The notes beneath the pieces are model-generated. The model was not told the DNA's origin, ran no database searches, and worked only from the letters and a program-made list of their open reading frames with translations. A stretch of 64,000 bases of DNA from contig JAFULQ010000010.1 of NCBI GenBank assembly GCA_017473265.1, positions 1 to 64,000 on the forward strand, in the 5' to 3' direction. Below are positions 1 to 64,000 of the stretch, piece after piece. The DNA is from Erysipelotrichaceae bacterium. GTDB lineage: Bacteria; Bacillota_I; Bacilli_A; Erysipelotrichales; Erysipelotrichaceae. A program made the position numbers and the translations under genes. Every line of letters starts with the position of its first letter. Within the stretch, counting starts at the first letter, position 1.

Positions 1-105
1 AGATGGAGTTAGAAGATCCTTTTAAGGGAACTAAGAAATAATGCACGCCGCAGACCACATTTGCGCTGTAAGGCGCTGCTGGTAGGATAGGGCTATGCCC
101 GCATA
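1..105. other. Unassigned structured sequence at window edge
   Basis: This stretch has no convincing ORF and is much richer in G+C than its surroundings. It can fold into short hairpins, GCGC-TGTAAG-GCGC near 64-77 and GGGC-TAT-GCCC near 90-100, and lies just before a terminator-like hairpin. It may be the 3' part of a structured RNA whose 5' end is outside the window. I could not match it to tmRNA, SRP RNA, RNase P RNA or a known riboswitch, so no identity is given. Confidence 0.25.
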
Positions 106-137
106 TGAAAAACCACTAGCTATGCTAGTGGATATTT
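106..137 (-). terminator. Hairpin terminator after the HAD gene
   Basis: Perfect 8-bp arms CCACTAGC (113-120) and GCTAGTGG (124-131) enclose a 3-nt loop. Read on the minus strand the hairpin is followed by TTTTT. It lies immediately after the stop codon of the minus-strand HAD gene. It could also stop plus-strand transcription from the left edge. Confidence 0.75.
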
Positions 138-780
138 ATTCTAGATAATTGATGACATCATGTAATGAATCTAATTGGATATCGAAATAGCTCTTCATTA
201 AATCATCTGGTAATACCATATCTTCAATAAAGATTGACTTAATATTTGCACGATGTGCAGCAATAATACCATTTCTAGAATCTTCTAAGACTAAGCATTC
301 TTCAACAGGTGTATTTAACATTTCTGCTGCTTTTAAGAATACTGCAGGATTTGGCTTTGCAATTTTGACTTCATCACCACCAACAATAGCATCTGGTACA
401 AATTCAAATCCCAAGTAGTTTAATACTTTATGGATGTATTTATGGCGACTACTAGAAGCAATCGCAATTTTATATCCATTTGCTTTAAGATAGTTATAAA
501 GCTCTTGTAGACCTGGTTTATTGCAGTCTCCAGGGTTTTTAAAATATTCGTAGAACCAATCTTCTCTAACAGGTTCAACTAATTTACAAATTTCATGAGT
601 GAAGGGGTAAGTTTTAGATACTTCATCTAAAATCGTTGAATTTCCACCAATTAATAAACGATAAAATTCTAAAGTAACATCAATATTATGTTCTTTACCA
701 ACTTTTTTAAATAATTGAAAACACATTTGTTCTGTGTCTACCATTAATCCATCTAAATAAAAAATTACAGCTTTAATCAT
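136..780 (-). CDS. HAD-superfamily hydrolase (beta-phosphoglucomutase-like) with altered nucleophile
   Basis: A 214-residue protein with the layout of the PGM-like HAD phosphatases: motif I near residue 8, an alpha-helical cap, motif II Ser around 109-110, motif III Lys142 in AKPNP, and motif IV Glu166-Asp167 in LEDSRNG. Motif I reads IFYLDG where the family has IFDLDG or IFDMDG, so the catalytic nucleophile Asp is Tyr8 (codon TAT; GAT would need one base change). Phosphatase or mutase activity is therefore doubtful unless this is a sequence error. ATG at 780 is preferred over the upstream GTG at 795 because an AGGAAGTGAGG ribosome site precedes it. Substrate unknown. Confidence 0.8.
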   Translation of the reverse strand: MIKAVIFYLDGLMVDTEQMCFQLFKKVGKEHNIDVTLEFYRLLIGGNSTILDEVSKTYPFTHEICKLVEPVREDWFYEYFKNPGDCNKPGLQELYNYLKANGYKIAIASSSRHKYIHKVLNYLGFEFVPDAIVGGDEVKIAKPNPAVFLKAAEMLNTPVEECLVLEDSRNGIIAAHRANIKSIFIEDMVLPDDLMKSYFDIQLDSLHDVINYLE

Positions 781-831
781 GTAAGAAATCCTCACTTCCT
801 ACATAATTTAAACATAAATTACAATAAATTA

Positions 832-1524
832 CTACTTCTCATCTTTAATAAATGCTCGTAATAACTTTAAAAAGGCTCTTTTTTCAATTCTAGATATTAA
901 CGAACGTGATACATGTTTCCTTTTTGCAATTTCTCTTTGTGTTAATTCTGGTTTGCTATTAAGTCCATATCGATAATCAAGTATTTCTTTTTCTTCTTCA
1001 TCTAACAATAAAAAGTATTTTTTTAATTTATGGATATTATCTTCTAATGTTAGTACTTCAATAGGGTCTTTATTTGTTTCATCTTTCATAAGGTCTAAAA
1101 GTGATATTTCTGAATCATCTTTATCTGCACCGATTGGTTCATCTAAGGAAATGGTTTGATATTTTCTTTTTACACTTCTAAGATACATGAAGATTTCATT
1201 TTCAATACATTTGGAAATATAGGTTGTTAGTTTTCTACCTTTATTTGGATCAAAGCTATCAATACCTTTAATTAATCCAATGGTTCCAACACTGATTAAA
1301 TCATCTGTAGATTCTTTTTGAATATCATATTTTTTAACAATATGTGCTACTAATCGTAGATTGTGTTCAATAAGCTTATTTCTAGCATTAATATCTTTCT
1401 TCATTAATCCTTCTATACATTCTTTTTCTTCTTCACTGCTTAATGGATGGGGATAAGATCCTTTCATCATGCCAAATAAAAAGGGTAAATTTTGTTTTAA
1501 AAGTTCTAATAATAGAGTCCACAT
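832..1524 (-). CDS. sigK: RNA polymerase sporulation sigma factor SigK
   Basis: A 230-residue sigma-70 family protein very similar along its length to Bacillus SigK. It has a hydrophobic N-terminal stretch of about 20 residues like the pro-sequence removed from pro-SigK, then PHPLSSEEEKECI, region 2 (NKLIEHNLRLVAHIVKKY, DLISVGTIGLIKGID) and region 4 with the helix-turn-helix LTQREIAKRKHVSRSLISRIEKRA. SigK directs late mother-cell transcription in sporulation. The gene is intact and not split by an inserted element. ATG at 1524 is chosen over GTG at 1533 because AGGTGATC sits 8 nt upstream. It is transcribed divergently from comEA across a 93-bp gap. Confidence 0.9.
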   Translation of the reverse strand: MWTLLLELLKQNLPFLFGMMKGSYPHPLSSEEEKECIEGLMKKDINARNKLIEHNLRLVAHIVKKYDIQKESTDDLISVGTIGLIKGIDSFDPNKGRKLTTYISKCIENEIFMYLRSVKRKYQTISLDEPIGADKDDSEISLLDLMKDETNKDPIEVLTLEDNIHKLKKYFLLLDEEEKEILDYRYGLNSKPELTQREIAKRKHVSRSLISRIEKRAFLKLLRAFIKDEK

Positions 1525-1570
1525 ATCGATCACCTAATGTAGTGTATGCAAATATTTTTTTATTTAGTAG

Positions 1571-1617
1571 TAGGAATAATTAAAAAATTTGACGTATTTA
1601 TAAGTAGGGGTGGTGTT
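1571..1617 (+). promoter_or_regulatory. Shared competence promoter element before comEA
   Basis: TAGGAATAATT (1571-1581) is followed by TTGACGTAT (1589-1597), TATAAG and an RBS (GTAGGGGTGG) just before ATG 1618. The same arrangement, with 16 nt from GG to TTGRC, precedes comGA, dprA and the small gene at 51666. AGGAATA resembles a SigH-type -35. The -10 is probably GACGTAT. The sigma factor is inferred, not shown. Confidence 0.7.
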
Positions 1618-2085
1618 ATGAAATTTATGGTTATTAGTTCTTTAGTTTTTGGTTTATTGTATGCTTGGCCTATGTCTACTTTTTCATTAGATGATTTTCA
1701 AAATGATTCGATTACTGTATATGTACAAGGTGAAGTAGTGGAAGAAAAGAAATTAATATTAGATAAATATAGTACTATTGAAGATGCTTTAAGCTTTATT
1801 GAATTAACTGATGAAGCTGATCTTAGTGGGTTTAATTTGTTGATGTGTTTAAAAGATCAAGATGTTCTATCTATACCAAAGAAAACTACGATTGCGAAAA
1901 TATCGATTAATACTGCAACAGTGGATGAATTAATGAATATTCCTGGTATTGGAAAAGTGAAAGCTGAAAAAATCATATCTTATCGAGAAATAAATGGTTT
2001 GTTTCAAAAAATAGAAGATATTATGAAAATAGATGGCATTAAAGAAAAATCTTTTGAAAAATTGAAGGATTTTATATGTCTATAA
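1618..2085 (+). CDS. comEA: Competence protein ComEA, DNA receptor
   Basis: A 155-residue membrane-anchored double-stranded DNA-binding protein for transformation. An N-terminal hydrophobic segment (about residues 2-20) is followed by an SLBB-like part (SITVYVQGEVV) and a C-terminal helix-hairpin-helix pair (INTATVDELMNIPGIGKVKAEKII, then IDGIKEKSFEKL). An in-frame upstream ATG at 1546 is rejected: it would place the conserved promoter element inside the coding region, and the RBS fits ATG 1618. The 3' end overlaps comEC by 10 nt, so the two are cotranscribed; no comEB lies between them. Confidence 0.9.
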   Translation: MKFMVISSLVFGLLYAWPMSTFSLDDFQNDSITVYVQGEVVEEKKLILDKYSTIEDALSFIELTDEADLSGFNLLMCLKDQDVLSIPKKTTIAKISINTATVDELMNIPGIGKVKAEKIISYREINGLFQKIEDIMKIDGIKEKSFEKLKDFICL

Positions 2086-4031
2086 AAGTAAGTGATGTGA
2101 CTTGTTTTTTAGCCGCAATCGTATTACTAGCTACATTTCTTTTATCGAATGTTTATATAAAGATTGTATTAGTGGTTGTAATGTGTTTGTGGTTAATATC
2201 ATTAAAAGAATATATTAGTATATTTCTAGTGTTATTTGTTCTAGCTGTTGTATATGTACAATTGTTGTATAGTCCTAGTATTGAAAGAGTTGAAGGTAAA
2301 GTTGTGTCTTTAAAAGATACTTATTTTGTAGTAAAAGTGAATCATAATCATATTATGGTTTATGGGGATTTTGATGTTAATTTTGATGATATTGTTTTAG
2401 TTAAAGGAAAAGTAGATAAAATAGCTTCTACCAAAAATAGAGTAGGATATTCTTTTGAGAATTGGACTAAATCAAGAAGAATTAGTAAGGTTTGTTACGC
2501 AGATGAAGTTGTATTGATTAAGAAGGGAAATTCTTTGCGTAATCGTGTCTATCGCAAAATTATTAATCAAGATGAAGATGTAGTTAAAATAATGAAAATG
2601 TTTTTATTTCATATTTATGATGATATTGGATGGTTGTATCTTGGATTGTCTATGGGCATTCATTTATCTTTTATACGTAGGTTAATAGAAAGTGTTAGTT
2701 CTTATTTCTTCTTAGAAAAACAAGTTACTATTATTACGATGCTTTTTTGTGTATTTATAGCTATTTTTTATCATTTTGATTTGATTAGTTGTCGCTTTTT
2801 ACTTCGTCATTTACTTCAATTAACAAACCTAAGTAAAAAGAATCGATGGGGTATTCTTGTGATTGTTTTACTTATCTTGTTTCCTAATATGATATATGAA
2901 TTTGGTTTTTTATTGCCTATATGTATTGGTTTTGTATATTCTTTTGCTTGTAAAAGGGTATATGGCATTTCTCAAATGTTGGTTATGTGGCTACAATTGC
3001 TATTTAATGGATATGTATCAATTTTACAAATATTTGTTGCTAGAATTATTTATCCATTATTTTCATTTATGTATTGTATTTGTTTTATAAATATATGGAT
3101 ACCGTTTCATTTTCCATTGTTATTATTATCTAAATTAATTGATTATTTATGCGTAATTGAATTGCCTTCATTACATATTGTTGGTAAGCCATTTGTTTGG
3201 ATGAGTGTTTTATTTATTTTTGTGATTGTTCAATATGTTGTAACTAGTAATGGGAAATATGTTTGGATTCTTGTTTTGTTGTTTTTAATGAATCATTATC
3301 AAAATCATTGGTATGGATTTAGTAGAGTTGTGTATATTGATGTAGGTCAGGGGGATTGTACCTTGATTTCATTGCCGTTTCATAGAGGGAATATTTTGAT
3401 TGATACGGGTGGCTCTGTATCCTATGATGTCGCAAAAGATATTGTGTATCCTGTGTTGTGTAGTTATGGGATTGATAGATTAGATTTAGTTATATTAACG
3501 CATGATGATTATGATCATGTTGGTGCTTTTGATTCATTATCTACTTTAATTCAAATTGAAAATGTTATTACTGATAAAAATAATGAATATGTTGTGAATG
3601 ATTTTGTTATGTATGATGGATTAGGAAATCAATTATTTGAAGGGGATAATGAGAATAGTTTAACAGCTTGTTTTTCTATATATGGTTCTTCGTTTTTAGT
3701 ATTAGGTGATATTACCAAAGAACAAGAAGAAATTCTTGTTAGAGCATATGATGATTTGCATATTGATTATTTAAAAGTTGCGCATCATGGTTCCAATACT
3801 AGCACATCCAATCATTTATTAGAGTCAATTAAGCCTTTGTATGCGTTTATTAGTTGTGGTGATGACAACTATTATAACCATCCAAGTAAAGAGGTTGTAG
3901 CTCGTTTAAATGGATATCAGATTCCTTTTTTTACGACAAAAGATGAGGGGATGATTGAAATTGTTATTACTCCAATCATGGATTTTTTGATTATGGATAA
4001 ACGGATTATTTTGAATAATAAGATGCGATAA
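2076..4031 (+). CDS. comEC: Competence protein ComEC, DNA-uptake channel
   Basis: A 651-residue polytopic membrane protein forming the channel through which single-stranded DNA enters during transformation. Order: two N-terminal membrane helices, an OB-like soluble part (about 75-160), a hydrophobic Competence domain (about 180-410), then a metallo-beta-lactamase-like C-terminal domain (VYIDVGQGDC; LTHDDYDHVG near 474-483; VAHHGSNTS). It is shorter than the usual ~750 residues; the Competence domain looks trimmed, but I see no frameshift. Cotranscribed with comEA. Confidence 0.9.
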   Translation: MSIKVSDVTCFLAAIVLLATFLLSNVYIKIVLVVVMCLWLISLKEYISIFLVLFVLAVVYVQLLYSPSIERVEGKVVSLKDTYFVVKVNHNHIMVYGDFDVNFDDIVLVKGKVDKIASTKNRVGYSFENWTKSRRISKVCYADEVVLIKKGNSLRNRVYRKIINQDEDVVKIMKMFLFHIYDDIGWLYLGLSMGIHLSFIRRLIESVSSYFFLEKQVTIITMLFCVFIAIFYHFDLISCRFLLRHLLQLTNLSKKNRWGILVIVLLILFPNMIYEFGFLLPICIGFVYSFACKRVYGISQMLVMWLQLLFNGYVSILQIFVARIIYPLFSFMYCICFINIWIPFHFPLLLLSKLIDYLCVIELPSLHIVGKPFVWMSVLFIFVIVQYVVTSNGKYVWILVLLFLMNHYQNHWYGFSRVVYIDVGQGDCTLISLPFHRGNILIDTGGSVSYDVAKDIVYPVLCSYGIDRLDLVILTHDDYDHVGAFDSLSTLIQIENVITDKNNEYVVNDFVMYDGLGNQLFEGDNENSLTACFSIYGSSFLVLGDITKEQEEILVRAYDDLHIDYLKVAHHGSNTSTSNHLLESIKPLYAFISCGDDNYYNHPSKEVVARLNGYQIPFFTTKDEGMIEIVITPIMDFLIMDKRIILNNKMR

Positions 4032-4042
4032 TATGGATTATT

Positions 4043-4051
4043 TGTTATAAT
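4043..4051 (+). promoter_or_regulatory. Extended -10 promoter upstream of holA
   Basis: TGT-TATAAT is an extended -10 element (TGnTATAAT) with its TATAAT at 4046-4051, in the gap between comEC and holA. No good -35 is visible. It would let the housekeeping polymerase transcribe holA independently of the competence operon. Confidence 0.45.
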
Positions 4052-4069
4052 AGAAAAGGTGATTTTTAT

Positions 4070-5047
4070 ATGAATTATGTAATAAGTGGTACTGACTATT
4101 ATTTAGTCAATGCTGAAGTAGAGAAAATCAAAAAGACATATGCTAAAGAGAGTGTAGACATTGTGCAATATGATGCGAGTAATACCGATTTACGTATCAT
4201 ATTGGATGATGCAAATATGCCTTCTTTTTTAGCTGACTATAAAATGATTATTATTAATTACCCATTATTTTTATCTGCAAATGGTAAATTAGATGATGAT
4301 TTGCAAGATATCTTATTACAATATTTAGAAAATCCGAATCCAACAACGATAATAGTATTTGTTTTACATCAAGCGTTAGATTCTCGTAAAGGGTTAGTTA
4401 AACAAATTAAGAAATTATGCGATGTTAGAAATATAGAAGAAATTAATGTAAATGATTTTAAACGTATGATTGTTGCAGAATGTAAAAAACATAAATTGCA
4501 GATCAAAGATGATGCGTTAAGTGAATTGCAAAACCGTTTACCTTTAGATTTTGAAAATTTACGTCATCAAATGGATAAATTAATTGATTATGATGGTGAA
4601 ATCACTGTAAATGTGGTTAAAGCATTGGTTACAAAACCATTATTTGGAACCAATGATAAAGACCATTTATTATTTACTAATGCTATTTTAGCAAAAGATA
4701 TGGAAACTTGTTTTACGATGTGGAAGGATTTATGTATCATCAATAAAGAACCATATTCTTTAATTGGTTTGATTGCTTCACAATTCCGTTTTATGTATCA
4801 AGTTAAATATTTACACAATCAAAGATATTATGCTAGAGATATTGCACAATATTTGAATGCGAATGAATATCGTGTTAGTAAAACGTTAGAGACATTAAAC
4901 AAATATAAGATTGAAGATTTATTAGAAATTTTAAATGCATTAGGTGAATTAGATATGCAAATAAAAAGTGGTGTCATTGATGCGAAAAATGGATTTGAAT
5001 TATTTTTGTTGAAAGTGACTAGAAGGGATTATGTATGGAATCATTAA
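4070..5047 (+). CDS. holA: DNA polymerase III delta subunit
   Basis: A 325-residue clamp-loader subunit that opens the beta sliding clamp. The N-terminal AAA+-like domain lacks Walker motifs, as is normal for delta; the protein starts NYVISGTDYYLVNAEVEKI and contains the typical LPLDFENLRHQMDKL and KPLFGTNDKDHLLF segments. It follows comEC as in many Firmicutes. The 3' end overlaps the start of the serine dehydratase gene by 13 nt. Confidence 0.9.
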   Translation: MNYVISGTDYYLVNAEVEKIKKTYAKESVDIVQYDASNTDLRIILDDANMPSFLADYKMIIINYPLFLSANGKLDDDLQDILLQYLENPNPTTIIVFVLHQALDSRKGLVKQIKKLCDVRNIEEINVNDFKRMIVAECKKHKLQIKDDALSELQNRLPLDFENLRHQMDKLIDYDGEITVNVVKALVTKPLFGTNDKDHLLFTNAILAKDMETCFTMWKDLCIINKEPYSLIGLIASQFRFMYQVKYLHNQRYYARDIAQYLNANEYRVSKTLETLNKYKIEDLLEILNALGELDMQIKSGVIDAKNGFELFLLKVTRRDYVWNH

Positions 5048-6240
5048 AAGAGTTATATCGTGTAGGACCTGGTCCTAGTTCTTCACATACTTTAGCAATT
5101 CAACATGCTTGCTTGTATTTTATTAAGCAATATCCGAATATTGATGAAGTTGTTGTAGATTTGTTTGGTTCTTTATCTTTGACAGGGAAAGGACATCGTA
5201 CAGATAAAATTATTGAAGAAACATTTAGAAATGCTAATAAAACAGTAGAAGTTCGTTTCCAAAATGATTGGAATGTAAAGCATCCAAATACATTAGTAAT
5301 TAAAGATGTACATAGTGATACATCATTGACTATTTATTCAGTTGGTGGTGGTGCGATTCGTGTTGAAGGTGTTGAACAAGTAGTGAATCCGTATGTGTAT
5401 CCACATCATTCATTTGCGGATATTGTACAATTTTGTAATGAAAAGAATTTATCTTTATATGAGTATGTTACGTATTTTGAACCTGAGATTGATTCTTTCT
5501 TGTCAGAAATTTTGGATCAAATGTTAAAGACAGTAGAACAAGGATTACATAGTGAAGGTATGTTGCCAGGATTATTGAATATGCAACGCGTGGCTAATGA
5601 TATTTATAAAAAGGCTGAAGTTGCACTTGATTCTGCTGAAAAGAAAACATTGTTATTGACTGCTTATGCGTATGCTTGTGCTGAAGAAAATGCGGATGGT
5701 AAAACGGTTGTAACGGCGCCTACATTAGGTTCATGTGGCGTAATTCCTGCAGTTATGAGTTATTACTATCATGTATGTAAAGTGGATAAAAAACGTTTAC
5801 AAGAAGCTTTAGCTGTGGGTGGTATTTTTGGTAATTTGATTAAAACGAATGCTACGATTTCTGGAGCAGAGGGTGGATGTCAAGCGGAGATTGGTGCTGC
5901 TTGTGCTATGGCCGCAGCAGCTTGTAGTTATATTGAAAATTTATCGTTTGAGCAAATTGGATATGCGGCTGAGATTGGAATTGAACATCATTTAGGATTA
6001 ACTTGTGATCCAGTAGGTGGATATGTAATGATTCCGTGTATTGAACGAAATGGTGTTGCGGCATTGCGTGCAATGGATGCTATGTTATATGCAAAACATA
6101 TTGGAAGCATAAAACCAAATAAAATTACATTTGATATGGTTGTACAAACTATGAAATATACAGGTAAAAAACTAGCGTTAGAATTAAAGGAAACAAGTCT
6201 TGGTGGTTTAGCGTTAGTGATGCCAATTCATCATGAATAG
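5035..6240 (+). CDS. L-serine dehydratase, single-chain iron-sulfur type
   Basis: A 401-residue enzyme converting L-serine to pyruvate and ammonia. The beta-type domain is N-terminal (VGPGPSSSH, then GSLSLTGKGHRTD) and the alpha-type catalytic domain C-terminal, fused in one chain as in enterobacterial SdaA, unlike the two-subunit form of Bacillus. Candidate [4Fe-4S] ligands are Cys in GSCGVIP, GGCQAEIGAAC and LTCDPVGGYVMIPC. It starts inside the end of holA, so translation is probably coupled, although no functional link is evident. Confidence 0.9.
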   Translation: MESLKELYRVGPGPSSSHTLAIQHACLYFIKQYPNIDEVVVDLFGSLSLTGKGHRTDKIIEETFRNANKTVEVRFQNDWNVKHPNTLVIKDVHSDTSLTIYSVGGGAIRVEGVEQVVNPYVYPHHSFADIVQFCNEKNLSLYEYVTYFEPEIDSFLSEILDQMLKTVEQGLHSEGMLPGLLNMQRVANDIYKKAEVALDSAEKKTLLLTAYAYACAEENADGKTVVTAPTLGSCGVIPAVMSYYYHVCKVDKKRLQEALAVGGIFGNLIKTNATISGAEGGCQAEIGAACAMAAAACSYIENLSFEQIGYAAEIGIEHHLGLTCDPVGGYVMIPCIERNGVAALRAMDAMLYAKHIGSIKPNKITFDMVVQTMKYTGKKLALELKETSLGGLALVMPIHHE

Positions 6241-6245
6241 AAATG

Positions 6246-6275
6246 AAGGATAGCTTTTGCTATCCTTTAATAATA
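6246..6275. terminator. Bidirectional terminator between serine dehydratase and amidase genes
   Basis: AAGGATAGC-TTTT-GCTATCCTT (6246-6267) is a perfect 9-bp hairpin between two convergent genes, with T/A-rich flanks on both sides. It probably serves both transcripts. Confidence 0.7.
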
Positions 6276-6929
6276 TATTTTGACTAATTCAATAAAATCT
6301 TCCCATTTACCAGTATCTCTAAGTGTTTGTGGACAATTTTTACTAGTAAAATCGCCATGTTGTTTTATATCATTCATATCTAGATGATATGCATGTAATA
6401 AATATGCAGTTAGTTTAGCAGCGTTTTCAACTGCAGTATCAAAGTCTCCATCACTATTTACACAAATTTCAATGCCAATTCCGTTTAGATTACCTCCATT
6501 TTTCTTTAATCCATCACTTGCATGCCATCCAACTTCATCATCTGGTAGATGATGGTAAATTTCAGTATCATCAACTGTATAGTGCCAAGAATTGGTTACT
6601 TTGGAATTCTTTTTTAAATAGGTACTATGATTTTCAGCGGTTGAACCAGCTTTTGGATTGCCTGTTTCATGGATAACAATATACTTAATATTTCGTTTAA
6701 TACCAGGACGATTATGGCTTCCTTCTTTAATGAAATCAGTAATTACTTCAACGCCGTAAACGTTTGATGGTTCTATAGCTATAACCGTTGAAAAATATTT
6801 ATCGATAATAGGTAAAGCTACCCAATGATATAAACCATATCCCATAAGAAAAAGGGCTAATGCAACTTCTAAGACTTGTGCTAAAGAAAATCTAAAGCGT
6901 AATCTTTTCTTTTTTACTTTACGTTTCAT
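6267..6929 (-). CDS. Membrane-anchored N-acetylmuramoyl-L-alanine amidase (Amidase_2)
   Basis: A 220-residue peptidoglycan hydrolase cutting between MurNAc and L-Ala. A very basic N-terminus (KRKVKKKRLRFRF) precedes one membrane helix (about 18-38), so it is probably anchored with the catalytic domain outside. The Amidase_2/PGRP zinc ligands are visible as His in VIHETG, His in NSWHYTV and the QHGDFTSKNCP motif. Separated from ispH by one base, so cotranscribed with it. Confidence 0.87.
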   Translation of the reverse strand: MKRKVKKKRLRFRFSLAQVLEVALALFLMGYGLYHWVALPIIDKYFSTVIAIEPSNVYGVEVITDFIKEGSHNRPGIKRNIKYIVIHETGNPKAGSTAENHSTYLKKNSKVTNSWHYTVDDTEIYHHLPDDEVGWHASDGLKKNGGNLNGIGIEICVNSDGDFDTAVENAAKLTAYLLHAYHLDMNDIKQHGDFTSKNCPQTLRDTGKWEDFIELVKIYY

Positions 6930-6930
6930 A

Positions 6931-7845
6931 CTAGAATGGTAATAAATGGTCCATTTCGATAGTTGTATCGCTTGTACCTTGTGATTGTAAGTATTGGATT
7001 ACTTGGTTTGTTAAATAGGTTGGGGTGCTAGCACCTGAAGTAATGGCAATTTTATTGAAATCTTTAAATGATTCATATTGAATGTCTTGAACGGTTTCAA
7101 TTCTAAATACGTTTGGAATACCAATCTTTTTCGCAACATCTTCTAGTTTTCTCGTGTTATTGCTATGAGGATCACCAACGATAATCATACAATCGATGTT
7201 TTGGTTTTCTAATTGATAAATGGCTTGTTGGCGCATTTTGGTTGCTGTACAAATTTCTTCTTGGATTTCTAATTGTGGATATCGTTGTTGTAAGATATCA
7301 ATCCATTTTTGAACCTCCATCATTGACATGGTTGTTTGATTAGTTAAGAATAGTTTGTTTGCTTGTATTTCAATAGTGTTTGCTGTAGTTTCATTTGGTA
7401 TTAAATGAATTTTGCTAGGACAAATGGATAACATAGCATTGGCTTCTGGATGGTTTTCTTTTCCAATATAAAAGACTTCATAACCACTTTGTAAATGTTC
7501 TTTAATAGCAATTTCTGTTTTTGTTACATCTAAACAAGTCGCATCTACTACAATTAAACCTTTAGCTTTTGCTGTATCTTTTACTTCTTGACTAGTACCA
7601 TGTGCTGTTAAAATGACAACACCATTGTCAATCTTTTCTAAAAGTTCAAGTCTAGTTTTTCCTTTTTCATCTATTGTTTTTATACCTAATTTAGTTAGGG
7701 CATCAACTACATATTGATTATGTACAATCATACCTAAAATATAGATATTTTCATTTGGATATTGTTGTTTGGTTTCTTTCGCAATTTTAATTGCACGAAT
7801 AACACCTTTACAAAATCCTTGAGGAATGACTTTAATTATTTCCAT
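6931..7845 (-). CDS. ispH: 4-hydroxy-3-methylbut-2-enyl diphosphate reductase
   Basis: A 304-residue iron-sulfur enzyme, last step of the MEP isoprenoid pathway, giving IPP and DMAPP. Cluster cysteines are seen in GFCKG, DATCLDV and EEICTATKMRQ, with AHGTS and NHPEANA at the substrate pocket. ispG (11001-12062) and dxr (37148-38296) are in the same window, so the organism uses the MEP route. An RBS (GGAGGAAAAA) precedes the ATG. Confidence 0.93.
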   Translation of the reverse strand: MEIIKVIPQGFCKGVIRAIKIAKETKQQYPNENIYILGMIVHNQYVVDALTKLGIKTIDEKGKTRLELLEKIDNGVVILTAHGTSQEVKDTAKAKGLIVVDATCLDVTKTEIAIKEHLQSGYEVFYIGKENHPEANAMLSICPSKIHLIPNETTANTIEIQANKLFLTNQTTMSMMEVQKWIDILQQRYPQLEIQEEICTATKMRQQAIYQLENQNIDCMIIVGDPHSNNTRKLEDVAKKIGIPNVFRIETVQDIQYESFKDFNKIAITSGASTPTYLTNQVIQYLQSQGTSDTTIEMDHLLPF

Positions 7846-7920
7846 ATATTTTTCCTCCTTTGTAATTATCCTATCATATTTTCAAAATTTTTAGTATAAT
7901 AACCACGGAAGGTGATAAAA

Positions 7921-9291
7921 ATGAATATTTTAGAGAAATTCAATTTAAGAGAAGATGTGCTTCAATTTATTGAAACACTTGGATTTAAACAATATACACC
8001 TATACAAGAACAAGTAATCCCATGTGTTTTAAAGGGTAGAGATGTAATTGGTATTTCTGATACTGGTACTGGTAAAACACATGCGTTTTTGATACCAATT
8101 TTTAATAAAATTGATGTAACTAAGGAAAAAGTACAAGCGGTAATTACTGCTCCAACTCGTGAATTAGCTCGTCAAATTTACGAACGCGCTATTGAAATGA
8201 ATGAAGTGAATCCTAATATTCGTATTCGTTTAATTAGTGGTGAAGTTGAAAAAACACGTATGGTTGAACAATTGGAAAAAGGGCAACCCCATATTGTTAT
8301 TGGTACTCCTGGTCGTTTAAAAGATATGTTTGTTCAAAGTGAAGTATTGCGTTTAGATCAAACGGATATTTTAGTTGTGGATGAAGCGGATATGACATTA
8401 GAGTTTGGATTCTTAAATGATGTTGATGCGATTGCTGGAAGAATGCGTAAAGATTTACAAATGTTAGTATTTAGTGCAACAATTCCTCAAGCATTACAAC
8501 CATTCTTGAAGAAGTATTTACAAAATCCACAAATGGTTCAAATTGAGAAAACACAAAGTGCAGCTAAAATTGAACATATTTTAGTTCCTTGTAAGCATTT
8601 GAGTTATACTGAAAAATTATTACGTATTTTACCTGGATTTACTCCATATGTATGTTTAATTTTTGCTAATACTCGTAAATTGGCTGCTGAAGTTGCTGAA
8701 ACATTACGTGATAATGGCTATGATTGTACTGAAATTCATGGTGATTTATCATCACGTCAAAGAAAAAATGCAATGAAAGTGGTATCTAGTCATAGTGCTA
8801 GTTATATTGTGGCTACTGATATTGCGGCTCGTGGTATTGACTTGGATGGGGTTTCTCATGTAGTTTCTTTAGGTTTCCCTACATCTTTAGAGTATTATGT
8901 ACACCGTGCAGGTCGTACAGGTCGTGCTATGCGTGATGGTATTTGTTATGCATTATACAACGATAAAGATGAAGCAAGTATTAATCAATTGAAGGTTAAA
9001 GGTATTGGCTTTAAGCATAAAGACTATAAAGGTGATGCTTGGGTAGAATTAAAACCTTATGGTCAAAAACGTATACCTAAGAATGATTTAGTAGAAAAAG
9101 AAATTGCGAAAACATTACATCGTAAAAATGAAAAGGTAAAACCTGGTTATAAGAAAAAACGTAATGCAGAAATTCAAAAGATTAAACAAAGACAAAGACG
9201 TCAAATGATTAAAGATAGTATTAAGGTGCAAACTAAAGAAAGAAATCGTCAAAAACAAAGAGAGTTGACTTATGGAAATGAAGATTGGTAG
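7921..9291 (+). CDS. cshB: DEAD-box RNA helicase, CshB type
   Basis: A 456-residue ATP-dependent RNA helicase. Motifs in order: Q motif (FKQYTPIQEQVIP), Walker A (SDTGTGKTH), PTRELA, TPGR, DEAD, SAT and C-terminal HRAGRTGR, followed by a lysine/arginine-rich tail (about 395-456) typical of RNA-binding extensions. Its partner nfo starts within its last 20 nt; the cshB-nfo pair is as in Bacillus. ATG 7921 is preferred over GTG 7912, which lies inside the GGAAGG ribosome site. A TATAAT at 7895-7900 may be its -10. Confidence 0.9.
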   Translation: MNILEKFNLREDVLQFIETLGFKQYTPIQEQVIPCVLKGRDVIGISDTGTGKTHAFLIPIFNKIDVTKEKVQAVITAPTRELARQIYERAIEMNEVNPNIRIRLISGEVEKTRMVEQLEKGQPHIVIGTPGRLKDMFVQSEVLRLDQTDILVVDEADMTLEFGFLNDVDAIAGRMRKDLQMLVFSATIPQALQPFLKKYLQNPQMVQIEKTQSAAKIEHILVPCKHLSYTEKLLRILPGFTPYVCLIFANTRKLAAEVAETLRDNGYDCTEIHGDLSSRQRKNAMKVVSSHSASYIVATDIAARGIDLDGVSHVVSLGFPTSLEYYVHRAGRTGRAMRDGICYALYNDKDEASINQLKVKGIGFKHKDYKGDAWVELKPYGQKRIPKNDLVEKEIAKTLHRKNEKVKPGYKKKRNAEIQKIKQRQRRQMIKDSIKVQTKERNRQKQRELTYGNEDW

Positions 9292-10147
9292 TCATGTTGG
9301 TAATAAAGCACCTGAGTATTTGTTGGGTTCTGTAAAGGAAATGCTTAGCTATAAAGCAAATGCTATGATGGTTTATACGGGCGCTCCTCAAAATACCAAA
9401 AGAGTGGATATTGATAAATTAATGATTGCGGAAGCTACTTCATTATTATCTGAAAATGGTTTAAGTTGGAATGATGTAATTGTGCATGCCCCATATATCA
9501 TTAATTTAGGAAATGTTCATAGTGATAGTATTTATCAATTGGGAATTGATTTTCTAACAAAGGAAATTGAGCGTACAAAAGTTATTGGTGCTAAAGTAAT
9601 TGTTTTACATCCTGGTTCTAGTGTACAAGCAACTAGTGAGCAGGGTATAGAACGCATTGTTAGTGGTTTAAATCAAATCTTACATGAAGATGAAGGTGTT
9701 TATATTGCTTTAGAAACAATGGCTGGTAAAGGCTCAGAAGTGGGTCGTACGTTAGAAGAAATTCGTGCAATTATTGATGGTGTTACTCATAATCAATGGT
9801 TAAAAGTTTGTCTAGATACCTGTCATTTACATGATGCTGGATTTGATGTAGGCGATTTTGATGCATTCTTAGATGAATTTGATGCTATTATTGGTTTAGA
9901 GCGTATTGCATGTATTCATGTGAATGATTCTAAAAATGTATGTGGTGCACATAAAGATCGTCATGAAAACATTGGATATGGTCATATTGGTTTTGAAAAA
10001 TTGAATGCGATTGTTCATAATCCAAGATTAGAACAGGTAATTAAAATTTTAGAAACTCCGTATATGGGTGAAAATGCTCCATATGCATATGAAATTGAAA
10101 ATTTTAGAAATCAAGAATTTAAAGATTTTAAAGGCGAAGAATGTTAA
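9272..10147 (+). CDS. nfo: Endonuclease IV (AP endonuclease)
   Basis: A 291-residue zinc-dependent enzyme that nicks DNA at abasic sites in base-excision repair. Family signatures visible: KIGSHVGN at the start, VVHAPYIINL-like VIVHAPYIIN, VLHPGS, ALETMAGKGSEVG, CLDTCHLHDAGFD and HVNDSKN...HKDRHENIGYGHIG. Start may be ATG 9272 or 9278. Overlaps cshB by 20 nt, so translation is probably coupled. Confidence 0.93.
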   Translation: MEMKIGSHVGNKAPEYLLGSVKEMLSYKANAMMVYTGAPQNTKRVDIDKLMIAEATSLLSENGLSWNDVIVHAPYIINLGNVHSDSIYQLGIDFLTKEIERTKVIGAKVIVLHPGSSVQATSEQGIERIVSGLNQILHEDEGVYIALETMAGKGSEVGRTLEEIRAIIDGVTHNQWLKVCLDTCHLHDAGFDVGDFDAFLDEFDAIIGLERIACIHVNDSKNVCGAHKDRHENIGYGHIGFEKLNAIVHNPRLEQVIKILETPYMGENAPYAYEIENFRNQEFKDFKGEEC

Positions 10148-10160
10148 TTCTCCGCCTTTT
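10130..10160. terminator. Bidirectional terminator holding both stop codons of a convergent pair
   Basis: Arms AAAGGCGAAGAAT and the matching ATTCTCCGCCTTT (one mismatch) form a hairpin whose loop contains TTAA. TAA at 10145-10147 stops nfo, and the minus-strand TAA at 10146-10144 stops the kinase gene. The T-run on the plus side and A-run on the minus side support use in both directions. Confidence 0.75.
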
Positions 10161-10965
10161 TGTATGCTTCATATTTCATTTGTGCAATTTCTAAATATAT
10201 ATCTTCTCTTTTTTCTTCATACATCATTAATGCCCAATAGCACCATAAACAATTATGGAATTGTTCCCAAAGGTGTAATTTATACAGCATATCTGCTGTT
10301 GGTTGTTTGCCAAAATAGGCTTGATAGAATATGTTTCTTTGTTTAGGATCATCAATGTTATTTTCTGTGATAAAAGACATCACATCAAATAATGGATCGT
10401 TATCAGCAGCATATTCATAATCAATAAGATAATTTTTCTCTCCAAATAAAATGTTTCCACTAACCCAGTCGTTATGACAAAGAATAGGATTACTATCTAA
10501 TTCTTTGATTTTAATTAATAATGCATTTACTTCAAATGTATATGGACAATGTTTGACTTTGGATTTATAAAATTCTAATTTATCGATTGGATGAAAATGA
10601 TAATGTGTTTGAATTTGTAAGTCGTGTAATTGTTTCATTAGCAATGCAGTTTGTTCAATCTTATTAGGTAATGTGCATTCACTAAATTCTTGTAAGTTAT
10701 CTACATATTTTGTTATTTTAATCCCTGTATTAGGGTCAAAATAGATTGTTTCTACATCTAATTTTTCATTTTTAAGTAATTCAATTACTTTTTGTTCCTG
10801 TACATAGTTATTTACTAAAATAGTAGGGTAACGGAAAATATAAGTTTCATTATCTAAAGTGAATATCCAATTTTCATTAGTTAATCCTTTTGGATATAAA
10901 GATAATGAAGTAGGATATTTATTAAATATGGAATGGATAATTTCGTTAATTCTTTTTTCTTTCAT
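10144..10965 (-). CDS. Choline/ethanolamine kinase-like phosphotransferase (LicA/APH fold)
   Basis: A 273-residue protein of the aminoglycoside phosphotransferase/choline kinase fold. The catalytic loop ILCHNDWVSGNILF contains the Brenner-type HxDxxxxN pattern and LIDYEYA supplies the metal-binding Asp, as in LicA-type choline kinases. The N-terminal PKGLTNENWIF is the family's glycine-rich start. It could phosphorylate choline, ethanolamine or a related small alcohol; no lic nucleotidyltransferase is adjacent, so the substrate is uncertain. Converges on nfo with overlapping stop codons. Confidence 0.75.
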   Translation of the reverse strand: MKEKRINEIIHSIFNKYPTSLSLYPKGLTNENWIFTLDNETYIFRYPTILVNNYVQEQKVIELLKNEKLDVETIYFDPNTGIKITKYVDNLQEFSECTLPNKIEQTALLMKQLHDLQIQTHYHFHPIDKLEFYKSKVKHCPYTFEVNALLIKIKELDSNPILCHNDWVSGNILFGEKNYLIDYEYAADNDPLFDVMSFITENNIDDPKQRNIFYQAYFGKQPTADMLYKLHLWEQFHNCLWCYWALMMYEEKREDIYLEIAQMKYEAYKKAEN

Positions 10966-10986
10966 AGTTACCTACTTTCTAATACA

Positions 10987-11008
10987 AAAAGTAGATTGCT
11001 CTACTTTT
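10987..11008 (-). terminator. Terminator of ispG
   Basis: AAAAGTAGA (10987-10995) and TCTACTTTT (11000-11008) are perfect 9-nt arms around TTGC. On the minus strand a T-rich tail follows. The ispG stop codon (11001-11003) lies inside the hairpin. Confidence 0.7.
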
Positions 11009-12062
11009 GTGTCATTTTTAAAATTTCTTCTTTTAATACTTGTACCATTTCACTTTGTGGAACTTTACGAATAATTTGTCCTTTTTTAATTAATAGACCT
11101 TCATCTTTTCCTCCAGCGATGGCAATATCGGCTTCTCTTGCTTCGCCTGGTCCATTTACTGCACATCCCATGATTGCGACTTTAATGTTAGCATGAATAG
11201 TTTCTAAGAAATCTTCGATTTCAGGAATGATAGCTAGTGAGTTATATTGAATACGACCACATGTTGGACAACTTACTAATTCTGGCATGTTATCAATTAA
11301 ATCAAAGCATTTTAAGATGCGTTTACAAACTTTGATTTCATCTTCTGGTTCTGCACTAATAGATACACGAATGGTATCACCAATACCATCAGCTAATAAT
11401 GTTCCTAAGGCTGCAGAAGATTTTACAGTTGAACCAAAAAGGGTACCAGCTTCTGTAACTCCTAAATGTAATGGATAGTTCCATCTTTGTGCAGCTAAAC
11501 GATAAGCTTGAATGGTAAGCATTACATCTGATGCTTTAAATGACAGACATGTGTCATAGAAATCTAAACTTTCTAAAATATCGATATGTTTTTGAGCACT
11601 TTCTAACATACCTTCTGCAGTAACTTTACCATATTTTTCAATAATTTCTTTTTCGATAGATCCACTGTTTATTCCAATACGAATAGGGATATTTCTTTCT
11701 TTACATTTTTCTACTACTTTTTTAACGTTTTCGATAGATCCAATATTACCTGGATTGATTCGAATTTTATCAACACCTGCTTCAATACAAGCTAAAGCTA
11801 ATTTGTAATCAAAATGGATATCCGCTACGATAGGGCAATCAATTTGTTTTTTGATTTCAGCAATAGCTTGGGCATCTTCTACACAAGTAATTGCGACACG
11901 AATGATTTGACATCCTGCTTTCATTAAGCGTTGACATTGAGCGACTGTAGCTTCTACATCTCTAGTTTTTGTATTGGTCATTGATTGAATAATACATTGG
12001 TTTTGACCGCCAATGGTTAAATTTTTTACTTTAATTTGACGTGTTTGTGTTCTTGTGAACAT
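11001..12062 (-). CDS. ispG: 4-hydroxy-3-methylbut-2-en-1-yl diphosphate synthase
   Basis: A 353-residue iron-sulfur enzyme, penultimate step of the MEP pathway. N-terminal TIM-barrel part ([38 protein letters not shown]) and C-terminal cluster part with Cys in SCPTCGR and [10 protein letters not shown]. Length matches the short bacterial form. The minus-strand promoter probably lies in the 109-bp gap shared with rpmG; ATTATA at 12084-12089 reads TATAAT on that strand. Confidence 0.95.
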
Positions 12063-12113
12063 AATTTCACCACCTTTGTTTGTATTATACCACTTAAATC
12101 ATTAAAAAAACTA

Positions 12114-12142
12114 TTGGAAATAGAAAATAGGTGTGTTATAAT
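12114..12142 (+). promoter_or_regulatory. Promoter of rpmG
   Basis: TTGGAA (12114-12119) and an extended -10 TGT-TATAAT (TATAAT 12137-12142) are spaced by 17 nt. A strong AGGAGG-type ribosome site (AGTAGGAGGTG) follows before ATG 12172. Confidence 0.7.
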
Positions 12143-12171
12143 CTATAAGCACAAAGTAGGAGGTGCTTACA

Positions 12172-12321
12172 ATGAGAGATAACATTACTTTTAAGTGTAG
12201 TGTATGTGGGGAAGAAAATTACATCTCTACTCGTAACAAACGTAAACATCCGGAACGTATGCAAGTGAATAAATATTGTCCACGTTGCAATAAGAAAACT
12301 GTTCATAAGGAGAAAAAATAA
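12172..12321 (+). CDS. rpmG: 50S ribosomal protein L33 (zinc-binding form)
   Basis: A 49-residue ribosomal protein reading MRDNITFKCSVCGEEN and ending KTVHKEKK. Two CxxC pairs (CSVC and CPRC) mark the zinc-binding C+ paralogue; the length is normal for L33. It has its own promoter and a small terminator, so it is monocistronic, with ispG divergent on its left. Confidence 0.95.
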   Translation: MRDNITFKCSVCGEENYISTRNKRKHPERMQVNKYCPRCNKKTVHKEKK

Positions 12322-12350
12322 AAAGAGCCTACAAGTGTATGGCTTTTTTT
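12321..12350 (+). terminator. Terminator of rpmG
   Basis: A short AGCC/GGCT stem with an inner ACA/TGT pairing, followed by seven T residues, sits directly after the rpmG stop codon. The stem is short, so efficiency may be modest. Confidence 0.5.
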
Positions 12351-12364
12351 ATTAGGTGATGATT

Positions 12365-12973
12365 ATGAAAAAAGTAGAATGTCTTCGTTTAGGATTTTTT
12401 CAAGTGAATTGTTATTTTTTGCATAGTGGGAATCATATTTTATGTATTGATCCAGGCGCAAGTATTAAGAGGATTCAACAGTATTTAGAGAAATATCCAG
12501 ATAGTGTATTAGATGGTATTTGTTTAACACATGGTCATTTTGATCATGTTGGTGCAGTTGATGAATTAGTAAAATTGTATCATTGTCCAGTTTATTTATC
12601 TGGTGAAGATGAATATTTAGCACGTACTAAAGAACTAAACTTTATGGGTGCTCGTTGGGCGATTATTACATGTCCTATTAAAGAATATCCAATTGGTAAA
12701 TTTACAATTGGTGCATTCTCTTTAGAAGTGATTGATACTCCTGGTCATACAGCTGGCAGTGTATGTTTAGTTTGGGATGATTGTTTATTTAGTGGTGATA
12801 CATTGTTTAAAAATAGTGTTGGTCGTACAGATTTATATAGTAGTAATGATGGTCAATTGAAACAATCATTGGAAAAATTAAAAGGATTACATCCAGATAT
12901 GAAAGTGTATCCAGGACATGCGGAGTTTACTACGATTCATGAAGAGTTGTTGTTAAATCCGTATCTACGATAG
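12365..12973 (+). CDS. MBL-fold metallohydrolase (glyoxalase II-like)
   Basis: A 202-residue metallo-beta-lactamase fold protein. Metal-binding motif LTHGHFDHVG, downstream TPGHTAGSVCLVW, DCLFSGDTLF and VYPGHAEFTT give the full ligand set of the glyoxalase II/YqgX subfamily. Likely a cytoplasmic thioesterase-like hydrolase; substrate not predictable. ATG 12365 is chosen because AGGTGAT lies 8 nt before it; the in-frame GTG 12356 and ATG 12359 overlap that site. The AI-2E family gene follows after 9 nt. Confidence 0.85.
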   Translation: MKKVECLRLGFFQVNCYFLHSGNHILCIDPGASIKRIQQYLEKYPDSVLDGICLTHGHFDHVGAVDELVKLYHCPVYLSGEDEYLARTKELNFMGARWAIITCPIKEYPIGKFTIGAFSLEVIDTPGHTAGSVCLVWDDCLFSGDTLFKNSVGRTDLYSSNDGQLKQSLEKLKGLHPDMKVYPGHAEFTTIHEELLLNPYLR

Positions 12974-12982
12974 GAGAAAATT

Positions 12983-14173
12983 ATGAATACTAAAGGCTTT
13001 TTAGATAAGTTTAAAAATGGATTTTATTTGTTGACGTATGCATTTATTTTAGTTTTAATTTTGATGCATTTTAGTGACATTTGGCAAACGTTTATTAAAT
13101 TTGTAGGATTGTTATCGCCTTTGTTTTATGGTGTTGTCATTGCCTTTGTTTTAAATGTACCAATGAATATTATTGAACATTGGTTGATTGAACAATCAAA
13201 AGGTGAGAAGAAATGGCATCGTGCAGTAGCTATTTTATTAACTATTGTTTTAGCAATTGTGATTGTCTTTATTCTTAGTAGTGTCATTTTCCCTCAAGTT
13301 ATAGAAAATATTATGACATTAGCAAGTAATATTCGTATTTATTTGAATAACTTGGTGGGGTTAGTCAATGATTTATTGAAATCTTTGCATTTAGATCGTT
13401 TTGTACAATTAGATAATCTGTTTGATATGCCATTAAATGATATGATTTCATCTGTTGCGGAATGGTTTAGTAAAACAGCTCCAGAGTTTTTTGGTAATAC
13501 ACTTAATGCAACAATTAGTATTGCTAGTGGTGTGGCTAATGTATTTATGGCCTTTATCTTAAGTTTGTATTTGTTAGCTAGTAAAGAAAAATATGTTACA
13601 CAATATCGTAAGGTATGTGTAGCGCTATGTTCTAAAAGAGTTTATGAACGTATTTTCTATATTATGGATAAAGTGAATGTTACATTTACTAACTTTATTA
13701 GTGGTCAATTATTAGAAGCGTGCATTTTGGGTGGTATTTTCTATGTAGCAATGTTACTATTGCGTATTCCTTATGCATTATTAATTAGTTGTTGTATTGC
13801 AGTAACAAGTATTGTTCCAATTTTTGGAGCAATGATTGGTATGTGTTTTGGATTTATTTTGATTTTAGCAATCAATCCAATCCAATCTATTATTTTCTTT
13901 GTAGTATTCCAATTAATTCAACAGTTTGAAGGGAATGTCATTTATCCTCGTGTTGTAGGTAATTCGGTTGGATTACCGGGTATTTGGGTATTATTATCAA
14001 TCTTAGTTTTTGGTGGAATGTATGGTTTAATGGGTATGCTTATTGCTGTGCCTACAACTGCTGTAATCTATACTTTAATTCGTGAAAGTATTAATGCTCG
14101 TTTAGATGCTAAGAAGATGATTGTTACAAAGGATACAATTGAAGAAATGAAATCTCAAGAAGTAGATGCTTAA
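12983..14173 (+). CDS. AI-2E family transporter (YdbI/PerM-like membrane protein)
   Basis: A 396-residue protein with about seven to eight membrane helices and the family's central amphipathic region (IYLNNLVGLVNDLLKSL...). The conserved C-terminal half (FISGQLLEACILGG, SIVPIFGAMIGM, EGNVIYPRVVGNSVGLPGIWVLLSI) is the AI-2E/UPF0118 signature. Members have been linked to AI-2 or ion export; actual cargo here is unknown. Probably cotranscribed with the MBL hydrolase. Confidence 0.85.
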   Translation: MNTKGFLDKFKNGFYLLTYAFILVLILMHFSDIWQTFIKFVGLLSPLFYGVVIAFVLNVPMNIIEHWLIEQSKGEKKWHRAVAILLTIVLAIVIVFILSSVIFPQVIENIMTLASNIRIYLNNLVGLVNDLLKSLHLDRFVQLDNLFDMPLNDMISSVAEWFSKTAPEFFGNTLNATISIASGVANVFMAFILSLYLLASKEKYVTQYRKVCVALCSKRVYERIFYIMDKVNVTFTNFISGQLLEACILGGIFYVAMLLLRIPYALLISCCIAVTSIVPIFGAMIGMCFGFILILAINPIQSIIFFVVFQLIQQFEGNVIYPRVVGNSVGLPGIWVLLSILVFGGMYGLMGMLIAVPTTAVIYTLIRESINARLDAKKMIVTKDTIEEMKSQEVDA

Positions 14174-14187
14174 GCATCTACTTTTTT
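14160..14187 (+). terminator. Terminator after the AI-2E family gene
   Basis: AAGTAGATGC-TTA-AGCATCTACTT-type hairpin with about 10-bp arms is followed by TTTTTT. The gene's stop codon lies within it. It isolates the comG operon from upstream transcription. Confidence 0.85.
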
Positions 14188-14263
14188 CTGTTGTATGGTA
14201 TCAATGATAATAATTATTTTTTCTTAAAAGATTATGTAAATAATCTTTTTTTTGTGTTTTTGG

Positions 14264-14311
14264 TAGGAATAATTGATTTTGTTGACGTATATATAAGTAG
14301 GAGTGGTAAAA
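14264..14311 (+). promoter_or_regulatory. Shared competence promoter element before comGA
   Basis: TAGGAATAATT (14264-14274) and TTGACGTATATATAAGTAG (14282-14300) precede an AGGAG ribosome site and ATG 14312. The 16-nt spacing between GG and TTGAC matches the comEA copy. The gap upstream of the element back to the terminator is A/T-rich and holds no gene; a 65-codon ORF at 14191 is spurious. Confidence 0.72.
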
Positions 14312-15280
14312 ATGGAAACAAGATTAAAAGAGATTATTTCTTATGCAATGCACTTACAAGCTACGGATATTCATTTTACATGGAATGAATGTATGTTGAT
14401 TGAATGTAGAGTTCATAAACGATTTATGTTGATTCCTACAAAAGAAAAGGATGAACAATTATTTTCATATTTACAGTATTTATCGAATATGGATTTATCT
14501 AGTTTTGCAAAACCGCAATCGGGTGCCTTTGAGTTAGAAATTAATAACTATTTATATGCATTTCGTTTTGCGATATTAATGACATCGCAACACAAATCTG
14601 GAGTATTGCGTATATTGAATTATCACCAAGCAATTCCTTTGCAACAACTTATACTAAAGGGAGAACATCGGAAAATATTTAAGCAATGGTGTTCATATGA
14701 AAATGGGTTAATTTTAATCGGTGGGCCGACTTCAAGCGGAAAGACGACTACGGCATATAGTTTACTAAACCATATGGATAAACGAAAAATTTACACGCTT
14801 GAAGATCCTGTAGAAATTTATTTTGATTCCATGGTACAAATACAAATTAATCCGAAAATTTCATTAACTTATGATGAAGGAATTAAACAATTATTACGAC
14901 ATGATCCAGATGTGATTTTTATAGGTGAAATACGAGATGAAGTAACAGCAAAAATGGCCATACGTTGTGCATTAACAGGGCATTTGGTGATTTCTACCAT
15001 TCATGCAAGCAGTTGTAGAAATATGATTCATCGCTTATTAGATTTAGGTATTTCGAAATATGATTTAGAAGATGTTTTAGTTGGTCTAGCAAATCAAAGA
15101 TTGTTTCAATTACATAATAAACAAAAACGAGTCAGTTTATATGAACTATATCAAAGAGAGGATATTTTAGATTGTTTGCATCATAAAGAAAGTATATATC
15201 CTAGTTTTCAAAAGGAGATTGCGTATGCATATCAAAAACGTTGGATTTCATTTGAAGATGCCAAAAGAAATATCGTTTGA
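14312..15280 (+). CDS. comGA: Competence pilus assembly ATPase ComGA
   Basis: A 322-residue secretion ATPase of the type II/type IV pilus family that powers the transformation pilus. Walker A GGPTSSGKTTTAY near residue 138, aspartate box (TLEDPVEI), Walker B (DVIFIGEIRDEVTA) and histidine box (TGHLVISTIHAS). Start ATG 14312 has AGGAG 8 nt upstream; the in-frame GTG 14303 falls inside that site. First gene of comGA-comGG. Confidence 0.93.
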   Translation: METRLKEIISYAMHLQATDIHFTWNECMLIECRVHKRFMLIPTKEKDEQLFSYLQYLSNMDLSSFAKPQSGAFELEINNYLYAFRFAILMTSQHKSGVLRILNYHQAIPLQQLILKGEHRKIFKQWCSYENGLILIGGPTSSGKTTTAYSLLNHMDKRKIYTLEDPVEIYFDSMVQIQINPKISLTYDEGIKQLLRHDPDVIFIGEIRDEVTAKMAIRCALTGHLVISTIHASSCRNMIHRLLDLGISKYDLEDVLVGLANQRLFQLHNKQKRVSLYELYQREDILDCLHHKESIYPSFQKEIAYAYQKRWISFEDAKRNIV

Positions 15281-16238
15281 TATTTTGACTTGGAAAACGA
15301 TTTATACCTTACTTTGTCAAGATCGTTCATTTAAAGAGTGTTTATTGTTGATTAAGAATGCTAAAAATGAACATGTAGTAACTTATATTGTTGATTTGCT
15401 TGAACAAGGTGTAGCTATAGAAAATATTGTGAACGGTATGAATCGTGATAAAGTTTGTAAACAATTGAGATTCTTTATATCTTTTCTTCCATTTCAAGAT
15501 GCATTACATACAGCGTTGGATATGATTCAATTTGAAAAGAATATCAATAGATTGTTATCGTCTACTTTGTTATATCCTATGTTTTTAATTGTTTTTAGTT
15601 CCATAGTCTTATTTTTGTTTACATATATTATTCTTCCAATTTTACAAACGATGCTTGAATTACAAAATGATGCTTTTGTCTTATTATTAACAGTTATGAA
15701 TCGCTGTGTTATTTTGTTCTACATTGTATTTGTCATTTTAGTGTTTGTCTTGATTCGTTTGTATCAAAAATCGAATGTTAATGCATTGTATAACATTTTA
15801 CATATTTTACATTTAGATTTTGTTATTAAGAAATATACATCATTTATATTTTCGCAATATCTATATGTCTTAATGGAACATGGTGTTTCCACAAAGCATT
15901 CGATGGAGATTTTACAAAGCTGTGAAAATAAGCCAATTATTAAATATGTGGCATGTAAATTACATGAACAATTTATGAGAGGTGAAGATTTTATTGATGT
16001 TTTACATAATGCGTATTTAGATACTACATTTTGTATGTTGTGTAATTTAGGATATCATACAAATTCATTTTCTTATGCTTTGCTAGAATATAAAGAAGTC
16101 GTTCAAATGTGGTTACAAGCGTTTATGAAAAGGTTATCTATCATTGTACAGTTTGTAGCTTATGGTTGTATTGGAATGATTGTGATTGTAGTGTATCAAA
16201 TCTTGTTAATGCCTATGACTTTATTAGAAACAATGTAA
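15225..16238 (+). CDS. comGB: Competence pilus platform protein ComGB
   Basis: A 337-residue polytopic inner-membrane platform protein of the GspF/PilC family. Three or four membrane helices are visible (about 105-135, 155-180 and the C-terminal LSIIVQFVAYGCIGMIVIVVY). Start ATG 15225 has AAAGGAGA 6 nt before it and lies inside the end of comGA (56-nt overlap). It is divergent in sequence but its place between comGA and comGC makes the call firm. Confidence 0.85.
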   Translation: MHIKNVGFHLKMPKEISFDILTWKTIYTLLCQDRSFKECLLLIKNAKNEHVVTYIVDLLEQGVAIENIVNGMNRDKVCKQLRFFISFLPFQDALHTALDMIQFEKNINRLLSSTLLYPMFLIVFSSIVLFLFTYIILPILQTMLELQNDAFVLLLTVMNRCVILFYIVFVILVFVLIRLYQKSNVNALYNILHILHLDFVIKKYTSFIFSQYLYVLMEHGVSTKHSMEILQSCENKPIIKYVACKLHEQFMRGEDFIDVLHNAYLDTTFCMLCNLGYHTNSFSYALLEYKEVVQMWLQAFMKRLSIIVQFVAYGCIGMIVIVVYQILLMPMTLLETM

Positions 16239-16250
16239 AAGGAGGAAATT

Positions 16251-16541
16251 ATGAAGGGGTTTACAGTATTAGAAATGATTTTAGTTTTAACAATAATTAT
16301 GATTGTGTTTATGATTACGTTGCCAAATATTCAACAAAAAAGAGATATTGTGAATAATAAGGGTTGTGATGTTTTGGTTGAAGTTGTTAATTCGCAAATT
16401 TTAATGTATCAATTAGAAACTGGTGAAACAGATGTTTCAATGGATGATTTGATTCGTGAAGGGTATTTGAAAGAATCTCAAAGAAAGTGTCCAAATGGAA
16501 AAGAAATTGTTATCTATGATAATGAAGCCAAACATCAGTAA
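16251..16541 (+). CDS. comGC: Major competence pseudopilin ComGC
   Basis: A 96-residue type IV pilin-like protein. The prepilin signature KGFTVLEM starts at residue 2, with cleavage expected before Phe4 and Glu at mature position 5, then a hydrophobic assembly helix (about 8-24). Two cysteines (GCDVL and RKCPNG) fit the disulfide known in ComGC. A clear AAAGGAGG ribosome site precedes ATG. A prepilin peptidase gene is not in the window. Confidence 0.92.
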   Translation: MKGFTVLEMILVLTIIMIVFMITLPNIQQKRDIVNNKGCDVLVEVVNSQILMYQLETGETDVSMDDLIREGYLKESQRKCPNGKEIVIYDNEAKHQ

Positions 16542-16896
16542 AGGGTATACCATGATTGAAAGTGTAATTGTTTTGATGATACTTTGTATGTGTATGCTTA
16601 TTAGTATTCCTAATGTATATGATAGTAGTTTATTTAAAATAGAATCATGGATAAAAAGTGAAGTTATTTGTTTAATGAAAGATAGCTATATACAAAATAA
16701 AAGAAGTACGTTAGAAGTCTTTGATGGTTCTATTCAAGGTAAACATATACGATATGGTAGTTTTAATGGGAATGATATTGTGATTACACCATTCATGACA
16801 ATTACTAAGCCTTTAACAATACGTGCGTATAATGATCATAGAGAAGTTGTAATGAAAGTTTGGTTAGGTATGGGTAAAATGTATGGTCAAAGGTAA
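16516..16896 (+). CDS. comGD: Minor competence pseudopilin ComGD-like
   Basis: A 126-residue pilin-like protein with the signature SKGYTMIESVIV near residue 8 and a hydrophobic helix. It starts inside comGC; ATG 16516 or 16522 are both possible and an upstream ATG at 16495 also reads through. Assignment as ComGD rests on position in the operon and the pilin signature rather than strong sequence identity. Confidence 0.78.
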   Translation: MIMKPNISKGYTMIESVIVLMILCMCMLISIPNVYDSSLFKIESWIKSEVICLMKDSYIQNKRSTLEVFDGSIQGKHIRYGSFNGNDIVITPFMTITKPLTIRAYNDHREVVMKVWLGMGKMYGQR

Positions 16897-17068
16897 TTTG
16901 ATGGTAGATGCCATTGTAGGGCTTATGGTGATTACTTGTATTGTGACAATGGTATCTATGTGTATGCAAAGTGTAGTAAAAGTTAAAACGAGAAGTTTGG
17001 ATTTATGGCAAGTAGAGGAGAATGTATGTGAAATCTGGTGTGATTCTTTCTGGTTTTACGATGATTGA
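16883..17068 (+). CDS. comGE: Small minor pseudopilin-like protein, ComGE position
   Basis: A 61-residue protein with one hydrophobic helix (DAIVGLMVITCIVTMVSMCM) and little else. It overlaps the preceding gene by 14 nt and the following one by about 40 nt. ATG 16901, with AAAGG before it, is an alternative start. Identity as ComGE is by position only; the prepilin motif is weak. Confidence 0.6.
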   Translation: MVKGNLMVDAIVGLMVITCIVTMVSMCMQSVVKVKTRSLDLWQVEENVCEIWCDSFWFYDD

Positions 17069-17429
17069 AATGATAATTGCATTAATGTGTGTATCTATAT
17101 TTGTTCCTATAATTGGAAAATGTATAGATGTTATCCAATTTGATCAAAGTGTATATGTCAATGAGATGGAAGATATAGTAGGTATTGAACAATTACGTTT
17201 ATATTTAGCTAAAGGTTCTGTATCAATTGAATCAGAATATTCATTGTTATATCAAACGGATAAAGAGTATTATGTATCCATTGTAAATAATCATTTAACA
17301 TTACATCCTGGTAATTTGGTATTTATAACGGATATAGATATGGTCAATTTTTATGAGATTGATAATTCTATATGTATGCAATATCTAAAAAATGGTGAGT
17401 ATTATGATGTTTGGATTGGCTACAAATAA
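17028..17429 (+). CDS. comGF: Minor competence pseudopilin ComGF-like
   Basis: A 133-residue protein with prepilin signature SGFTMIEMIIAL near residue 8 and a C-terminal domain ending VWIGYK as in ComGF proteins. GTG 17028 is preferred: the GAGGAG ribosome site ends 7 nt before it, whereas ATG 17022 is only 1 nt away. It overlaps both neighbours in the operon. Confidence 0.78.
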   Translation: MKSGVILSGFTMIEMIIALMCVSIFVPIIGKCIDVIQFDQSVYVNEMEDIVGIEQLRLYLAKGSVSIESEYSLLYQTDKEYYVSIVNNHLTLHPGNLVFITDIDMVNFYEIDNSICMQYLKNGEYYDVWIGYK

Positions 17430-17766
17430 AGGCTTTGTTAGTGTTTTATGTATTGGTTATTTTATGTTTGTTTCTACCATCTGTAGTGTGCAAATGGATA
17501 TTATGGAAAATCGTATGTCATTTTATCAATCATTAGATGAATTTGATAAATTTGTTTATTTGGAAGTAATGGTTATGCATCGAATAAAAGATTCTTTTAT
17601 AATGGAATTAAATGAGGATTGTACATTAGTCTATGATGATTATGTAATCAAAATGGATTATGAACAACAAAAGGTTAGAGTGACTTATCAAAAAATGAAT
17701 CATGAAATTGTAAGAGAATATCTTTATGATTTGCAGTACCATTATTTGGAAGTGAATCCTGTATAA
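17404..17766 (+). CDS. comGG: ComGG-position pilus protein
   Basis: A 120-residue protein with a KGFVSVLCIGYFMFV hydrophobic N-terminus and a mostly beta, charged C-terminal part. It is the last gene of the comG run. ATG 17404 or 17407 would suit the GGTGAG site at 17394-17399. The ComGG call is from gene order and architecture; sequence conservation in this family is low. Confidence 0.6.
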   Translation: MMFGLATNKGFVSVLCIGYFMFVSTICSVQMDIMENRMSFYQSLDEFDKFVYLEVMVMHRIKDSFIMELNEDCTLVYDDYVIKMDYEQQKVRVTYQKMNHEIVREYLYDLQYHYLEVNPV

Positions 17767-17771
17767 TTATG

Positions 17772-17800
17772 TTGACTAGTTATGTTTCCTTTGGTAGAAT
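17772..17800 (+). promoter_or_regulatory. Promoter of efp
   Basis: TTGACT (17772-17777) and TAGAAT (17795-17800) with a 17-nt spacer are a near-consensus housekeeping promoter between the comG operon and efp. An AAGGAG ribosome site lies before ATG 17836. Confidence 0.75.
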
Positions 17801-17835
17801 ATTTGCGGATATTTTAAATATAAGGAGATATTAAA

Positions 17836-18396
17836 ATGATTATTGTAAATGATTTAAAACCAGGTACAACATTTGAAAGTGAAGGCGAAATTTATACAAC
17901 TTTAGATGTTGACCGTAATAAAACTGCGATGCGTCAAATGGTTATCAAAGTAAAAGTTAAAAACTTAAGATCTGGTGTTATTAAAGATTTAGTATTCACA
18001 GGTGGAGATAAAGTAGAACAAGCTCACATCGATAAGAAAGAAATGCAATACTTATATGATGATGGTACAATGTGCTACTTCATGGATAATGAAACTTATG
18101 AACAAATCGAAATCCCAATGGAAAACTTAAAATGGGAATTAAACTTCATTAAACCAAACTCAAACGTTAACATTTCTATGTACAATAATGAAGTATTAGG
18201 TGTTATTTTACCTGATAAAGTAGACTTAATGATTACAGAATGTGAACCTGCTGTTAAAGGAAATACAGCTACTGCTGCTACAAAGAATGCTGTATTAGAA
18301 ACAGGTTGGGCTATCCGTGTTCCATTATTCATTGAAGAAGAAATGGTTTCTATCACAACTGCTGATGGAAAATACGCTGGTAGAGCTAAAGAATAA
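17836..18396 (+). CDS. efp: Translation elongation factor P with unusual modification loop
   Basis: A 186-residue factor that relieves ribosome stalling at polyproline stretches. Three-domain length is normal and the C-terminal YVGRA-like end is KYAGRAKE. Gap-free comparison with Bacillus EF-P from memory puts residue 32, normally the modified Lys of PGKG, at Met32: the loop reads RNKTAMRQM (27-35), with Lys29 and Arg33 the nearest basic residues. The factor may be unmodified or modified elsewhere. It has its own promoter and terminator. Confidence 0.93.
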   Translation: MIIVNDLKPGTTFESEGEIYTTLDVDRNKTAMRQMVIKVKVKNLRSGVIKDLVFTGGDKVEQAHIDKKEMQYLYDDGTMCYFMDNETYEQIEIPMENLKWELNFIKPNSNVNISMYNNEVLGVILPDKVDLMITECEPAVKGNTATAATKNAVLETGWAIRVPLFIEEEMVSITTADGKYAGRAKE

Positions 18397-18404
18397 TTAT
18401 GATT

Positions 18405-18430
18405 AAGGTACCATTTGGTACCTTTTTTTT
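18405..18430 (+). terminator. Terminator of efp
   Basis: AAGGTACCA (18405-18413) and TGGTACCTT (18416-18424) are perfect 9-bp arms followed by a run of T to 18430. Confidence 0.9.
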
Positions 18431-18438
18431 AAAAAAAT

Positions 18439-18487
18439 TAATCTGTCAAGTAAAAATGCTTGACAGATTATTTATATATGCTAGAAT
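18439..18487 (+). promoter_or_regulatory. rpsP promoter overlapped by a 12-bp inverted repeat
   Basis: TTGACA (18460-18465) and TAGAAT (18482-18487) have a 16-nt spacer. The -35 lies within the right arm of a perfect inverted repeat, TAATCTGTCAAG (18439-18450) and CTTGACAGATTA (18459-18470), with an 8-nt spacer. The repeat could be a regulator binding site or part of a hairpin from upstream transcription. Confidence 0.65.
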
Positions 18488-18514
18488 ATACAAGGCAATA
18501 AGGAGGAATTTAAC

Positions 18515-18778
18515 ATGGCTGTAAAATTACGTTTAACAAGAATGGGTGCTAAAAAAGCTCCAGTATATAGAGTTGTAGCTGCTGATTCAAGAGCTCCAAG
18601 AGATGGACGTTTCATTGAAGTGGTAGGTTTATACAATCCAACTGCAAATCCTGCAATCGTTGATATCAATGAAGAATTAGCATTGAAATGGTTGAATAAC
18701 GGTGCACAACCTTCTGATACAGTTCGTAACTTGTTCTCAAAACAAGGTATTATGAAAAAGTTTCACGAAGGAAAATAA
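18515..18778 (+). CDS. rpsP: 30S ribosomal protein S16
   Basis: An 87-residue protein with the standard S16 start [33 protein letters not shown] and YNP motif. Length is normal. It leads rpsP-khpA; ffh, which usually precedes rpsP in Firmicutes, is not here. AAGGAGG lies ahead of the ATG. Confidence 0.97.
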
Positions 18779-18781
18779 TTT

Positions 18782-19030
18782 ATGATTAATTACGAAAAAG
18801 TTTTATACGATTTGGTAGCTCCAATTGTGGATGATCCAAAGAGTGTTAGTGTAAAACAAATGGAAAGTTTAAATGAGAATGAAGTTTTACTTTACATTTA
18901 TGCTAAAAGTGAAGATATCGCTCGTTTGATTGGTCGTCAAGGCTCTATGGCAATGGCTATTCGTAATACAATGGGTGTTGCTAGTAGAGTGGATGGCAAA
19001 CGTATTTCTGTTAAGTTTGAATCATATTAG
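18782..19030 (+). CDS. khpA: KH-domain RNA-binding protein KhpA
   Basis: An 82-residue single KH domain protein (YlqC/KhpA). The GxxG loop reads LIGRQGSM near residues 49-55. It binds RNA, partners with KhpB in related bacteria and affects cell elongation or division. Three bases after rpsP, so cotranscribed. Confidence 0.93.
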   Translation: MINYEKVLYDLVAPIVDDPKSVSVKQMESLNENEVLLYIYAKSEDIARLIGRQGSMAMAIRNTMGVASRVDGKRISVKFESY

Positions 19031-19050
19031 GATGCTATGCATCCTTTTTC
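19029..19050 (+). terminator. Terminator after khpA
   Basis: AGGATGC-TAT-GCATCCT (19029-19045) followed by TTTTCTTTT. It splits rpsP-khpA from rimM-trmD; a TGCTATAAT extended -10 near 19055-19063 may start a new transcript for rimM. Confidence 0.75.
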
Positions 19051-19102
19051 TTTTGCTATAATGGTTGTATTATAGTAAAATGTAAGAAACTTGGAGGTTA
19101 TT

Positions 19103-19603
19103 ATGGAATATATTTTAATTGGTGAAATTGTTAATACCTTTGGAATTAAAGGGGAATTAAAAGTAAAAAGTTATACAGATTTTAATGAAGTGCGTTTTGG
19201 TAAAGATCAAACTTTATATATTAAGTTTCATAATGCTTATCAAGAAGTTTGTGTGCATTCCTATCGTGAACATAAAGGGCATGTACTAGTAGCTTTTAAA
19301 GATTTATTGGATATTAATAAAGTTGAGAAATATATTGGATGTGAAATTTATGTATCTGAAGAAGATTTGCATGAATTGGATGAAGGGGAATATTACTTCC
19401 GTGATTTAGTGGGTTGTAAAGTACAATTACATGGTGAAATTATTGGTGAAGTTACTGAAGTAATGGATTATCCTGCAAATGAAGTGTTACGTATCCAAAT
19501 GAAGGATAAAGAAATTTTATTACCATTTGTTGAAGCTTTTGTTTTAGATGTGGATTTAGATAAAGAATTAATTACTATTGATGTAATTGAGGGTATGCTA
19601 TGA
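19103..19603 (+). CDS. rimM: Ribosome maturation factor RimM
   Basis: A 166-residue 30S maturation factor that binds S19. The N-terminal RimM domain (IGEIVNTFGIKGELKVKSYTDF) and the PRC-barrel (EYYFRDLVGCKV, ILLPFVEAFVLDVDL) are present. ATG 19103 follows GGAGG; the TTG at 19091 is rejected because it overlaps that site. Overlaps trmD by 4 nt. Confidence 0.95.
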   Translation: MEYILIGEIVNTFGIKGELKVKSYTDFNEVRFGKDQTLYIKFHNAYQEVCVHSYREHKGHVLVAFKDLLDINKVEKYIGCEIYVSEEDLHELDEGEYYFRDLVGCKVQLHGEIIGEVTEVMDYPANEVLRIQMKDKEILLPFVEAFVLDVDLDKELITIDVIEGML

Positions 19604-20319
19604 GAATCACTGTTTTAACTTTGTTTCCTGAAATGTTTGATGGTTTTTTGCATACATCTATTATTAAGCGTGCTTTAGATAAACAACAAGTAGAAATTGA
19701 ATTGGTTAATTTTAGAGATTTTACTTTAGATAAACATAATAAGGTGGATGAATATCCTTATGGTGGTGGTCAAGGTATGGTTTTGATGTGTCAACCAATA
19801 GTAGATGCCATTAAGCATTATCGTACAGAAAATAGTACGGTGATTCTTATTACGCCTGAAGGGAAAACGTTTAAGCAAGAGATAGCCAGAGAATTGGTTT
19901 ATAAGGAACATTTAATTTTTGTTTGTGGTCATTATGAAGGTTTTGATGCAAGAATTGCAAAGTATTGTGATATGCAATTATCTTTAGGTGATTTCATCTT
20001 AACTGGTGGTGAAGTAGCTGTTATGGCTATAAGTGATGCGATTATTCGCTTATTGGATGGCGTTATTCGTGAAAGTTCACATCAAGATGAGAGTTTTGAA
20101 AATCAATTATTGGAGTATCCACAATACACGCGTCCTGTTGATTTTGAGGGGCATAAGGTTCCGGATGTATTATTAAGTGGTCATCATGAAAATATTCGTA
20201 AATGGCGTTTAAAAGAGTCTTTGAAAAGGACTTTAGAACTACGTCCTGATTTGTTGGAAACTAAAGAATTAACAAAAGAAGAAAGTAAAATGTTAGAAGA
20301 AATAAAGAGCGATTGTTAA
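19600..20319 (+). CDS. trmD: tRNA (guanine-N1)-methyltransferase TrmD
   Basis: A 239-residue SPOUT-class enzyme making m1G37 in tRNAs, which prevents frameshifting. Signatures: LTLFPEMF, PYGGGQGMVL, CGHYEGFDARI and LGDFILTGGEVA of the knotted SAM site. Length is normal. It ends in a shared terminator facing the FAD-protein gene; rplS, its usual neighbour, lies 2.6 kb further on after two inserted genes. Confidence 0.96.
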   Translation: MRITVLTLFPEMFDGFLHTSIIKRALDKQQVEIELVNFRDFTLDKHNKVDEYPYGGGQGMVLMCQPIVDAIKHYRTENSTVILITPEGKTFKQEIARELVYKEHLIFVCGHYEGFDARIAKYCDMQLSLGDFILTGGEVAVMAISDAIIRLLDGVIRESSHQDESFENQLLEYPQYTRPVDFEGHKVPDVLLSGHHENIRKWRLKESLKRTLELRPDLLETKELTKEESKMLEEIKSDC

Positions 20320-20330
20320 AAATCGCTCTT
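20305..20330. terminator. Bidirectional terminator with both stop codons in its loop
   Basis: AAGAGCGATT (20305-20314) pairs with AATCGCTCTT (20321-20330). The loop contains TTAA at 20316-20319, giving the trmD stop on the plus strand and the FAD-protein stop on the minus strand. A T-run follows on the plus side. Confidence 0.85.
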
Positions 20331-21902
20331 ATATTTTTTGATAATTTGTTCTGCACATTTGATACCATCAATTGCACTAGATACAATTCCACCAGCATAC
20401 CCAGCACCTTCACCACATGGATATAAACCAGTAATGGATGCCTCTAATGTATCTTTATTTCTAAGAATACGAATAGGAGAGCTAGTTCTTGTTTCTACTG
20501 CTGTCATAATTGCTCCATCATAACTAAATCCAGGCATAATTTTTTCGTAGTGCAATAGTGCCTCTGTTAGAGATTTATTTAATTCTTCCGGGAATAATTT
20601 ATGTAAATCGCACCATGTGACACCATTAGGATAGCTTGGTAGAACATTATTTGGTTTATTTTCGATAGTAGGATCCAAATAATTGGCAACTAATTGGCAT
20701 GGTGCTTTATAATTTGCATTTGCTAAAACAAATGCCTTCTTTTCTAATTCTTCTTGGAAATGCATACCTGATAATAACTCATTACCATAATCACTAGCAT
20801 TTACTTGAATTAATAAAGCACTATTGGCATTTTCTAGATTACGATCACTATAACTCATACCATTAGTCGCAATTTGTTTATCTTCGCTACTTGCTGCCAC
20901 AACCATTCCTCCAGGACACATACAAAAACTGTATACGCCTTTGTTATTGGAGGTAGTGTGTGTAATATGGTATTCAGCGTTTGGTAAATAGCAAGCGTCT
21001 TTTCCATATTGTAATTGGTTTATATATTCTTGTTTATGCTCAATGCGAACACCAACCGCAAAAGGTTTAGATTCAAGTGCTAATGGTAATTTTGATAGAT
21101 ATGTAAAAGTATCTCTAGCACTATGTCCAATAGCTAAAATGACATCATTAGTATCGAATAATCCTTTGTTTGTAATAATTTTAGTGATTTTATTATTGAT
21201 ATATTCCATTTCTAATAGTTGTGTATCAAAATGAATTTCTCCACCTAAACGAATGATTTCATTACGAATATTTTTAACAATTGTTCTAAGGCAATCGGTA
21301 CCAATATGAGGGTTAGAAACATACTTAGTTTCTTCTTTAGCCCCCATTTTTACAAATTCATCCAATACTTTATGAATACGTAAATCTTTAACACGAGTGG
21401 TTAATTTACCATCAGAAAAAGTACCAGCACCGCCTTCACCAAATTGTACATTACTATTGGTATGTAATTTGTTATGATGCCAATAGTCTTCAATATCTTG
21501 AATGCGTTGTTCAACTGGTTGTCCTCGTTCAATGACGATTGGGCGATAACCTCTTTGAGCTAATAATAGGGCACTAAACATACCAGCTGGACCAAAGCCT
21601 ACAACCACAGGACGATGTGTAAGGGTTTCTAATCCAGAAGGTACATCAGGATAACTATATGGAATAGTTGATGTAATATTTTTATCTTTATTTCTTTTTA
21701 AAATTTGTTCTTCATTAGAAACTGCAACATCAAAAGCATAGACATAATGAATGTCATCCTTTTTTCTGGCATCTAATGATTTACGATATATAGAATAATT
21801 TAATAATTGTTGATCTTTAATTTTCAATCGAGAACAGATGTAGTTGCGTATTTCTTGTTCAGATATTTGAATAGATAATTTACATTGGTTAATACGTAAC
21901 AT
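20316..21902 (-). CDS. FAD-dependent dehydrogenase-like protein (COG2509 type)
   Basis: A 528-residue flavoprotein. The dinucleotide-binding motif VVGFGPAGMFSALLLAQRGY lies near residue 100, after an N-terminal alpha/beta domain (about 1-85) typical of this uncharacterised family; later FGEGGAGTFSDGKL, AIGHSARDT and the C-terminal GLYPCGEGAGYAGGI. Probably an NAD(P)/FAD oxidoreductase; substrate unknown. The start is set at 21902, where AAAGGAG lies 8 nt upstream, not at the upstream in-frame ATG 21935. Confidence 0.85.
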   Translation of the reverse strand: MLRINQCKLSIQISEQEIRNYICSRLKIKDQQLLNYSIYRKSLDARKKDDIHYVYAFDVAVSNEEQILKRNKDKNITSTIPYSYPDVPSGLETLTHRPVVVGFGPAGMFSALLLAQRGYRPIVIERGQPVEQRIQDIEDYWHHNKLHTNSNVQFGEGGAGTFSDGKLTTRVKDLRIHKVLDEFVKMGAKEETKYVSNPHIGTDCLRTIVKNIRNEIIRLGGEIHFDTQLLEMEYINNKITKIITNKGLFDTNDVILAIGHSARDTFTYLSKLPLALESKPFAVGVRIEHKQEYINQLQYGKDACYLPNAEYHITHTTSNNKGVYSFCMCPGGMVVAASSEDKQIATNGMSYSDRNLENANSALLIQVNASDYGNELLSGMHFQEELEKKAFVLANANYKAPCQLVANYLDPTIENKPNNVLPSYPNGVTWCDLHKLFPEELNKSLTEALLHYEKIMPGFSYDGAIMTAVETRTSSPIRILRNKDTLEASITGLYPCGEGAGYAGGIVSSAIDGIKCAEQIIKKYKSDF

Positions 21903-21948
21903 AGAATCATCTCCTTTACTTGATAATTTTGCCATAGATTTTCCTTTT

Positions 21949-21990
21949 TAACAATCTTAGATTGTTATATTTACTAAATTGTGATATAAA
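21949..21990 (+). promoter_or_regulatory. Nucleoside phosphorylase promoter with palindrome
   Basis: TTGTTA (21962-21967) and TATAAA (21985-21990) have a 17-nt spacer. The -35 is the right end of a perfect palindrome, TAACAATC-TTA-GATTGTTA (21949-21967), placed between two divergent genes where a regulator could control both. Confidence 0.5.
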
Positions 21991-22014
21991 CAAATTTGAG
22001 TTGAGGTAGTGTAT

Positions 22015-22797
22015 ATGTTATTAAATGAATTTGATTCTAATAAAAATGCTGTAATTAATCCTAGGTTTAAAAAAGAGGATTACAACTTTCCTGCGATTAC
22101 AATTTCTATCTTTTCAGATGTGTTATTTGAACAAGTATTGCGTTTGTTTGATTATGAAATTATTGAGACAACTCGTTCTTGTAATGGTATTAATCATGTG
22201 TATCGCGTAAATTATAAAGGTTGTGATTTTGCTTTTTATCATAGTTTTGTAGGTGCTCCAATGTGTGTTGCGAATTATGAAGAAGTGCATGCAATGGGTA
22301 GTGAAACTTTGATTTTATTAGGGAATTGTGGTGTTTTAGATAAAGAAATTCAAGATTGTGGCATCATTATTCCTACTTTTGCGATTCGTGATGAAGGAAC
22401 AAGTTATCATTATGTCGAAGCGAATGATACGATTCAAGTAAATAAGAAATATATTCCAGAATTTAAGGAAGTGTTAGAAAGTGCGGGATATCCTTATGTA
22501 GAAGGTGGTACTTGGACTACTGATGCTTTTTATCGTGAAACTAGAGATAAAGTGAATCGAAGAAAAGAACAAGGTGCTATTTGTGTAGAAATGGAATGTG
22601 CGGGAATGCAAGCTATGTGTGACTTTAGAAATACTGAATTTTTCCAATTTTTCTATGCAGGTGATAACCTAGATCATTCTAGTTGGGATCCTCGTAGTTT
22701 AGAGGCAACTGAAAAGTTAGATGATAAAGAAAAGATTGTATTTTTAGCGTTTGAATTAGGGCTAAAAATTGCGAAAAATAAAGGAATTATTGAGTAA
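22015..22797 (+). CDS. Nucleoside phosphorylase (purine/uridine phosphorylase family)
   Basis: A 260-residue PNP/UDP family enzyme splitting nucleosides with phosphate. Typical segments: GAPMCVANYEEVHAMGSETLILLGNCG, FAIRDEGTSYHYV and VEMECAGMQAMCDFR (the EMEC/EMEA ribose-binding site). Base preference cannot be set. ATG 22015 has GAGGTAG 8 nt upstream; the GTG at 22009 does not. deoB further along the window fits nucleoside salvage. Confidence 0.85.
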   Translation: MLLNEFDSNKNAVINPRFKKEDYNFPAITISIFSDVLFEQVLRLFDYEIIETTRSCNGINHVYRVNYKGCDFAFYHSFVGAPMCVANYEEVHAMGSETLILLGNCGVLDKEIQDCGIIIPTFAIRDEGTSYHYVEANDTIQVNKKYIPEFKEVLESAGYPYVEGGTWTTDAFYRETRDKVNRRKEQGAICVEMECAGMQAMCDFRNTEFFQFFYAGDNLDHSSWDPRSLEATEKLDDKEKIVFLAFELGLKIAKNKGIIE

Positions 22798-22920
22798 AAA
22801 AGTATTGATAATATAAGGCGTTTATGGTAATATAAATAAGCCTTTGTGGGCTTAAGTGGTTCCGCTGATCATTATGAGTCATGAGCCATGGATTTATATG
22901 TGAGAAAAAGAAGGAGTAAA
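22798..22920 (+). promoter_or_regulatory. Probable rplS leader region
   Basis: This 128-bp gap before rplS contains several short complementary stretches (AAGCC/GGCTT near 22840-22855, and TCATTATGA, TCATGA, CCATGG further on). Firmicutes rplS genes often carry an L19-binding leader (Rfam L19_leader), so autoregulation is plausible. I could not confirm the fold. Confidence 0.4.
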
Positions 22921-22925
22921 GTAAA

Positions 22926-23270
22926 ATGAATTTAAATTTAGTTAACGAAATTACTAAAAACCAATTACGTGACGTTCCTGAATTCCGCGCTGGTTGCACA
23001 GTTCGCGTACACGTAAACATTAAAGAAGGAGACAAATCTCGTATTCAAATTTTCGAAGGTTTAGTAATTAAAAGAAGCGGTCAAGGAATTGCTGAAACTT
23101 TCACAGTTCGTAAGATTTCAAGTGGTGTAGGTGTTGAAAGAACTTTCCCAGTTCATTCACCAGTTATCGCTAAAATTGAAGTATTACGTCGTGGTAAAGT
23201 TAGAAGAGCTAGATTGTTCTACTTACGTGGACGTTCTGGTAAAGCTTCTCGTATTAAAGAAGTTCGTTAA
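22926..23270 (+). CDS. rplS: 50S ribosomal protein L19
   Basis: A 114-residue protein with the L19 pattern [29 protein letters not shown] and the end [19 protein letters not shown]. It lies at the 30S-50S interface. GAAGGAG is before the ATG and a strong terminator follows, so it is monocistronic here. Confidence 0.97.
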
Positions 23271-23273
23271 TTA

Positions 23274-23300
23274 CAGAAAAAAGCCGGATAATTCCGGCTT
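23274..23300 (+). terminator. Terminator of rplS
   Basis: AAAAGCCGGA-TAA-TTCCGGCTTTT hairpin, 9-10 bp and G+C-rich in the stem, followed by T-rich sequence. Confidence 0.88.
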
Positions 23301-23324
23301 TTATTCTATCGAAAGGAGATTGTT

Positions 23325-23885
23325 ATGAAAGATAAACATCCAATATTGTATGAAATTTTAGATTTTGCGAAAATGATTCTTTTTTCTTTTGTTTTTGTCT
23401 TACTATTAACTAATTTCATCATTCGTCCAGTTCAAGTAATGGGTCCTAGTATGCATCCGACATTAAAAAATGAAGAAATGGGCTTTACGAATATCATTTC
23501 TTTAAAATTGTCTGGTATTCAACGTTATGATGTTGTTGTGGCTTATTTAGAAACGAAAGATGAACAAATTGTTAAGCGTGTTATTGGTATGCCAAATGAT
23601 ACAATCTGTTGTGTAGATGGAGTCGTGTATGTAAATGGAGAAGCAATTGATGAATATTATCTTGATGATAATTATGTATTTGAACAATCACAATTGCAAT
23701 TTGATGGAAAATTCACGAAAGATTTTAGTGAATTTGTTTTAGGTGATGATGAATATTTCTTATTAGGAGATAATCGTTTGCATAGTTCAGATTCTAGAAT
23801 GTTTGGTGTTTTTCAAAAAGAGGATATCGTTAGTAAGCATGTGTATGTATGGTATCCATTTAGTGAGATGAGGGTGGTGAAATAA
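23325..23885 (+). CDS. lepB: Signal peptidase I
   Basis: A 186-residue membrane protease that removes signal peptides of secreted proteins. One N-terminal membrane helix (about 15-33), catalytic Ser42 in MGPSMHPTL, Lys84 in VKRVIG, and the GDNRLHSSDSR box. Bacillus-type short form. GAAAGGAG lies before ATG. It abuts rbgA (one-base overlap). Confidence 0.94.
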   Translation: MKDKHPILYEILDFAKMILFSFVFVLLLTNFIIRPVQVMGPSMHPTLKNEEMGFTNIISLKLSGIQRYDVVVAYLETKDEQIVKRVIGMPNDTICCVDGVVYVNGEAIDEYYLDDNYVFEQSQLQFDGKFTKDFSEFVLGDDEYFLLGDNRLHSSDSRMFGVFQKEDIVSKHVYVWYPFSEMRVVK

Positions 23886-24739
23886 TGAGTATTCAATGGT
23901 TCCCTGGTCATATGACCAAAGCTAAAAGGGAAATGGAAGAGAAAATTAAATTAGTAGATATGGTAATTGAAATTCGTGATGCTCGTATTCCTAATGCATC
24001 TCGTAATCCTTTGATTCAACAAATTTGTGGTCATAAGCCTCGTTTGATTATTTTGTCTAAGAAAGATAAAGCTGAGGAGAATGTTACAAAACAATGGATT
24101 GAGAAATTAAGTGAAAATAATGTACGTGCAATTGCTTTGGATTTATTAAAAGAAGATTTAACTAAAGTTTTGACGAATGAATGTCAATTGATGATGAAGG
24201 AAAAGATTGATCGTCAAATTCGTAAGGGAATTCGTCCTACTGCAATTAAGGCAATGGTTGTTGGTATTCCTAATGTTGGTAAATCAACATTAATTAATCG
24301 TGTTGCGAAACGAAAAGTTGCGCAAACCGGTGACAGACCAGGTGTTACTCGTGCATTACAATGGGTAAAAGTATCAACTCAATTGGAATTATTAGATACA
24401 CCAGGTGTATTATGGCCTAAATTTGAAGAAGAAAAAGACGGTTATGTGTTGGCAGTTACTGGAGCTATTCGTGATGAAATTTTACCGATGGAAGATGTAT
24501 TTGCGTATGCTATGAATATCTTAATTAAGCATTATCCAAAGTATTTGGTGGATCGTTATAACATTGAGGTATGTGAAGATCCTTTTGAATGTATGGAACG
24601 TATTGCTCGTAAGCGTGGTTTTATTATGAGTGGTAATGAAATTGATACAGAAAGAACGATGAAGATTGTTATGAAGGAAATTCGTGGTGAACAATTGGGT
24701 CGTATTAGTTGGGAGCTTCCTTATGCAAACAAGCAATGA
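23885..24739 (+). CDS. rbgA: Ribosome biogenesis GTPase RbgA (YlqF)
   Basis: A 284-residue circularly permuted GTPase needed for late 50S assembly. The starting IQWFPGHMTKAKREM, G4-like SKKDKAEE before G1 (GIPNVGKSTLIN, about 128-139) and G3 DTPGVLWP show the permuted order. The end overlaps rnhB by 17 nt, the usual pairing in Firmicutes. Confidence 0.95.
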   Translation: MSIQWFPGHMTKAKREMEEKIKLVDMVIEIRDARIPNASRNPLIQQICGHKPRLIILSKKDKAEENVTKQWIEKLSENNVRAIALDLLKEDLTKVLTNECQLMMKEKIDRQIRKGIRPTAIKAMVVGIPNVGKSTLINRVAKRKVAQTGDRPGVTRALQWVKVSTQLELLDTPGVLWPKFEEEKDGYVLAVTGAIRDEILPMEDVFAYAMNILIKHYPKYLVDRYNIEVCEDPFECMERIARKRGFIMSGNEIDTERTMKIVMKEIRGEQLGRISWELPYANKQ

Positions 24740-25343
24740 ACAAGAGTTGCGTATTTGGGCATTGAATGAGACCTGTGTAGGTATTGATGAAGCAGGTAGA
24801 GGTCCTATTGCTGGTCCGTTAGTTGTGGCTGGTGTTGTATTTCCTGTAGGCTATGATTCCAAAGAAATCTATGATTCTAAGAAGTTATCTGAAAAGAAAA
24901 GAGAAGAATTATTTATTCGTATTAAAGAAGATGCCTTATATTACGATATCCAAGTTGTCTCTATTGAAGATATTGATCGTTTGAATATCTATCAAGCAAC
25001 GAAAGAAACGATGCATCAAATTGCGTTAAAAGCGCCTGTAAAGCATGTATTAACGGATGCGATGCCTTTGGATATGGATAAAGAAGTTACTTCTTTGGTT
25101 AAAGGAGATACATTGAGTTGTTCCATTGCGGCGGCTAGTATTTTAGCTAAAGTTACAAGAGATCATATTATGTATGAATTAGATAAAAAATATCCGCAAT
25201 ATGGTTTGGCAAAACATAAAGGATATCCTACTAAAGCACATTTAGAAGCATTAGAAACATATGGTGTTTTGGATATTCATCGTAGAAGTTATGGACCTGT
25301 TGCGAAGTGTTTACAACAACAAATGTGTATGGATTTAGATTAG
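24723..25343 (+). CDS. rnhB: Ribonuclease HII
   Basis: A 206-residue enzyme cutting RNA in RNA-DNA hybrids and at single ribonucleotides. Catalytic Asp and Glu in GIDEAGRGP, Asp in LTDAMPLD and the KGDTLSCSIAAASILAKVTRD signature. ATG 24723 inside the end of rbgA is chosen; the ATG at 24684 lacks an RBS and adds a non-family stretch. Confidence 0.94.
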   Translation: MQTSNEQELRIWALNETCVGIDEAGRGPIAGPLVVAGVVFPVGYDSKEIYDSKKLSEKKREELFIRIKEDALYYDIQVVSIEDIDRLNIYQATKETMHQIALKAPVKHVLTDAMPLDMDKEVTSLVKGDTLSCSIAAASILAKVTRDHIMYELDKKYPQYGLAKHKGYPTKAHLEALETYGVLDIHRRSYGPVAKCLQQQMCMDLD

Positions 25344-25365
25344 CGCTACTTATGTAGCGTTTTTT
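25344..25365 (+). terminator. Terminator of rnhB
   Basis: CGCTAC-TTAT-GTAGCG followed by TTTTTT, directly after the stop codon. Confidence 0.85.
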
Positions 25366-25425
25366 GTTGTATTTTTATAAAAACTATGTAAAATATAAAC
25401 TGTTTATAAAAAGGGGAAATTAAGT

Positions 25426-26352
25426 ATGGATATTATCTTTTTAGTTATAGGTATCTTTTTCTTAGTTAAAGGTGCTGATTTATTTGTAGATGGCGCTAGT
25501 TCTATTGCTTCAAATATTAAAATTCCAACAATCATTGTTGGTTTAACAATCGTTGCATTTGGTACAAGTGCTCCAGAAGCAGCTGTGAGTGTTACTGCTG
25601 CATTAGCTGGTTCAAATGAAATTGCAATTAGTAATGTAGTTGGTTCTAATATTTTTAACTTAATGATGGTTGTAGGCGCTGCAGCTATGATTATGAAAAT
25701 GCATGTACAAACAAGTATTATTAAGGAAGAGTTCCCAATTTTAATTGTGGCTTCTTTATTATTAGTTGTTTTCTGTTTAACTGGAAGTTCAATTTCACGT
25801 ATTGAAGCACTTATTTTCTTATTGTGTATCATTGCATATGTTATTCGTTGTGTAATGACTGCATTAAAAGATCGTGATAATTTAGAAGTTGAGCCTGCTA
25901 AATATAATACAATTATGGCTGTTCTATTAGGTGTTTTAGGTATGGCAGGTATTGTATTAGGTGCTGATTTTGTTGTTGATGGTGCTAGTTCTATTGCGAA
26001 AGCATTAGGTGTTAGTGAAACAATGATTGGCTTAACTATTGTATCTATTGGTACATCTTTACCTGAATTTGTAACAAGTGTTGTTGCGGCTAGAAAAGGT
26101 GAAGTTGATTTAGCATTAGGTAATGTTATTGGATCAAACTTATTTAATATTTTGTTTATTTTAGGATTATCTGGAACTATTATTCCAATTCCATTTGCTA
26201 GCAGTATGAATATTGATATTTTCATTATGTTAGGTTGTACATTGTTTGTATATCTTATTGCGAAGACTAGAAAATCATTTGGATTTGCTAGTGGATTGGT
26301 TATGGTGTTATTTAATATTGCATATTTAGTATTTGTTTGCATTAGAGCGTAG
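25426..26352 (+). CDS. Calcium/sodium antiporter, CaCA family
   Basis: A 308-residue membrane protein with two homologous halves. Each half carries an alpha repeat: GLTIVAFGTSAPEAAVS...NVVGSNIFN (about 42-78) and GLTIVSIGTSLPEFVTS...NVIGSNLFN (about 203-240). It exchanges Ca2+ or a similar cation for Na+ or H+. About ten membrane helices. A 312-codon antisense ORF here is only its mirror. Confidence 0.92.
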   Translation: MDIIFLVIGIFFLVKGADLFVDGASSIASNIKIPTIIVGLTIVAFGTSAPEAAVSVTAALAGSNEIAISNVVGSNIFNLMMVVGAAAMIMKMHVQTSIIKEEFPILIVASLLLVVFCLTGSSISRIEALIFLLCIIAYVIRCVMTALKDRDNLEVEPAKYNTIMAVLLGVLGMAGIVLGADFVVDGASSIAKALGVSETMIGLTIVSIGTSLPEFVTSVVAARKGEVDLALGNVIGSNLFNILFILGLSGTIIPIPFASSMNIDIFIMLGCTLFVYLIAKTRKSFGFASGLVMVLFNIAYLVFVCIRA

Positions 26353-26396
26353 GGAAAATTAAAAAAGTTGGCGTATATATAAGTAGGGGGGATAAA
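26352..26396 (+). promoter_or_regulatory. Shared competence promoter element before dprA
   Basis: TAGGGAAAATT (26350-26360), starting in the stop codon of the antiporter gene, then TTGGCGTATATATAAGTAG (26368-26386), a GGGGG ribosome site and ATG 26397. Spacing equals the comEA and comGA copies; the sequence is the most diverged of the four. Confidence 0.65.
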
Positions 26397-27119
26397 ATGA
26401 GAAACCGTATTTATGCATACGCCAAAAAATATAATGGAGATTATTACAAAATTAGAAGTGCATTACAGCAGGATGAGGCGTATGAAAAAATGGATTTTGA
26501 TGAAAATTTCATTACCATTTATGATGAAGCGTATCCTGCTTGTTTTTTACAATTGAAGTACCCACCATTTATTTTGTTTTATGAAGGTGATGTATCTTTA
26601 TTGAAAGAGCCTTTAATTGCAATCGTTGGTGGAAGATTGTACGTTAAAGAAGGCAAAGAAATGACGATTCTATTGACTAAAGAATTAAGTAAACGATATA
26701 CTGTCGTTTCAGGCATGGCTAAAGGTATTGATGCTTTGGCTCATATGAATGCCAAAAGAACGATAGGTGTTTTGGGTCATGGATTAGATATAGTGTATCC
26801 AAAAGAAAATGAACAGTTATATGCCTATATGAAACAATATCAATTATTGATTACCGAATATCCAAAAGGAGTTCGTCCGCAGAAGTTTTATTTTCCATTT
26901 CGCAATCGTTTAATTGCGGCTTTGGGAAGTAAAATTGTAGTTCCTAGTTGTCAAGAAAAAGGAGGAACGATGGTAACTGTTAATGAAGGATTACGTTTAA
27001 ATAAAGAAATTTATACAGTTCCTTATAGTTGGCATGTTACGTATGCACAAGGATGTAATCATTTAATTGAACAAGGTGCAAATATGATTTTGTCTAAAGA
27101 AGACATAGAAGATATCTAA
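26397..27119 (+). CDS. dprA: DNA processing protein DprA (minimal form)
   Basis: A 240-residue recombination mediator that protects incoming single-stranded DNA and loads RecA in transformation. The Rossmann-like core shows VGGRLYVKEGKEM, VVSGMAKGIDALAHMNA, GVLGHGLDIVYPKEN and the LITEYPKGVRPQKFYFPFRNRLIAALGSKIVV block. Shorter than the ~290 residues of Bacillus; the C-terminal winged-helix part is missing. Its competence-type promoter agrees with the role. Confidence 0.93.
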   Translation: MRNRIYAYAKKYNGDYYKIRSALQQDEAYEKMDFDENFITIYDEAYPACFLQLKYPPFILFYEGDVSLLKEPLIAIVGGRLYVKEGKEMTILLTKELSKRYTVVSGMAKGIDALAHMNAKRTIGVLGHGLDIVYPKENEQLYAYMKQYQLLITEYPKGVRPQKFYFPFRNRLIAALGSKIVVPSCQEKGGTMVTVNEGLRLNKEIYTVPYSWHVTYAQGCNHLIEQGANMILSKEDIEDI

Positions 27120-27127
27120 AAAATGTT

Positions 27128-27161
27128 TTGACAAACTATAAAAAAGAGAATACCTTAAAAT
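27128..27161 (+). promoter_or_regulatory. Possible promoter of topA
   Basis: TTGACA (27128-27133) is a consensus -35. The -10 is unclear: TACCTT lies at 17 nt and TAAAAT at 22 nt. CAGGAG before ATG 27184 is a fair ribosome site. Confidence 0.4.
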
Positions 27162-27183
27162 ATAAGATGACAGGAGTGAAATA

Positions 27184-29202
27184 ATGAAGAGTTTAGTAAT
27201 TGTAGAGTCACCAGCAAAATCAAAGACTATTGAAAAATATTTAGGAAATGACTTTATAGTGACTTCTAGTAAGGGGCACATATGTGATCTTGCGATTAAA
27301 GGAAAAGATGGATTAGGTATAGATGTAGATAATGATTTCCAAACTACTTATACCATTAATAAAGATAAAAAAGATACAATGCGTGATTTGAAGAAGTTGG
27401 TAAATAGTGTCGATACTGTCTATTTAGCAACTGACCCCGATAGAGAGGGAGAGGCTATTTCTTGGCACTTAGCTCGTGAATTAGGAATCAATGTTGATGA
27501 TCATAATCGTGTTGTATTCAATGAAATTACGAAGAATGCTGTTTTAGACGCATTTAAAGAACCAAGACAAATTGATATGGATTTAGTACGTTCTCAAGAA
27601 ACACGTCGTATCTTAGACCGTATTATTGGTTTTAAATTGTCTAAATTATTAAATAGTAAAATTAAAAGTAAATCTGCAGGTAGAGTACAAAGTGTTGCTT
27701 TAAAACTAATTGTTGAACGCGAAGATGAAATTAAAGCGTTTGTTAGTGAAGAATATTGGAGTATTCATGCGAACTTTGAACATAAGCGCAAAAAGTTTGT
27801 GGCTGATTTAGCAAAATATAACAATGAGAAAGTAGCGGTTTCTTCTAAAGAAGAAGCGGATGCAATTATTGCAAGTTGTACAAATCCATTTGTGGTTACA
27901 AGTGTTAAAAAACAAGTGAAGAAAAAAGGACCTAGGCCTCCGTTTATTACTTCTTCTTTACAACAAGAAGCAAGTACAAAATTAGGCTTTAGTGCTAAAA
28001 AGACAATGCAAATTGCACAAAAGTTATATGAAGGTATTAGCATTAAAGGTGATTTGACAGGGTTAATTACCTATATGCGTACTGATTCTACACGTTTAAG
28101 TAATCAATTTATGGCACAAGCTAGAGATTTGATTGTAGATACATATGGCAAAGAATATGCGGGATTCTACCAAAGTAAGAAGAGTGATAATGCTCAAGAT
28201 GCGCATGAAGCCATTCGTCCAACGCATTTAGAGTATAATCCTGAAGAAATTAAAGATTCTTTAACGAATGATGAATATAAGTTATATGCATTTATCTATT
28301 ATCGTGCTATAGCTGCTTTAATGGCTGATGCCAAAGTAAATACGGTTAGTGTTACTTTATCTAGCAATGGATATGATTTTGTAAGTACGGGTAAAGAATT
28401 AACGTTTGATGGATATTTGAAAGTGTATGGTAAATATGAATCAAATAAAGATGAATTATTACCTGAATTAGTAGAAGGGCAACAGTTAGATAGTACATTA
28501 GTAGAAGGAAAACAACACTTTACTGAACCACCACTTCGTTATAGTGAAGCTCGTTTAATTAAAACGTTAGAAGAATTTGGTATTGGTAGACCTTCTACAT
28601 ATGCCATGATTATTGATACAATTCAAGCTAGAGGTTATGTAACATTAGAAAAACCATCTGATGGTAGTAAGACAAAGGTATTTAAACCAACTGAACAAGG
28701 TGAATTAACTTGTCGTAAATTGGATGAGTTCTTTGCACAAATTATTAATGTTATGTATACAGCGAATATGGAAACGGAATTAGATGAAATTGCTGAAGGT
28801 AATCGTAATCATATTTCGTTATTGCGTTCTTTCTGGGATACTTTTATTCCACTTGTAAATCATGCGTATGAACATATGGAAAAGAAAGAATTAGAGAAGA
28901 CAGGTGAAGTTTGTCCTGATTGTGGTCGTGATTTAGTCTATCGCCAAGGTCGTTTTGGTAAATTTATTTCTTGTAGTGGTTATCCTGAATGTAAATTTAC
29001 TAAGAAAATTGAAAAAGCGCCTGAAGAACAACCGGTTTTGACAGATCAAGTGTGTCCTGAATGTGGTTCGTTCTTATTACACCGTAAGAGTCGTTATGGT
29101 ACTTATTTCTATGGATGTTCAGCATTCCCTAAGTGTAAATTTATTAAGAGTGATGAAAATAGTCCAAAGAAATTTGTTAGACGTAGAAAGAAGAGTTCTT
29201 AA
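27184..29202 (+). CDS. topA: DNA topoisomerase I
   Basis: A 672-residue type IA topoisomerase relaxing negative supercoils. TOPRIM at the N-terminus ([28 protein letters not shown]), active-site Tyr297 in TYMRTDSTR, and two C-terminal zinc ribbons (CPDCG...CSGYPECKF and CPECG...CSAFPKCKF). Size is normal for Firmicutes. Followed after 2 nt by trmFO, the conserved dprA-topA-trmFO-xerC order. Confidence 0.96.
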
Positions 29203-29204
29203 AT

Positions 29205-30491
29205 ATGAAAATTAATGTAATTGGTGCCGGGTTAGCTGGTTGTGAAGCTACTTGGCAATTAGTAAAAAGAGGACATGAAGTAAATTTATATGAAATGCGT
29301 CCTAAAAAGATGACACCTGCACATAAAACTAGTGGATTTGCAGAACTTGTTTGTTCAAATTCCTTACGTTCAGATGCATTAACGAATGCTGTAGGTGTAT
29401 TAAAAGAAGAAATGCGCATGTTAGATAGCTTAATTATGCGTTTTGCAGATAAAAATCGTTTACCTGCTGGTAGTGCATTAGCAGTTGATAGAGAAGGTTT
29501 CTCTAAAGATATTACGGATTTTATTCGTAATCATCCATTGGTTACGGTAATTGAAGAAGAGATTACAGAAATTCCAGAGGGGTATACAATTATTGCGACG
29601 GGTCCACTAACATCAGATGCTTTTAGTGCGAAAATTCGTGAATTTTTACAAACAGATCAATTTTATTTCTATGATGCAGCTGCACCGATTGTAGTAAAAT
29701 CGTCAATTGATTTTGATAAAGCATATTACAAATCTCGTTATGATAAAGGTGATGCGGACTATATCAATTGTCCAATGAATAAGGAAGAGTTCTATAATTT
29801 CTATCATGCAGTAATTACAGCTGAGAAGACAAAATTAAAAGAATTTGAAAAAGAGATTTATTTTGAAGGGTGTATGCCGTTTGAAGAAATGGCAAGACGC
29901 GGAGAAAAAACATTGTTATTTGGTCCAATGAAGCCTGTTGGATTGGAAAAAGATGGTAAACGTCCATATGCGGTTGTGCAATTACGACAAGATGATGCCG
30001 CAAATACACTATATAACATTGTTGGTTTCCAAACACATTTAACTTGGCCAGAACAAAAACGTATTATTCATATGATTCCTGGCTTGGAAAATGCTGAAAT
30101 TGTACGTTATGGTGTAATGCATCGTAATACATATATTTGTTCACCAATTTCTTTATTACCTACATATCAAAGTAAAAACCGTTTAGATGTATTCTTTGCA
30201 GGTCAAATTACTGGTGTTGAAGGGTATATTGAATCAAGTGCTTCTGGTTTGTTGGCTGGTATTAATATGAGTCGATTAGTTGAAGGTAAAGAACCAATTG
30301 AATTACCTGCAACTTGTATGATGGGGGCAATGGTACAATATATTACGCATACTTCTAGTACCAATTTCCAACCAATGAATGCGAATTTTGGTATTATGAA
30401 ATTAGAAACAGAAGTTCGTAAATCTGAAAGAAAAGAAGCATATGGTAAACAAGCGTTAGCTGTAATGGAAGAATATAAAAAGGTGTTATAA
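29205..30491 (+). CDS. trmFO: Methylenetetrahydrofolate-tRNA-(uracil-5-)-methyltransferase TrmFO
   Basis: A 428-residue flavoenzyme making m5U54 in the T-loop of tRNA with folate as carbon donor. N-terminal FAD motif [15 protein letters not shown], then [29 protein letters not shown] and C-terminal [23 protein letters not shown]. Overlaps xerC by one base. Confidence 0.95.
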
Positions 30492-31384
30492 TGAGACAAA
30501 TTTTGGAAACATATTTATCATATGTTAAACAAAATCAATCCGGATCTGCAAATACAGAAGATGCATACTATCGTGATATTTCACGCTTTATTGATTTTTT
30601 AGAAGGTGAAGGCATAAATCACTTTCAAGATGTAGATCGTTTTGTGATTCAAAACTATATTATGAAGTTAAGAAGTGGCGAAATGGGGAATAAACCATTA
30701 TCAAATCGTTCTTTAGCTAGAAATATTAGTAGTTTACGATCTTTTTATCAATATTTAAATCATGTATTTGATTATCAAGTAAATCCATTTCTAACTGTAA
30801 AAACACCTAAATTACCTAAAAAATTACCGGAGTTTTTATTTGTGGATGAAATTGATTCGTTATTAGAATCGATTGATCTATCTACAACTGTTGGATTACG
30901 TAATCGTTGTATCATAGAACTTATGTATGGTTGTGGCTTACGTGTTAGTGAAGTAGTGGGTTTAAAGTGTGAGGATATCGATTTCGGTCAAATGGTTTTA
31001 CGTGTTGTAGGTAAAGGTAGTAAAATGCGTATGGTTCCATTTTATGAAGAATTAAGAGATTTGATGTTACAGTATCAACAATCTAAAGAAATTCATCATG
31101 AAACGTTTATTTTAAATGCTCGTAATCAACCATTAACTACACGAGCTGTGCAATACATTTTAAATCAAGAAGTTATGAATGCTGGTTTAACTATGCAGGT
31201 GCATCCACATATGTTACGACATTCTTTTGCGACACATTTATTAGATAATGGTGCAGATTTGCGTATTGTACAAGAATTATTGGGGCACCAAAATCTTTCA
31301 ACAACACAAATTTATACACATGTGACTGTTGATCGTTTAAAGAAAATTTATAACGATGCGCATCCTCGTGCAAAACAAGGTTGA
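30491..31384 (+). CDS. xerC: Tyrosine recombinase XerC (CodV-like)
   Basis: A 297-residue recombinase that, with XerD, resolves chromosome dimers at dif. Catalytic residues: Arg in CGLRVSE, His/Arg in HPHMLRHSFATHLL, HQ in LGHQNLSTT and Tyr in TQIYTHV. Position after trmFO matches codV in Bacillus. Its TGA stop sits in the -35 of the ribU promoter. No hslVU or codY follows. Confidence 0.92.
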   Translation: MRQILETYLSYVKQNQSGSANTEDAYYRDISRFIDFLEGEGINHFQDVDRFVIQNYIMKLRSGEMGNKPLSNRSLARNISSLRSFYQYLNHVFDYQVNPFLTVKTPKLPKKLPEFLFVDEIDSLLESIDLSTTVGLRNRCIIELMYGCGLRVSEVVGLKCEDIDFGQMVLRVVGKGSKMRMVPFYEELRDLMLQYQQSKEIHHETFILNARNQPLTTRAVQYILNQEVMNAGLTMQVHPHMLRHSFATHLLDNGADLRIVQELLGHQNLSTTQIYTHVTVDRLKKIYNDAHPRAKQG

Positions 31385-31409
31385 CATTAGAGGTTGATAT
31401 CGTTATATT
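31381..31409 (+). promoter_or_regulatory. Promoter of the ribU leader
   Basis: TTGACA (31381-31386) and TATATT (31404-31409) with a 17-nt spacer. The -35 overlaps the xerC stop codon. Confidence 0.8.
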
Positions 31410-31433
31410 ATAACTGAAGTTACAATTGAATAC

Positions 31434-31556
31434 GTCTTTGGGGCAGGGTGTAATTCCCTACCGATGGTATAGTCCATGAACCACTTAGGTGGCCGATTTG
31501 GTGAAATTCCAAAACCGACGGTTAAAGTCCGGATGAGAAAAGATGTGTTATTTTCA
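31434..31556 (+). promoter_or_regulatory. FMN riboswitch (RFN element)
   Basis: The conserved RFN core is readable: GGGGCAGGGTG, AATTCCCTACCG, GGTATAGTCC, then a variable CCACTTAGGTGG stem, CCGATTTGGTGAAATTCC, CCGACGGTTAAAGTCC and GGATGAGA. FMN binding would repress the downstream riboflavin transporter. A terminator hairpin follows, indicating control by transcription attenuation. Confidence 0.96.
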
Positions 31557-31583
31557 TTAATAGTTTTCTATTATGTAAACAAC

Positions 31584-31616
31584 ATCCTGAGGCGTTATTA
31601 GCTTCAGGATTTTTTT
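31584..31616 (+). terminator. Riboswitch-controlled terminator before ribU
   Basis: ATCCTGAGGC (31584-31593) and GCTTCAGGAT (31601-31610), followed by TTTTTT. Placed between the aptamer and ATG 31633, it is the likely expression platform. Confidence 0.88.
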
Positions 31617-31632
31617 AGGGAAGGAAGATATT

Positions 31633-32232
31633 ATGAAAAATTCAAGAGTTAAATCTTTAGCGTTAGCTGGTATTTTAGGAGCGGTTGCTTTCTTATTAAT
31701 GATGGTGAAAATTAATATTCCATTTTTATCTGTATTTGCGGATTTAGAGGCTGCGGCATTAGCTGAAATTATCGGTGGATTTGTATTAGGACCTATTGGT
31801 GCTATTCAAATTATTTTAATCAAATTATTATTAAAAATTGCGATTAGTGGTACAAGTACGATGTTTGTAGGGGAGTTACAAAACTTTTTATTAAGTTGTG
31901 CGTATGTATTACCTGCAGTATTGTATTATCGTAAGCATAAAACAAAACAAGGTGCTTTAGTTGGTTTAATCATTGGAACAATTGTTACTATTTTGGTTTC
32001 AATTTTAACAAATTTATATATGATTTTCCCATTCTATATTCAATTATATGGTTTGGATTGGGACGCAATTATTGGAATGTATGGACAAGCAAATCCATTT
32101 ATTCATGATATTCCAACATTCATTATTTTCTCAGTTGTACCATTTAATATTGTATCTAAAGTTACAATTTCCATTGTTACAATGTTAGCGTATAAGAAGC
32201 TTAGTGTTCCACTAAAACGTTTCTTACAATAA
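31633..32232 (+). CDS. ribU: Riboflavin ECF transporter substrate-binding subunit RibU
   Basis: A 199-residue S component with six predicted membrane helices (for example LALAGILGAVAFLLMMVKINIPF and the AEIIGGFVLGPIGAIQIILIKLLLK pair). It binds riboflavin and works with the shared EcfA-EcfT module, which is not in this window. The upstream FMN riboswitch fixes the substrate. GGAAGG before ATG. Confidence 0.93.
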   Translation: MKNSRVKSLALAGILGAVAFLLMMVKINIPFLSVFADLEAAALAEIIGGFVLGPIGAIQIILIKLLLKIAISGTSTMFVGELQNFLLSCAYVLPAVLYYRKHKTKQGALVGLIIGTIVTILVSILTNLYMIFPFYIQLYGLDWDAIIGMYGQANPFIHDIPTFIIFSVVPFNIVSKVTISIVTMLAYKKLSVPLKRFLQ

Positions 32233-32266
32233 GTGCAAAAAACCTTATATTATCGGCATTTTTCTA

Positions 32267-32417
32267 TTGTTATTTCATTACGTTTATGCTAAAATAATCG
32301 TCGGTATCCATGTATTAGGATACACATCGCACACCATGAATTCAATAATCCGTGCTCATTTGAGTTATTGTTGTTAGAAATGGTGGAGGAAGACAACGGA
32401 AATGGAGGACTTTAATA
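32267..32417 (+). promoter_or_regulatory. rpsB promoter and structured leader
   Basis: TTGTTA (32267-32272) and TAAAAT (32290-32295), 17-nt spacer. The ~115-nt leader contains a GTATCC/GGATAC hairpin (about 32304-32325) and further short stems before GGAGGA. An S2-binding autoregulatory leader is plausible, but not proven from sequence alone. Confidence 0.5.
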
Positions 32418-33338
32418 ATGTCAGTTGTAACGATGAGAAAATTATTAGAAGCTGGCGTTCACTTTGGTCATCAAACAAGAAGATGGGATCCAAAGATGAA
32501 ACCAAATATCTACACTGCTAAAAATGGTGTATATATTATCAATCTTGAGAAAACTCAAGAACAATTAGATACTGCATATAATGCAATGAAAGCTATCGCT
32601 GAACGTGGTGGTAAAGTATTATTTGTTGGTACAAAAAGACAAGCACAACCTGTTGTAATGGAAGAAGCTTTACGTTCTGGTTCTTTCTATGTAAATCAAC
32701 GTTGGTTGGGTGGTATCTTAACAAACTTCCGTACAATTCAAAAACGTATCAAACGTTTAATTGAAATCGAAGAAATGGAAGCTACAGGTTCTATCAATAA
32801 CTATCCTAAGAAAGAAGTTGCTTTAATTCGTAAAGAAGCTGCTCGTTTAGAAAATTTCTTAGGTGGTATCAAAGAAATGAAGAAATTACCTGATGCTGTA
32901 TTTGTAGTTGAACCAAAAGAAGAACACAATGCAGTTGCTGAAGCTAAAAAATTAGGTATTCCTGTATTTGGTATCTGTGATACAAACTGTGATCCTGCAT
33001 TAGTTGATTACCCAATTCCAGGTAACGATGATGCTGCTCGTTCAATCAAATTAATCGTTTCTTTAATGGCTGATGCTATCGTTGAATCTAAAGGTGGTTT
33101 ATTATCAGTTGCTTATACAGCAGATGAAGCTGCTGAAGTTACAATGGAAGATGTAATCATCAATGTTGAAGAACAAAACGCAGAAAACGAAAGAAGACGT
33201 CGTGCTCGTATGGAAGAAAGACGTCAACGTCAAAACCAAAAAGATGCTAGAAGAAACTTCAAACCTCGTAATGCTGAAAAGGCTGAAGTAAAAGAAGCAC
33301 CTAAAGCTGAAGCTGCTCAAGCTCCAGTACAAGAATAG
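32418..33338 (+). CDS. rpsB: 30S ribosomal protein S2
   Basis: A 306-residue S2 protein ([45 protein letters not shown]). It is about 60 residues longer than usual: a charged Arg/Lys/Glu/Ala C-terminal tail from about residue 245 ([16 protein letters not shown]...). Codon use favours C-ending codons, as in other highly expressed genes here. Confidence 0.97.
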
Positions 33339-33353
33339 TAGGAGGATTTAAAA

Positions 33354-34241
33354 ATGGCTATTACTGCTTCAATGGTAAAAGACCTACGCGAAAAAACAGG
33401 CGCAGGGATGATGGATTGTAAAAAAGCTTTAACTGAATGTGACGGAGATATGGCAAAAGCTATTGACTGGTTACGTGAAAAAGGTATTGCAAAAGCTGCT
33501 AAGAAAGCTAGCAGAATTGCTGCTGAAGGTTTAGGTAAAGTTGTTGTTGATGGTAACAACGCTGTATTAGTAGAAATGAACTCTGAAACAGACTTCGTTG
33601 CTAAAAATGAACAATTCTTAGCTGTATTAGACACAGTTGCTCATACTATTTTAGCTGCTAAACCAGCTAATGTTGAAGAAGCATTAACATTAACTACTGC
33701 TAATGGTGGTACAATTAACGATTTAATCGTTGATGCTACTGCTACAATCGGAGAAAAAATTACATTACGTCGTTTCGAAATCTTAACTAAAGAAGATGGC
33801 GATGCATTCGGTTCTTATGCTCATATGGGTGGTAAGATTATCGCTGCTGTAGTTGTTACTCCAAACAAAGAAGGTGTTGCTAAAAACATCGCAATGCAAG
33901 TTGCTTCTATGAATCCAACTTACATTTCTCAAGACAAAATGCCTTCTGAAATCGTTGATCATGAACGTAAAGTACAATTAGAAATCATGAAGAACAATCC
34001 AGCTGATGCTGCTAAACCAGATGCTATCAAAGAAAAAATGTTAGTTGGTCGTGTAAGCAAAGCATTACAAGACATGTGTTTATTAGATCAAGAATATTTC
34101 TTGGATTCTAACTTAAAAGTAGCTAAATTCTTACAACAAGAAGGTGCTTCAGTAAAACAATTCGTTCGCTATGCAATTGGTGAAGGTATTGAAAAACGTG
34201 AAGAAAACTTCGCTGAAGAAGTAGCTAACGCTTTTAAATAA
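33354..34241 (+). CDS. tsf: Elongation factor Ts
   Basis: A 295-residue guanine-nucleotide exchange factor for EF-Tu. N-terminal UBA-like domain (MVKDLREKTGAGMMDCKKALTE), core with MNSETDFVAKNEQF (the TDFVAKN loop) and normal length. Cotranscribed with rpsB; a terminator follows. Confidence 0.97.
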   Translation: MAITASMVKDLREKTGAGMMDCKKALTECDGDMAKAIDWLREKGIAKAAKKASRIAAEGLGKVVVDGNNAVLVEMNSETDFVAKNEQFLAVLDTVAHTILAAKPANVEEALTLTTANGGTINDLIVDATATIGEKITLRRFEILTKEDGDAFGSYAHMGGKIIAAVVVTPNKEGVAKNIAMQVASMNPTYISQDKMPSEIVDHERKVQLEIMKNNPADAAKPDAIKEKMLVGRVSKALQDMCLLDQEYFLDSNLKVAKFLQQEGASVKQFVRYAIGEGIEKREENFAEEVANAFK

Positions 34242-34256
34242 TTACATCGTTTAATG

Positions 34257-34288
34257 AAAGTGGTGAGGTTAACTCATCACTTTTTTTG
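34257..34288 (+). terminator. Terminator of rpsB-tsf
   Basis: AAAGTGGTGAG (34257-34267) and CTCATCACTTT (34273-34283), one wobble pair, followed by a T-run. A TATAAT at about 34324-34329 downstream probably starts the pyrH transcript. Confidence 0.88.
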
Positions 34289-34362
34289 TATATGCATTGT
34301 TGTATTATATTATGAATTTCGATATAATATAAAGAGAAATTTAATAGGAAAGGAATATGAAT

Positions 34363-35076
34363 ATGTATAAACGCGTCTTATTAAAATTAAGCGGAGAAGC
34401 TTTAAGTGGTAAGGGTAAATTCTTTGATCCTGAAGTTTTAGCTTCTTTAGCAAAAGAATTAAAAGATATTTATGAAAATGGTGTTGAATTAGCTATTGTT
34501 GTAGGCGGTGGAAATTTCATTCGTGGTAAATTTGCGGAAGAAATGAATATGGACCGTGTACAAGTCGATAATATGGGTATGTTAGCTACTGTTATTAATG
34601 CATTAGCTGTACAAAATGCTTTAGAAAGAGCTGGAGTTCCAACTCGCGTGCAAACTGCAATTGAAATGAATAAAATTGCTGAACCATATATTCAACGTAG
34701 AGCGATTCGTCATTTAGAAAAGGGTAGAGTTGTTATTTTCGGAGCTGGAACTGGTTCTCCGTTCTTCTCAACGGATACAACTGCTGCTTTAAGAGCTAGT
34801 GAAATTAAAGCTGAAGTCATTTTAATGGCTAAGAATGGTGTTGATGGTGTTTATTCTGCAGATCCAGATTTAGATCCAACTGCAGTTAAATATGACTCAT
34901 TAACCTATATGGATATTATTGAACAAGGATTAAAAGTAATGGATCATACTGCTGTAACAATGTGTATGGATAATAACATTGATTTATTAGTATTTAATAT
35001 GAATGAAATGTCAAATATTAAACGTGCAGTATTAGGTGAAAGAATTGGAACTGTTGTTAGTAAGGAGGCAAAATAA
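34363..35076 (+). CDS. pyrH: Uridylate kinase
   Basis: A 237-residue hexameric UMP kinase (UMP to UDP). [12 protein letters not shown] start, [10 protein letters not shown] and [17 protein letters not shown] motifs. ATG 34363 is preferred because GGAAAGG is 9 nt before it; ATG 34357 would be only 3 nt away. Overlaps frr by one base. Confidence 0.95.
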
Positions 35077-35621
35077 TGAAACAACTAATTGATGGTGCAA
35101 AAGTAAAAATGAACAAATGTGTTGAAAGTTTAGAACACGCTTATAAGGCCATTCGTACTAGTGGAGCAAATCCAAATATGGTAAGTAATGTTGAAGTTGA
35201 GTATTATGGATTCCCAACTCCATTATCTCAATTAGCTCAAATTTCTGTTGTAGAAGGTAGACAATTATATATCAAACCTTTTGATGGAAGTATTACTAAA
35301 GCAGTTGAAAAAGCTATATTCTCTGCTAACTTAGGTTTAACTCCTCAAAATGAAGGAACAGCTATTCGTATTAATGTTTCACCACTAACAGAAGAAAGAC
35401 GTAAAGAATATACTAAAGTTGCTAGCAAATATGCTGAAGAAGCTAAAGTAGCTGTTCGTAATGTACGTCGTGATGTAGTTGACAAAATTAAGAAAGATAA
35501 AGAAACTCCAGAAGATTTAAGAAAATCTTATGAACAAGATGTTCAAAAATTAACTGATGAGTATATCAAAAAGATTGATGCAGTTTGTGCTGCTAAATCT
35601 AAAGAAATCATGTCAATCTAA
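35076..35621 (+). CDS. frr: Ribosome recycling factor
   Basis: A 181-residue factor that splits post-termination ribosomes with EF-G. Typical IRTSGANPNMVSNVEVEYYG, PLSQLAQISV, INVSPLTEERRKEY and the C-terminal KIDAVCAAKSKEIM. GTAAGGAGG precedes the ATG. Confidence 0.97.
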   Translation: MKQLIDGAKVKMNKCVESLEHAYKAIRTSGANPNMVSNVEVEYYGFPTPLSQLAQISVVEGRQLYIKPFDGSITKAVEKAIFSANLGLTPQNEGTAIRINVSPLTEERRKEYTKVASKYAEEAKVAVRNVRRDVVDKIKKDKETPEDLRKSYEQDVQKLTDEYIKKIDAVCAAKSKEIMSI

Positions 35622-35629
35622 TTTGATTT

Positions 35630-35653
35630 TTAGCCCTGTATAGGGCTTTTTGT
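35630..35653 (+). terminator. Terminator of frr
   Basis: AGCCCT-GTAT-AGGGCT followed by TTTTTG. It may only partly separate frr from uppS. Confidence 0.75.
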
Positions 35654-35668
35654 GTAAGGGAGGGTATT

Positions 35669-36367
35669 ATGAATTATCCACAACATATAGCGATTATTAT
35701 GGATGGTAATGGTCGTTGGGCAAAAAAGCAAGGTAAACCTAGAACTGCAGGACATTATAAAGGTTCTGAAAATGTTAGAGATATTGCGATTGCAGCTAAT
35801 GATTTAGGTGTTAAAGTTTTAACTTTATATGCGTTTTCTACTGAAAACTGGTCTAGACCTGAAGATGAAGTAAACTATTTAATGAAATTACCTAGTGTAT
35901 TCTTTGAAGCATATTTAAAAGAATTAATGAAAAATAATATTCGAATTGCTTTTATTGGCGAAATGGATAAATTTCCAGCTGAAACTCGTAAAGTAATGGA
36001 AAATGCGATTGAAAAGACAAAAGATAATACAGGTTTAATTTTAAATTTTGCTTTAAACTATGGTTCTAGAAGAGAAATTACTTTAGCAGTACAAAAAATT
36101 GCTAGTGAAGTTAAAGATGGTACTTTAGAAGTTGGTGATATCAATGAACAAGTCATTGAAAATCATTTAATGACTGCTGATTATCCTGCAATTGATTTAA
36201 TGATTCGTACAAGTGGTGAATGTCGTTTATCGAACTTCTTATTATGGCAATTAGCGTATTCCGAATTCTATTTTACAGAAGTATCTTGGCCTGAATTTAC
36301 TAAAGAAGAATTAGTAAAAGCATTAGATATCTATGCAAATCGTCATAGACGTTTTGGAGGTTTATAG
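35669..36367 (+). CDS. uppS: Undecaprenyl diphosphate synthase
   Basis: A 232-residue cis-prenyltransferase making the C55 lipid carrier for cell wall. HIAIIMDGNGRWAKK (catalytic Asp), ALNYGSRREI and RTSGECRLSNFLLWQLAYSE (usually RTSGEQRLSNF). It consumes the product chain of the MEP genes in this window. One base before cdsA start region. Confidence 0.95.
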   Translation: MNYPQHIAIIMDGNGRWAKKQGKPRTAGHYKGSENVRDIAIAANDLGVKVLTLYAFSTENWSRPEDEVNYLMKLPSVFFEAYLKELMKNNIRIAFIGEMDKFPAETRKVMENAIEKTKDNTGLILNFALNYGSRREITLAVQKIASEVKDGTLEVGDINEQVIENHLMTADYPAIDLMIRTSGECRLSNFLLWQLAYSEFYFTEVSWPEFTKEELVKALDIYANRHRRFGGL

Positions 36368-36368
36368 T

Positions 36369-37151
36369 ATGAAGACTCGTATTATTACAGGATTATTATT
36401 AGCGATTGTTTTAGTACCTGCATTATTTATGGGTGGTATCTTTTTACATGCGATTATTGGTTTATTAGTTACTATTGGTAGTTATGAAATTGTACGTATT
36501 TTCAAAAATAAATGGCCTAGTTATACTTTATGGTTATTTCCACTTTTATCGTTAACTATGGGTGTTTCTGCTATTTATTTACCTAAATTCCTATTACCAG
36601 TATTTATATTATTTTTCTTTGTGTGTATTACATTAGTAGTAATTGATGAACGTTTTGAAATAACAGATGTTAGTGTAGCTGTATTCTTTCATTTGATTTT
36701 ATTATTTGTATTATTGTGTTATCAATTATTATTAGAGAATAATATTAGTCATTTCTTCATTATTTATATTGTTTGTGTATCTTGTTTAACGGATATTGGA
36801 GCGTATTTTATTGGTTTCTGTTTTGGTAAACATAAATTAAATGAACGCATTTCGCCTAAGAAAACAATTGAAGGATCTATTGGTGGTATTGTATTTGGTA
36901 CTATTTCTGGTATTATATTTTCATTAATTTGTATGCCTGCATTTGATATTGTAAATATTGGAATTATGTCATTTTTAATGAGTATTGTTGGACAAATTGG
37001 TGATTTAATTTTCTCGGCGATTAAACGTCACTATGGTATTAAAGACTATGGTAACTTATTCCCAGGACATGGTGGAGTGTTGGATCGCACAGATAGTATT
37101 TTAATTAATGTAGTATTTGCATATGCATTTTTATTGGCGGTGATTCTATGA
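36369..37151 (+). CDS. cdsA: Phosphatidate cytidylyltransferase
   Basis: A 260-residue multi-pass membrane enzyme making CDP-diacylglycerol. C-terminal signature GDLIFSAIKRHYGIKDYGNLFPGHGGVLDRTDS, preceded by SPKKTIEGSIGG. About seven membrane helices. Start ATG 36369 follows GGAGG in the end of uppS; overlaps dxr by 4 nt. Confidence 0.95.
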   Translation: MKTRIITGLLLAIVLVPALFMGGIFLHAIIGLLVTIGSYEIVRIFKNKWPSYTLWLFPLLSLTMGVSAIYLPKFLLPVFILFFFVCITLVVIDERFEITDVSVAVFFHLILLFVLLCYQLLLENNISHFFIIYIVCVSCLTDIGAYFIGFCFGKHKLNERISPKKTIEGSIGGIVFGTISGIIFSLICMPAFDIVNIGIMSFLMSIVGQIGDLIFSAIKRHYGIKDYGNLFPGHGGVLDRTDSILINVVFAYAFLLAVIL

Positions 37152-38296
37152 AACAAGTAATTTTATTAGGTGCTAGTGGTTCAATTGGTGTACAAACAAT
37201 TGATGTGATTGAACAACATCCAGATGAGTTTGAATTGGTGGCTTTTAGTGTAGGAAAACGTATTCAAATTGTTCGTGATGTTTTAGCAAAAATGGATGTT
37301 AAAGAAGTATGTGTTATGAATAAGGAAGATGCGGATGCATTATCTTTAGAATATCCTAATGTTCATTTTACGTATGGTGATGAAGGTTTAATTCATTTAG
37401 CATCTTTAGATAAAGGGGATATTGTTGTTAATGCATTGTTAGGTTTTGCGGGTTTAATTCCTACATTAACAGCCATTGTACATAAAAAAGATATTGCTTT
37501 AGCAAATAAAGAAACATTAGTTGCTGGTGGTATGTTTGTTAAAGAAGCAATTAGTAAGCATGGTGTAAACTTGTATCCAATTGATTCTGAGCATTCAGCA
37601 ATTTTCCAATGTTTACAAGGAAATCCGCATAAGAGTATTAAACGTTTAATTATTACAGCTAGTGGTGGAAGTTTTAGAGATAAGACTAGAGCTGAACTAG
37701 AAGGTGTAAGTGTTAAACAAGCATTGAGTCATCCTAACTGGTCTATGGGTGCTAAAATTACTATTGATTCAGCGAGTATGATGAATAAAGGGCTTGAAGT
37801 AATTGAAGCCCATTGGTTATTCGATTTACCTTTCTCTAAAATTGATACGATCATGCATAGAGAAAGTGTGATTCATTCTATGGTAGAATATGAAGACACA
37901 GCAGTTATGGCGCAACTTGGTACACCAGATATGCGTTTACCAATTCAATATGCTTTAACATATCCATCTCGTTTACCTTTAGCAAGTGAACCTTTAGATT
38001 TATTAAAGTTATCTACTTTACATTTTGAACCATTATCTTTTGAAAGATTCCCATTACTTAAATTAGCATATGAAGTAGGGGAAAAAGGTGGTAATTTACC
38101 AGCAATTATGAATGGCGCAAATGAAGCTGCTGTTGCAATGTTCTTAGAAGAAAAGATTTCGTTTTTAGAGATTGAAGAATATGTGCATAAAGCGGTGCAT
38201 GATTTAGAGTTTATTGCTCATCCTACTTTAGAGGAAGTTATTGCATCGGATAAGAAGGCTCGTGCATATGTTATTCAATGTGTGAAAGGAGCTTAA
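37148..38296 (+). CDS. dxr: 1-deoxy-D-xylulose 5-phosphate reductoisomerase
   Basis: A 382-residue NADPH enzyme, second step of the MEP pathway. NADPH site LLGASGSIGVQTIDVI, ALANKETLVAGG, PIDSEHSAIFQCL and the SASGGSFRD loop. With ispG and ispH, three MEP genes are present but unlinked. Its end overlaps the rseP ribosome site. Confidence 0.96.
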   Translation: MKQVILLGASGSIGVQTIDVIEQHPDEFELVAFSVGKRIQIVRDVLAKMDVKEVCVMNKEDADALSLEYPNVHFTYGDEGLIHLASLDKGDIVVNALLGFAGLIPTLTAIVHKKDIALANKETLVAGGMFVKEAISKHGVNLYPIDSEHSAIFQCLQGNPHKSIKRLIITASGGSFRDKTRAELEGVSVKQALSHPNWSMGAKITIDSASMMNKGLEVIEAHWLFDLPFSKIDTIMHRESVIHSMVEYEDTAVMAQLGTPDMRLPIQYALTYPSRLPLASEPLDLLKLSTLHFEPLSFERFPLLKLAYEVGEKGGNLPAIMNGANEAAVAMFLEEKISFLEIEEYVHKAVHDLEFIAHPTLEEVIASDKKARAYVIQCVKGA

Positions 38297-38298
38297 AT

Positions 38299-39348
38299 TT
38301 GACATTTTTATATTTTATTTTGATGTTAAGTGGCATTATTTTAATTCATGAATTTGGTCACTTCATCATGGCAAAATTGTTTCATGTCTATGTCTATGAA
38401 TTTTCTTTAGGTATGGGACCAAAATTACTTCAATGGAAGGGTAAGGAAACAAAGTATTCACTTCGTTTATTACCTTTAGGTGGTTATGTATCCATGGCAG
38501 GTGATGATCAACCATCTGAAGAAATTGAAATTCCAGAGAATCGTTTATTAACTACTTTAGCCAATTGGAAGAAATTATGCATTATGGTAGCTGGTCCAGT
38601 CATGAACTTTATTCTAGCATGGTGCGTATTTGTTGGTATCTATATGCATATTGGTTATGTTGTAGATGCTCCACTTGCGATTGTTAATGGTGTAGTTGAA
38701 GGATCTGTAGCTAGTGAAGCAGGCTTTACGTATGGTGATGAGATTGTAAAAGTGACTTTTTCTGATGGTACAGTAATTGAACCAGATGATTTCTATGACA
38801 TTACCATGTATTCTCAATACTATACAGATGAAACGATTTATACGGTTTTACGTAATGGTGCTGAAGTAGATTTAACGGTTACACCTGAATTTAATGAAGA
38901 AGAACAACGTTATATGATTGGTATTGTTGCCCCTGAATCTCATGTACGTCAATTAACATTTGTTGAAACGATTAAAGAAGGGAATGCTTATTTCTGGGAT
39001 TCTGTAGATTTAATGATTGAAAGTATTCAAATGTTAGTGAAGGGTATTGGATTAGATTCTTTAAGTGGTCCAGTGGGTATTTATACTATGACAGAACAAC
39101 AAGTTTCTTATGGATTCTTGTCATTCTTATCATTGGTTGGTTTATTATCATTAAATGTTGGTTTCATGAATTTATTACCAGTTCCAATGTTTGATGGTGG
39201 TCGTATGTTAATTACGGCTGTTGAAATGGTAATTAAAAGAAAAATCCCTGAACGTTTAGAAGTTGCTTTGATGTGGGGTAGTTTGTTGTTAATTGTAGCT
39301 TTATTTGTATTAACTACAGTTAATGATGTATCTAGATTATTAGGATAA
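38299..39348 (+). CDS. rseP: Intramembrane zinc metalloprotease RseP/RasP
   Basis: A 349-residue site-2 protease. HEFGH zinc site in the first helix, PDZ domain (about 120-190) and NLLPVPMFDGGRM in the last membrane region. TTG at 38299 is chosen because AAAGGAGC lies 6 nt before it; ATG 38278 lies within dxr without an RBS. proS and polC, which usually follow, are absent. Confidence 0.93.
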   Translation: MTFLYFILMLSGIILIHEFGHFIMAKLFHVYVYEFSLGMGPKLLQWKGKETKYSLRLLPLGGYVSMAGDDQPSEEIEIPENRLLTTLANWKKLCIMVAGPVMNFILAWCVFVGIYMHIGYVVDAPLAIVNGVVEGSVASEAGFTYGDEIVKVTFSDGTVIEPDDFYDITMYSQYYTDETIYTVLRNGAEVDLTVTPEFNEEEQRYMIGIVAPESHVRQLTFVETIKEGNAYFWDSVDLMIESIQMLVKGIGLDSLSGPVGIYTMTEQQVSYGFLSFLSLVGLLSLNVGFMNLLPVPMFDGGRMLITAVEMVIKRKIPERLEVALMWGSLLLIVALFVLTTVNDVSRLLG

Positions 39349-39352
39349 AGAA

Positions 39353-39385
39353 ATAGCGTCTATCTATTGATAGGCGCTATATTTT
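39353..39385. terminator. Bidirectional terminator between rseP and yfcE
   Basis: ATAGCGTCTATC (39353-39364) and GATAGGCGCTAT (39369-39380), one wobble pair, with a T-run on the plus strand. It lies between convergent genes. Confidence 0.85.
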
Positions 39386-39916
39386 TGTTTGCATAATGAC
39401 TTCGTTTGTTTCTAAATTATATACTGTAAAATCTGTATCAGTTAATACACCATACGAATTTGGATAACCACCTTTAGGGATAGAAATAGAACCAGGATTC
39501 AAGTAGTAACAACCATTTTTTTCATCACATGTTGGTATATGTGTATGTCCTGATAAGATACAAGATCCTTTTTTAACAATAGGGTGATCATTAGGACCAT
39601 ATACATGACCATGTGTCATTAAAATCTTATCATCATTTAATAATCTATAAGTATCCGTGATTTTAAATTCTAATACCATTTGATCAACTTCTGCATCACA
39701 ATTACCTCGAATCGCAATAATTTTATCTTTTCGTTTATTTAATTCTTGCATGACATACGTTGTATCATAGTCTTTAGGTAAAGCATTTCTAGGACCATGA
39801 TATAAGATATCACCTAGAATTAATAAATTATCATATGTATGATTGGAAAACTCTTTTAGAGCTTTTTCTAAATAGTATTTAGAACCATGGATATCTGATA
39901 TAACAAAATATTTCAT
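39377..39916 (-). CDS. YfcE-type metallophosphodiesterase
   Basis: A 179-residue calcineurin-like phosphoesterase. Metal ligands: DIHGS, GDILYHGPRN, RGNCD, THGH and SGHTHIP. Same size as YfcE/MJ0936 phosphodiesterases. Physiological substrate unknown. Divergent from smc. Confidence 0.9.
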   Translation of the reverse strand: MKYFVISDIHGSKYYLEKALKEFSNHTYDNLLILGDILYHGPRNALPKDYDTTYVMQELNKRKDKIIAIRGNCDAEVDQMVLEFKITDTYRLLNDDKILMTHGHVYGPNDHPIVKKGSCILSGHTHIPTCDEKNGCYYLNPGSISIPKGGYPNSYGVLTDTDFTVYNLETNEVIMQTKI

Positions 39917-40029
39917 AAGTAAAACCTCTCATTTTTTATATTATAGCAAATACGATTATACTTTAAAATGGTATTTCTTATTGTAGTATTTTCATGTATA
40001 ATAATATAGGTTAGAAATGAGGAGATTTA

Positions 40030-42963
40030 ATGTTTCTAAAAAGAATAGAAATGCAAGGATTTAAATCGTTCGCTGATCGTTCTGTCATTACTTTTGAGAA
40101 TGATATTACGGGTATTGTTGGTCCTAATGGGTGCGGTAAGAGTAATATTTCTGATGCTGTACGTTGGGTATTAGGGGAACAATCTGCTAAGAGTATGCGT
40201 GGTTCTACAATGACAGATGTTATTTTTGCAGGTACATCAAATAGAAAAATGGTCAACTTCGCTGAAGTTGTTTTAGTGTTTGATAATACAAATCGTTACT
40301 TACATACTGATTATGATGAAATTGAAATTACTAGACGTTTACATCGTATTAGTGGTGAAAGTGAGTATTTAATTAATCGTACGCCTTGTCGTTTAAAAGA
40401 TATTGTTGATTTGATTTTAGATAGTGGTTTAGGTCGTGATTCTTTAAGTATTATTTCGCAAGGGAATATTTCTAATTTTGCGGAAGCGAAACCAATTGAT
40501 CGTAGAGGCTTATTTGAAGAAGCGGCTGGAGTTGCGAAGTATAAGAAGAGAAAGCATGAATCAACTTTACGTTTGAATCGTACCCAAGATAATTTGGATC
40601 GTTTGAGCGATATTATTGATGAAATTGAAAAACAAGTAGGTCCGTTGAAAAGACAGTCTACTAAAGCATTGTTATATAAATCTAAAAAAGAAAAGTTAGA
40701 GAAGATTGAAATTGGTGTTTTAGTTTCTGAAATTGAAAATTATCAAAATAAAATACAAGAAACGGAAGAAAGTTTACGTCAAATTGAAGTTTCTACAGTT
40801 ATGTATAATGCCCAAATGTTAACTTTGGAAAATGCAATTAAAGAATTAAAAGATGAGTCTAAGTCATTAGAGCGTGAGGTTCAATCATTACAAGAAGAAA
40901 CTTTACGTGTAATGCAAGAGATTCAAACATTAGAGGCTCGTAAAGTAGAAATTGATGAGCGTCGTAAATATCAAATTGAACGTAGTGAAAATGAAGCGAA
41001 AGCTTTAGAAGTTAAACGTTTATTAGAAGAAGCTAAATTTGAATATTTTGACCGTAAGAATCGTTATGAACGTATTCAAGCGGATTTGCAAATGTCAAAT
41101 CGTGCATTAGAAGAATTGGCCGAAAAGATGTCGAATGCTTCTAATAAATTAAATGATGCGGATAATCATACTCGTCGATTGGAAAATCGTAAAGAAGTTA
41201 TTCGTGGTCAATTACAAAATCCATATCAAAGTCAAGCAGGTCTTCAAGCGGTAATGAAAGCTAAAGATAGCTTGTATGGTGTTATGGAAACGGTTGTGAA
41301 AGCATTTAAACCAAATGATGGATATGAAGTTGCGATTTCTACGGCATTGGGTGGTGCTTTATATAACATCATTACAAAAGATGAAAGAAGTGCAAGAGGG
41401 GCTATTGATTTCTTAAAGCGTAATCAATCTGGTCGTGCAACATTCTTACCACTTAATGTAATGAAACCAAGTTATGTACGTCAAGATGCAAAGATTGTTT
41501 GTGATAATACTCCTGGATTTTTAGGTGTTGCGAATGAATTTGTATCCTATGAACATGTATATGAACCAATTGCTTTAAACTTATTAGGAAGTGTATTGGT
41601 TACAGATACATTAGAACATGCGAATGAATTAAGTGCTCGTTTACATAATCAATATAAGATTGTGACATTGGATGGGGATGTAGTTCATCGTGGTGGTTCT
41701 ATGACTGGTGGTAAACAAACAAGTTCTCAATCTATCATGTTATTGGAAAAAGAGTTCCAAGGTATGGATACACAAATTGAGAATGCTAGAATTTTACAAG
41801 ATAAAGCATATCAAGATTATCGTTTTATTCGCAAAGAATATGAAAATCTTAATGAAAATATTGTACAATTACGTATTCAATTTGCTCAAATTGAACCAGT
41901 TATGGAAGCGAAACGTAGTAAATATGAACGTTTACAAGCAGATTATGAAGTATTACAACCAAATGATACAAATGAAGATGTATCATTTACAGATGAATTA
42001 TTAGAGTCATTGAATGCTTGTTATAGTAGACGTGATGAAATTACAACTAAAATTCGTTTGAAAAATGACCGACGTGTGAAGTGTTCTTCTGAATTGGATC
42101 GTAAAGAAAATCAATTTACGCAATTACGTCGTGAAATGAGTTCAATTCAAGCAGATGAACGAGCTTTACAAATGGATTTAGTGAAATCTAAAACGGAATA
42201 TGAATTCCATGTAAATCGTTTAAATAGTGAATATCAAATGACAATTGAGTTTGCGATGTCTTTAGATCATGATATTGATATAGCTAGTGCTAAAGAAGAA
42301 GTGAAGATGTTACGTAAAGAAATTCAAGATTTAGGTAATGTGAATATGGAAGCTCCTGCACAATATGAAGAAATCAATAATCGTTATGAACATTTAAAAA
42401 CTCAATATGATGAATTGGTAAGTTCTAAACAAAAAATCCTTGATGCGATTGCAGAAATGGATGAAATTATGGAAAAACAATTCAAAGAAACATTTGATAA
42501 TATTAATAACGAATTACAAGGTGTATTTACGGTATTATTTGGTGGAGGTAAGGCTAAACTATTCCTAGAAGATCCAAGTGATATTTTAAATAGTGGTATT
42601 GATATTGATGTTCAACCTCCTGGAAAGAAAGTACAAAATATTCGTTTGTTCTCTGGGGGAGAAAAAGCATTAATTGCCATTTGTGTATTATTTGCAATTT
42701 TAAAAGTAAGACCTGTTCCTTTATGTATCTTCGATGAAGTTGAAGCCGCATTAGACCAAGGGAATGTGGAACGATTTGCGAAGTATATTCGTGAATTTGA
42801 AGAGACAACACAGTTCATTGTAGTTACTCATAGACCAGGTACTATGGAACAATGTGATGTATTATATGGTGTTACAATGCCTCAACAAGGTGTATCTCAA
42901 TTGTTGAAGGTGAAATTGAAAGATGCGATTGATTTGTCTGAAGAAAGTGAGGCACAAGCATGA
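40030..42963 (+). CDS. smc: Chromosome partition protein SMC, short-armed
   Basis: A 977-residue condensin ATPase; most bacterial SMCs have about 1150-1200 residues. Heads are complete: Walker A GPNGCGKSN (about 32-40), signature LFSGGEKALIA and Walker B PLCIFDEVEAALD at the end. The hinge (about 405-555, GVMETVVKAFKP to SMTGGKQ) is normal. The loss is in the coiled-coil arms: about 230 residues before and 200 after the hinge. Reading frame is open throughout. ftsY starts in its last 4 bases. Confidence 0.95.
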   Translation: MFLKRIEMQGFKSFADRSVITFENDITGIVGPNGCGKSNISDAVRWVLGEQSAKSMRGSTMTDVIFAGTSNRKMVNFAEVVLVFDNTNRYLHTDYDEIEITRRLHRISGESEYLINRTPCRLKDIVDLILDSGLGRDSLSIISQGNISNFAEAKPIDRRGLFEEAAGVAKYKKRKHESTLRLNRTQDNLDRLSDIIDEIEKQVGPLKRQSTKALLYKSKKEKLEKIEIGVLVSEIENYQNKIQETEESLRQIEVSTVMYNAQMLTLENAIKELKDESKSLEREVQSLQEETLRVMQEIQTLEARKVEIDERRKYQIERSENEAKALEVKRLLEEAKFEYFDRKNRYERIQADLQMSNRALEELAEKMSNASNKLNDADNHTRRLENRKEVIRGQLQNPYQSQAGLQAVMKAKDSLYGVMETVVKAFKPNDGYEVAISTALGGALYNIITKDERSARGAIDFLKRNQSGRATFLPLNVMKPSYVRQDAKIVCDNTPGFLGVANEFVSYEHVYEPIALNLLGSVLVTDTLEHANELSARLHNQYKIVTLDGDVVHRGGSMTGGKQTSSQSIMLLEKEFQGMDTQIENARILQDKAYQDYRFIRKEYENLNENIVQLRIQFAQIEPVMEAKRSKYERLQADYEVLQPNDTNEDVSFTDELLESLNACYSRRDEITTKIRLKNDRRVKCSSELDRKENQFTQLRREMSSIQADERALQMDLVKSKTEYEFHVNRLNSEYQMTIEFAMSLDHDIDIASAKEEVKMLRKEIQDLGNVNMEAPAQYEEINNRYEHLKTQYDELVSSKQKILDAIAEMDEIMEKQFKETFDNINNELQGVFTVLFGGGKAKLFLEDPSDILNSGIDIDVQPPGKKVQNIRLFSGGEKALIAICVLFAILKVRPVPLCIFDEVEAALDQGNVERFAKYIREFEETTQFIVVTHRPGTMEQCDVLYGVTMPQQGVSQLLKVKLKDAIDLSEESEAQA

Positions 42964-43934
42964 GTTTCTTAGATCAATTAAAAAATAAGTTTGCTAAAAA
43001 AGATTCTAATTCTGACCGTTATTTAGATGGTTATAAAAAAACTAGAAAGTCATTTGGTGAAAAGTTAGGTTCTATTTTTAGAGCATTTGATGGATTAACT
43101 GATGAGTTTTTAGAAGAACTTATGGTAACTTTATTGGAATCTGATGTTGGGGTTCAAACTAGCGAAAAGATTGTGGATATGGTTCAAACTGAAGGTAAGG
43201 ATCGTTTTATTCGTAATGCGGATGATGTTATTGAGTGTTTAGTTGAACAAATGGATAAACTATATGATAAAAATAGCATTCCAGCAATTAAATATAACGA
43301 GAATGGTCCTACAGTAATCTTAGTAGTTGGAGTAAATGGTGTAGGTAAAACAACATCTATTGCGAAATTAGCGAACTATTATTTAAAACAAGGTAAAAAG
43401 GTATGTACAGCTGCTGGTGATACATTTAGAGCTGGTGCTGTTATACAATTAGAAGAGTGGTCTAGACGTTTAGATATTCCTTGTATTAAGGGAAAAGAAA
43501 ATGCGGATCCTGCAAGTGTTATGGTAGATGCTTGTCGTTTTGCGAAAGAAAATAATATTGATATTTTATTAGCAGATACAGCAGGGCGTTTACAAAATAA
43601 AGCGAATTTAATGAAAGAACTAGAAAAAATGTATCGTGTAATTGGTAAAGAAATTCCAAGTGCACCACATGAAACATGGTTAGTCATTGATTCAACAACA
43701 GGTCAAAACGGTTTACATCAAGCGGGTGTATTCTTTGAAACAACAAAAGTAAGTGGTATCGTCTTAACAAAATTAGATGGTACAGCTAAGGGTGGTATTG
43801 TATTATCGATTCGTGATCAATTACATTTACCAGTTCGTTTTGTTGGTTTAGGGGAAACAATGGATGATTTACAACCATTTGATATTGATGATTTCTTATA
43901 TTCTATTGCCCAAGGTGTAGATGATGTTGGATAA
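42960..43934 (+). CDS. ftsY: Signal recognition particle receptor FtsY
   Basis: A 324-residue SRP GTPase at the membrane. NG domain: GVNGVGKTTSIAKLA (about 121-135), DTFRAGAVIQLE, LLADTAGRLQNKANLM, LTKLDGTAKGG and GLGETMDDLQPFD. Only a short charged A domain precedes it. Its partner gene ffh is not in the window. Confidence 0.96.
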   Translation: MSFLDQLKNKFAKKDSNSDRYLDGYKKTRKSFGEKLGSIFRAFDGLTDEFLEELMVTLLESDVGVQTSEKIVDMVQTEGKDRFIRNADDVIECLVEQMDKLYDKNSIPAIKYNENGPTVILVVGVNGVGKTTSIAKLANYYLKQGKKVCTAAGDTFRAGAVIQLEEWSRRLDIPCIKGKENADPASVMVDACRFAKENNIDILLADTAGRLQNKANLMKELEKMYRVIGKEIPSAPHETWLVIDSTTGQNGLHQAGVFFETTKVSGIVLTKLDGTAKGGIVLSIRDQLHLPVRFVGLGETMDDLQPFDIDDFLYSIAQGVDDVG

Positions 43935-44244
43935 AACGGAATATATGAATGATTTGTTGGATTGGTATCAAAACCTTCTAACAGAAAAACAATTACAATG
44001 TATGTCTTTGTATTACTATGAAGACTTATCGTTAGCTGAGATTGCTCAAGAAGTAAATACATCACGTTCTGCGGTGTTTGATTTATTAAAACGTACAGCT
44101 CATATATTAGATGAATACGAAAAAAAGTTACATCTAGTTGAAAACTATAAAAAAAGAAGTAAAATATATGCAGACTTGTCTGCATTACATAATCAAGAAG
44201 TGGACAAACTTGTTGGTGAATTAGAAAAAATTGATACAGAATAG
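43921..44244 (+). CDS. ylxM: YlxM-family helix-turn-helix protein
   Basis: A 107-residue UPF0122 protein with a sigma-region-4-like HTH (YYEDLSLAEIAQEVNTSRSAVFDLLKRT). In Firmicutes it normally sits directly before ffh and binds SRP parts; here ackA follows. Overlaps ftsY by 14 nt. ATG 43921 or 43924 may be the start. Confidence 0.9.
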   Translation: MMLDKTEYMNDLLDWYQNLLTEKQLQCMSLYYYEDLSLAEIAQEVNTSRSAVFDLLKRTAHILDEYEKKLHLVENYKKRSKIYADLSALHNQEVDKLVGELEKIDTE

Positions 44245-44264
44245 ATTGTGGAGGTAAATTTAAA

Positions 44265-45464
44265 ATGGCAAAAATCATGTCTGTAAATGCTGGAAGTTCA
44301 TCTTTGAAATTCCAATTATTCCAAATGCCGGAAGAAGAAGTTTTAACAAGTGGTGTTGTTGAACGTATCGGATTAGCTGAAGGAATCTTTACTATTAAAG
44401 TAAATGGTGAAAAACATTCTTTCACACAACCAATTGAAAACCATTCAGTAGCTGTAGATTTATTATTAAAAGCTTTAGTTGAATATGGTGTAGTAGCTGA
44501 ATTATCAGAAATCAACGCTGTAGGTCACCGTGTATTACATGGTGGTGAAATCTATAGTGATTCTGCTGTATTCAATGACAAAGTTGTACAAGATATTATT
44601 GATTTAACAGAATTAGGTCCTTTACATATGCCTGCTAACTTAACTGGTTATAAAGCATTCAAAGAAGCTTTACCAGGTGTTGAACATGTTGCAGTATATG
44701 ACACAGCATTCCACCAAACAATGGAACCAGAAATTTTCTTATATCCATTACCATATGAATACTATGAAAACTATAAAGTAAGAAAATATGGTTTCCACGG
44801 TACATCTCATAAATATGTAAGTGCTCGTATGGCTGAATTATTAGGTAAAAAACCTGAAGAAGTAAATGTAATTACATGTCACTTAGGAAATGGTGCTTCA
44901 TTAGCTGCTGTTAAGGGTGGTAAATGTTATAACACATCTATGGGATTCACTCCATTAGCTGGTATCATGATGGGTACTCGTAGTGGTGATATTGACCCAG
45001 CTTGTATTTCTTTCATTATGAATAAAACAGGTATGACTGCTGAAGAAACAATCAATGTATTAAATAAAAAATCAGGTTTCTTAGGTGTTACTGGTATTTC
45101 TAGTGATGCTCGTGATATTGAAGCTGCAGTTCAAGAAGGTAATGAAAAAGCGATTTTATCTCGTAAAATGTATGCTCATCGTTTAGCGCAAACAATTGGT
45201 TCTTACTATGTAGAATTAGGACATGTTGATGCGATCGTATTTACAGCTGGTTTAGGTGAAAATGATGCGAACGTTCGTGCTGAAGCTTTAGATGTAGTTA
45301 AAGAAGCATTGGGTATTGAATATGATAAAGAATTAAATGCTAAAACTAGAGGTAAAGAAGTTAAGATTTCTACAGAAAATTCTAAAGTCGAAGTATGGAT
45401 TGTTCCAACTAATGAAGAATTAGTTATCGCTCGCGATACAGTTCGTTTATTAGGTATTAAATAA
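44265..45464 (+). CDS. ackA: Acetate kinase
   Basis: A 399-residue enzyme making ATP and acetate from acetyl phosphate. NAGSSSLKFQLF start, HRVLHGG, HGTSHKYVS, THLGNG-like CHLGNGASL and FTAGLGEND. C-ending codons suggest high expression, as expected for a fermenter. A pta gene is not in the window. Overlaps nrnA by one base. Confidence 0.97.
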   Translation: MAKIMSVNAGSSSLKFQLFQMPEEEVLTSGVVERIGLAEGIFTIKVNGEKHSFTQPIENHSVAVDLLLKALVEYGVVAELSEINAVGHRVLHGGEIYSDSAVFNDKVVQDIIDLTELGPLHMPANLTGYKAFKEALPGVEHVAVYDTAFHQTMEPEIFLYPLPYEYYENYKVRKYGFHGTSHKYVSARMAELLGKKPEEVNVITCHLGNGASLAAVKGGKCYNTSMGFTPLAGIMMGTRSGDIDPACISFIMNKTGMTAEETINVLNKKSGFLGVTGISSDARDIEAAVQEGNEKAILSRKMYAHRLAQTIGSYYVELGHVDAIVFTAGLGENDANVRAEALDVVKEALGIEYDKELNAKTRGKEVKISTENSKVEVWIVPTNEELVIARDTVRLLGIK

Positions 45465-46408
45465 TGAAATCATTTGATGCATTATTAAATAAAATTGAAG
45501 AATACCAAACAATTATTATATTGCGTCACATTCATCCTGATTATGATGCATTAGGTGCTCAATATGGATTAGCACGTTGGTTACAACGTCGCTATCCTCA
45601 AAAGAGAATTGTAGCTAGTGGACATGAGCCAAGTATTGCTCCAAGTTTTTTGCCAAATCCTGAAGAGATATCTTTAGAGGATTGTGTAAATGCTCTAGCA
45701 ATCGCTGTTGATACAAGTAATTATTCGCGTATTGATGGTAAAGATATCTGGGATACATGTAAAGAACGTATGTTCTTTGATCATCATGTAAAAGGGGATT
45801 CTTTAACTGAATACGAATATGTAGATGAACATACAGCTAGTTGTTCAGAAATTATTACAGATTTTATTCGTACCTTTGAAAAAGAACCTGTAGCTTTAGA
45901 AGTTGCTGAACCATTGTATTGTGGTATTATTTCTGATTCGATTCGTTTCTCAATTAATACAACAACTGCTTATACATTAAAAATGGCTAGTTACTTATTA
46001 GAAAGTCAATTGGATATTAATAAGCTAAATAACCAAGTATTTTCTATGAGTGTAAATTTATATCGTTTTTCAAATCACTTACGTGAAATTGCGAATTATG
46101 ATACTAAAGGTTTTGTGTATGCAATCATCAATAAAGAAGATTATGTACCATATCATGTAGAAGCAGGTCCTGCAAAAGCAAAAGTGAATGTATTTGGAGA
46201 AATTCGCGGCATTCAAACATGGGCAGTATTTATTGAGGAAGAAGATGGAGTGTATAGTGCTTCATTACGTTCTCATAGTATGACAATTAGTGATATCGCT
46301 AATCAATTTGGTGGTGGTGGTCACTTATGTGCTAGCGGTATTTCTAAATTATCACGTAGTCAATGTGATGAAGTGATTGAATTATTAAAACAAAGAGTTT
46401 TAGGGTAA
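45464..46408 (+). CDS. nrnA: DHH/DHHA1 nanoRNase / pAp phosphatase NrnA
   Basis: A 314-residue DHH-family phosphoesterase degrading short oligoribonucleotides and 3',5'-pAp. HIHPDYDALGAQ, IAVDTSNYSRI, MFFDHHVKGD and the DHHA1 substrate loop FGGGGHLCASG. Cotranscribed with ackA; a terminator follows. Confidence 0.92.
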   Translation: MKSFDALLNKIEEYQTIIILRHIHPDYDALGAQYGLARWLQRRYPQKRIVASGHEPSIAPSFLPNPEEISLEDCVNALAIAVDTSNYSRIDGKDIWDTCKERMFFDHHVKGDSLTEYEYVDEHTASCSEIITDFIRTFEKEPVALEVAEPLYCGIISDSIRFSINTTTAYTLKMASYLLESQLDINKLNNQVFSMSVNLYRFSNHLREIANYDTKGFVYAIINKEDYVPYHVEAGPAKAKVNVFGEIRGIQTWAVFIEEEDGVYSASLRSHSMTISDIANQFGGGGHLCASGISKLSRSQCDEVIELLKQRVLG

Positions 46409-46430
46409 TGAGAATTCTCATTACCTTTTA
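46404..46430 (+). terminator. Terminator of ackA-nrnA
   Basis: GGTAATGAG-AATT-CTCATTACC is a perfect 9-bp hairpin followed by TTTTA. Confidence 0.82.
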
Positions 46431-46466
46431 ATTATGTTAAAATAATTGAAAGAAAGGAATGATGGT

Positions 46467-48914
46467 ATGCCTACATTACTATATAATCGTACTTGTTATA
46501 GTTTATTGGATAGTACAATTCGTGTGGAACAATTAGTAGCGTTTGCGAAGAAATATGATTATAAGTCAATAGCTATTTGTGATCATAATGTAATGCATGG
46601 GTATATGTTGTTCCGTAATTTGTGTGAAAAAGAGGGGATTCATCCTGTTTTTGGTTTGGAAGTTGATGTTGTATATGAAGATCGTATTTCTTCTTTTTTA
46701 GTGTATGCAAAAAATGATATTGGTTATGGTTCTTTAATTGCGTTAAGTAGTTATGTAAATGTTCATGGACCAATTAGTTATAATGATTTTGTTAAAGTTT
46801 GTAGAGAAGTAGTAGTTGTTATTCCTAGTGAGAATAGTATCTTGGATTCTTATATTAGTAATGATGATAGTGATGATATTCGACGTGTTTTAGAGGGTTG
46901 TAAGGAAGATTTTAGTGATTTGTATGTAGGATATATGAATCCTATTTCTGCGTATTGGAAGGTAAAGAGTGCGTTTTTACGTGATATTTGTGATCGTTTA
47001 TTCATTAATATGGTTGCTTTATCTTTAGCTGTATATCCTAGTGATGATATGTATCAAGCATATCAAGCAGTTGTGGCGATTAAACATAGTAAACTACTAT
47101 CCGATACGTCTTTACCATATAAAAAGAATGCAAGATTGTATCATCCGTTTGAATTAAAAGAATATCCTGAGGATGTTTTAGTAAATACAGATATTTTGGC
47201 TGAAAAGTGTAATGTACAATTTAAACAACAAAAAGCAAGTATTCCAGAATATCCTTGTCCTCAAGGTGTATCTAGTAATACGTATTTACAATTATTATGT
47301 GAAAAGGGATTGCAAAAGCGCTTAAGTAATAAAGTTACTAAGGAATATGTAGATCGTTTGCGTTATGAATTAAAAGTCATTCGTAATATGGGATTTTCTG
47401 ACTATTTCTTAATTGTATGGGATTTTATTTTATTCTCTAGAAAACAGGGGATTTATGTAGGTCCTGGAAGAGGTAGTGCTGCTGGTAGTTTAGTAGCGTA
47501 TTGTTTAGGAATTACCCATGTAGATCCTATTAAATATCATTTATTATTTGAACGTTTCTTAAATCCAGATCGTGTGAGTATGCCTGATATTGATGTCGAT
47601 TTTCCAGATAATCGTAGAGATGAAGTGATTCAATATGTAAAAGAGAAATATGGCAATGATCATATTGCGCATATTGTGACATTTGGTACCATGGCTGCTA
47701 AACAAGCATTACGTGATGCTGGACGTGTTTTAGATATTCTACCATCGAAGATAGATATGATTACCAAAACAGTGCCAAACGTGCTTAAAATCACGTTAAA
47801 ACAAGCATATGAAACCAGTCCTCGTTTTAAACAGTTTGTACATTCTGAAGTTCAATTTGAAAAATTATATACGTTAGCTTGTCAATTAGAAGGGTTACCA
47901 AGACATACATCTACCCATGCGGCTGGTATTGTTATGTCTAATGCGAAATTAACAGATGTAGTACCTTTAATTCAAATTGAACAAGATGTGGTTTCTACAC
48001 AATATACAATGGAATATTTAGAAGACTTAGGTTTATTAAAAATGGATTTTTTAGGATTACGAAATCTAACAATTATTGATGAAATTGTACAAGAAGTAAA
48101 TGAAAAAGAACCATTAGATATTTTAAAAATTCCTACAAATGATGCAAAGACTTTCAAATTGATTCAAAATGTAGATACAACAGGTATCTTCCAATTAGAA
48201 TCAGAAGGTATGAAAGCCTTAATTCGTAAATTATTACCAAAAACATTTGAAGAAATTGCAGTAACAATTGCATTATTTAGACCAGGACCTATGGAAAATA
48301 TTCCCGAATATTTACGTAGAAGAGAAAATCCTAGTCTAGTTACCTATCCTCATAAGGATGTAGTTTCAATTTTAGAAGAAACCTATGGTATCATGGTATA
48401 CCAAGAACAGATTATGCAAGTATCACAAGTAATGGCTAATTTTTCATTAGCTAAAGCAGATATTTTACTTAAAGCTATGAGTAAAAAGAAAGAAAGTGAA
48501 CTTGTAAAACTTAAACAAGACTTTATTCAAGGATGTTTATCTAAAGGATATCCTAGACATATTGCGGAAGGTACCTATGATTTAATCTTAAAGTTTGCCT
48601 CTTATGGCTTTAATAAATCACATTCAGTTGCGTATGCTTTAATTGCTTATCAATTAGCATACTTAAAAGCAAATTATCCATTAAATTTCTATCGTTCGTT
48701 ATTAAATAGTGTAATTGGATCTGAGACAAAAACGTTTGAATACATTAGTGAGTGTAAACAAAAACAAATTTCTGTTTTATGTCCATCGGTAAATTACTCA
48801 ACAAAAGTATTTACTATTGAAAACAATCAATTGCGTTTACCATTGTTAGCTATTAAAAATGTTGGTTCTGTTGCATGTGATGAAATTATAAAAGAACGTG
48901 AAGAAAAAGGCTAG
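46467..48914 (+). CDS. dnaE: DNA polymerase III alpha subunit DnaE, N-terminal part ended by an in-frame TAG
   Basis: 815 residues of the DnaE replicative polymerase. PHP domain first (its HxH motif is degenerate, NRTCYSLLDS), then palm GPGRGSAAGSL and catalytic PDIDVDFPDNRR (about 372), then TSTHAAGIV, FRPGPM and SYGFNKSHSVAYALIAYQ. Reading stops at TAG 48912-48914 after IKEREEKG, in the C-terminal HhH region. The next codons continue the family sequence in the same frame. ATG 46467 follows AAAGGA; TTG 46446 is too early. Confidence 0.9.
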   Translation: MPTLLYNRTCYSLLDSTIRVEQLVAFAKKYDYKSIAICDHNVMHGYMLFRNLCEKEGIHPVFGLEVDVVYEDRISSFLVYAKNDIGYGSLIALSSYVNVHGPISYNDFVKVCREVVVVIPSENSILDSYISNDDSDDIRRVLEGCKEDFSDLYVGYMNPISAYWKVKSAFLRDICDRLFINMVALSLAVYPSDDMYQAYQAVVAIKHSKLLSDTSLPYKKNARLYHPFELKEYPEDVLVNTDILAEKCNVQFKQQKASIPEYPCPQGVSSNTYLQLLCEKGLQKRLSNKVTKEYVDRLRYELKVIRNMGFSDYFLIVWDFILFSRKQGIYVGPGRGSAAGSLVAYCLGITHVDPIKYHLLFERFLNPDRVSMPDIDVDFPDNRRDEVIQYVKEKYGNDHIAHIVTFGTMAAKQALRDAGRVLDILPSKIDMITKTVPNVLKITLKQAYETSPRFKQFVHSEVQFEKLYTLACQLEGLPRHTSTHAAGIVMSNAKLTDVVPLIQIEQDVVSTQYTMEYLEDLGLLKMDFLGLRNLTIIDEIVQEVNEKEPLDILKIPTNDAKTFKLIQNVDTTGIFQLESEGMKALIRKLLPKTFEEIAVTIALFRPGPMENIPEYLRRRENPSLVTYPHKDVVSILEETYGIMVYQEQIMQVSQVMANFSLAKADILLKAMSKKKESELVKLKQDFIQGCLSKGYPRHIAEGTYDLILKFASYGFNKSHSVAYALIAYQLAYLKANYPLNFYRSLLNSVIGSETKTFEYISECKQKQISVLCPSVNYSTKVFTIENNQLRLPLLAIKNVGSVACDEIIKEREEKG

Positions 48915-49526
48915 TTTAAAGATTTCTATGATTTTGTTGTACGTATGTCAACTCGTAAATTGAATCGTAATGTCTTTGAACGTTTAATTGATGCGGGTGC
49001 TTTAGATGGTTTCAATTTAACTAGAAAAACAATGAAAACATCGTTACCTTCTGTATTGAAATATGCAGAATTAGTAAAATGTGATGTACAAGGACAAATT
49101 GTAATTGACTTAGATATGGTATCGAAACCAGTTTTATATTCTGCAAAAGATTATTTATTAGAAAAAGCAGAATTAGAAAAAGAAGCTTTAGGTTTCTATT
49201 TGCAACAACATCCAATTCAAGCTTTAAAAGAAACCTTACCTTATACCATTACAACTTTACAACAAGCAGTAAAACGTAAAGGAAATATACAAGTATTTGT
49301 ACAAATACGTAAAGTAAGACAACATCGTAGTAAAAAAGGAGATTTAATGTGCTTTATTAGTGGATTAGATGAAACTATGGAATACGATTTTGTAATTATG
49401 CCTAATTTATATGCACAACATCAACAAGACATTGTTAAAGGTAATTATGTGTATATTGAAGGTAGTATAGATGATAGAGATTCTTGTTTAGTTAAGAAAA
49501 TGGTAAAATATAACAAAGAATCCTAG
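48915..49526 (+). pseudogene. dnaE: DnaE C-terminal part after the in-frame TAG
   Basis: The same frame runs on as FKDFYDFVVRMSTRKLN..FERLIDAGALDGF, the expected HhH continuation, and then an OB fold (IQVFVQIRKVRQHRSKKG...DIVKGNYVYIEGS). The first ATG (48945) has no ribosome site, so separate translation is unlikely. Intact, the protein would have about 1019 residues. The stop would need only one base change to a sense codon such as CAG, AAG, GAG or TTG. Confidence 0.88.
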
Positions 49527-49539
49527 GAAGGAGTCAAAT

Positions 49540-50208
49540 ATGGCTAAAATTTTAATTGTAGATGATGAATTAAAGATTCGTGAAGTCATCAAAGAATATG
49601 GAAAGAGTTATGGTTATACTGTCAAAGAAGCAAGCAATGGCAAAATTGCGGTTGATATGGTAGACAAAGAAAACTTTGATGTCATTGTTTTAGATATTAT
49701 GATGCCTGAATTAGATGGTTTTAGTGCGTGTAAACAAATTAAAGCCAAAAAGCCAAATATTCCAGTGATTATGTTATCTGCTAGACAAGAAGAATATGAT
49801 AAATTATTTGGTTTTGATTTAGGTATTGATGACTATGTAACCAAACCATTTAGCCCTAAGGAATTAATGGCTAGAATTAAAGTAGTTTTAGAACGTCGTA
49901 AGGATGTTACGGTGAATGCTTTAGAATTTAAAGAATTAAAGATTAATGAAACCGCTCATGAAGTAACAATTAATGATGAAGTTGTTAAACTAACCAATAA
50001 AGAATTTGAATTATTAGTTTATTTACTAAAACATCGTAATGTTGCGTTAAGTAGAGAACGTCTATTAGATGATATTTGGGGATATGATTTCTATGGTGAT
50101 GAAAGAACCATCGATACACATATTAAGATGTTAAGACAAAGTATTAAAGAATATGGTGACTATATTAAGACAGTTAGAGGGGTAGGGTATAAGTTCCATG
50201 CAGAATAA
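49540..50208 (+). CDS. OmpR/PhoB-type response regulator
   Basis: A 222-residue regulator. Receiver domain with acidic pair VDDE, phospho-Asp52 (VLDIMMP) and Lys102 (VTKPF); C-terminal winged helix with the ERTIDTHIKMLRQSI recognition helix. It starts 13 nt after dnaE and overlaps the kinase gene by 11 nt. Target genes unknown. Confidence 0.93.
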   Translation: MAKILIVDDELKIREVIKEYGKSYGYTVKEASNGKIAVDMVDKENFDVIVLDIMMPELDGFSACKQIKAKKPNIPVIMLSARQEEYDKLFGFDLGIDDYVTKPFSPKELMARIKVVLERRKDVTVNALEFKELKINETAHEVTINDEVVKLTNKEFELLVYLLKHRNVALSRERLLDDIWGYDFYGDERTIDTHIKMLRQSIKEYGDYIKTVRGVGYKFHAE

Positions 50209-51607
50209 GTGGAAACAATTAACACAAGGAATTGCATTTAAAACATGGTTATATTATGTTTTGTTTTCATTATGCATTCTTGGTTTGATTTTTGTTTTCC
50301 AAATCATATTATTTGAACCTTATTATGAAAGTTTTAAAACCAAAGATATTGAACGAATTGTAAATAGTATATCGCAATCTATTGATGATGATATAGCGAT
50401 TGAAGATATTACCAAAAATAATGATGGATGTGCAGTGATTGTACGTGCTGATAAAACGCGAAAAGGGATTGATGCGATTGGTATGTCTTGTTTGATTTAT
50501 AATAATGGTAAAATTGATTCTACATATTTAGATGATCTTAAAAATAGTGAAACGAATGATATTCGTTATATTGTTTCAGTTGAAGGAAATCAGGATATGT
50601 TAATCTATGGTAAAAAATTCATTAATGAAGAAGAAAAACCATATTATGTGTTATTTAATACACCTCTAAGTCCTTTAAAATCAACCATACAGATTATACA
50701 GAATCAATTTATGACAATTACTGGAATGGTATTGATTTTATCATTATTAATTTCATTATATTTCTCGAAACGTTTAACTAGTCCAATTACGCAAATTACT
50801 AGTGAAGCTAGAAAAATGAGTACTGGTAATTATAATGTTGAGTTTATTCAAAGTGAATTTAAAGAAGTAAATGATTTAGCAGAAACATTAAATTATACTT
50901 CTCAAGAATTATCGCAAATTGATGAATTACGTCAAGATTTGATTGCGAATGTATCACATGATATTAAAACACCTTTAACAATGATTAAAGCGTATGCAGA
51001 AATGATTCGTGATATTTCGGGTTCTAATAAAAAGAAACGTAATGAACATTTGGAAGTTATTATTCAGGAAAGTGAATATTTAGATCGTTTAGTTAGTGAT
51101 ATGCGTGAGGTAAGCAAATTACAAGCTGGTGCATCTGAATTAGTTATATCAGATTTTGATTTAGGTTCAGTTATTAGAGATACTTGTTATAAGTTTAAAG
51201 CGATAACAAAAGAAGAAGGTATTGAGATTATAACTAAGATAGAACCTGAATTAGTATGTAGAGCTGATCGTACGAAAATTACAGAAGTTATTTATAACTT
51301 TATTGGTAATGCAATTAAACATTATGGTGATGATCATCAAGTGATAGTAAATGCATTTACTACGGGTAATCATATTCGTGTTGAAGTTATTGACCATGGT
51401 CCTGGTATTGCGCCTCATGATTTAAAACATATTTGGGAACGCTATTACAAAACGAATAAGAAATATCAAAGAGCTCATAGTGGAACAGGGCTTGGTCTAG
51501 CTATTTCTAAAGCCATTTTAGAACAACATAATGCTGTTTATGGTGCCATTAGTGAAGTAGGTAAGGGTAGTACTTTCTATTTTGAATTGCCAATTGTAGA
51601 AATTTAA
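50198..51607 (+). CDS. Membrane sensor histidine kinase
   Basis: A 469-residue kinase, partner of the preceding regulator. Membrane helices at about 14-38 and 167-187 bracket an extracellular sensing part; HAMP about 188-240; phospho-His254 in VSHDIKTP; N box FIGNAIKHYG; G boxes DHGPGIA and GTGLGLAIS. Ligand unknown. The competence-type element and the 42-aa peptide gene start only 9 nt after its stop. Confidence 0.93.
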   Translation: MQNKWKQLTQGIAFKTWLYYVLFSLCILGLIFVFQIILFEPYYESFKTKDIERIVNSISQSIDDDIAIEDITKNNDGCAVIVRADKTRKGIDAIGMSCLIYNNGKIDSTYLDDLKNSETNDIRYIVSVEGNQDMLIYGKKFINEEEKPYYVLFNTPLSPLKSTIQIIQNQFMTITGMVLILSLLISLYFSKRLTSPITQITSEARKMSTGNYNVEFIQSEFKEVNDLAETLNYTSQELSQIDELRQDLIANVSHDIKTPLTMIKAYAEMIRDISGSNKKKRNEHLEVIIQESEYLDRLVSDMREVSKLQAGASELVISDFDLGSVIRDTCYKFKAITKEEGIEIITKIEPELVCRADRTKITEVIYNFIGNAIKHYGDDHQVIVNAFTTGNHIRVEVIDHGPGIAPHDLKHIWERYYKTNKKYQRAHSGTGLGLAISKAILEQHNAVYGAISEVGKGSTFYFELPIVEI

Positions 51608-51615
51608 TAAAAATG

Positions 51616-51665
51616 GTAGGAATAATTTCATTTTTTGACGTATTAATAAGTGAAGGAGTGAAATT
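51616..51665 (+). promoter_or_regulatory. Shared competence promoter element before the 42-aa gene
   Basis: TAGGAATAATT (51617-51627) and TTGACGTATTAATAAG (51635-51650) are followed by GAAGGAG and ATG 51666. GG-to-TTGAC spacing is 16 nt, as in the comEA, comGA and dprA copies. Confidence 0.7.
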
Positions 51666-51794
51666 ATGAAACGAGTTAAAATTATTCTATGTTTAGTTTA
51701 TGTAGTGAGTATGGGGATGCATCAATCGATGGTGAAAGTTATTAACAAAACCTTATATAAACCATCATATAAAATCTCTCAATATTTACGATAA
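51666..51794 (+). CDS. 42-residue basic signal-peptide-like protein, candidate competence-regulon member
   Basis: Reads MKRVKIILCLVYVVSMGM, then HQSMVKVINKTLYKPS, then YKISQYLR. A basic start (Lys2, Arg3, Lys5) and a hydrophobic core (about 6-18) look like a signal peptide or single membrane helix; the remaining ~24 residues are cationic. It has a GAAGGAG ribosome site, a competence-type promoter and its own strong terminator, so it is a real transcription unit. No family recognised. It could be a secreted peptide, a small membrane protein or a pilus accessory. Confidence 0.65.
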   Translation: MKRVKIILCLVYVVSMGMHQSMVKVINKTLYKPSYKISQYLR

Positions 51795-51823
51795 AGTTCT
51801 AGTATTACTAGAACTTTTTTTAT
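51793..51823 (+). terminator. Terminator of the 42-aa gene
   Basis: AAAGTTCTAG (51793-51802) and CTAGAACTTT (51808-51817), 10-bp arms with loop TATTA, then TTTTT. The stop codon lies at its 5' edge. Confidence 0.9.
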
Positions 51824-51874
51824 GATTGATATATAATACATTTATTGAGAATAAATGGATAGAGGTATTTGATT

Positions 51875-53020
51875 ATGATTTATGAAGAAGAATTTGTTGA
51901 AGAACGCGATTTAGATGAAGATGTTCAATTAAAGAAAGATTTAATTGAAAAAGCAAAATCTTTAAATGAAAATGAAGATTTACAAGCTGTATTTAAAGAA
52001 GTGGCTACTTTACAAAAACAATGGAAGAGAATTCCTAATTATGAATCTGCATTAGATGAACAATTACAACAAGAATTTGAAAGTTATGTAGATGCTATTT
52101 ATGCAAAACGTAATGATCTTTATAAGAAAAATGCAGAAGCTAAAGAAGGTTTAATTGCGAAAGTTAAAGGTTTATTGAATACAGATAATTTCTCTAAGGC
52201 AACTGGTGAAATCAATGAATTAATGCAAGAATGGAAGAAGACTGGTAGTGCTTCTAAAGATAAAGATGATGAATTATGGGCTAAATTCAATGAAGCACGT
52301 CAAGCTTTCTTTGATAAGAAAAATGAATATTATGAATCTTTACAAGCTGGATTCAAGAAAGCTGCTGAAGTAAAAGAAGAAATTATTAAAGAAGCTAAAG
52401 AATTAGTTGATAAAACAAACTGGAAAGAAACTGGTGAAGAATTTAAAGCGTTATTAGCTAAATGGAAAGAAGCTGGTAGTGCTGGTAGAGATAATGAAAA
52501 TCGTTTATGGAATGAATTCAATGAACATTATCAAGCGTTCTTAACTAAACGTAATGCATTCTTTGATGAATTGCATGAAAAACAAAAGGGTGCAGCTGAA
52601 AAGAAACAAGAATTAATTGCTAAAGCAAAGGAAATCTTAGAATCTAACGATTTTGGTAAAGACAATACACAAATCATGAAAACTATGACTGCTAAATGGA
52701 AAGAAATTGGTAGTGCTGGTAAAGATGAAAATCGTTTATGGAATGAATTACGCGAAACTGTTGATGGTTATTTTGATGGTTTAAAGAAAGCTGCAGAAGA
52801 ACGTCAAGCAAAATGGCGTGAAAAAATGCATGAAACTAAGAATCGCAAATTGGAATTAATTGCTAATCAAAAACGTCAAATCAATCGTTTACAACAAGAT
52901 ATGCCATTTATGTATAGTGAACGTCAATTAAACGAAGCAAATGAAGAAATCGCCGATAAACAAGAGTTTATTGCTGAATTAGAAAAACAAGTTGCTGAAA
53001 TTGATGAAAAATTAAAATAA
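51875..53020 (+). CDS. DUF349 repeat protein
   Basis: A 381-residue, highly helical cytoplasmic protein built from about four tandem ~75-residue DUF349 repeats. Each ends with a TxEW/KWKxxGSA....LWxxFN......FF pattern (for example EWKKTGSASKDKDDELWAKFNEARQAFF, and KWKEAGSAGRDNENRLWNEFN). A C-terminal coiled coil follows (about 325-381). Function unknown; likely RNA or protein binding. ATG 51875 follows AGAGG. Confidence 0.85.
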   Translation: MIYEEEFVEERDLDEDVQLKKDLIEKAKSLNENEDLQAVFKEVATLQKQWKRIPNYESALDEQLQQEFESYVDAIYAKRNDLYKKNAEAKEGLIAKVKGLLNTDNFSKATGEINELMQEWKKTGSASKDKDDELWAKFNEARQAFFDKKNEYYESLQAGFKKAAEVKEEIIKEAKELVDKTNWKETGEEFKALLAKWKEAGSAGRDNENRLWNEFNEHYQAFLTKRNAFFDELHEKQKGAAEKKQELIAKAKEILESNDFGKDNTQIMKTMTAKWKEIGSAGKDENRLWNELRETVDGYFDGLKKAAEERQAKWREKMHETKNRKLELIANQKRQINRLQQDMPFMYSERQLNEANEEIADKQEFIAELEKQVAEIDEKLK

Positions 53021-53027
53021 TGAAAAG

Positions 53028-53053
53028 AACCTCTTTCAAATTAGAAAGAGGTT
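53028..53053. terminator. Bidirectional terminator after the DUF349 gene
   Basis: AACCTCTTTC (53028-53037) and GAAAGAGGTT (53044-53053), perfect 10-bp arms, T-run on the plus strand and A-run on the other. Lies between convergent genes. Confidence 0.85.
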
Positions 53054-54327
53054 TTATTAAATTCATATAATACTTTAGTTAATATTTTAATACCTGTTAT
53101 ATAGTCATCAACAGAAATCCATTCTTGTTGTTGACTATTTTTATTTGGCAAATCACAAGAAGGGCCAATACCGATACATGCACAATTACCATATAAAATA
53201 GGTAATCGAATATCACTACCTCCATGATATTGATGTATGAATTCTTCAATACCTGTAATTTCTTTGATATTTTTGCGTACAAATTGTACAAAAGGATGAT
53301 CTGTTTCAACAATAGCAGGGTTAGCTCTGAAATTTCCTTGTTTAACATCTAGTTGTGATTGTTCCATTAGGCCTGTTTCTTTGATTTTAAGCGATAAAAA
53401 TCTTAATACATCACAATATACATCTTCAAGCGTTAATGGCTTATAAAAGCGTATTCTAAGCTTTAAAGAAGCTTTTTGAGCAATGCCACCATAACCATTA
53501 TTAGATTCAATAGTTCCAATATTTAATATGAAAGATGGTTCTTTTTTAAAACTACCAAAATCAAATACATATTTACTTCTCATCATTTGATTATATTCTT
53601 CTAACCAAGTGATAATATGTGCCAATAGTACATTTGCGTTACAACCAGTATCTAAATCATCATGTTTCTTACCACATTTTCCAGTAACTTCTAGATCTAA
53701 ATCTAATACACCTAAAGAAATGTTTTTAATTTCAGCAAAACCATGACCAGTTTCAGCAGGGTGCAAATATATACCATAATCAGCACTATAACCATGCATT
53801 AATGCTGATAAAGTACCAGCAGCACCACCATGTTTACCTAAAATAGACATGATAGTAAGATCATAAGGAAACTCTTTGATATGTTTTTTAAGAAAATGAA
53901 GGGCATATAGCATCATCGCAATACCACCTTTATCATCACTAGAGCCTAATCCATAGATTTTTCCATCTTCATGATAACTTGCATATGGTTTTTCAAAAGC
54001 ACCAAAATAATCCTCTGCTTCAGTATCAATATGAGCAAACAATAATAAAGAAGGGTGGTTACTATTTGATTTATAGGTACCGACAACATTGTATGCATCT
54101 TCATGAAATGGTTGTTCTAATGGACAATAATCACTTAATGAATATACATTTTCATGAATACCCTTAAATGTATGTACATCAAAATCTAATGACTTTAACA
54201 TATCTTCAACAAATGTTTGAGCATTTGTAGCTTGTAAATCGCTACTAGGCAAAGCTATTAATTGTTCTAAACCAGCAATGACTTCTTCTTTAGAATTATC
54301 AATATCTTTTAAAATTGTTTGAATCAT
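53041..54327 (-). CDS. M20-family metallopeptidase-like protein
   Basis: A 428-residue protein with the M20 layout: AHIDTE (metal His), GLGSSDDKGGIAM (bridging Asp), a lid domain (about 200-320) and the C-terminal YHGGSDIRLP. The usual catalytic Glu-Glu pair is replaced by LGKHGGAAGTL near residue 165, which I believe occurs in a divergent subfamily. It may be a peptidase, deacylase or inactive relative. Next to the lactate permease gene on the same strand. Confidence 0.8.
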   Translation of the reverse strand: MIQTILKDIDNSKEEVIAGLEQLIALPSSDLQATNAQTFVEDMLKSLDFDVHTFKGIHENVYSLSDYCPLEQPFHEDAYNVVGTYKSNSNHPSLLLFAHIDTEAEDYFGAFEKPYASYHEDGKIYGLGSSDDKGGIAMMLYALHFLKKHIKEFPYDLTIMSILGKHGGAAGTLSALMHGYSADYGIYLHPAETGHGFAEIKNISLGVLDLDLEVTGKCGKKHDDLDTGCNANVLLAHIITWLEEYNQMMRSKYVFDFGSFKKEPSFILNIGTIESNNGYGGIAQKASLKLRIRFYKPLTLEDVYCDVLRFLSLKIKETGLMEQSQLDVKQGNFRANPAIVETDHPFVQFVRKNIKEITGIEEFIHQYHGGSDIRLPILYGNCACIGIGPSCDLPNKNSQQQEWISVDDYITGIKILTKVLYEFNKTSF

Positions 54328-54349
54328 ATATACACATCCTATCTAAGAA

Positions 54350-54372
54350 AAAAGCGGATAATATCCGCTAAA
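54350..54372 (-). terminator. Terminator of the lactate permease gene
   Basis: AGCGGAT (54353-54359) and ATCCGCT (54363-54369) form a short stem; minus-strand T-run follows (A-run at 54348-54352). Confidence 0.75.
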
Positions 54373-55942
54373 TTAAAAACTCAGCAAGTGGAGCACCAAA
54401 GTAAATGATAATTGCCATTACAATGACATATCCGAAAGCATATTTAAAGATTTTACCCAAGATTTCTCCATCTTTACCACTTAATGCACAAGCAGCGCAT
54501 CCAATTGCAATACTTTGAGGAGCTAACATTTTACCAGCACTAGTACCTAATGAATTGGCCGCAACTAACCAATATTCATTTGCGCCAATCGCTCTAGCCG
54601 CTTCTAATTGTACATTACCAAATAATACTTCACTACTTGTACCACTACCAGTAACAAATGTACCTAATGCTCCAATTAATGGTGCACAAAGAGGGTACAA
54701 TGAACCAAGTATCGTTACACAGAATTCAGAAATACAACTAATCATACCTGCATAACCCATAATCTTTGCACAAGCTAATACAGATAACATCGTCATAATT
54801 GTCTTAGACATTTGTGAAACAGTATCTTTTAATACAGTTAATGTTTCTTTTAAAGGGCATTTTTGGATAAAACTTCCAATAAATCCTGATAATAAAATTA
54901 GTACACCAGGTGTATTGATCCATGTGAATGTATATGGAGAAGCACCTTCACCTTGATATATCATTACACTACTTTTAATAGCACTTAATGGTTCATTGAT
55001 AAATGGTACCATTTTACTAGTAAGTAATAACAATACAAAGATTAAAATAAAAGGTGACCAAGCAACTAATGCACTAGAAACGGTAATTGGTTTACGCATT
55101 TTATAATCACTACTAGCCATTTCCATAACATATTCTTTAGGAGTTTCATGTTTTTTACTAAAGAAATATGCATAAGCAAATGTACAAATTAATGAACAAA
55201 CACTCGCGATAACTACTGGTAATTCAACACCAACAAATTTAGCAGCAACAATTTCTGGTAATACAAAACTTAAAGAAGATACTGTGATAATTGGAAGAAT
55301 ACCTTTTAAACCTTTAAATCCGCCACTTATCATCATAACCATTAAAAATGGAGTAATAAATAGTAGGGGAGCTGTTTGAATAGTTTGTACAAACGCTAAT
55401 GTACCAGCTTCTAAACCAGTTACTGCAGCTAAAGTAGCTGTAGGGATACCAATAGAACCAAACATTGTAGGACATCCATTTGCTAATAAACAAACTAAAA
55501 TTGATAAAATAGGATCAAATCCAAAGGCATATAACATACTAGCAGGAATCGCAATCGCAACACCAAATCCAGCCATACCTTCTAAAAAGCCACTAAAACA
55601 CCATCCAATTAATAATACTAAGATACGTTTATCATTACTTACAGATGTAATCATACGTTTAATGATATCCATAGCACCTGTATGAAGCGTTAAATTATAG
55701 GTAAATACAGCAGCAATAATAACGATAACAATAGGCCATATAGCCATCGCAAAGCCTTCAAAAGCTGCAGTTATCATCCAAAAAGCTGGCATTTTCCAAA
55801 TAAATAAAGCTTCAAGCATACAAATAACTAAAGCACCAAAACTAGCAATATACGCTTGCCATTTTAAGAAACAAAGGGCAATTACTAACCAAATAATAGG
55901 TAATAATGCCAATATAAACATAACAAATAAGTTATCGAACAT
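54368..55942 (-). CDS. L-lactate permease (LctP family)
   Basis: A 524-residue transporter with about 12-13 membrane helices. Family signatures GFLEGMAGFGVAIAIPA (about 130-146), TMFGSIGIPTATLAA and the C-terminal GTFVTGSGTSSEVLFGNVQ and NSLGTSAGKMLAPQSIAIG. Moves lactate or glycolate with protons. Start ATG 55942 has GGGGG a few nt upstream; ATG 55954 is also possible. No lactate dehydrogenase is next to it. Confidence 0.9.
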   Translation of the reverse strand: MFDNLFVMFILALLPIIWLVIALCFLKWQAYIASFGALVICMLEALFIWKMPAFWMITAAFEGFAMAIWPIVIVIIAAVFTYNLTLHTGAMDIIKRMITSVSNDKRILVLLIGWCFSGFLEGMAGFGVAIAIPASMLYAFGFDPILSILVCLLANGCPTMFGSIGIPTATLAAVTGLEAGTLAFVQTIQTAPLLFITPFLMVMMISGGFKGLKGILPIITVSSLSFVLPEIVAAKFVGVELPVVIASVCSLICTFAYAYFFSKKHETPKEYVMEMASSDYKMRKPITVSSALVAWSPFILIFVLLLLTSKMVPFINEPLSAIKSSVMIYQGEGASPYTFTWINTPGVLILLSGFIGSFIQKCPLKETLTVLKDTVSQMSKTIMTMLSVLACAKIMGYAGMISCISEFCVTILGSLYPLCAPLIGALGTFVTGSGTSSEVLFGNVQLEAARAIGANEYWLVAANSLGTSAGKMLAPQSIAIGCAACALSGKDGEILGKIFKYAFGYVIVMAIIIYFGAPLAEFLI

Positions 55943-56020
55943 AAAAACCCCCATTAAAATAATATAATACATAGTTATTTTATACTTTTATTAAGTCTAT
56001 GTCTAGAAAAGGATAAAAAA

Positions 56021-56040
56021 ATAGGGGAGGGGTCCCCTAT
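56021..56040 (-). terminator. Terminator of the 181-aa hypothetical gene
   Basis: ATAGGGGA-GGGG-TCCCCTAT, 8-bp arms, followed on the minus strand by TTTTTTT. Confidence 0.85.
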
Positions 56041-56582
56041 TCTGGATAGATGATAGATTCGGCACTATTTTTAAGTGAAAATATAAAGAATAATAGCGGA
56101 AATACCGATAATCCTAATAAAATATAAGATAATGAATGATCATTATATAATTCAGTAAATTGTTTAATAGATTCATCATAATCGATGATTTTAGTGTCAT
56201 TTATATACAATTCATATACATATAAAGAATCTGGATGATAATACGCTTTAATAACATCATTAGATGTTACATCATCAAACAATGCAATAAATTCTCTTCG
56301 AGAATAAGACACAAAATCTCTATCAATATATAGCATAGTGCTAATAGGTGAATCAATAAATAATGAATAATAGGATCTAGAATGATCGTATTTATAAGAT
56401 GAAAAATCCTGATTGTGAATAAAATTAGTAAAAATAGCTTCTTTAAATGTTAATTCATCTTTAGGTAGTATTTCAAAAGTATTATAATACATATCATGAT
56501 TATAAAAAGCATCACCACAAAGAGGACTAATTCCACCAATAAAGAGAGCTAGAAATAGAAATAAAGAAAAAATCTTATCCAT
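56037..56582 (-). CDS. Hypothetical membrane-associated protein
   Basis: A 181-residue protein I do not recognise. An N-terminal signal-like helix (about 4-20), a ~130-residue Tyr/Asp/Ser-rich part likely outside the membrane, and a C-terminal helix (about 153-170). Between the lactate permease and deoB, with its own terminator. It has no visible catalytic motif. Confidence 0.6.
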   Translation of the reverse strand: MDKIFSLFLFLALFIGGISPLCGDAFYNHDMYYNTFEILPKDELTFKEAIFTNFIHNQDFSSYKYDHSRSYYSLFIDSPISTMLYIDRDFVSYSRREFIALFDDVTSNDVIKAYYHPDSLYVYELYINDTKIIDYDESIKQFTELYNDHSLSYILLGLSVFPLLFFIFSLKNSAESIIYPE

Positions 56583-56637
56583 ATTACTTTTAATTAATTA
56601 CTTCGCATAATGTATATTATGTAATATTTATCTAAAT

Positions 56638-57822
56638 CTATTTGATGTAATTTAACATAGATTCACCATATTCTGGCATATCTACATTAAAGTTATCTGC
56701 AATTGTAGCCCCTACATTCGCAAATGTTTGTGATAATGGTAATAATCCACATCCATCAAAGCTCTTACTATAATATAAAATTGGAACCATTTCTCTTGTA
56801 TGGTCTGTACCAGTATGTGTTGGATCATTTCCATGGTCTGCAGTAATGATTAATAAATCATCATCTTTCATTTCTTGCATTAATTCGCCTAATTTCACAT
56901 CAAAGTTTTCCAATTCTTGAGCATACCCTTTTGGATCTCTTCTATGACCCCATAATGCATCAAAATCAACTAAGTTAGTAAATACTAAGCCATGGAAGTC
57001 TGTTTTTGCTAAATCGATAGTTTGTTCCATGCCATGAACGGAACTTTTACTCTTATGAGCATCTGTAATACCTTGTCCATTGAAGATATCATAGATTTTA
57101 CCAACAGAAATTACATCATAATTATTTTCTTTTAATGTATCTAATACTGTTTTACCATATGGACTTAATGCATAGTCATGACGATTGCTTGTACGTTTGA
57201 AATCCTCTTTACATGTTCCTACATATGGTCTAGCAATAATACGTCCAACACGCCATTCTTCTTTCATTGTAATTTCTCTAGCAATTTCACAACAACGATA
57301 TAATTCATCTAAACCAAACGTTTCTTCATGACCACAAATTTGTAATACAGAGTCAGCTGATGTATAAACAATCATGTCCCCTGTTTTCATTTCGTGTTCG
57401 CCCCACTCTTTGATGATTTCAGTACCGCTTGCGGATTTATTACCTACAATTTTACGACCACAACGAGCTGATAATTCATCTAATAATTCTTGTGGGAATC
57501 CTGTTTCTGTGAATGTTTTAAATGGAGTCGAAACTTTTAGACCCATCATTTCCCAGTGTCCTGTTAAAGTATCTTTACCACTACTAATTTCTAAACTTTT
57601 ACTATAATACCCTTTTGGACTTTGAATTGGTTCTACACCTTTAATTGCATGTAAATTACCATATCCAATAGCTTGTAAATTTGGTAAATGTAAACCATCA
57701 ACTGCTAAAGCTGTATGTCCAATTGTATCAGTATTAACATCTCCATATTGATCCGCATCAATCATAGACCCGCATCCTACAGAGTCCATTACAACTACAA
57801 ATACTCTTTTAAATCTTTCCAT
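56638..57822 (-). CDS. deoB: Phosphopentomutase
   Basis: A 394-residue alkaline-phosphatase-fold enzyme converting ribose- or deoxyribose-1-phosphate to the 5-phosphate in nucleoside salvage. [19 protein letters not shown] start (metal Asp), [30 protein letters not shown]. Four nt after xerD; the xerD-deoB order is as in Bacillus. Confidence 0.95.
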
Positions 57823-57825
57823 AAT

Positions 57826-58728
57826 TTATTTCCTTTCTTTTTTTGCACGAGGATGAAATTGATCATAAGCCTCATGTAATCTTTTTTGTTCTATATGTGT
57901 ATATATCTGTGTAGTTGATATATCACTATGACCTAATAATTCTTGTACAGCACGCAAATCTGCACCACCATCTAATAATTGTGTCGCAAATGAATGACGT
58001 AATGTATGATTGGATACATGTTTACGAATATTTGCTTTTTCGGTTTGTTTTTGTATCATTGTCCAAACATATTGACGAGTAATTCGTTGACCATTTGGTT
58101 TAATAAATACATAAGGAGTTTGTGTTTTAATGTAAAGTGGTCGTACTTTTTGAAGATATTCCATTAACCATTTCTTGCTAATATTTCCAAAAGGAACTAC
58201 CCTTTCTTTATCTCCTTTTCCAATAACTTGGACAATTTGCTGATCTGTATGCACTTGATATAATTTTAAATCAATAACTTCTTGAATTCGTAAACCACAA
58301 GCATACATAAGTTCTAATAGACTTCGATGAAATATATCTACTAATGTATCATCAAATGAATCTAATAACTGATTCATTTCTTCAGTATTTAAATATACAG
58401 GTAAATGATCTTTATTTACTTTAATATGTACATTTAAAGTAGGATCTTTCTCGAAATCATATTGTATCATTAGATATCGATGCATTCCTCTAATTGCAGA
58501 TAAAGATCTAGCTACAGCTGTCTTCTTTTTTGATTCTAAGCAATAATCTAAATATTCATATATTTCTTTACTTGTAATTTGTTCGATTTCATTAATATTT
58601 TGTACTGTACTCATATAATTAAAATACTGTTCTAAATCATTTTGATAACTTTGAATCGTTTGTTTTGATTTAGGATCTTGTAAAGTTATATATAAGATAT
58701 ATTCATGCATTGCTTCAGAAAATTTCAA
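57826..58728 (-). CDS. xerD: Tyrosine recombinase XerD
   Basis: A 300-residue recombinase, partner of XerC. CGLRIQEVIDL, NHTLRHSFATQLL, LGHSDISTTQIYTHI supply Arg, His-x-x-Arg, His and Tyr. Conserved position next to deoB. Start probably TTG 58728 (AGGTGA 5 nt upstream) or ATG 58710; the GTG at 58737 overlaps that site. Confidence 0.92.
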   Translation of the reverse strand: MKFSEAMHEYILYITLQDPKSKQTIQSYQNDLEQYFNYMSTVQNINEIEQITSKEIYEYLDYCLESKKKTAVARSLSAIRGMHRYLMIQYDFEKDPTLNVHIKVNKDHLPVYLNTEEMNQLLDSFDDTLVDIFHRSLLELMYACGLRIQEVIDLKLYQVHTDQQIVQVIGKGDKERVVPFGNISKKWLMEYLQKVRPLYIKTQTPYVFIKPNGQRITRQYVWTMIQKQTEKANIRKHVSNHTLRHSFATQLLDGGADLRAVQELLGHSDISTTQIYTHIEQKRLHEAYDQFHPRAKKERK

Positions 58729-58786
58729 GAGAATCACCTGTATTTATTATAGTACAATTATAGATAAAATGGAATGAAATGCATAG

Positions 58787-59398
58787 TTATGCATATTTAG
58801 TAAATACTTGAATTAAATAATCAACTAAGGTTACTTTTAGATAACAAGAAATATAGATGAATACAGAGGCAATCAATAGATCATTCATACAATAACTAAA
58901 TAATTTCTTAAATCGAATAGTATTATTAGGCTTCATAACAGCTTTTATTAATGTATATGATACTTCATACGCAACGATTGCTATCACATAATAAGCAACT
59001 AAATCTAAAAGAATTTGAGGAATAATCGTTAATATAATACCTAATATCCCTTTCCATTCGTATGTTAAGACTAATAGTGTACTGGATAATCCTATTTGGA
59101 CTCCTTTGGTAAACATGAAGAAAGAAATAAATGGGATTCCTAGTAATGAAAATCCCATTAAAAATATAGCTATTATGGTAATCATGTTCATTGTAAATTG
59201 TATTTTAAAGTATTCTTGTTTATCACTCATTGGTTCAAATAAATAGGATATATATTCATTCATTTCACTGGTTTCTAATTGTTCAACTAATACCATTCCT
59301 GTGATAAAACCACCTAGCAATAATATTGAGAAAAAAATATATGCATTTTTATGGTGTATAAGATGCATTTTTACTTTCTTAAGCATGATTTCATCCAT
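58787..59398 (-). CDS. spoIIM: Stage II sporulation protein M
   Basis: A 203-residue membrane protein with about five helices. The [16 protein letters not shown] start and [34 protein letters not shown] core match SpoIIM, which with SpoIID and SpoIIP remodels peptidoglycan in engulfment. Overlaps the end of spo0A by 8 nt, so translation may be coupled; xerD follows. Confidence 0.88.
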
Positions 59399-60197
59399 TT
59401 TTAATTGAGCGCTGAGACATCTTTAATTTGTGTTCTAGGCGTAATTTATCGCTGATCATTGCAATAAACTCCGAATTCGTAGGTTTAGCTTTCGTTGCAC
59501 TAATTGTATAACTAAAAATTTCATCTATCGCATCCACATTTCCACGATTCCACGCCACCTCAATCGCATGTCGAATTGCCCTTTCCACTCTAGACGCTGT
59601 TGTCATATATCGTTTCGCAATCTCAGGATATAACACTTTCGTAATTTGTCCTAAATAATCCGCATCTAAAAACGTTTCTAATATTGCTGTACGTAAATAT
59701 AAATACCCTTTTATATGTGCGGGAATACCAATTTCATGTAAGATAGCTGTAATTTCTCTTTCTAATTGTATACGATACAAACGTTCTTTTTCATCATTAG
59801 TTAAGTTAATTGTTACATTACTATCAAGTTTATTTTTATTCGGTATTTGAAATAAAGTATTCACTTTACTTAATAAAATAGACTCATCAAACGGCTTTAA
59901 CAATATATAATCAATATTAAAAGCAGATAATTGTTGAAACATATTCTCTTGAATAATTGGAGTCGTACATATAATTTTCGAAATCGAAATGTTGTTATTT
60001 GTAATATACTTCAATACTTCTATACCATCTTTAATCGGAATAAATAAATCAAGCACTAAAACGTCAATCTTGTAATACTTAATTTTCTCAATCGCTTTAT
60101 CTCCATCTTCTGCAAACAAAATATCATATGTATTTTGTAACTCATTCCCCTTTTTTAGTTGTTGATGGTATTCAAGAGTATCATCCACAAACAACAT
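59391..60197 (-). CDS. spo0A: Sporulation master regulator Spo0A, damaged or unusual start
   Basis: 268 residues from ATG 60197. Receiver with Asp5-Asp6, phospho-Asp50 (VLDLF), Thr79 and Lys101; DNA-binding domain with [38 protein letters not shown] and [10 protein letters not shown]. The first beta strand is cut short. A good RBS (AAAGGAG, 60226-60220) fits ATG 60211, which is in another frame. One extra base in ATGAAGCG would give [11 protein letters not shown] in frame, so a 1-nt deletion is likely. Confidence 0.85.
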
Positions 60198-60269
60198 AAT
60201 TTTCGCTTCATAATCATATCTCCTTTATATAGGTAAGTATAAAGAAGCTAATTTAAAAAGTATCATGAA

Positions 60270-60279
60270 TTTTGTCGAA
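60270..60279 (+). promoter_or_regulatory. Spo0A box upstream of spo0A
   Basis: TTTTGTCGAA contains the core 0A box TGTCGAA, about 45-50 nt upstream of the spo0A ribosome site. It could mediate autoregulation or act on the neighbouring genes. A seven-base match alone is weak. Confidence 0.4.
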
Positions 60280-60290
60280 TGTATTTATTA

Positions 60291-60328
60291 ATTAAAAAAG
60301 AATCAAATGTATTTTACTCATTCGATTC
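60291..60328 (-). terminator. Terminator of the DUF4298 gene
   Basis: GAATCAAATG (60300-60309) and CATTCGATTC (60319-60328), one mismatch, followed on the minus strand by TTTTTT. The DUF4298 stop codon lies in its loop. Confidence 0.7.
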
Positions 60329-60619
60329 TCTAGTTTTAATAATCATTTTCATTTTATCTACTAATTCATTATGTAAATCTAATAGATTGTATATTCCATC
60401 TTCTGATAAAACTCCCCTTTTAAGATCATTAGGAAGTATACCATTTTCATCCGCAATAAAATCTTTCTTCCATTCATCACTTTCATAATATTGGACTAAT
60501 TCCATTAATTTAGGTAACATTTGTTCATATTCATCCAATAATGTTTCAAAATTATGTAATAATTTGGTTGCTTGGTCTAATATTTCTTCCATATATTGAA
60601 TTCTTTCAATTTGATTCAT
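60314..60619 (-). CDS. DUF4298 domain protein
   Basis: A 101-residue helical, acidic cytoplasmic protein. The YYESDEWKKDFIADENGILPNDLKRGVLSEDGIYNLL segment is the DUF4298 core. Function unknown. It is the last gene of a probable ygjV-yjiH-DUF4298 unit and precedes spo0A. Confidence 0.8.
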   Translation of the reverse strand: MNQIERIQYMEEILDQATKLLHNFETLLDEYEQMLPKLMELVQYYESDEWKKDFIADENGILPNDLKRGVLSEDGIYNLLDLHNELVDKMKMIIKTRESNE

Positions 60620-60630
60620 AATTTTATCTC

Positions 60631-61968
60631 CTAGAAAATAATATGTGCAAATAAAGCAATTACAGGTAAAGTAACAATCGTTCTTTCAAGGAAAATAATA
60701 AATAAATTCACTAAAGAAACAGGTATTTTACTCCCCATAATAATACTACCAATTTCAGACATATAAATTAATTGTGTAACACTAGTTGCAGCAATTACAA
60801 AACGAGTAATATCACTTTCAATTGTACTAGCAATTACACTCGGTAAAAACATATCCGCAAAACCAACAATTACTGTCTGAGAAGCTAATGCAGCTTCGGG
60901 AATTTGCAATAGTTCATATAATGGAATAAATGGTAGACCTAAAATTGTAAATATCGGTGTATATTCCGCAATAATTAAAGCAATTGTTCCCATTGCTAAA
61001 ATTACTGGTAAAGTACCTAACCACATATCTAAAACATTATAGATACCTTCTTTAATAAATTGCATTACACTTGGACTATGGTCTGCTTTATCAAGAGCCA
61101 TTTGTAAACCATATTCTACAGAAGTCATGTCTGATGGAATATCTTCAGAATGTGGAATGTCTTTAGCATATGTATCTGGCACTTTAGATAATGGTGGAAG
61201 TTTAGGAACAATAATTGCGGCTACAATACCAGATAGTGAAACAATTAAATAAAATGGGAAAAAATACTGCTCTAAATGAACTTCTGTTAATACCACCAAA
61301 CAAAATGTAATGCTTACAAAAGAGAATGTAGTTGCAATAACAGTTGCTTCACGCTTAGAATAGAATCCTTCCTCATATTGCTTACTGGTTAACAATACTC
61401 CAATAGAGCCATCACCCAACCAACTAGCAACACAGTCTAATGCCCCTCTTCCTGGTAAATTAAAGATTGGTCGCATTACTTTAATTAATAATGCACCAAA
61501 AAAATCTAATAAACCAAAATCCAATAATAAAGCCAACAAAAATCCAGCTAATAAAAATACACAAACTAAAATTGGTAATAAATCATGTAATACTACAAAA
61601 CCAGTAATATCAGATACAATGATTGCTGGACCAATATGAAAATACAACATATTAACAAAAATCATACCAACGATTCGTACATAAAACCAAAAACCACGTA
61701 TTTCAAATAATGTCTGTAAACGAGGATTCATAGTAATCCAAGTAATAGGATAAAAACGATGAATACATGTAACAGTGCCACTTATTGTAATAAGAAACCA
61801 AATAATCGTAGTTATACTATTACTCAATACATCAAGTAACGTATTCGCTAGTACTGCAATAGGAATAGTAAGCTGTCCTTGATATTGTAATGGTGTAACG
61901 AATAATAAGCATCCAATAATTGAAGGAATAAGAAATTTATAAAAACGTTTTTCTTTAAATAAATCCAT
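60631..61968 (-). CDS. YjiH-family membrane protein with nucleoside-recognition (Gate) domain
   Basis: A 445-residue protein with about ten membrane helices. Starts FLIPSIIGCLLFVTPLQYQGQLTIPIAVL, typical of YjiH, and carries Gate-domain stretches around 150-190 (GRGALDCVASWLGDGSIGVLLTSKQYEEG) and 320-445. Transport of a nucleoside-like solute is suggested by the domain but unproven. Confidence 0.82.
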   Translation of the reverse strand: MDLFKEKRFYKFLIPSIIGCLLFVTPLQYQGQLTIPIAVLANTLLDVLSNSITTIIWFLITISGTVTCIHRFYPITWITMNPRLQTLFEIRGFWFYVRIVGMIFVNMLYFHIGPAIIVSDITGFVVLHDLLPILVCVFLLAGFLLALLLDFGLLDFFGALLIKVMRPIFNLPGRGALDCVASWLGDGSIGVLLTSKQYEEGFYSKREATVIATTFSFVSITFCLVVLTEVHLEQYFFPFYLIVSLSGIVAAIIVPKLPPLSKVPDTYAKDIPHSEDIPSDMTSVEYGLQMALDKADHSPSVMQFIKEGIYNVLDMWLGTLPVILAMGTIALIIAEYTPIFTILGLPFIPLYELLQIPEAALASQTVIVGFADMFLPSVIASTIESDITRFVIAATSVTQLIYMSEIGSIIMGSKIPVSLVNLFIIFLERTIVTLPVIALFAHIIF

Positions 61969-61977
61969 ACATCCTCC

Positions 61978-62469
61978 CTATTTATTCTTTAATAAATTAA
62001 CTATGTATGAAATAATAACAATACTATTTGTTATCGTACCAACGATATTTAAAATAAAAATATTAAACAAAGTATACATAATTACAGTAATTAAGAACGA
62101 AATTTTAATTAAACGTTCATTATCTTTAATATAAAACACCGCAAGAGAATACTCTAAATTTGCTAAAATAGGCAACCAACCAATAAGTCCACGATTATTA
62201 AAAACAACACCTAATACAATTCCAGCAATAATTAATAACCAATCAATTGCTTTTGAACGATCTTCTTTTAAAGCAAAATAATTACGAATAATACTAATAA
62301 AATTTTGAACAGAAGCACTATAACCTTTTAGGAAAATAGAACTTAAACCATATATAAACTGACTAATGCTTTGCGTAAACAATAAATCTTTCTTATTTTC
62401 TCTAGTAGAACTATACGAATCACATAACATAGCCAATAGACTACAAAGATTTCCAAGAATATAAGCCAT
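61978..62469 (-). CDS. YgjV-family inner membrane protein
   Basis: A 163-residue protein with about five to six short helices (YILGNLCSLLAMLCDSYSSTRENKK; RNYFALKEDRSKAIDWLLIIAGI). Family function unknown. ATG 62469 has AAAGGAGG 7 nt upstream; the upstream ATG 62523 is rejected. Nine nt before yjiH-type gene, so cotranscribed. Confidence 0.82.
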   Translation of the reverse strand: MAYILGNLCSLLAMLCDSYSSTRENKKDLLFTQSISQFIYGLSSIFLKGYSASVQNFISIIRNYFALKEDRSKAIDWLLIIAGIVLGVVFNNRGLIGWLPILANLEYSLAVFYIKDNERLIKISFLITVIMYTLFNIFILNIVGTITNSIVIISYIVNLLKNK

Positions 62470-62566
62470 ATGTATTCCTCCTTTGCATAACCAATGGTAT
62501 TGTACCATAAAAAAAGATAGCACTGTCTATTTTCCTTATACATTAATCATTTTCGTATGAAGCATA

Positions 62567-62592
62567 AAAAAAGATAGGAAACCCTATCTTTG
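62567..62592 (-). terminator. Terminator of the padR-DUF2812 unit
   Basis: AAAGATAGG-AAA-CCTATCTTT-type hairpin with 9-bp arms, followed on the minus strand by TTTTTT. Confidence 0.82.
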
Positions 62593-63105
62593 ATTCTTCT
62601 TACGATAATAATGATAAGCACAATATGCAAATAACACTATATAAATAGCTAATACTCCACCAAACATCATACCTAAAAAGTATCGACCATTACTTAAATT
62701 AATAAAAAATTGTGGTAATAAACAAGCACTAAAAATGACTAAAACTGGTAATAAACGCCCTTTATATACTCTTTCTAACATTTCTAATCTAGATGTTTCA
62801 TCAGAGAAAATTCTTTCATCATCTACCATATCACTAACAGGTTTTCTGAAATAACTGAATTGTGCATATTCTTGAATATATTCCCAACCACAATCAACAA
62901 ACATTTGAATATATTCTTCTTTATTATTTGTGTCTTGATTATAGTCTAGTTGATAAATTACATCTTCTGGTTCACATTCTTGGAAATGATACATTCCAAT
63001 ACCTGTTACTTTAACAAATTCCCATCCATGTTGATGCTGACTACGTAAGTATTCTTCTTCCTTTTCATGATTGAAGATACTAAAGTATTTAAATTCTTTT
63101 TTCAT
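62584..63105 (-). CDS. DUF2812 membrane protein
   Basis: A 173-residue protein. The soluble N-terminal DUF2812 part (about 1-115) has FNHEKEEEYLRSQHQHGWEFV and CGWEYIQEYAQFSYFRKP; two membrane helices follow (about 119-137 and 141-163). DUF2812 proteins are typically encoded with a PadR regulator and act as a membrane partner or anti-regulator; exact role unknown. One base after padR. Confidence 0.85.
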   Translation of the reverse strand: MKKEFKYFSIFNHEKEEEYLRSQHQHGWEFVKVTGIGMYHFQECEPEDVIYQLDYNQDTNNKEEYIQMFVDCGWEYIQEYAQFSYFRKPVSDMVDDERIFSDETSRLEMLERVYKGRLLPVLVIFSACLLPQFFINLSNGRYFLGMMFGGVLAIYIVLFAYCAYHYYRKKNQR

Positions 63106-63106
63106 A

Positions 63107-63421
63107 TTAGATAACCTCCCTAGATGTTGTATATAACCTTTGAATACGTTTCAATTCTAATTGTAATACCTCATTACCTAAAGCTGTAATTTCATATATT
63201 TTACGTTTTTCAACTTCATTAACAAATCGTATCAGTCCATCTTTTTCCATTTTCGATAAACTTCCATACATTGTACCAGGTGCTAAATGAATCTCTCCAT
63301 TTGTTAGTTTTTCAACCAATTGTACAATACCATAACCATGATTCGGTTTTTGTAGACAAAATAAGATATAAAATCCCGTTTCTGTCATTGGTACATAAAC
63401 TTTTCTAGTATGTGCATCCAT
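63107..63421 (-). CDS. PadR-family transcriptional regulator
   Basis: A 104-residue winged-helix regulator: FYILFCLQKPNHGYGIVQLVEKLTNGEIHLAPGTMYGSLSKMEKDGLI is the PadR core. ATG 63421 follows AGGAGG; the longer ORF to 63547 reads through the operator and is rejected. Tandem palindromes just upstream suggest autoregulation together with DUF2812. Confidence 0.9.
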   Translation of the reverse strand: MDAHTRKVYVPMTETGFYILFCLQKPNHGYGIVQLVEKLTNGEIHLAPGTMYGSLSKMEKDGLIRFVNEVEKRKIYEITALGNEVLQLELKRIQRLYTTSREVI

Positions 63422-63447
63422 AATTGACCTCCTATATATTAGTACGA

Positions 63448-63496
63448 TGTATCGCACTTCGATATAACTGTATATACTATATCGCACTACGATATA
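63448..63496 (-). promoter_or_regulatory. Tandem palindromic operators of the padR unit
   Basis: Two copies of a palindrome, TGTATCG-CACTT-CGATATA (63448-63466) and TATATCG-CACTA-CGATATA (63478-63496), are centred 30 bp apart, about three helical turns. They lie upstream of the padR ribosome site. Sites of this type bind PadR dimers. A looser copy may exist at 63512-63529. Confidence 0.65.
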
Positions 63497-63538
63497 ATTG
63501 TCAATAACATTATACTCGATTATGATATTTATAAAGAA

Positions 63539-63685
63539 ATGGCACAAAATAATGAAATTATTGTGAGTTTAGAATATAAAAACAATTATTCTGTTGTCAT
63601 AGGTTTACCATATAAAATAGGATTGTTTAAGAAAATTGCGTTTGGAGATATTTTCGCTTTAGAAGGAAAGCATGATATTTTTTAG
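63539..63685 (+). CDS. Doubtful 48-residue ORF or gene remnant
   Basis: Reads MAQNNEIIVSLEYKNNYSVV, then IGLPYKIGLFKKIAFG, then DIFALEGKHDIF. Composition looks protein-like and a hairpin follows, but no ribosome site is visible and the frame is open upstream across the padR operator. It may be the tail of a lost gene. This ~300-bp gap otherwise holds only the padR operators. Confidence 0.3.
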   Translation: MAQNNEIIVSLEYKNNYSVVIGLPYKIGLFKKIAFGDIFALEGKHDIF

Positions 63686-63691
63686 ATAAAA

Positions 63692-63717
63692 ACCTCTTAG
63701 AATTCAATCTAAGAGGT
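63692..63717. terminator. Terminator beside the methyltransferase gene
   Basis: ACCTCTTAGA (63692-63701) and TCTAAGAGGT (63708-63717) with a T-rich tail on the minus strand (A-run 63687-63691). Confidence 0.8.
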
Positions 63718-63722
63718 CTTCT

Positions 63723-64000
63723 TTATGGTTTTCTAGCTACAATCATGTATCGATGAGTTGTACCTTCTATATAATTGTGTTTTACAATTTCTTCATGCAT
63801 CTTTAATAATCGTTCGAAACAATTATTAACTGAAAAATTAGGAAATTCCCATTCAATAATACGAGCGAACCAAACAAAAGCTCCAACATCATAAAAACGA
63901 ATGGGTTTAAATGCTTCGTTTTGCTCAAGAATATCAAAGCCACATTTTCTAAAGAGATCAACTTGTTCATTTAAATTCATATGTGGAAAGGGTTTTGGTA
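63723..64000 (-). CDS. SAM-dependent methyltransferase, C-terminal part (cut by window edge)
   Basis: The frame is open to the right edge; 92 residues are visible. PKPFPHMNLNEQVDLFRKCGFDILEQNEAFKPIRFYDVGAFVWFARIIEWEFP and the end THRYMIVARKP match the C-terminal part of class I methyltransferases (Methyltransf_11 type). The SAM site lies outside. The ATG at 63980 is internal, not the start. Substrate unknown. Confidence 0.75.
   Translation of the reverse strand, partial: PKPFPHMNLNEQVDLFRKCGFDILEQNEAFKPIRFYDVGAFVWFARIIEWEFPNFSVNNCFERLLKMHEEIVKHNYIEGTTHRYMIVARKP

Follow-up and report, generated by a model that had tools for sequence, protein, structure and literature searches.

The window, by which we mean the whole 64-kb stretch of DNA that was analysed, is part of contig C5 of a 1.8-Mb genome and carries competence genes at three places. 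The first is comEA (1618..2085, + strand), which encodes the DNA receptor and is recognised by Pfam and by NCBIfam TIGR00426 above cut-off; it is followed by comEC (2076-4031), named from its position and a metallo-beta-lactamase domain, and by holA (4070-5047). The second is comGA (14312..15280, + strand), the first gene of the comG pilus operon, whose match to NCBIfam NF041000 (E 3e-80) lies somewhat below that model's cut-off. The third is dprA (26397..27119, + strand; TIGR00732 above cut-off), followed by topA (27184-29202; Pfam). The initial annotation placed copies of one shared element upstream of comEA, comGA and dprA, and the profile matches bear out these gene assignments.

We call the element the com-box. 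Its four copies lie at 1571..1604 (com-box 1), 14264..14297 (com-box 2), 26350..26383 (com-box 3) and 51617..51650 (com-box 4), all on the + strand. In com-box 1 the -35 is TAGGAATAATT and the -10 is GACGTAT, extended as TTTATAAG; the other three are matches to the same pattern, and com-box 4 is identical in the sister genome G003. Both the four positions and the earlier statement that the element is found nowhere else in the window held, as a search of the 64 kb for TAGGRAWAATT-N7-TTGRCGTAT with up to three mismatches returned only these four matches. All four copies match the pattern exactly, against 0.11 matches expected by chance, and none of the shuffled versions reaches four. With a weight matrix built from 18 genome sites the copies score 44, 39, 45 and 36 bits in order, every other window position scores at most 6 bits, and the highest scores in three random 1.8-Mb sequences are 12-19 bits. 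Some details of the original description needed correction: the offset between the two blocks is indeed fixed, but it is not 16 nt, the blocks being 7 nt apart and 18 nt from start to start; the TATAAG hexamer is present in copies 1 to 3, but the fourth copy has AATAAG; and the element was said to end 10-20 nt before the start codon, while the end of GACGTAT is actually 20-22 nt upstream, with a Shine-Dalgarno sequence between. Most start codons keep this fixed distance of 20-22 nt, into which little besides a Shine-Dalgarno sequence would fit.

Read as a promoter, the element is TAGGAATA, then, 18 nt from AGGA, GTAT inside GACGTATA. The -35 is AGGAATA or AGGGAAA at all window sites, in agreement with AGGA(W)WW, and AGGA is separated from the -10 tetramer by 18 nt at all sites, within the range of SigH promoters, which consist of AGGA, 17-18 nt and GAAT (PMC12456013). 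The tetramer in this genome is GTAT, one base off GAAT, and so matches neither GAAT nor the CIN-box, the streptococcal SigX box TACGAATA (PMC6224593), from which the -10 region here, GACGTATA, differs at two of eight bases. The proposal that the AGGAATA half fits a SigH-type -35 is thus sustained, and the accompanying one, that the second half is not GAAT and perhaps belongs to a lineage-specific sigma, was half right, GTAT being only one base away. Because a single base of the SigH tetramer has changed, we read GACGTAT as the probable -10 and ATAAG as the probable start region. A different assignment takes TATAAG as the -10 of an ordinary SigA promoter and the rest of the element as the operator of an activator overlapping it. 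Most copies do keep this hexamer, which resembles a SigA -10, but it is only about 13-15 nt from the start codon and extends into the Shine-Dalgarno sequence, so that transcripts would start at or after it, and there is no TTGACA-like hexamer at SigA spacing from it. Furthermore, the two blocks keep a fixed spacing, as sigma contacts do, and the boxed ssb and CptIN units described below have a separate SigA-like promoter further downstream. We therefore consider an activator operator very improbable.

The fourth copy heads a small putative transcription unit composed of the box, a Shine-Dalgarno sequence, an ORF of 42 codons (51666..51794, + strand), which is the sole ORF found before the terminator, and an intrinsic terminator with an 11-bp stem and a T run (51793..51817, + strand; 0.1 expected). 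The N-terminal half of the predicted 42-aa peptide is hydrophobic and its C-terminal tail is basic, so it could be exported. It is identical in the sister genome (locus L045), where its DNA carries one synonymous change. A DUF349 gene lying beyond was considered as the target of this site and rejected as improbable, since the terminator intervenes between com-box 4 and that gene.

Across the genome there are about 17 boxes, the four in the window included. Searches of the whole 1.8-Mb genome with at most one mismatch found 14 sites, and 12 in the sister genome, while the reversed pattern gave none in either; the exact form of the box gave no sites in 29 other relatives, and a looser pattern adds further sites in this genome. 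The check suggested in the initial annotation, that further hits should precede comF, ssb and recA, was run genome-wide and passed: comFA-comFC (L011/L237), recA (L018) and rpsF-ssb-rpsR (L053/L239), the last with its SigA-like promoter nearer the gene, are all boxed. The late competence genes comE, comG, comF, dprA, recA and ssb consequently share the box, which supports the competence regulon proposed there. Among the genes beside the genome-wide matches, which were the ones looked at, pilD and cinA do not occur. Transformation genes make up 6 of the about 17 boxed units, with a chance probability of about 3e-9; this and the enrichment given below depend on assumed round totals of genes and units. 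The claim that the element defines a competence regulon holds, but the set is not one of DNA uptake alone. Boxes also precede two Rpn/PDDEXK_2 genes (L007, L069) and a third Rpn-like gene (L067; TIGR01784 below cut-off), a CptIN type III toxin-antitoxin locus (L008/L228), a ribbon-helix-helix (RHH) and ParE pair (L022), a gene for an ORF6N protein (L023), an ABC ATPase with a membrane protein (L001/L226), a weak C39-peptidase-like protein (L006), a 134-aa protein (L010) and a degenerate ORF (L009). Matches with three mismatches inside coding genes (L012, L013, L015, L016, L019-L021) were dismissed as chance, control counts being similar, and no exact box was found in the viral contigs. Two weak candidates lie outside the set: a unit of a GG-leader peptide, SPOR and radC (L017), whose -10 is GAAT and which serves as a lead only, and a site of 12 bits at a gene with no Pfam match (L014).

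Comparison with the sister genome shows that 11 of its 12 sites at no more than one mismatch are orthologous to sites here. Between the two genomes, 8 of 220 box positions differ, against 67 of 660 in the upstream DNA, a contrast that comes mostly from two loci and is sharpest at Rpn (1 of 20 against 35 of 60), where the box of one gene has been kept in the sister genome and the flank has diverged. An Erysipelotrichaceae MAG from water buffalo rectum, with a ComGA 97% identical, is apparently this same sister genome.

The toxin-antitoxin and Rpn content is the least expected part of the putative regulon, and its membership is read from the promoter sequence. Both Pfam-recognised Rpn (PDDEXK_2) genes are boxed, the only two in the genome by Pfam, which on rough totals has a probability of about 1e-4 by chance. 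The CptN toxin homologue (L228) matches PDB 4rmo with an E-value of 1e-62 and NF047359 above cut-off, and upstream of it lie a 45-nt tandem repeat of 2.1 copies and then a hairpin with a T run. Repeats and hairpin before the toxin gene indicate a type III layout; a search of the CptIN locus against Rfam gave no RNA match. In E. coli, Rpn proteins increase recombination that is independent of RecA (PMC5350276), and a later description presents them as anti-phage toxin-antitoxins (PMC10327210). The boxed genes here belong to the protein families of the known Rpn nucleases and of the CptIN and ParE toxin-antitoxins. In a limited literature search, we found no report of Rpn, CptIN or ParE under a competence sigma promoter. 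Perhaps the boxes outside the uptake genes (Rpn, toxin-antitoxin, ABC, C39-like and peptide units) are functionless or were carried along with mobile genes, leaving a true regulon of uptake and recombination only. Several of them do lie in variable regions, ORF6N and ParE being near a restriction locus, and one box heads a degenerate ORF that carries a stop in the sister genome. However, these boxes score like those of the com genes (28-43 bits, against at most 19 in random 1.8-Mb sequence) and mostly keep the distance of 20-22 nt before their starts, a box precedes each of the genome's two PDDEXK_2 genes, and the Rpn box was retained in the sister although its flank diverged, so a regulon restricted in this way seems unlikely to us. 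A broader reading, which we offer tentatively and at somewhat less than even odds, is that SigH has here been turned from a sporulation into a competence sigma that would also switch on growth-arrest and anti-phage-type modules (all Pfam-recognised Rpn nucleases, the CptIN type III toxin-antitoxin and the ParE pair) together with a small, possibly secreted peptide; competence might then be a combined state of uptake, recombination and self-protection, while SigH and its -10 would be diverging together, and fast, within the order.

How the box varies among relatives bears on the sigma factor that reads it. Among 29 relatives, we compared the sequences upstream of comGA, comEA, comFA and dprA; CGTAT occurs in 33 of 107 of these com and dprA upstreams, against 4.0 +/- 2.2 (maximum 9) after shuffling; apart from this count, the per-genome boxes were read by eye. 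Comparing shared windows of the comGA and comEA upstreams pair by pair had too little power, missing even the known G000 pair, and pattern counts and the four-gene listing were used. The com genes of relatives have cognate boxes, mostly with CGTATA, sometimes CGAATA or GAATA, and a few genera have quite different -10 sequences; within a genome, the four genes tend toward one common form. In G009, TTTAGGATTTTCAC is followed by ACGTATA at all four genes (also written TAGGATTTTCAC-N-ACGTATA), and in G008 GGTAGGAWTTT is followed by CWATGWTA at all four genes in the same 21-nt register. G007 has GCGTAT at three genes, G005 has AGGAWTT then TAATAAWG at three genes, G017 combines a -35 of ACGTTTT with a -10 of CGTAT, G004 mixes CGAATA and CGTATA, and G022 and G027 have GAATATA at their com genes. 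Judged from these upstream sequences, the pattern is as expected of one drifting SigH-type recognition system, and not of a new kind of element.

This genome encodes eight Sigma70_r2 proteins: by sequence and context, the primary sigma, sigE-, sigF-, sigG- and sigK-like factors, two ECF-like factors and a 201-aa SigH homologue. The last lies between rlmB and secE-nusG, in the order cysS-mrnC-rlmB-sigH-secE-nusG, and its best matches are NCBIfam SigH models, below their equivalog cut-offs, the top one being named just 'RNA polymerase factor sigma-70'. The arrangement mrnC-rlmB-(SigH-like)-secE-nusG can be made out in nearly all of the 31 genomes, with a SigH-like gene in each, two of them uncertain (G028, interrupted by stops, and G006, a longer protein with a weak match). 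Outside the closest relatives, SigH identity to this genome is 21-39%, against about 45-65% for RlmB; the cysS-nusG locus has been used before to recognise sigH, and SigH-like factors are known to diverge rapidly (PMC3364868). SigH was assigned as the reader by elimination, synteny and consensus. Since GTAT is one base from GAAT, and relatives have GAATA or CGAATA at the same genes, a SigH/ComX orthologue is the best candidate, most likely one whose specificity has drifted in this lineage rather than an unknown factor.

The box might instead be read by the SigK-like factor or by one of the two ECF-like factors, as the lineage's own competence sigma. The genome has eight Sigma70_r2 proteins, the -10 differs from GAAT, and the SigK-like gene (832-1524, - strand) is divergent from comEA here and lies near comEA also in G002 and G003. 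On the other hand, the AGGAATA -35 and the 18-nt spacing fit SigH (PMC12456013), the GAATA and CGAATA boxes of relatives tie the element to SigH/ComX, and the gene after the 172-aa factor resembles an RsgI-type anti-sigma. SigK and SigE promoters have different elements, and the AGGA and CGTAT of the box, compared by eye, are unlike what we take to be SigK-type elements. We regard such a reader as improbable and hold with considerable confidence that the element is a competence regulon promoter read by the lineage's SigH/ComX-family sigma; its promoter role, its reading by SigH and the start sites are all inferred from sequence. The boxed set is not a sporulation regulon. In B. subtilis, spo0A, the sigF operon and sigH itself are classic SigH targets. 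In this genome there is no box before spo0A (59391-60197, - strand, in the window), the sigF operon, sigE, sigG, the sigK-like gene or the sigH operon.

In the proposed mechanism, the 201-aa SigH homologue would most likely recognise a -35 of AGGRWWW and a -10 of (R)(R)CGTATWW, with an 18-nt spacer from AGGA to GTAT. The predicted start sites fall within ATAAG, some 6-7 nt past GACGTAT, and the leader of about 15 nt would hold little more than the Shine-Dalgarno sequence. Once active, this one sigma would switch on DNA uptake (comEA-EC, comG, comF) and the genes that process incoming DNA (dprA, ssb, recA); the Rpn nucleases, the type III CptIN and ParE-type toxin-antitoxin modules, an exporter and the small peptide would form a second arm.

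The SigH (Spo0H) promoters of Bacillus, Clostridioides and Sporomusa share the -35, the spacing, the sigma family and the sigma gene locus with the system described here, but not the -10 (GTAT instead of GAAT) or the targets spo0A and the sigF operon. The com genes here are boxed directly, whereas SigH of B. subtilis does not directly activate uptake genes (PMC3364868). In streptococci, SigX/ComX likewise reads one box before uptake and recombination genes (PMC6224593), and the CIN-box is also found at bacteriocin-linked genes (PMC4497675) and at the prophage gene prx (PMC6224593); here, by comparison, there is a strong AGGAAWA -35, the sigma gene is in the ancestral sigH locus, and Rpn and toxin-antitoxin modules appear in the regulon. 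Also close are Latilactobacillus sakei and Staphylococcus aureus, with com genes under a SigH-like, fast-diverging sigma at conserved synteny (PMC3364868, PMC3486894), a factor shown to drive the com genes in L. sakei (PMC3364868); both are non-sporulating, whereas this genome retains spo0A and sigE/F/G/K-like genes. In our limited literature search we met no account of how competence is controlled in Erysipelotrichales; the box gives a sequence rule for the competence regulon and names a sigma candidate. Since this promoter also precedes toxin-antitoxin and Rpn genes, the question of why such systems might be armed in competent cells becomes testable, and the diverged sigma-promoter pairs (GAAT, GTAT, CWATGWTA, TAATAATG) offer a natural series on how specificity changes with a whole regulon following.

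The com-box (a probable SigH-type competence promoter element with an AGGA -35, an 18-nt spacer and a GTAT -10 within GACGTAT) stands close to comFA (L011/L237, 6112-6189), whose apparent GTG start lies just 8 nt past the -10, a gap too short for a Shine-Dalgarno sequence. If the box is the promoter of comFA, the transcript may be leaderless. The same GTG-to-box arrangement is found at comFA of the sister genome.

From com-box 4 (51617-51650, plus strand of the window) to the terminator, the sole ORF encodes a 42-aa peptide (51666-51794), which the sister genome encodes with an identical amino-acid sequence. Another peptide unit (L017/L235, contig G000:C19, about 25.7 kb) lies behind a weak box whose -10 reads GAAT. 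Its first gene encodes a 56-aa peptide that begins with a double-glycine leader (MKLTSLQMQEMKGGA...), and genes for a SPOR-domain protein and radC come next; the peptide is a possible bacteriocin or pheromone.

On the minus strand of contig G000:C25, a CptIN type III toxin-antitoxin locus (L228, 3600-3930) comprises two 45-nt repeats, a hairpin terminator and the CptN toxin gene, whose product matches 4rmo (E 1e-62). A com-box lies upstream, with a SigA-like promoter between it and the repeats.

The sister MAG (G003) carries a second, partial comGA, 71% identical (L104, G003:C92), which has a box of its own (TAGGTATGTTT...TTGTCGTAT); the extra copy probably reflects a mixed bin. At L035 (G003:C94, 1375), the DNA after a perfect box lacks any long ORF and holds just very short ORFs that overlap one another; its product could be a small RNA or tiny toxin.

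Divergent from comEA, a SigK-like sigma factor gene occupies 832-1524 of the window (minus strand), and such a gene likewise lies near comEA in G003 and the relative G002. In another relative, G028, the SigH gene (L250, G028:C46) is broken by stop codons at its conserved locus between rlmB and secE-nusG, yet comGA is still preceded by a CGTATA box.

Follow-up and report, generated by a model that had tools for sequence, protein, structure and literature searches.

A likely 42-residue peptide gene with a sigma-H-type competence promoter in an Erysipelotrichaceae genome

The DNA analysed here, a stretch of 64,000 nucleotides from a gut Erysipelotrichaceae bacterium that we call the window, carries a short open reading frame (ORF) for a 42-residue peptide directly behind a two-component system. 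A promoter element, a Shine-Dalgarno sequence and an intrinsic terminator surround the ORF, and these features are read directly from the sequence, as are the identity of the promoter and the content of the regulon that shares it. The locus is laid out as follows:

49540-50208, plus strand: OmpR/PhoB-type response regulator, partner of the kinase (profile matches)
50198-51607, plus strand: PhoR/WalK-type histidine kinase (profile matches to HAMP-like, HisKA and HATPase domains)
51616-51649, plus strand: sigma-H-type competence promoter of the peptide gene (held-out matrix score)
51616-51624, plus strand: -35 element GTAGGAATA, matching the -35 of Listeria sigma-H promoters, for example AAAGGAATT (PMC4754846)
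51637-51643, plus strand: -10 element GACGTAT, inside TTGACGTATTAATAAG (51635-51650), with a 12-nt spacer to the -35 element
51653-51658, plus strand: Shine-Dalgarno sequence AAGGAG, 7 nt before the ATG at 51666
51666-51794, plus strand: likely gene for the 42-residue peptide, stop included (ORF list; identical protein in the metagenome-assembled genome (MAG) RGIG7674)
51793-51821, plus strand: intrinsic terminator with an 11-pair stem, a 3-nt loop and a T run (sequence)

The product of the ORF is MKRVKIILCLVYVVSMGMHQSMVKVINKTLYKPSYKISQYLR. Its ATG lies 31 nt from the core of the promoter element, with the other starts of the regulon at 28-31 nt, and in random sequence of the same composition a frame stays open for 42 codons after an ATG with a chance of about 2%. 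The codon score is intermediate: 96% of spurious and 94% of random ORFs score lower, but 96% of real gene segments score higher. The regulon-typical start distance, the Shine-Dalgarno sequence and the identical protein in the only relative that keeps the element together make it likely, not proven, that the ORF is a translated gene. An earlier note on this DNA had described a competence element of the gene's own, a good ribosome site and a 10-bp terminator; all three are present, with the terminator stem at 51793-51817 counted here as 11 pairs (3 of them G-C, loop of 3, T-rich tail after the stem). The note had taken these signals as strong evidence for a real unit despite its size, which holds for promoter, Shine-Dalgarno sequence, ORF and terminator, but not as firmly for coding. 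Its placement of the gene 9 nt past the kinase stop (TAA, 51605-51607) likewise applies to the unit, whose promoter element starts 8 nt on, but not to the ORF, which starts 58 nt on.

These signals also bear on the alternative that the ORF is incidental, with a small RNA as the real product or a recently acquired promoter that has no function. The RNA folds no better than shuffled sequences (z = -1.0), a search of Rfam gave no credible match, only chance-level snoRNA matches, and the ribosome site, the placement of the ATG and the length of the frame all argue against it. The intermediate codon score would suit an incidental ORF, as would a very narrow distribution and a DNA identity that spans the whole unit rather than the codons only, both described below. 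On balance, we consider this alternative improbable.

The promoter can be read as sigma-H type, with AGGAAT as its -35 and GACGTAT as its -10. Scored with a matrix trained on 13 other sites of the genome, the peptide's own site being left out, it reached 31.5 bits. The only higher-scoring sites in the window precede dprA (46.5 bits), comEA (43.7 bits) and comGA (39.4 bits), and the best site outside these four competence-type promoters scored 4.9 bits. The three other copies lie at the following positions:

1570-1603, plus strand: same element before comEA-comEC (matrix; ComEA assigned by profile match)
14263-14296, plus strand: same element before comGA of the comG operon (matrix; ComGA assigned by profile match)
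26349-26382, plus strand: same element before dprA (matrix; DprA assigned by profile match)

Genome-wide, the core TTGACGTATnnATAA occurs in eight exact copies, and a strict 33-mer (the core plus the upstream half AGGnA) matched 12 sites with at most one mismatch and, when reversed as a control, none. This strict search placed the element before comFA-comFC and rpsF-ssb-rpsR as well, and it also precedes a C39-like gene ahead of ybeY, an ORF6N gene, an RHH/RelE-type pair, an ABC exporter and genes for Rpn-type PD-(D/E)XK nucleases. With a looser search comC, an MFP/ABC/FtsX-like operon and more nuclease genes join the regulon; the comC and MFP sites carry the canonical sigma-H -10 GCGAAT. The names ComEA, ComGA, DprA, C39, HlyD, PD-(D/E)XK and RHH are profile matches, and the remaining names come from reading the sequence. 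Apart from the gene for the 42-residue peptide, none of the genes with the element is a short peptide gene standing by itself. The held-out score and the genome-wide hits strongly support the earlier proposal that the gene sits in a competence regulon; we regard its membership as highly probable, and the peptide is very probably switched on together with the DNA-uptake genes.

Several other copies of the element deserve description in their own right. A perfect copy ahead of ybeY (L061:1154-1486 in G000:C24, minus strand) precedes a gene for a 111-residue C39-peptidase-like protein with the motifs NCGIYCL and KHFMLV...CD that lacks the stretch before the Cys; this protein is 95% identical in RGIG7674, and with an E value of 0.005 its weak Pfam match falls short of the cut-off. 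The operon for an MFP, an ABC ATPase and an FtsX-like permease (L199:2764-5317 in G000:C25, minus strand) has the canonical sigma-H GGCGAAT as the -10 of its element. Several genes for Rpn-type PD-(D/E)XK nucleases, the ORF6N gene and the RelBE/RHH-type pair with the element are found on three contigs (L063, L073, L156, L065 and L075; G000:C25, C13 and C21). A further copy (L149, G000:C2:30613), degenerate here and intact in RGIG7674 (L072), precedes a short ORF and then a TnpB-like transposon gene, and looks like a disrupted regulon gene. In the rpsF-ssb-rpsR operon (L071, L074), a leader ORF of 12 codons lies right at the competence start site; this leader reads MQKLAKFSFTTR in this genome and MQFLAKFSFTTR in RGIG7674.

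In Lactobacillus sakei, sigma-H activates competence genes (PMC3364868), and in Listeria its promoters have AAAGGATTT or AAAGGAATT followed by GGCGAAT (PMC4754846). The sigma-H regulons of L. sakei and Listeria monocytogenes likewise include comG, comE and other uptake operons (PMC3364868, PMC4754846). The regulon described here differs from both in that its -10 is mostly CGTAT rather than CGAAT, and in its members, which include ssb, Rpn-type nucleases, ORF6N, toxin-antitoxin genes, exporters and the 42-residue peptide. The genome encodes one SigH-like factor (C2:80418), which matches TIGR02859 spore_sigH at 2.6e-22, below the cut-off of that model, and NF006147 at 3.9e-25; we infer that this factor reads the competence element. 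The organism is probably a spore former: a gene for a SigK-type sporulation sigma factor (832-1533, minus strand) lies divergently beside comEA, and the genome apparently also encodes SigE-, SigF- and SigG-like factors. SigK was considered as the competence sigma factor because of its place beside comEA and was set aside, given that SigE-, SigF- and SigG-like factors are apparently present and that the element fits sigma-H.

To assess conservation, we searched for homologues of the peptide in 146 relatives and then in 273 genomes of the family. Beyond chance, only one was found, in the sister MAG RGIG7674 (JAFZDT01, from water buffalo), such that the peptide and its element occur in 2 of the 273 family genomes, this one included. 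Across the other 271 genomes no peptide was found at E <= 0.001, and the one weak match (G271, E 0.008) has three internal stops; plasmids, Pfam, NCBIfam, PHROGs and PDB gave no match either. As a set, the element is likewise restricted to these two family genomes, and an exact scan of a genome collection, in which the records of this genome may be missing, returned it only in RGIG7674. Synteny traced through the downstream DUF349-type gene is lost beyond RGIG7674. As for the competence genes themselves, no comGA was found in the same-genus genome G002, and G001 has only a distant match, to a longer frame of 497 residues. RGIG7674 carries a second comGA fragment with the element (L054, contig C92), 71% identical, which probably comes from a third related species; the contamination of this MAG is estimated at 7%.

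RGIG7674 encodes the identical peptide; a single synonymous change separates the 126 nt of the two genes, and promoter and terminator are unchanged. By comparison, 63 of 469 codons differ in the kinase (57 of the 63 synonymously); for the peptide ORF the expectation is 5.1 synonymous changes, against one observed (P ~0.04). High DNA identity was considered as proof of selection and set aside, as the starts of dprA and comEA are as conserved as the peptide unit, and with one synonymous and no non-synonymous change RGIG7674 has diverged too little to establish that the frame is under selection. Loss of the frame in relatives that keep the element, which the earlier note had named as the sign against a gene, was not seen, the sole such relative having retained it. 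The best reading of this distribution is that the peptide would be a young, lineage-restricted member of the regulon.

The two-component system has a different history. Orthologues of the kinase are widespread in the family, many of them followed by a methyltransferase gene and none by such a peptide. In G002 (same genus, 74% identity) a terminator stands directly after the kinase stop, and in G001 (53% identity) a DUF554-like gene comes next; both lack the peptide. The kinase neighbourhood is thus old and the peptide new there, the proposed link to the two-component system finds no support, and the position of the peptide behind it is probably a coincidence. Upstream of the response regulator, a dnaE-type polymerase gene appears split into ORFs 46446-48914 and 48945-49526, with a frame break near 48915-48945.

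This history matters for the idea that the peptide tunes the adjacent kinase and thereby ties competence to the two-component system. The analogy is with MgrB, a 47-residue peptide that inhibits PhoQ (PMC8404706, PMC2789325). The two resemble each other in size, in a basic N-terminus followed by a hydrophobic segment, and in a membrane sensor kinase nearby, and here the gene immediately follows a membrane kinase that has HAMP-like, HisKA and HATPase domains; no terminator was found between the kinase and the peptide gene, so readthrough from the kinase is possible. The likeness to MgrB lies in these features. Kinase modulation loses weight because adjacency is not conserved in the genus or the family. 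MgrB itself is not known from adjacency, which counts further against a role as kinase modulator, and such a role seems to us doubtful, indeed hardly probable.

The peptide itself is strongly cationic, with a charge of +8 from Lys and Arg and no acidic residue. Residues 6-18 are hydrophobic and lysines stand at 24, 28, 32 and 36, which agrees with the basic start, hydrophobic core and cationic tail described before. A hydrophobic N-terminus and a charge of at least +8 occur jointly in about 0.1% of random ORFs. From the single sequence, AlphaFold predicts a helix at 3-31 and a short second helix (mean pLDDT 73), and the model has no fold match in the PDB. A lipobox is absent. Neither a prepilin motif nor a Glu is present, and the suggestion of a pilus accessory is contradicted in the sense of a pilin. 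The sequence fits a membrane-active or exported peptide and does not fit a pilin.

Our preferred reading is a small peptide that sits in the membrane of competent cells. RNA polymerase carrying the SigH-like factor would make a short mRNA of this one gene, from about 51650 to 51821, and would transcribe the DNA-uptake operons along with it. The N-terminal hydrophobic helix (about 6-18) would insert the product into the membrane and leave the cationic tail exposed, with its lysines every four residues, and the peptide would do its work at the cell envelope during competence. The likeliest role is that of a small membrane-anchored protein that assists or regulates the competent state; a part in the machinery is less likely. 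One point against this reading is the hydrophobic run, which at about 13 residues is short for a helix that crosses the membrane. The reading as a whole, which includes a genuine, lineage-restricted small-protein gene of the sigma-H-type competence regulon, strikes us as about equally apt to prove right or wrong.

Alternatively, the peptide may be secreted, with a signal-like N-terminus and a cationic C-terminal part released as a pheromone, a biofilm-type effector or a bacteriocin-like peptide. BriC of pneumococcus would be the functional analogue. The peptide could leave through Sec or through one of two co-regulated ABC exporters, possibly after a cut by the C39-like protein. This reading gains weight from the co-regulated exporters (the MFP, ABC ATPase and FtsX-like permease operon and a second ABC exporter) and the C39-like protein, and from the peptide's standing as the only short stand-alone product of the regulon; a weak signal-peptidase-like site, S15-M-G17, is present, and competence-induced exported peptides such as BriC are known. 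Compared with Sec-exported pheromones of the Phr/SHP type, the peptide offers a signal-like N-terminus and, for cleavage, just this weak site. However, it has no Gly-Gly, Gly-Ala or Gly-Ser cleavage site and no AxA site. The C39-like protein, besides matching below the Pfam cut-off, lacks the first 11 profile positions and has a model of only pLDDT 38, and none of the exporter and C39-like genes adjoins the peptide gene. We rate secretion as possible and rather unlikely. The narrower proposal, that a competence-specific module whose parts lie dispersed along the chromosome (MFP/ABC/FtsX operon, second ABC exporter and C39-like protein) processes and exports the peptide, appears to us improbable; if true, competent cells only would send out a signal or killing peptide, matured unlike ComC or BriC given the missing Gly-Gly leader.

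A small membrane peptide that resembles type I toxins or holins and is induced when cells become competent would likewise show a hydrophobic segment with a lysine-rich tail, and the regulon does contain a RelBE/RHH-type toxin-antitoxin pair. Against this, nothing points to an antisense RNA, as the region has no more promoter-like sites than shuffled sequence, and there is no family match; we think it very improbable indeed.

Small competence-induced peptides are already known in BriC and XrpA; what is new here is a peptide without detectable relatives. Like the gene described here, that for BriC of Streptococcus pneumoniae is small, has its own competence-type control element and lies apart from the uptake operons. 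BriC differs in its Gly-Gly leader, its control by ComE and its export by ComAB (PMC6181422), whereas the 42-residue peptide has no Gly-Gly and a sigma-H-type promoter. XrpA of Streptococcus mutans, also small and linked to competence, went unnoticed for a long time (PMC6328492). At 69 residues, encoded inside sigX and inhibiting competence, it differs from the peptide described here.

A literature search returned little on natural competence in Erysipelotrichaceae. In this member of the family the element sharply defines a sigma-H-type competence regulon across the genome, and it nominates a new small protein along with several unexpected members of that regulon. Present in 2 of 273 family genomes, these competence promoters and their small accessory genes are narrowly spread.
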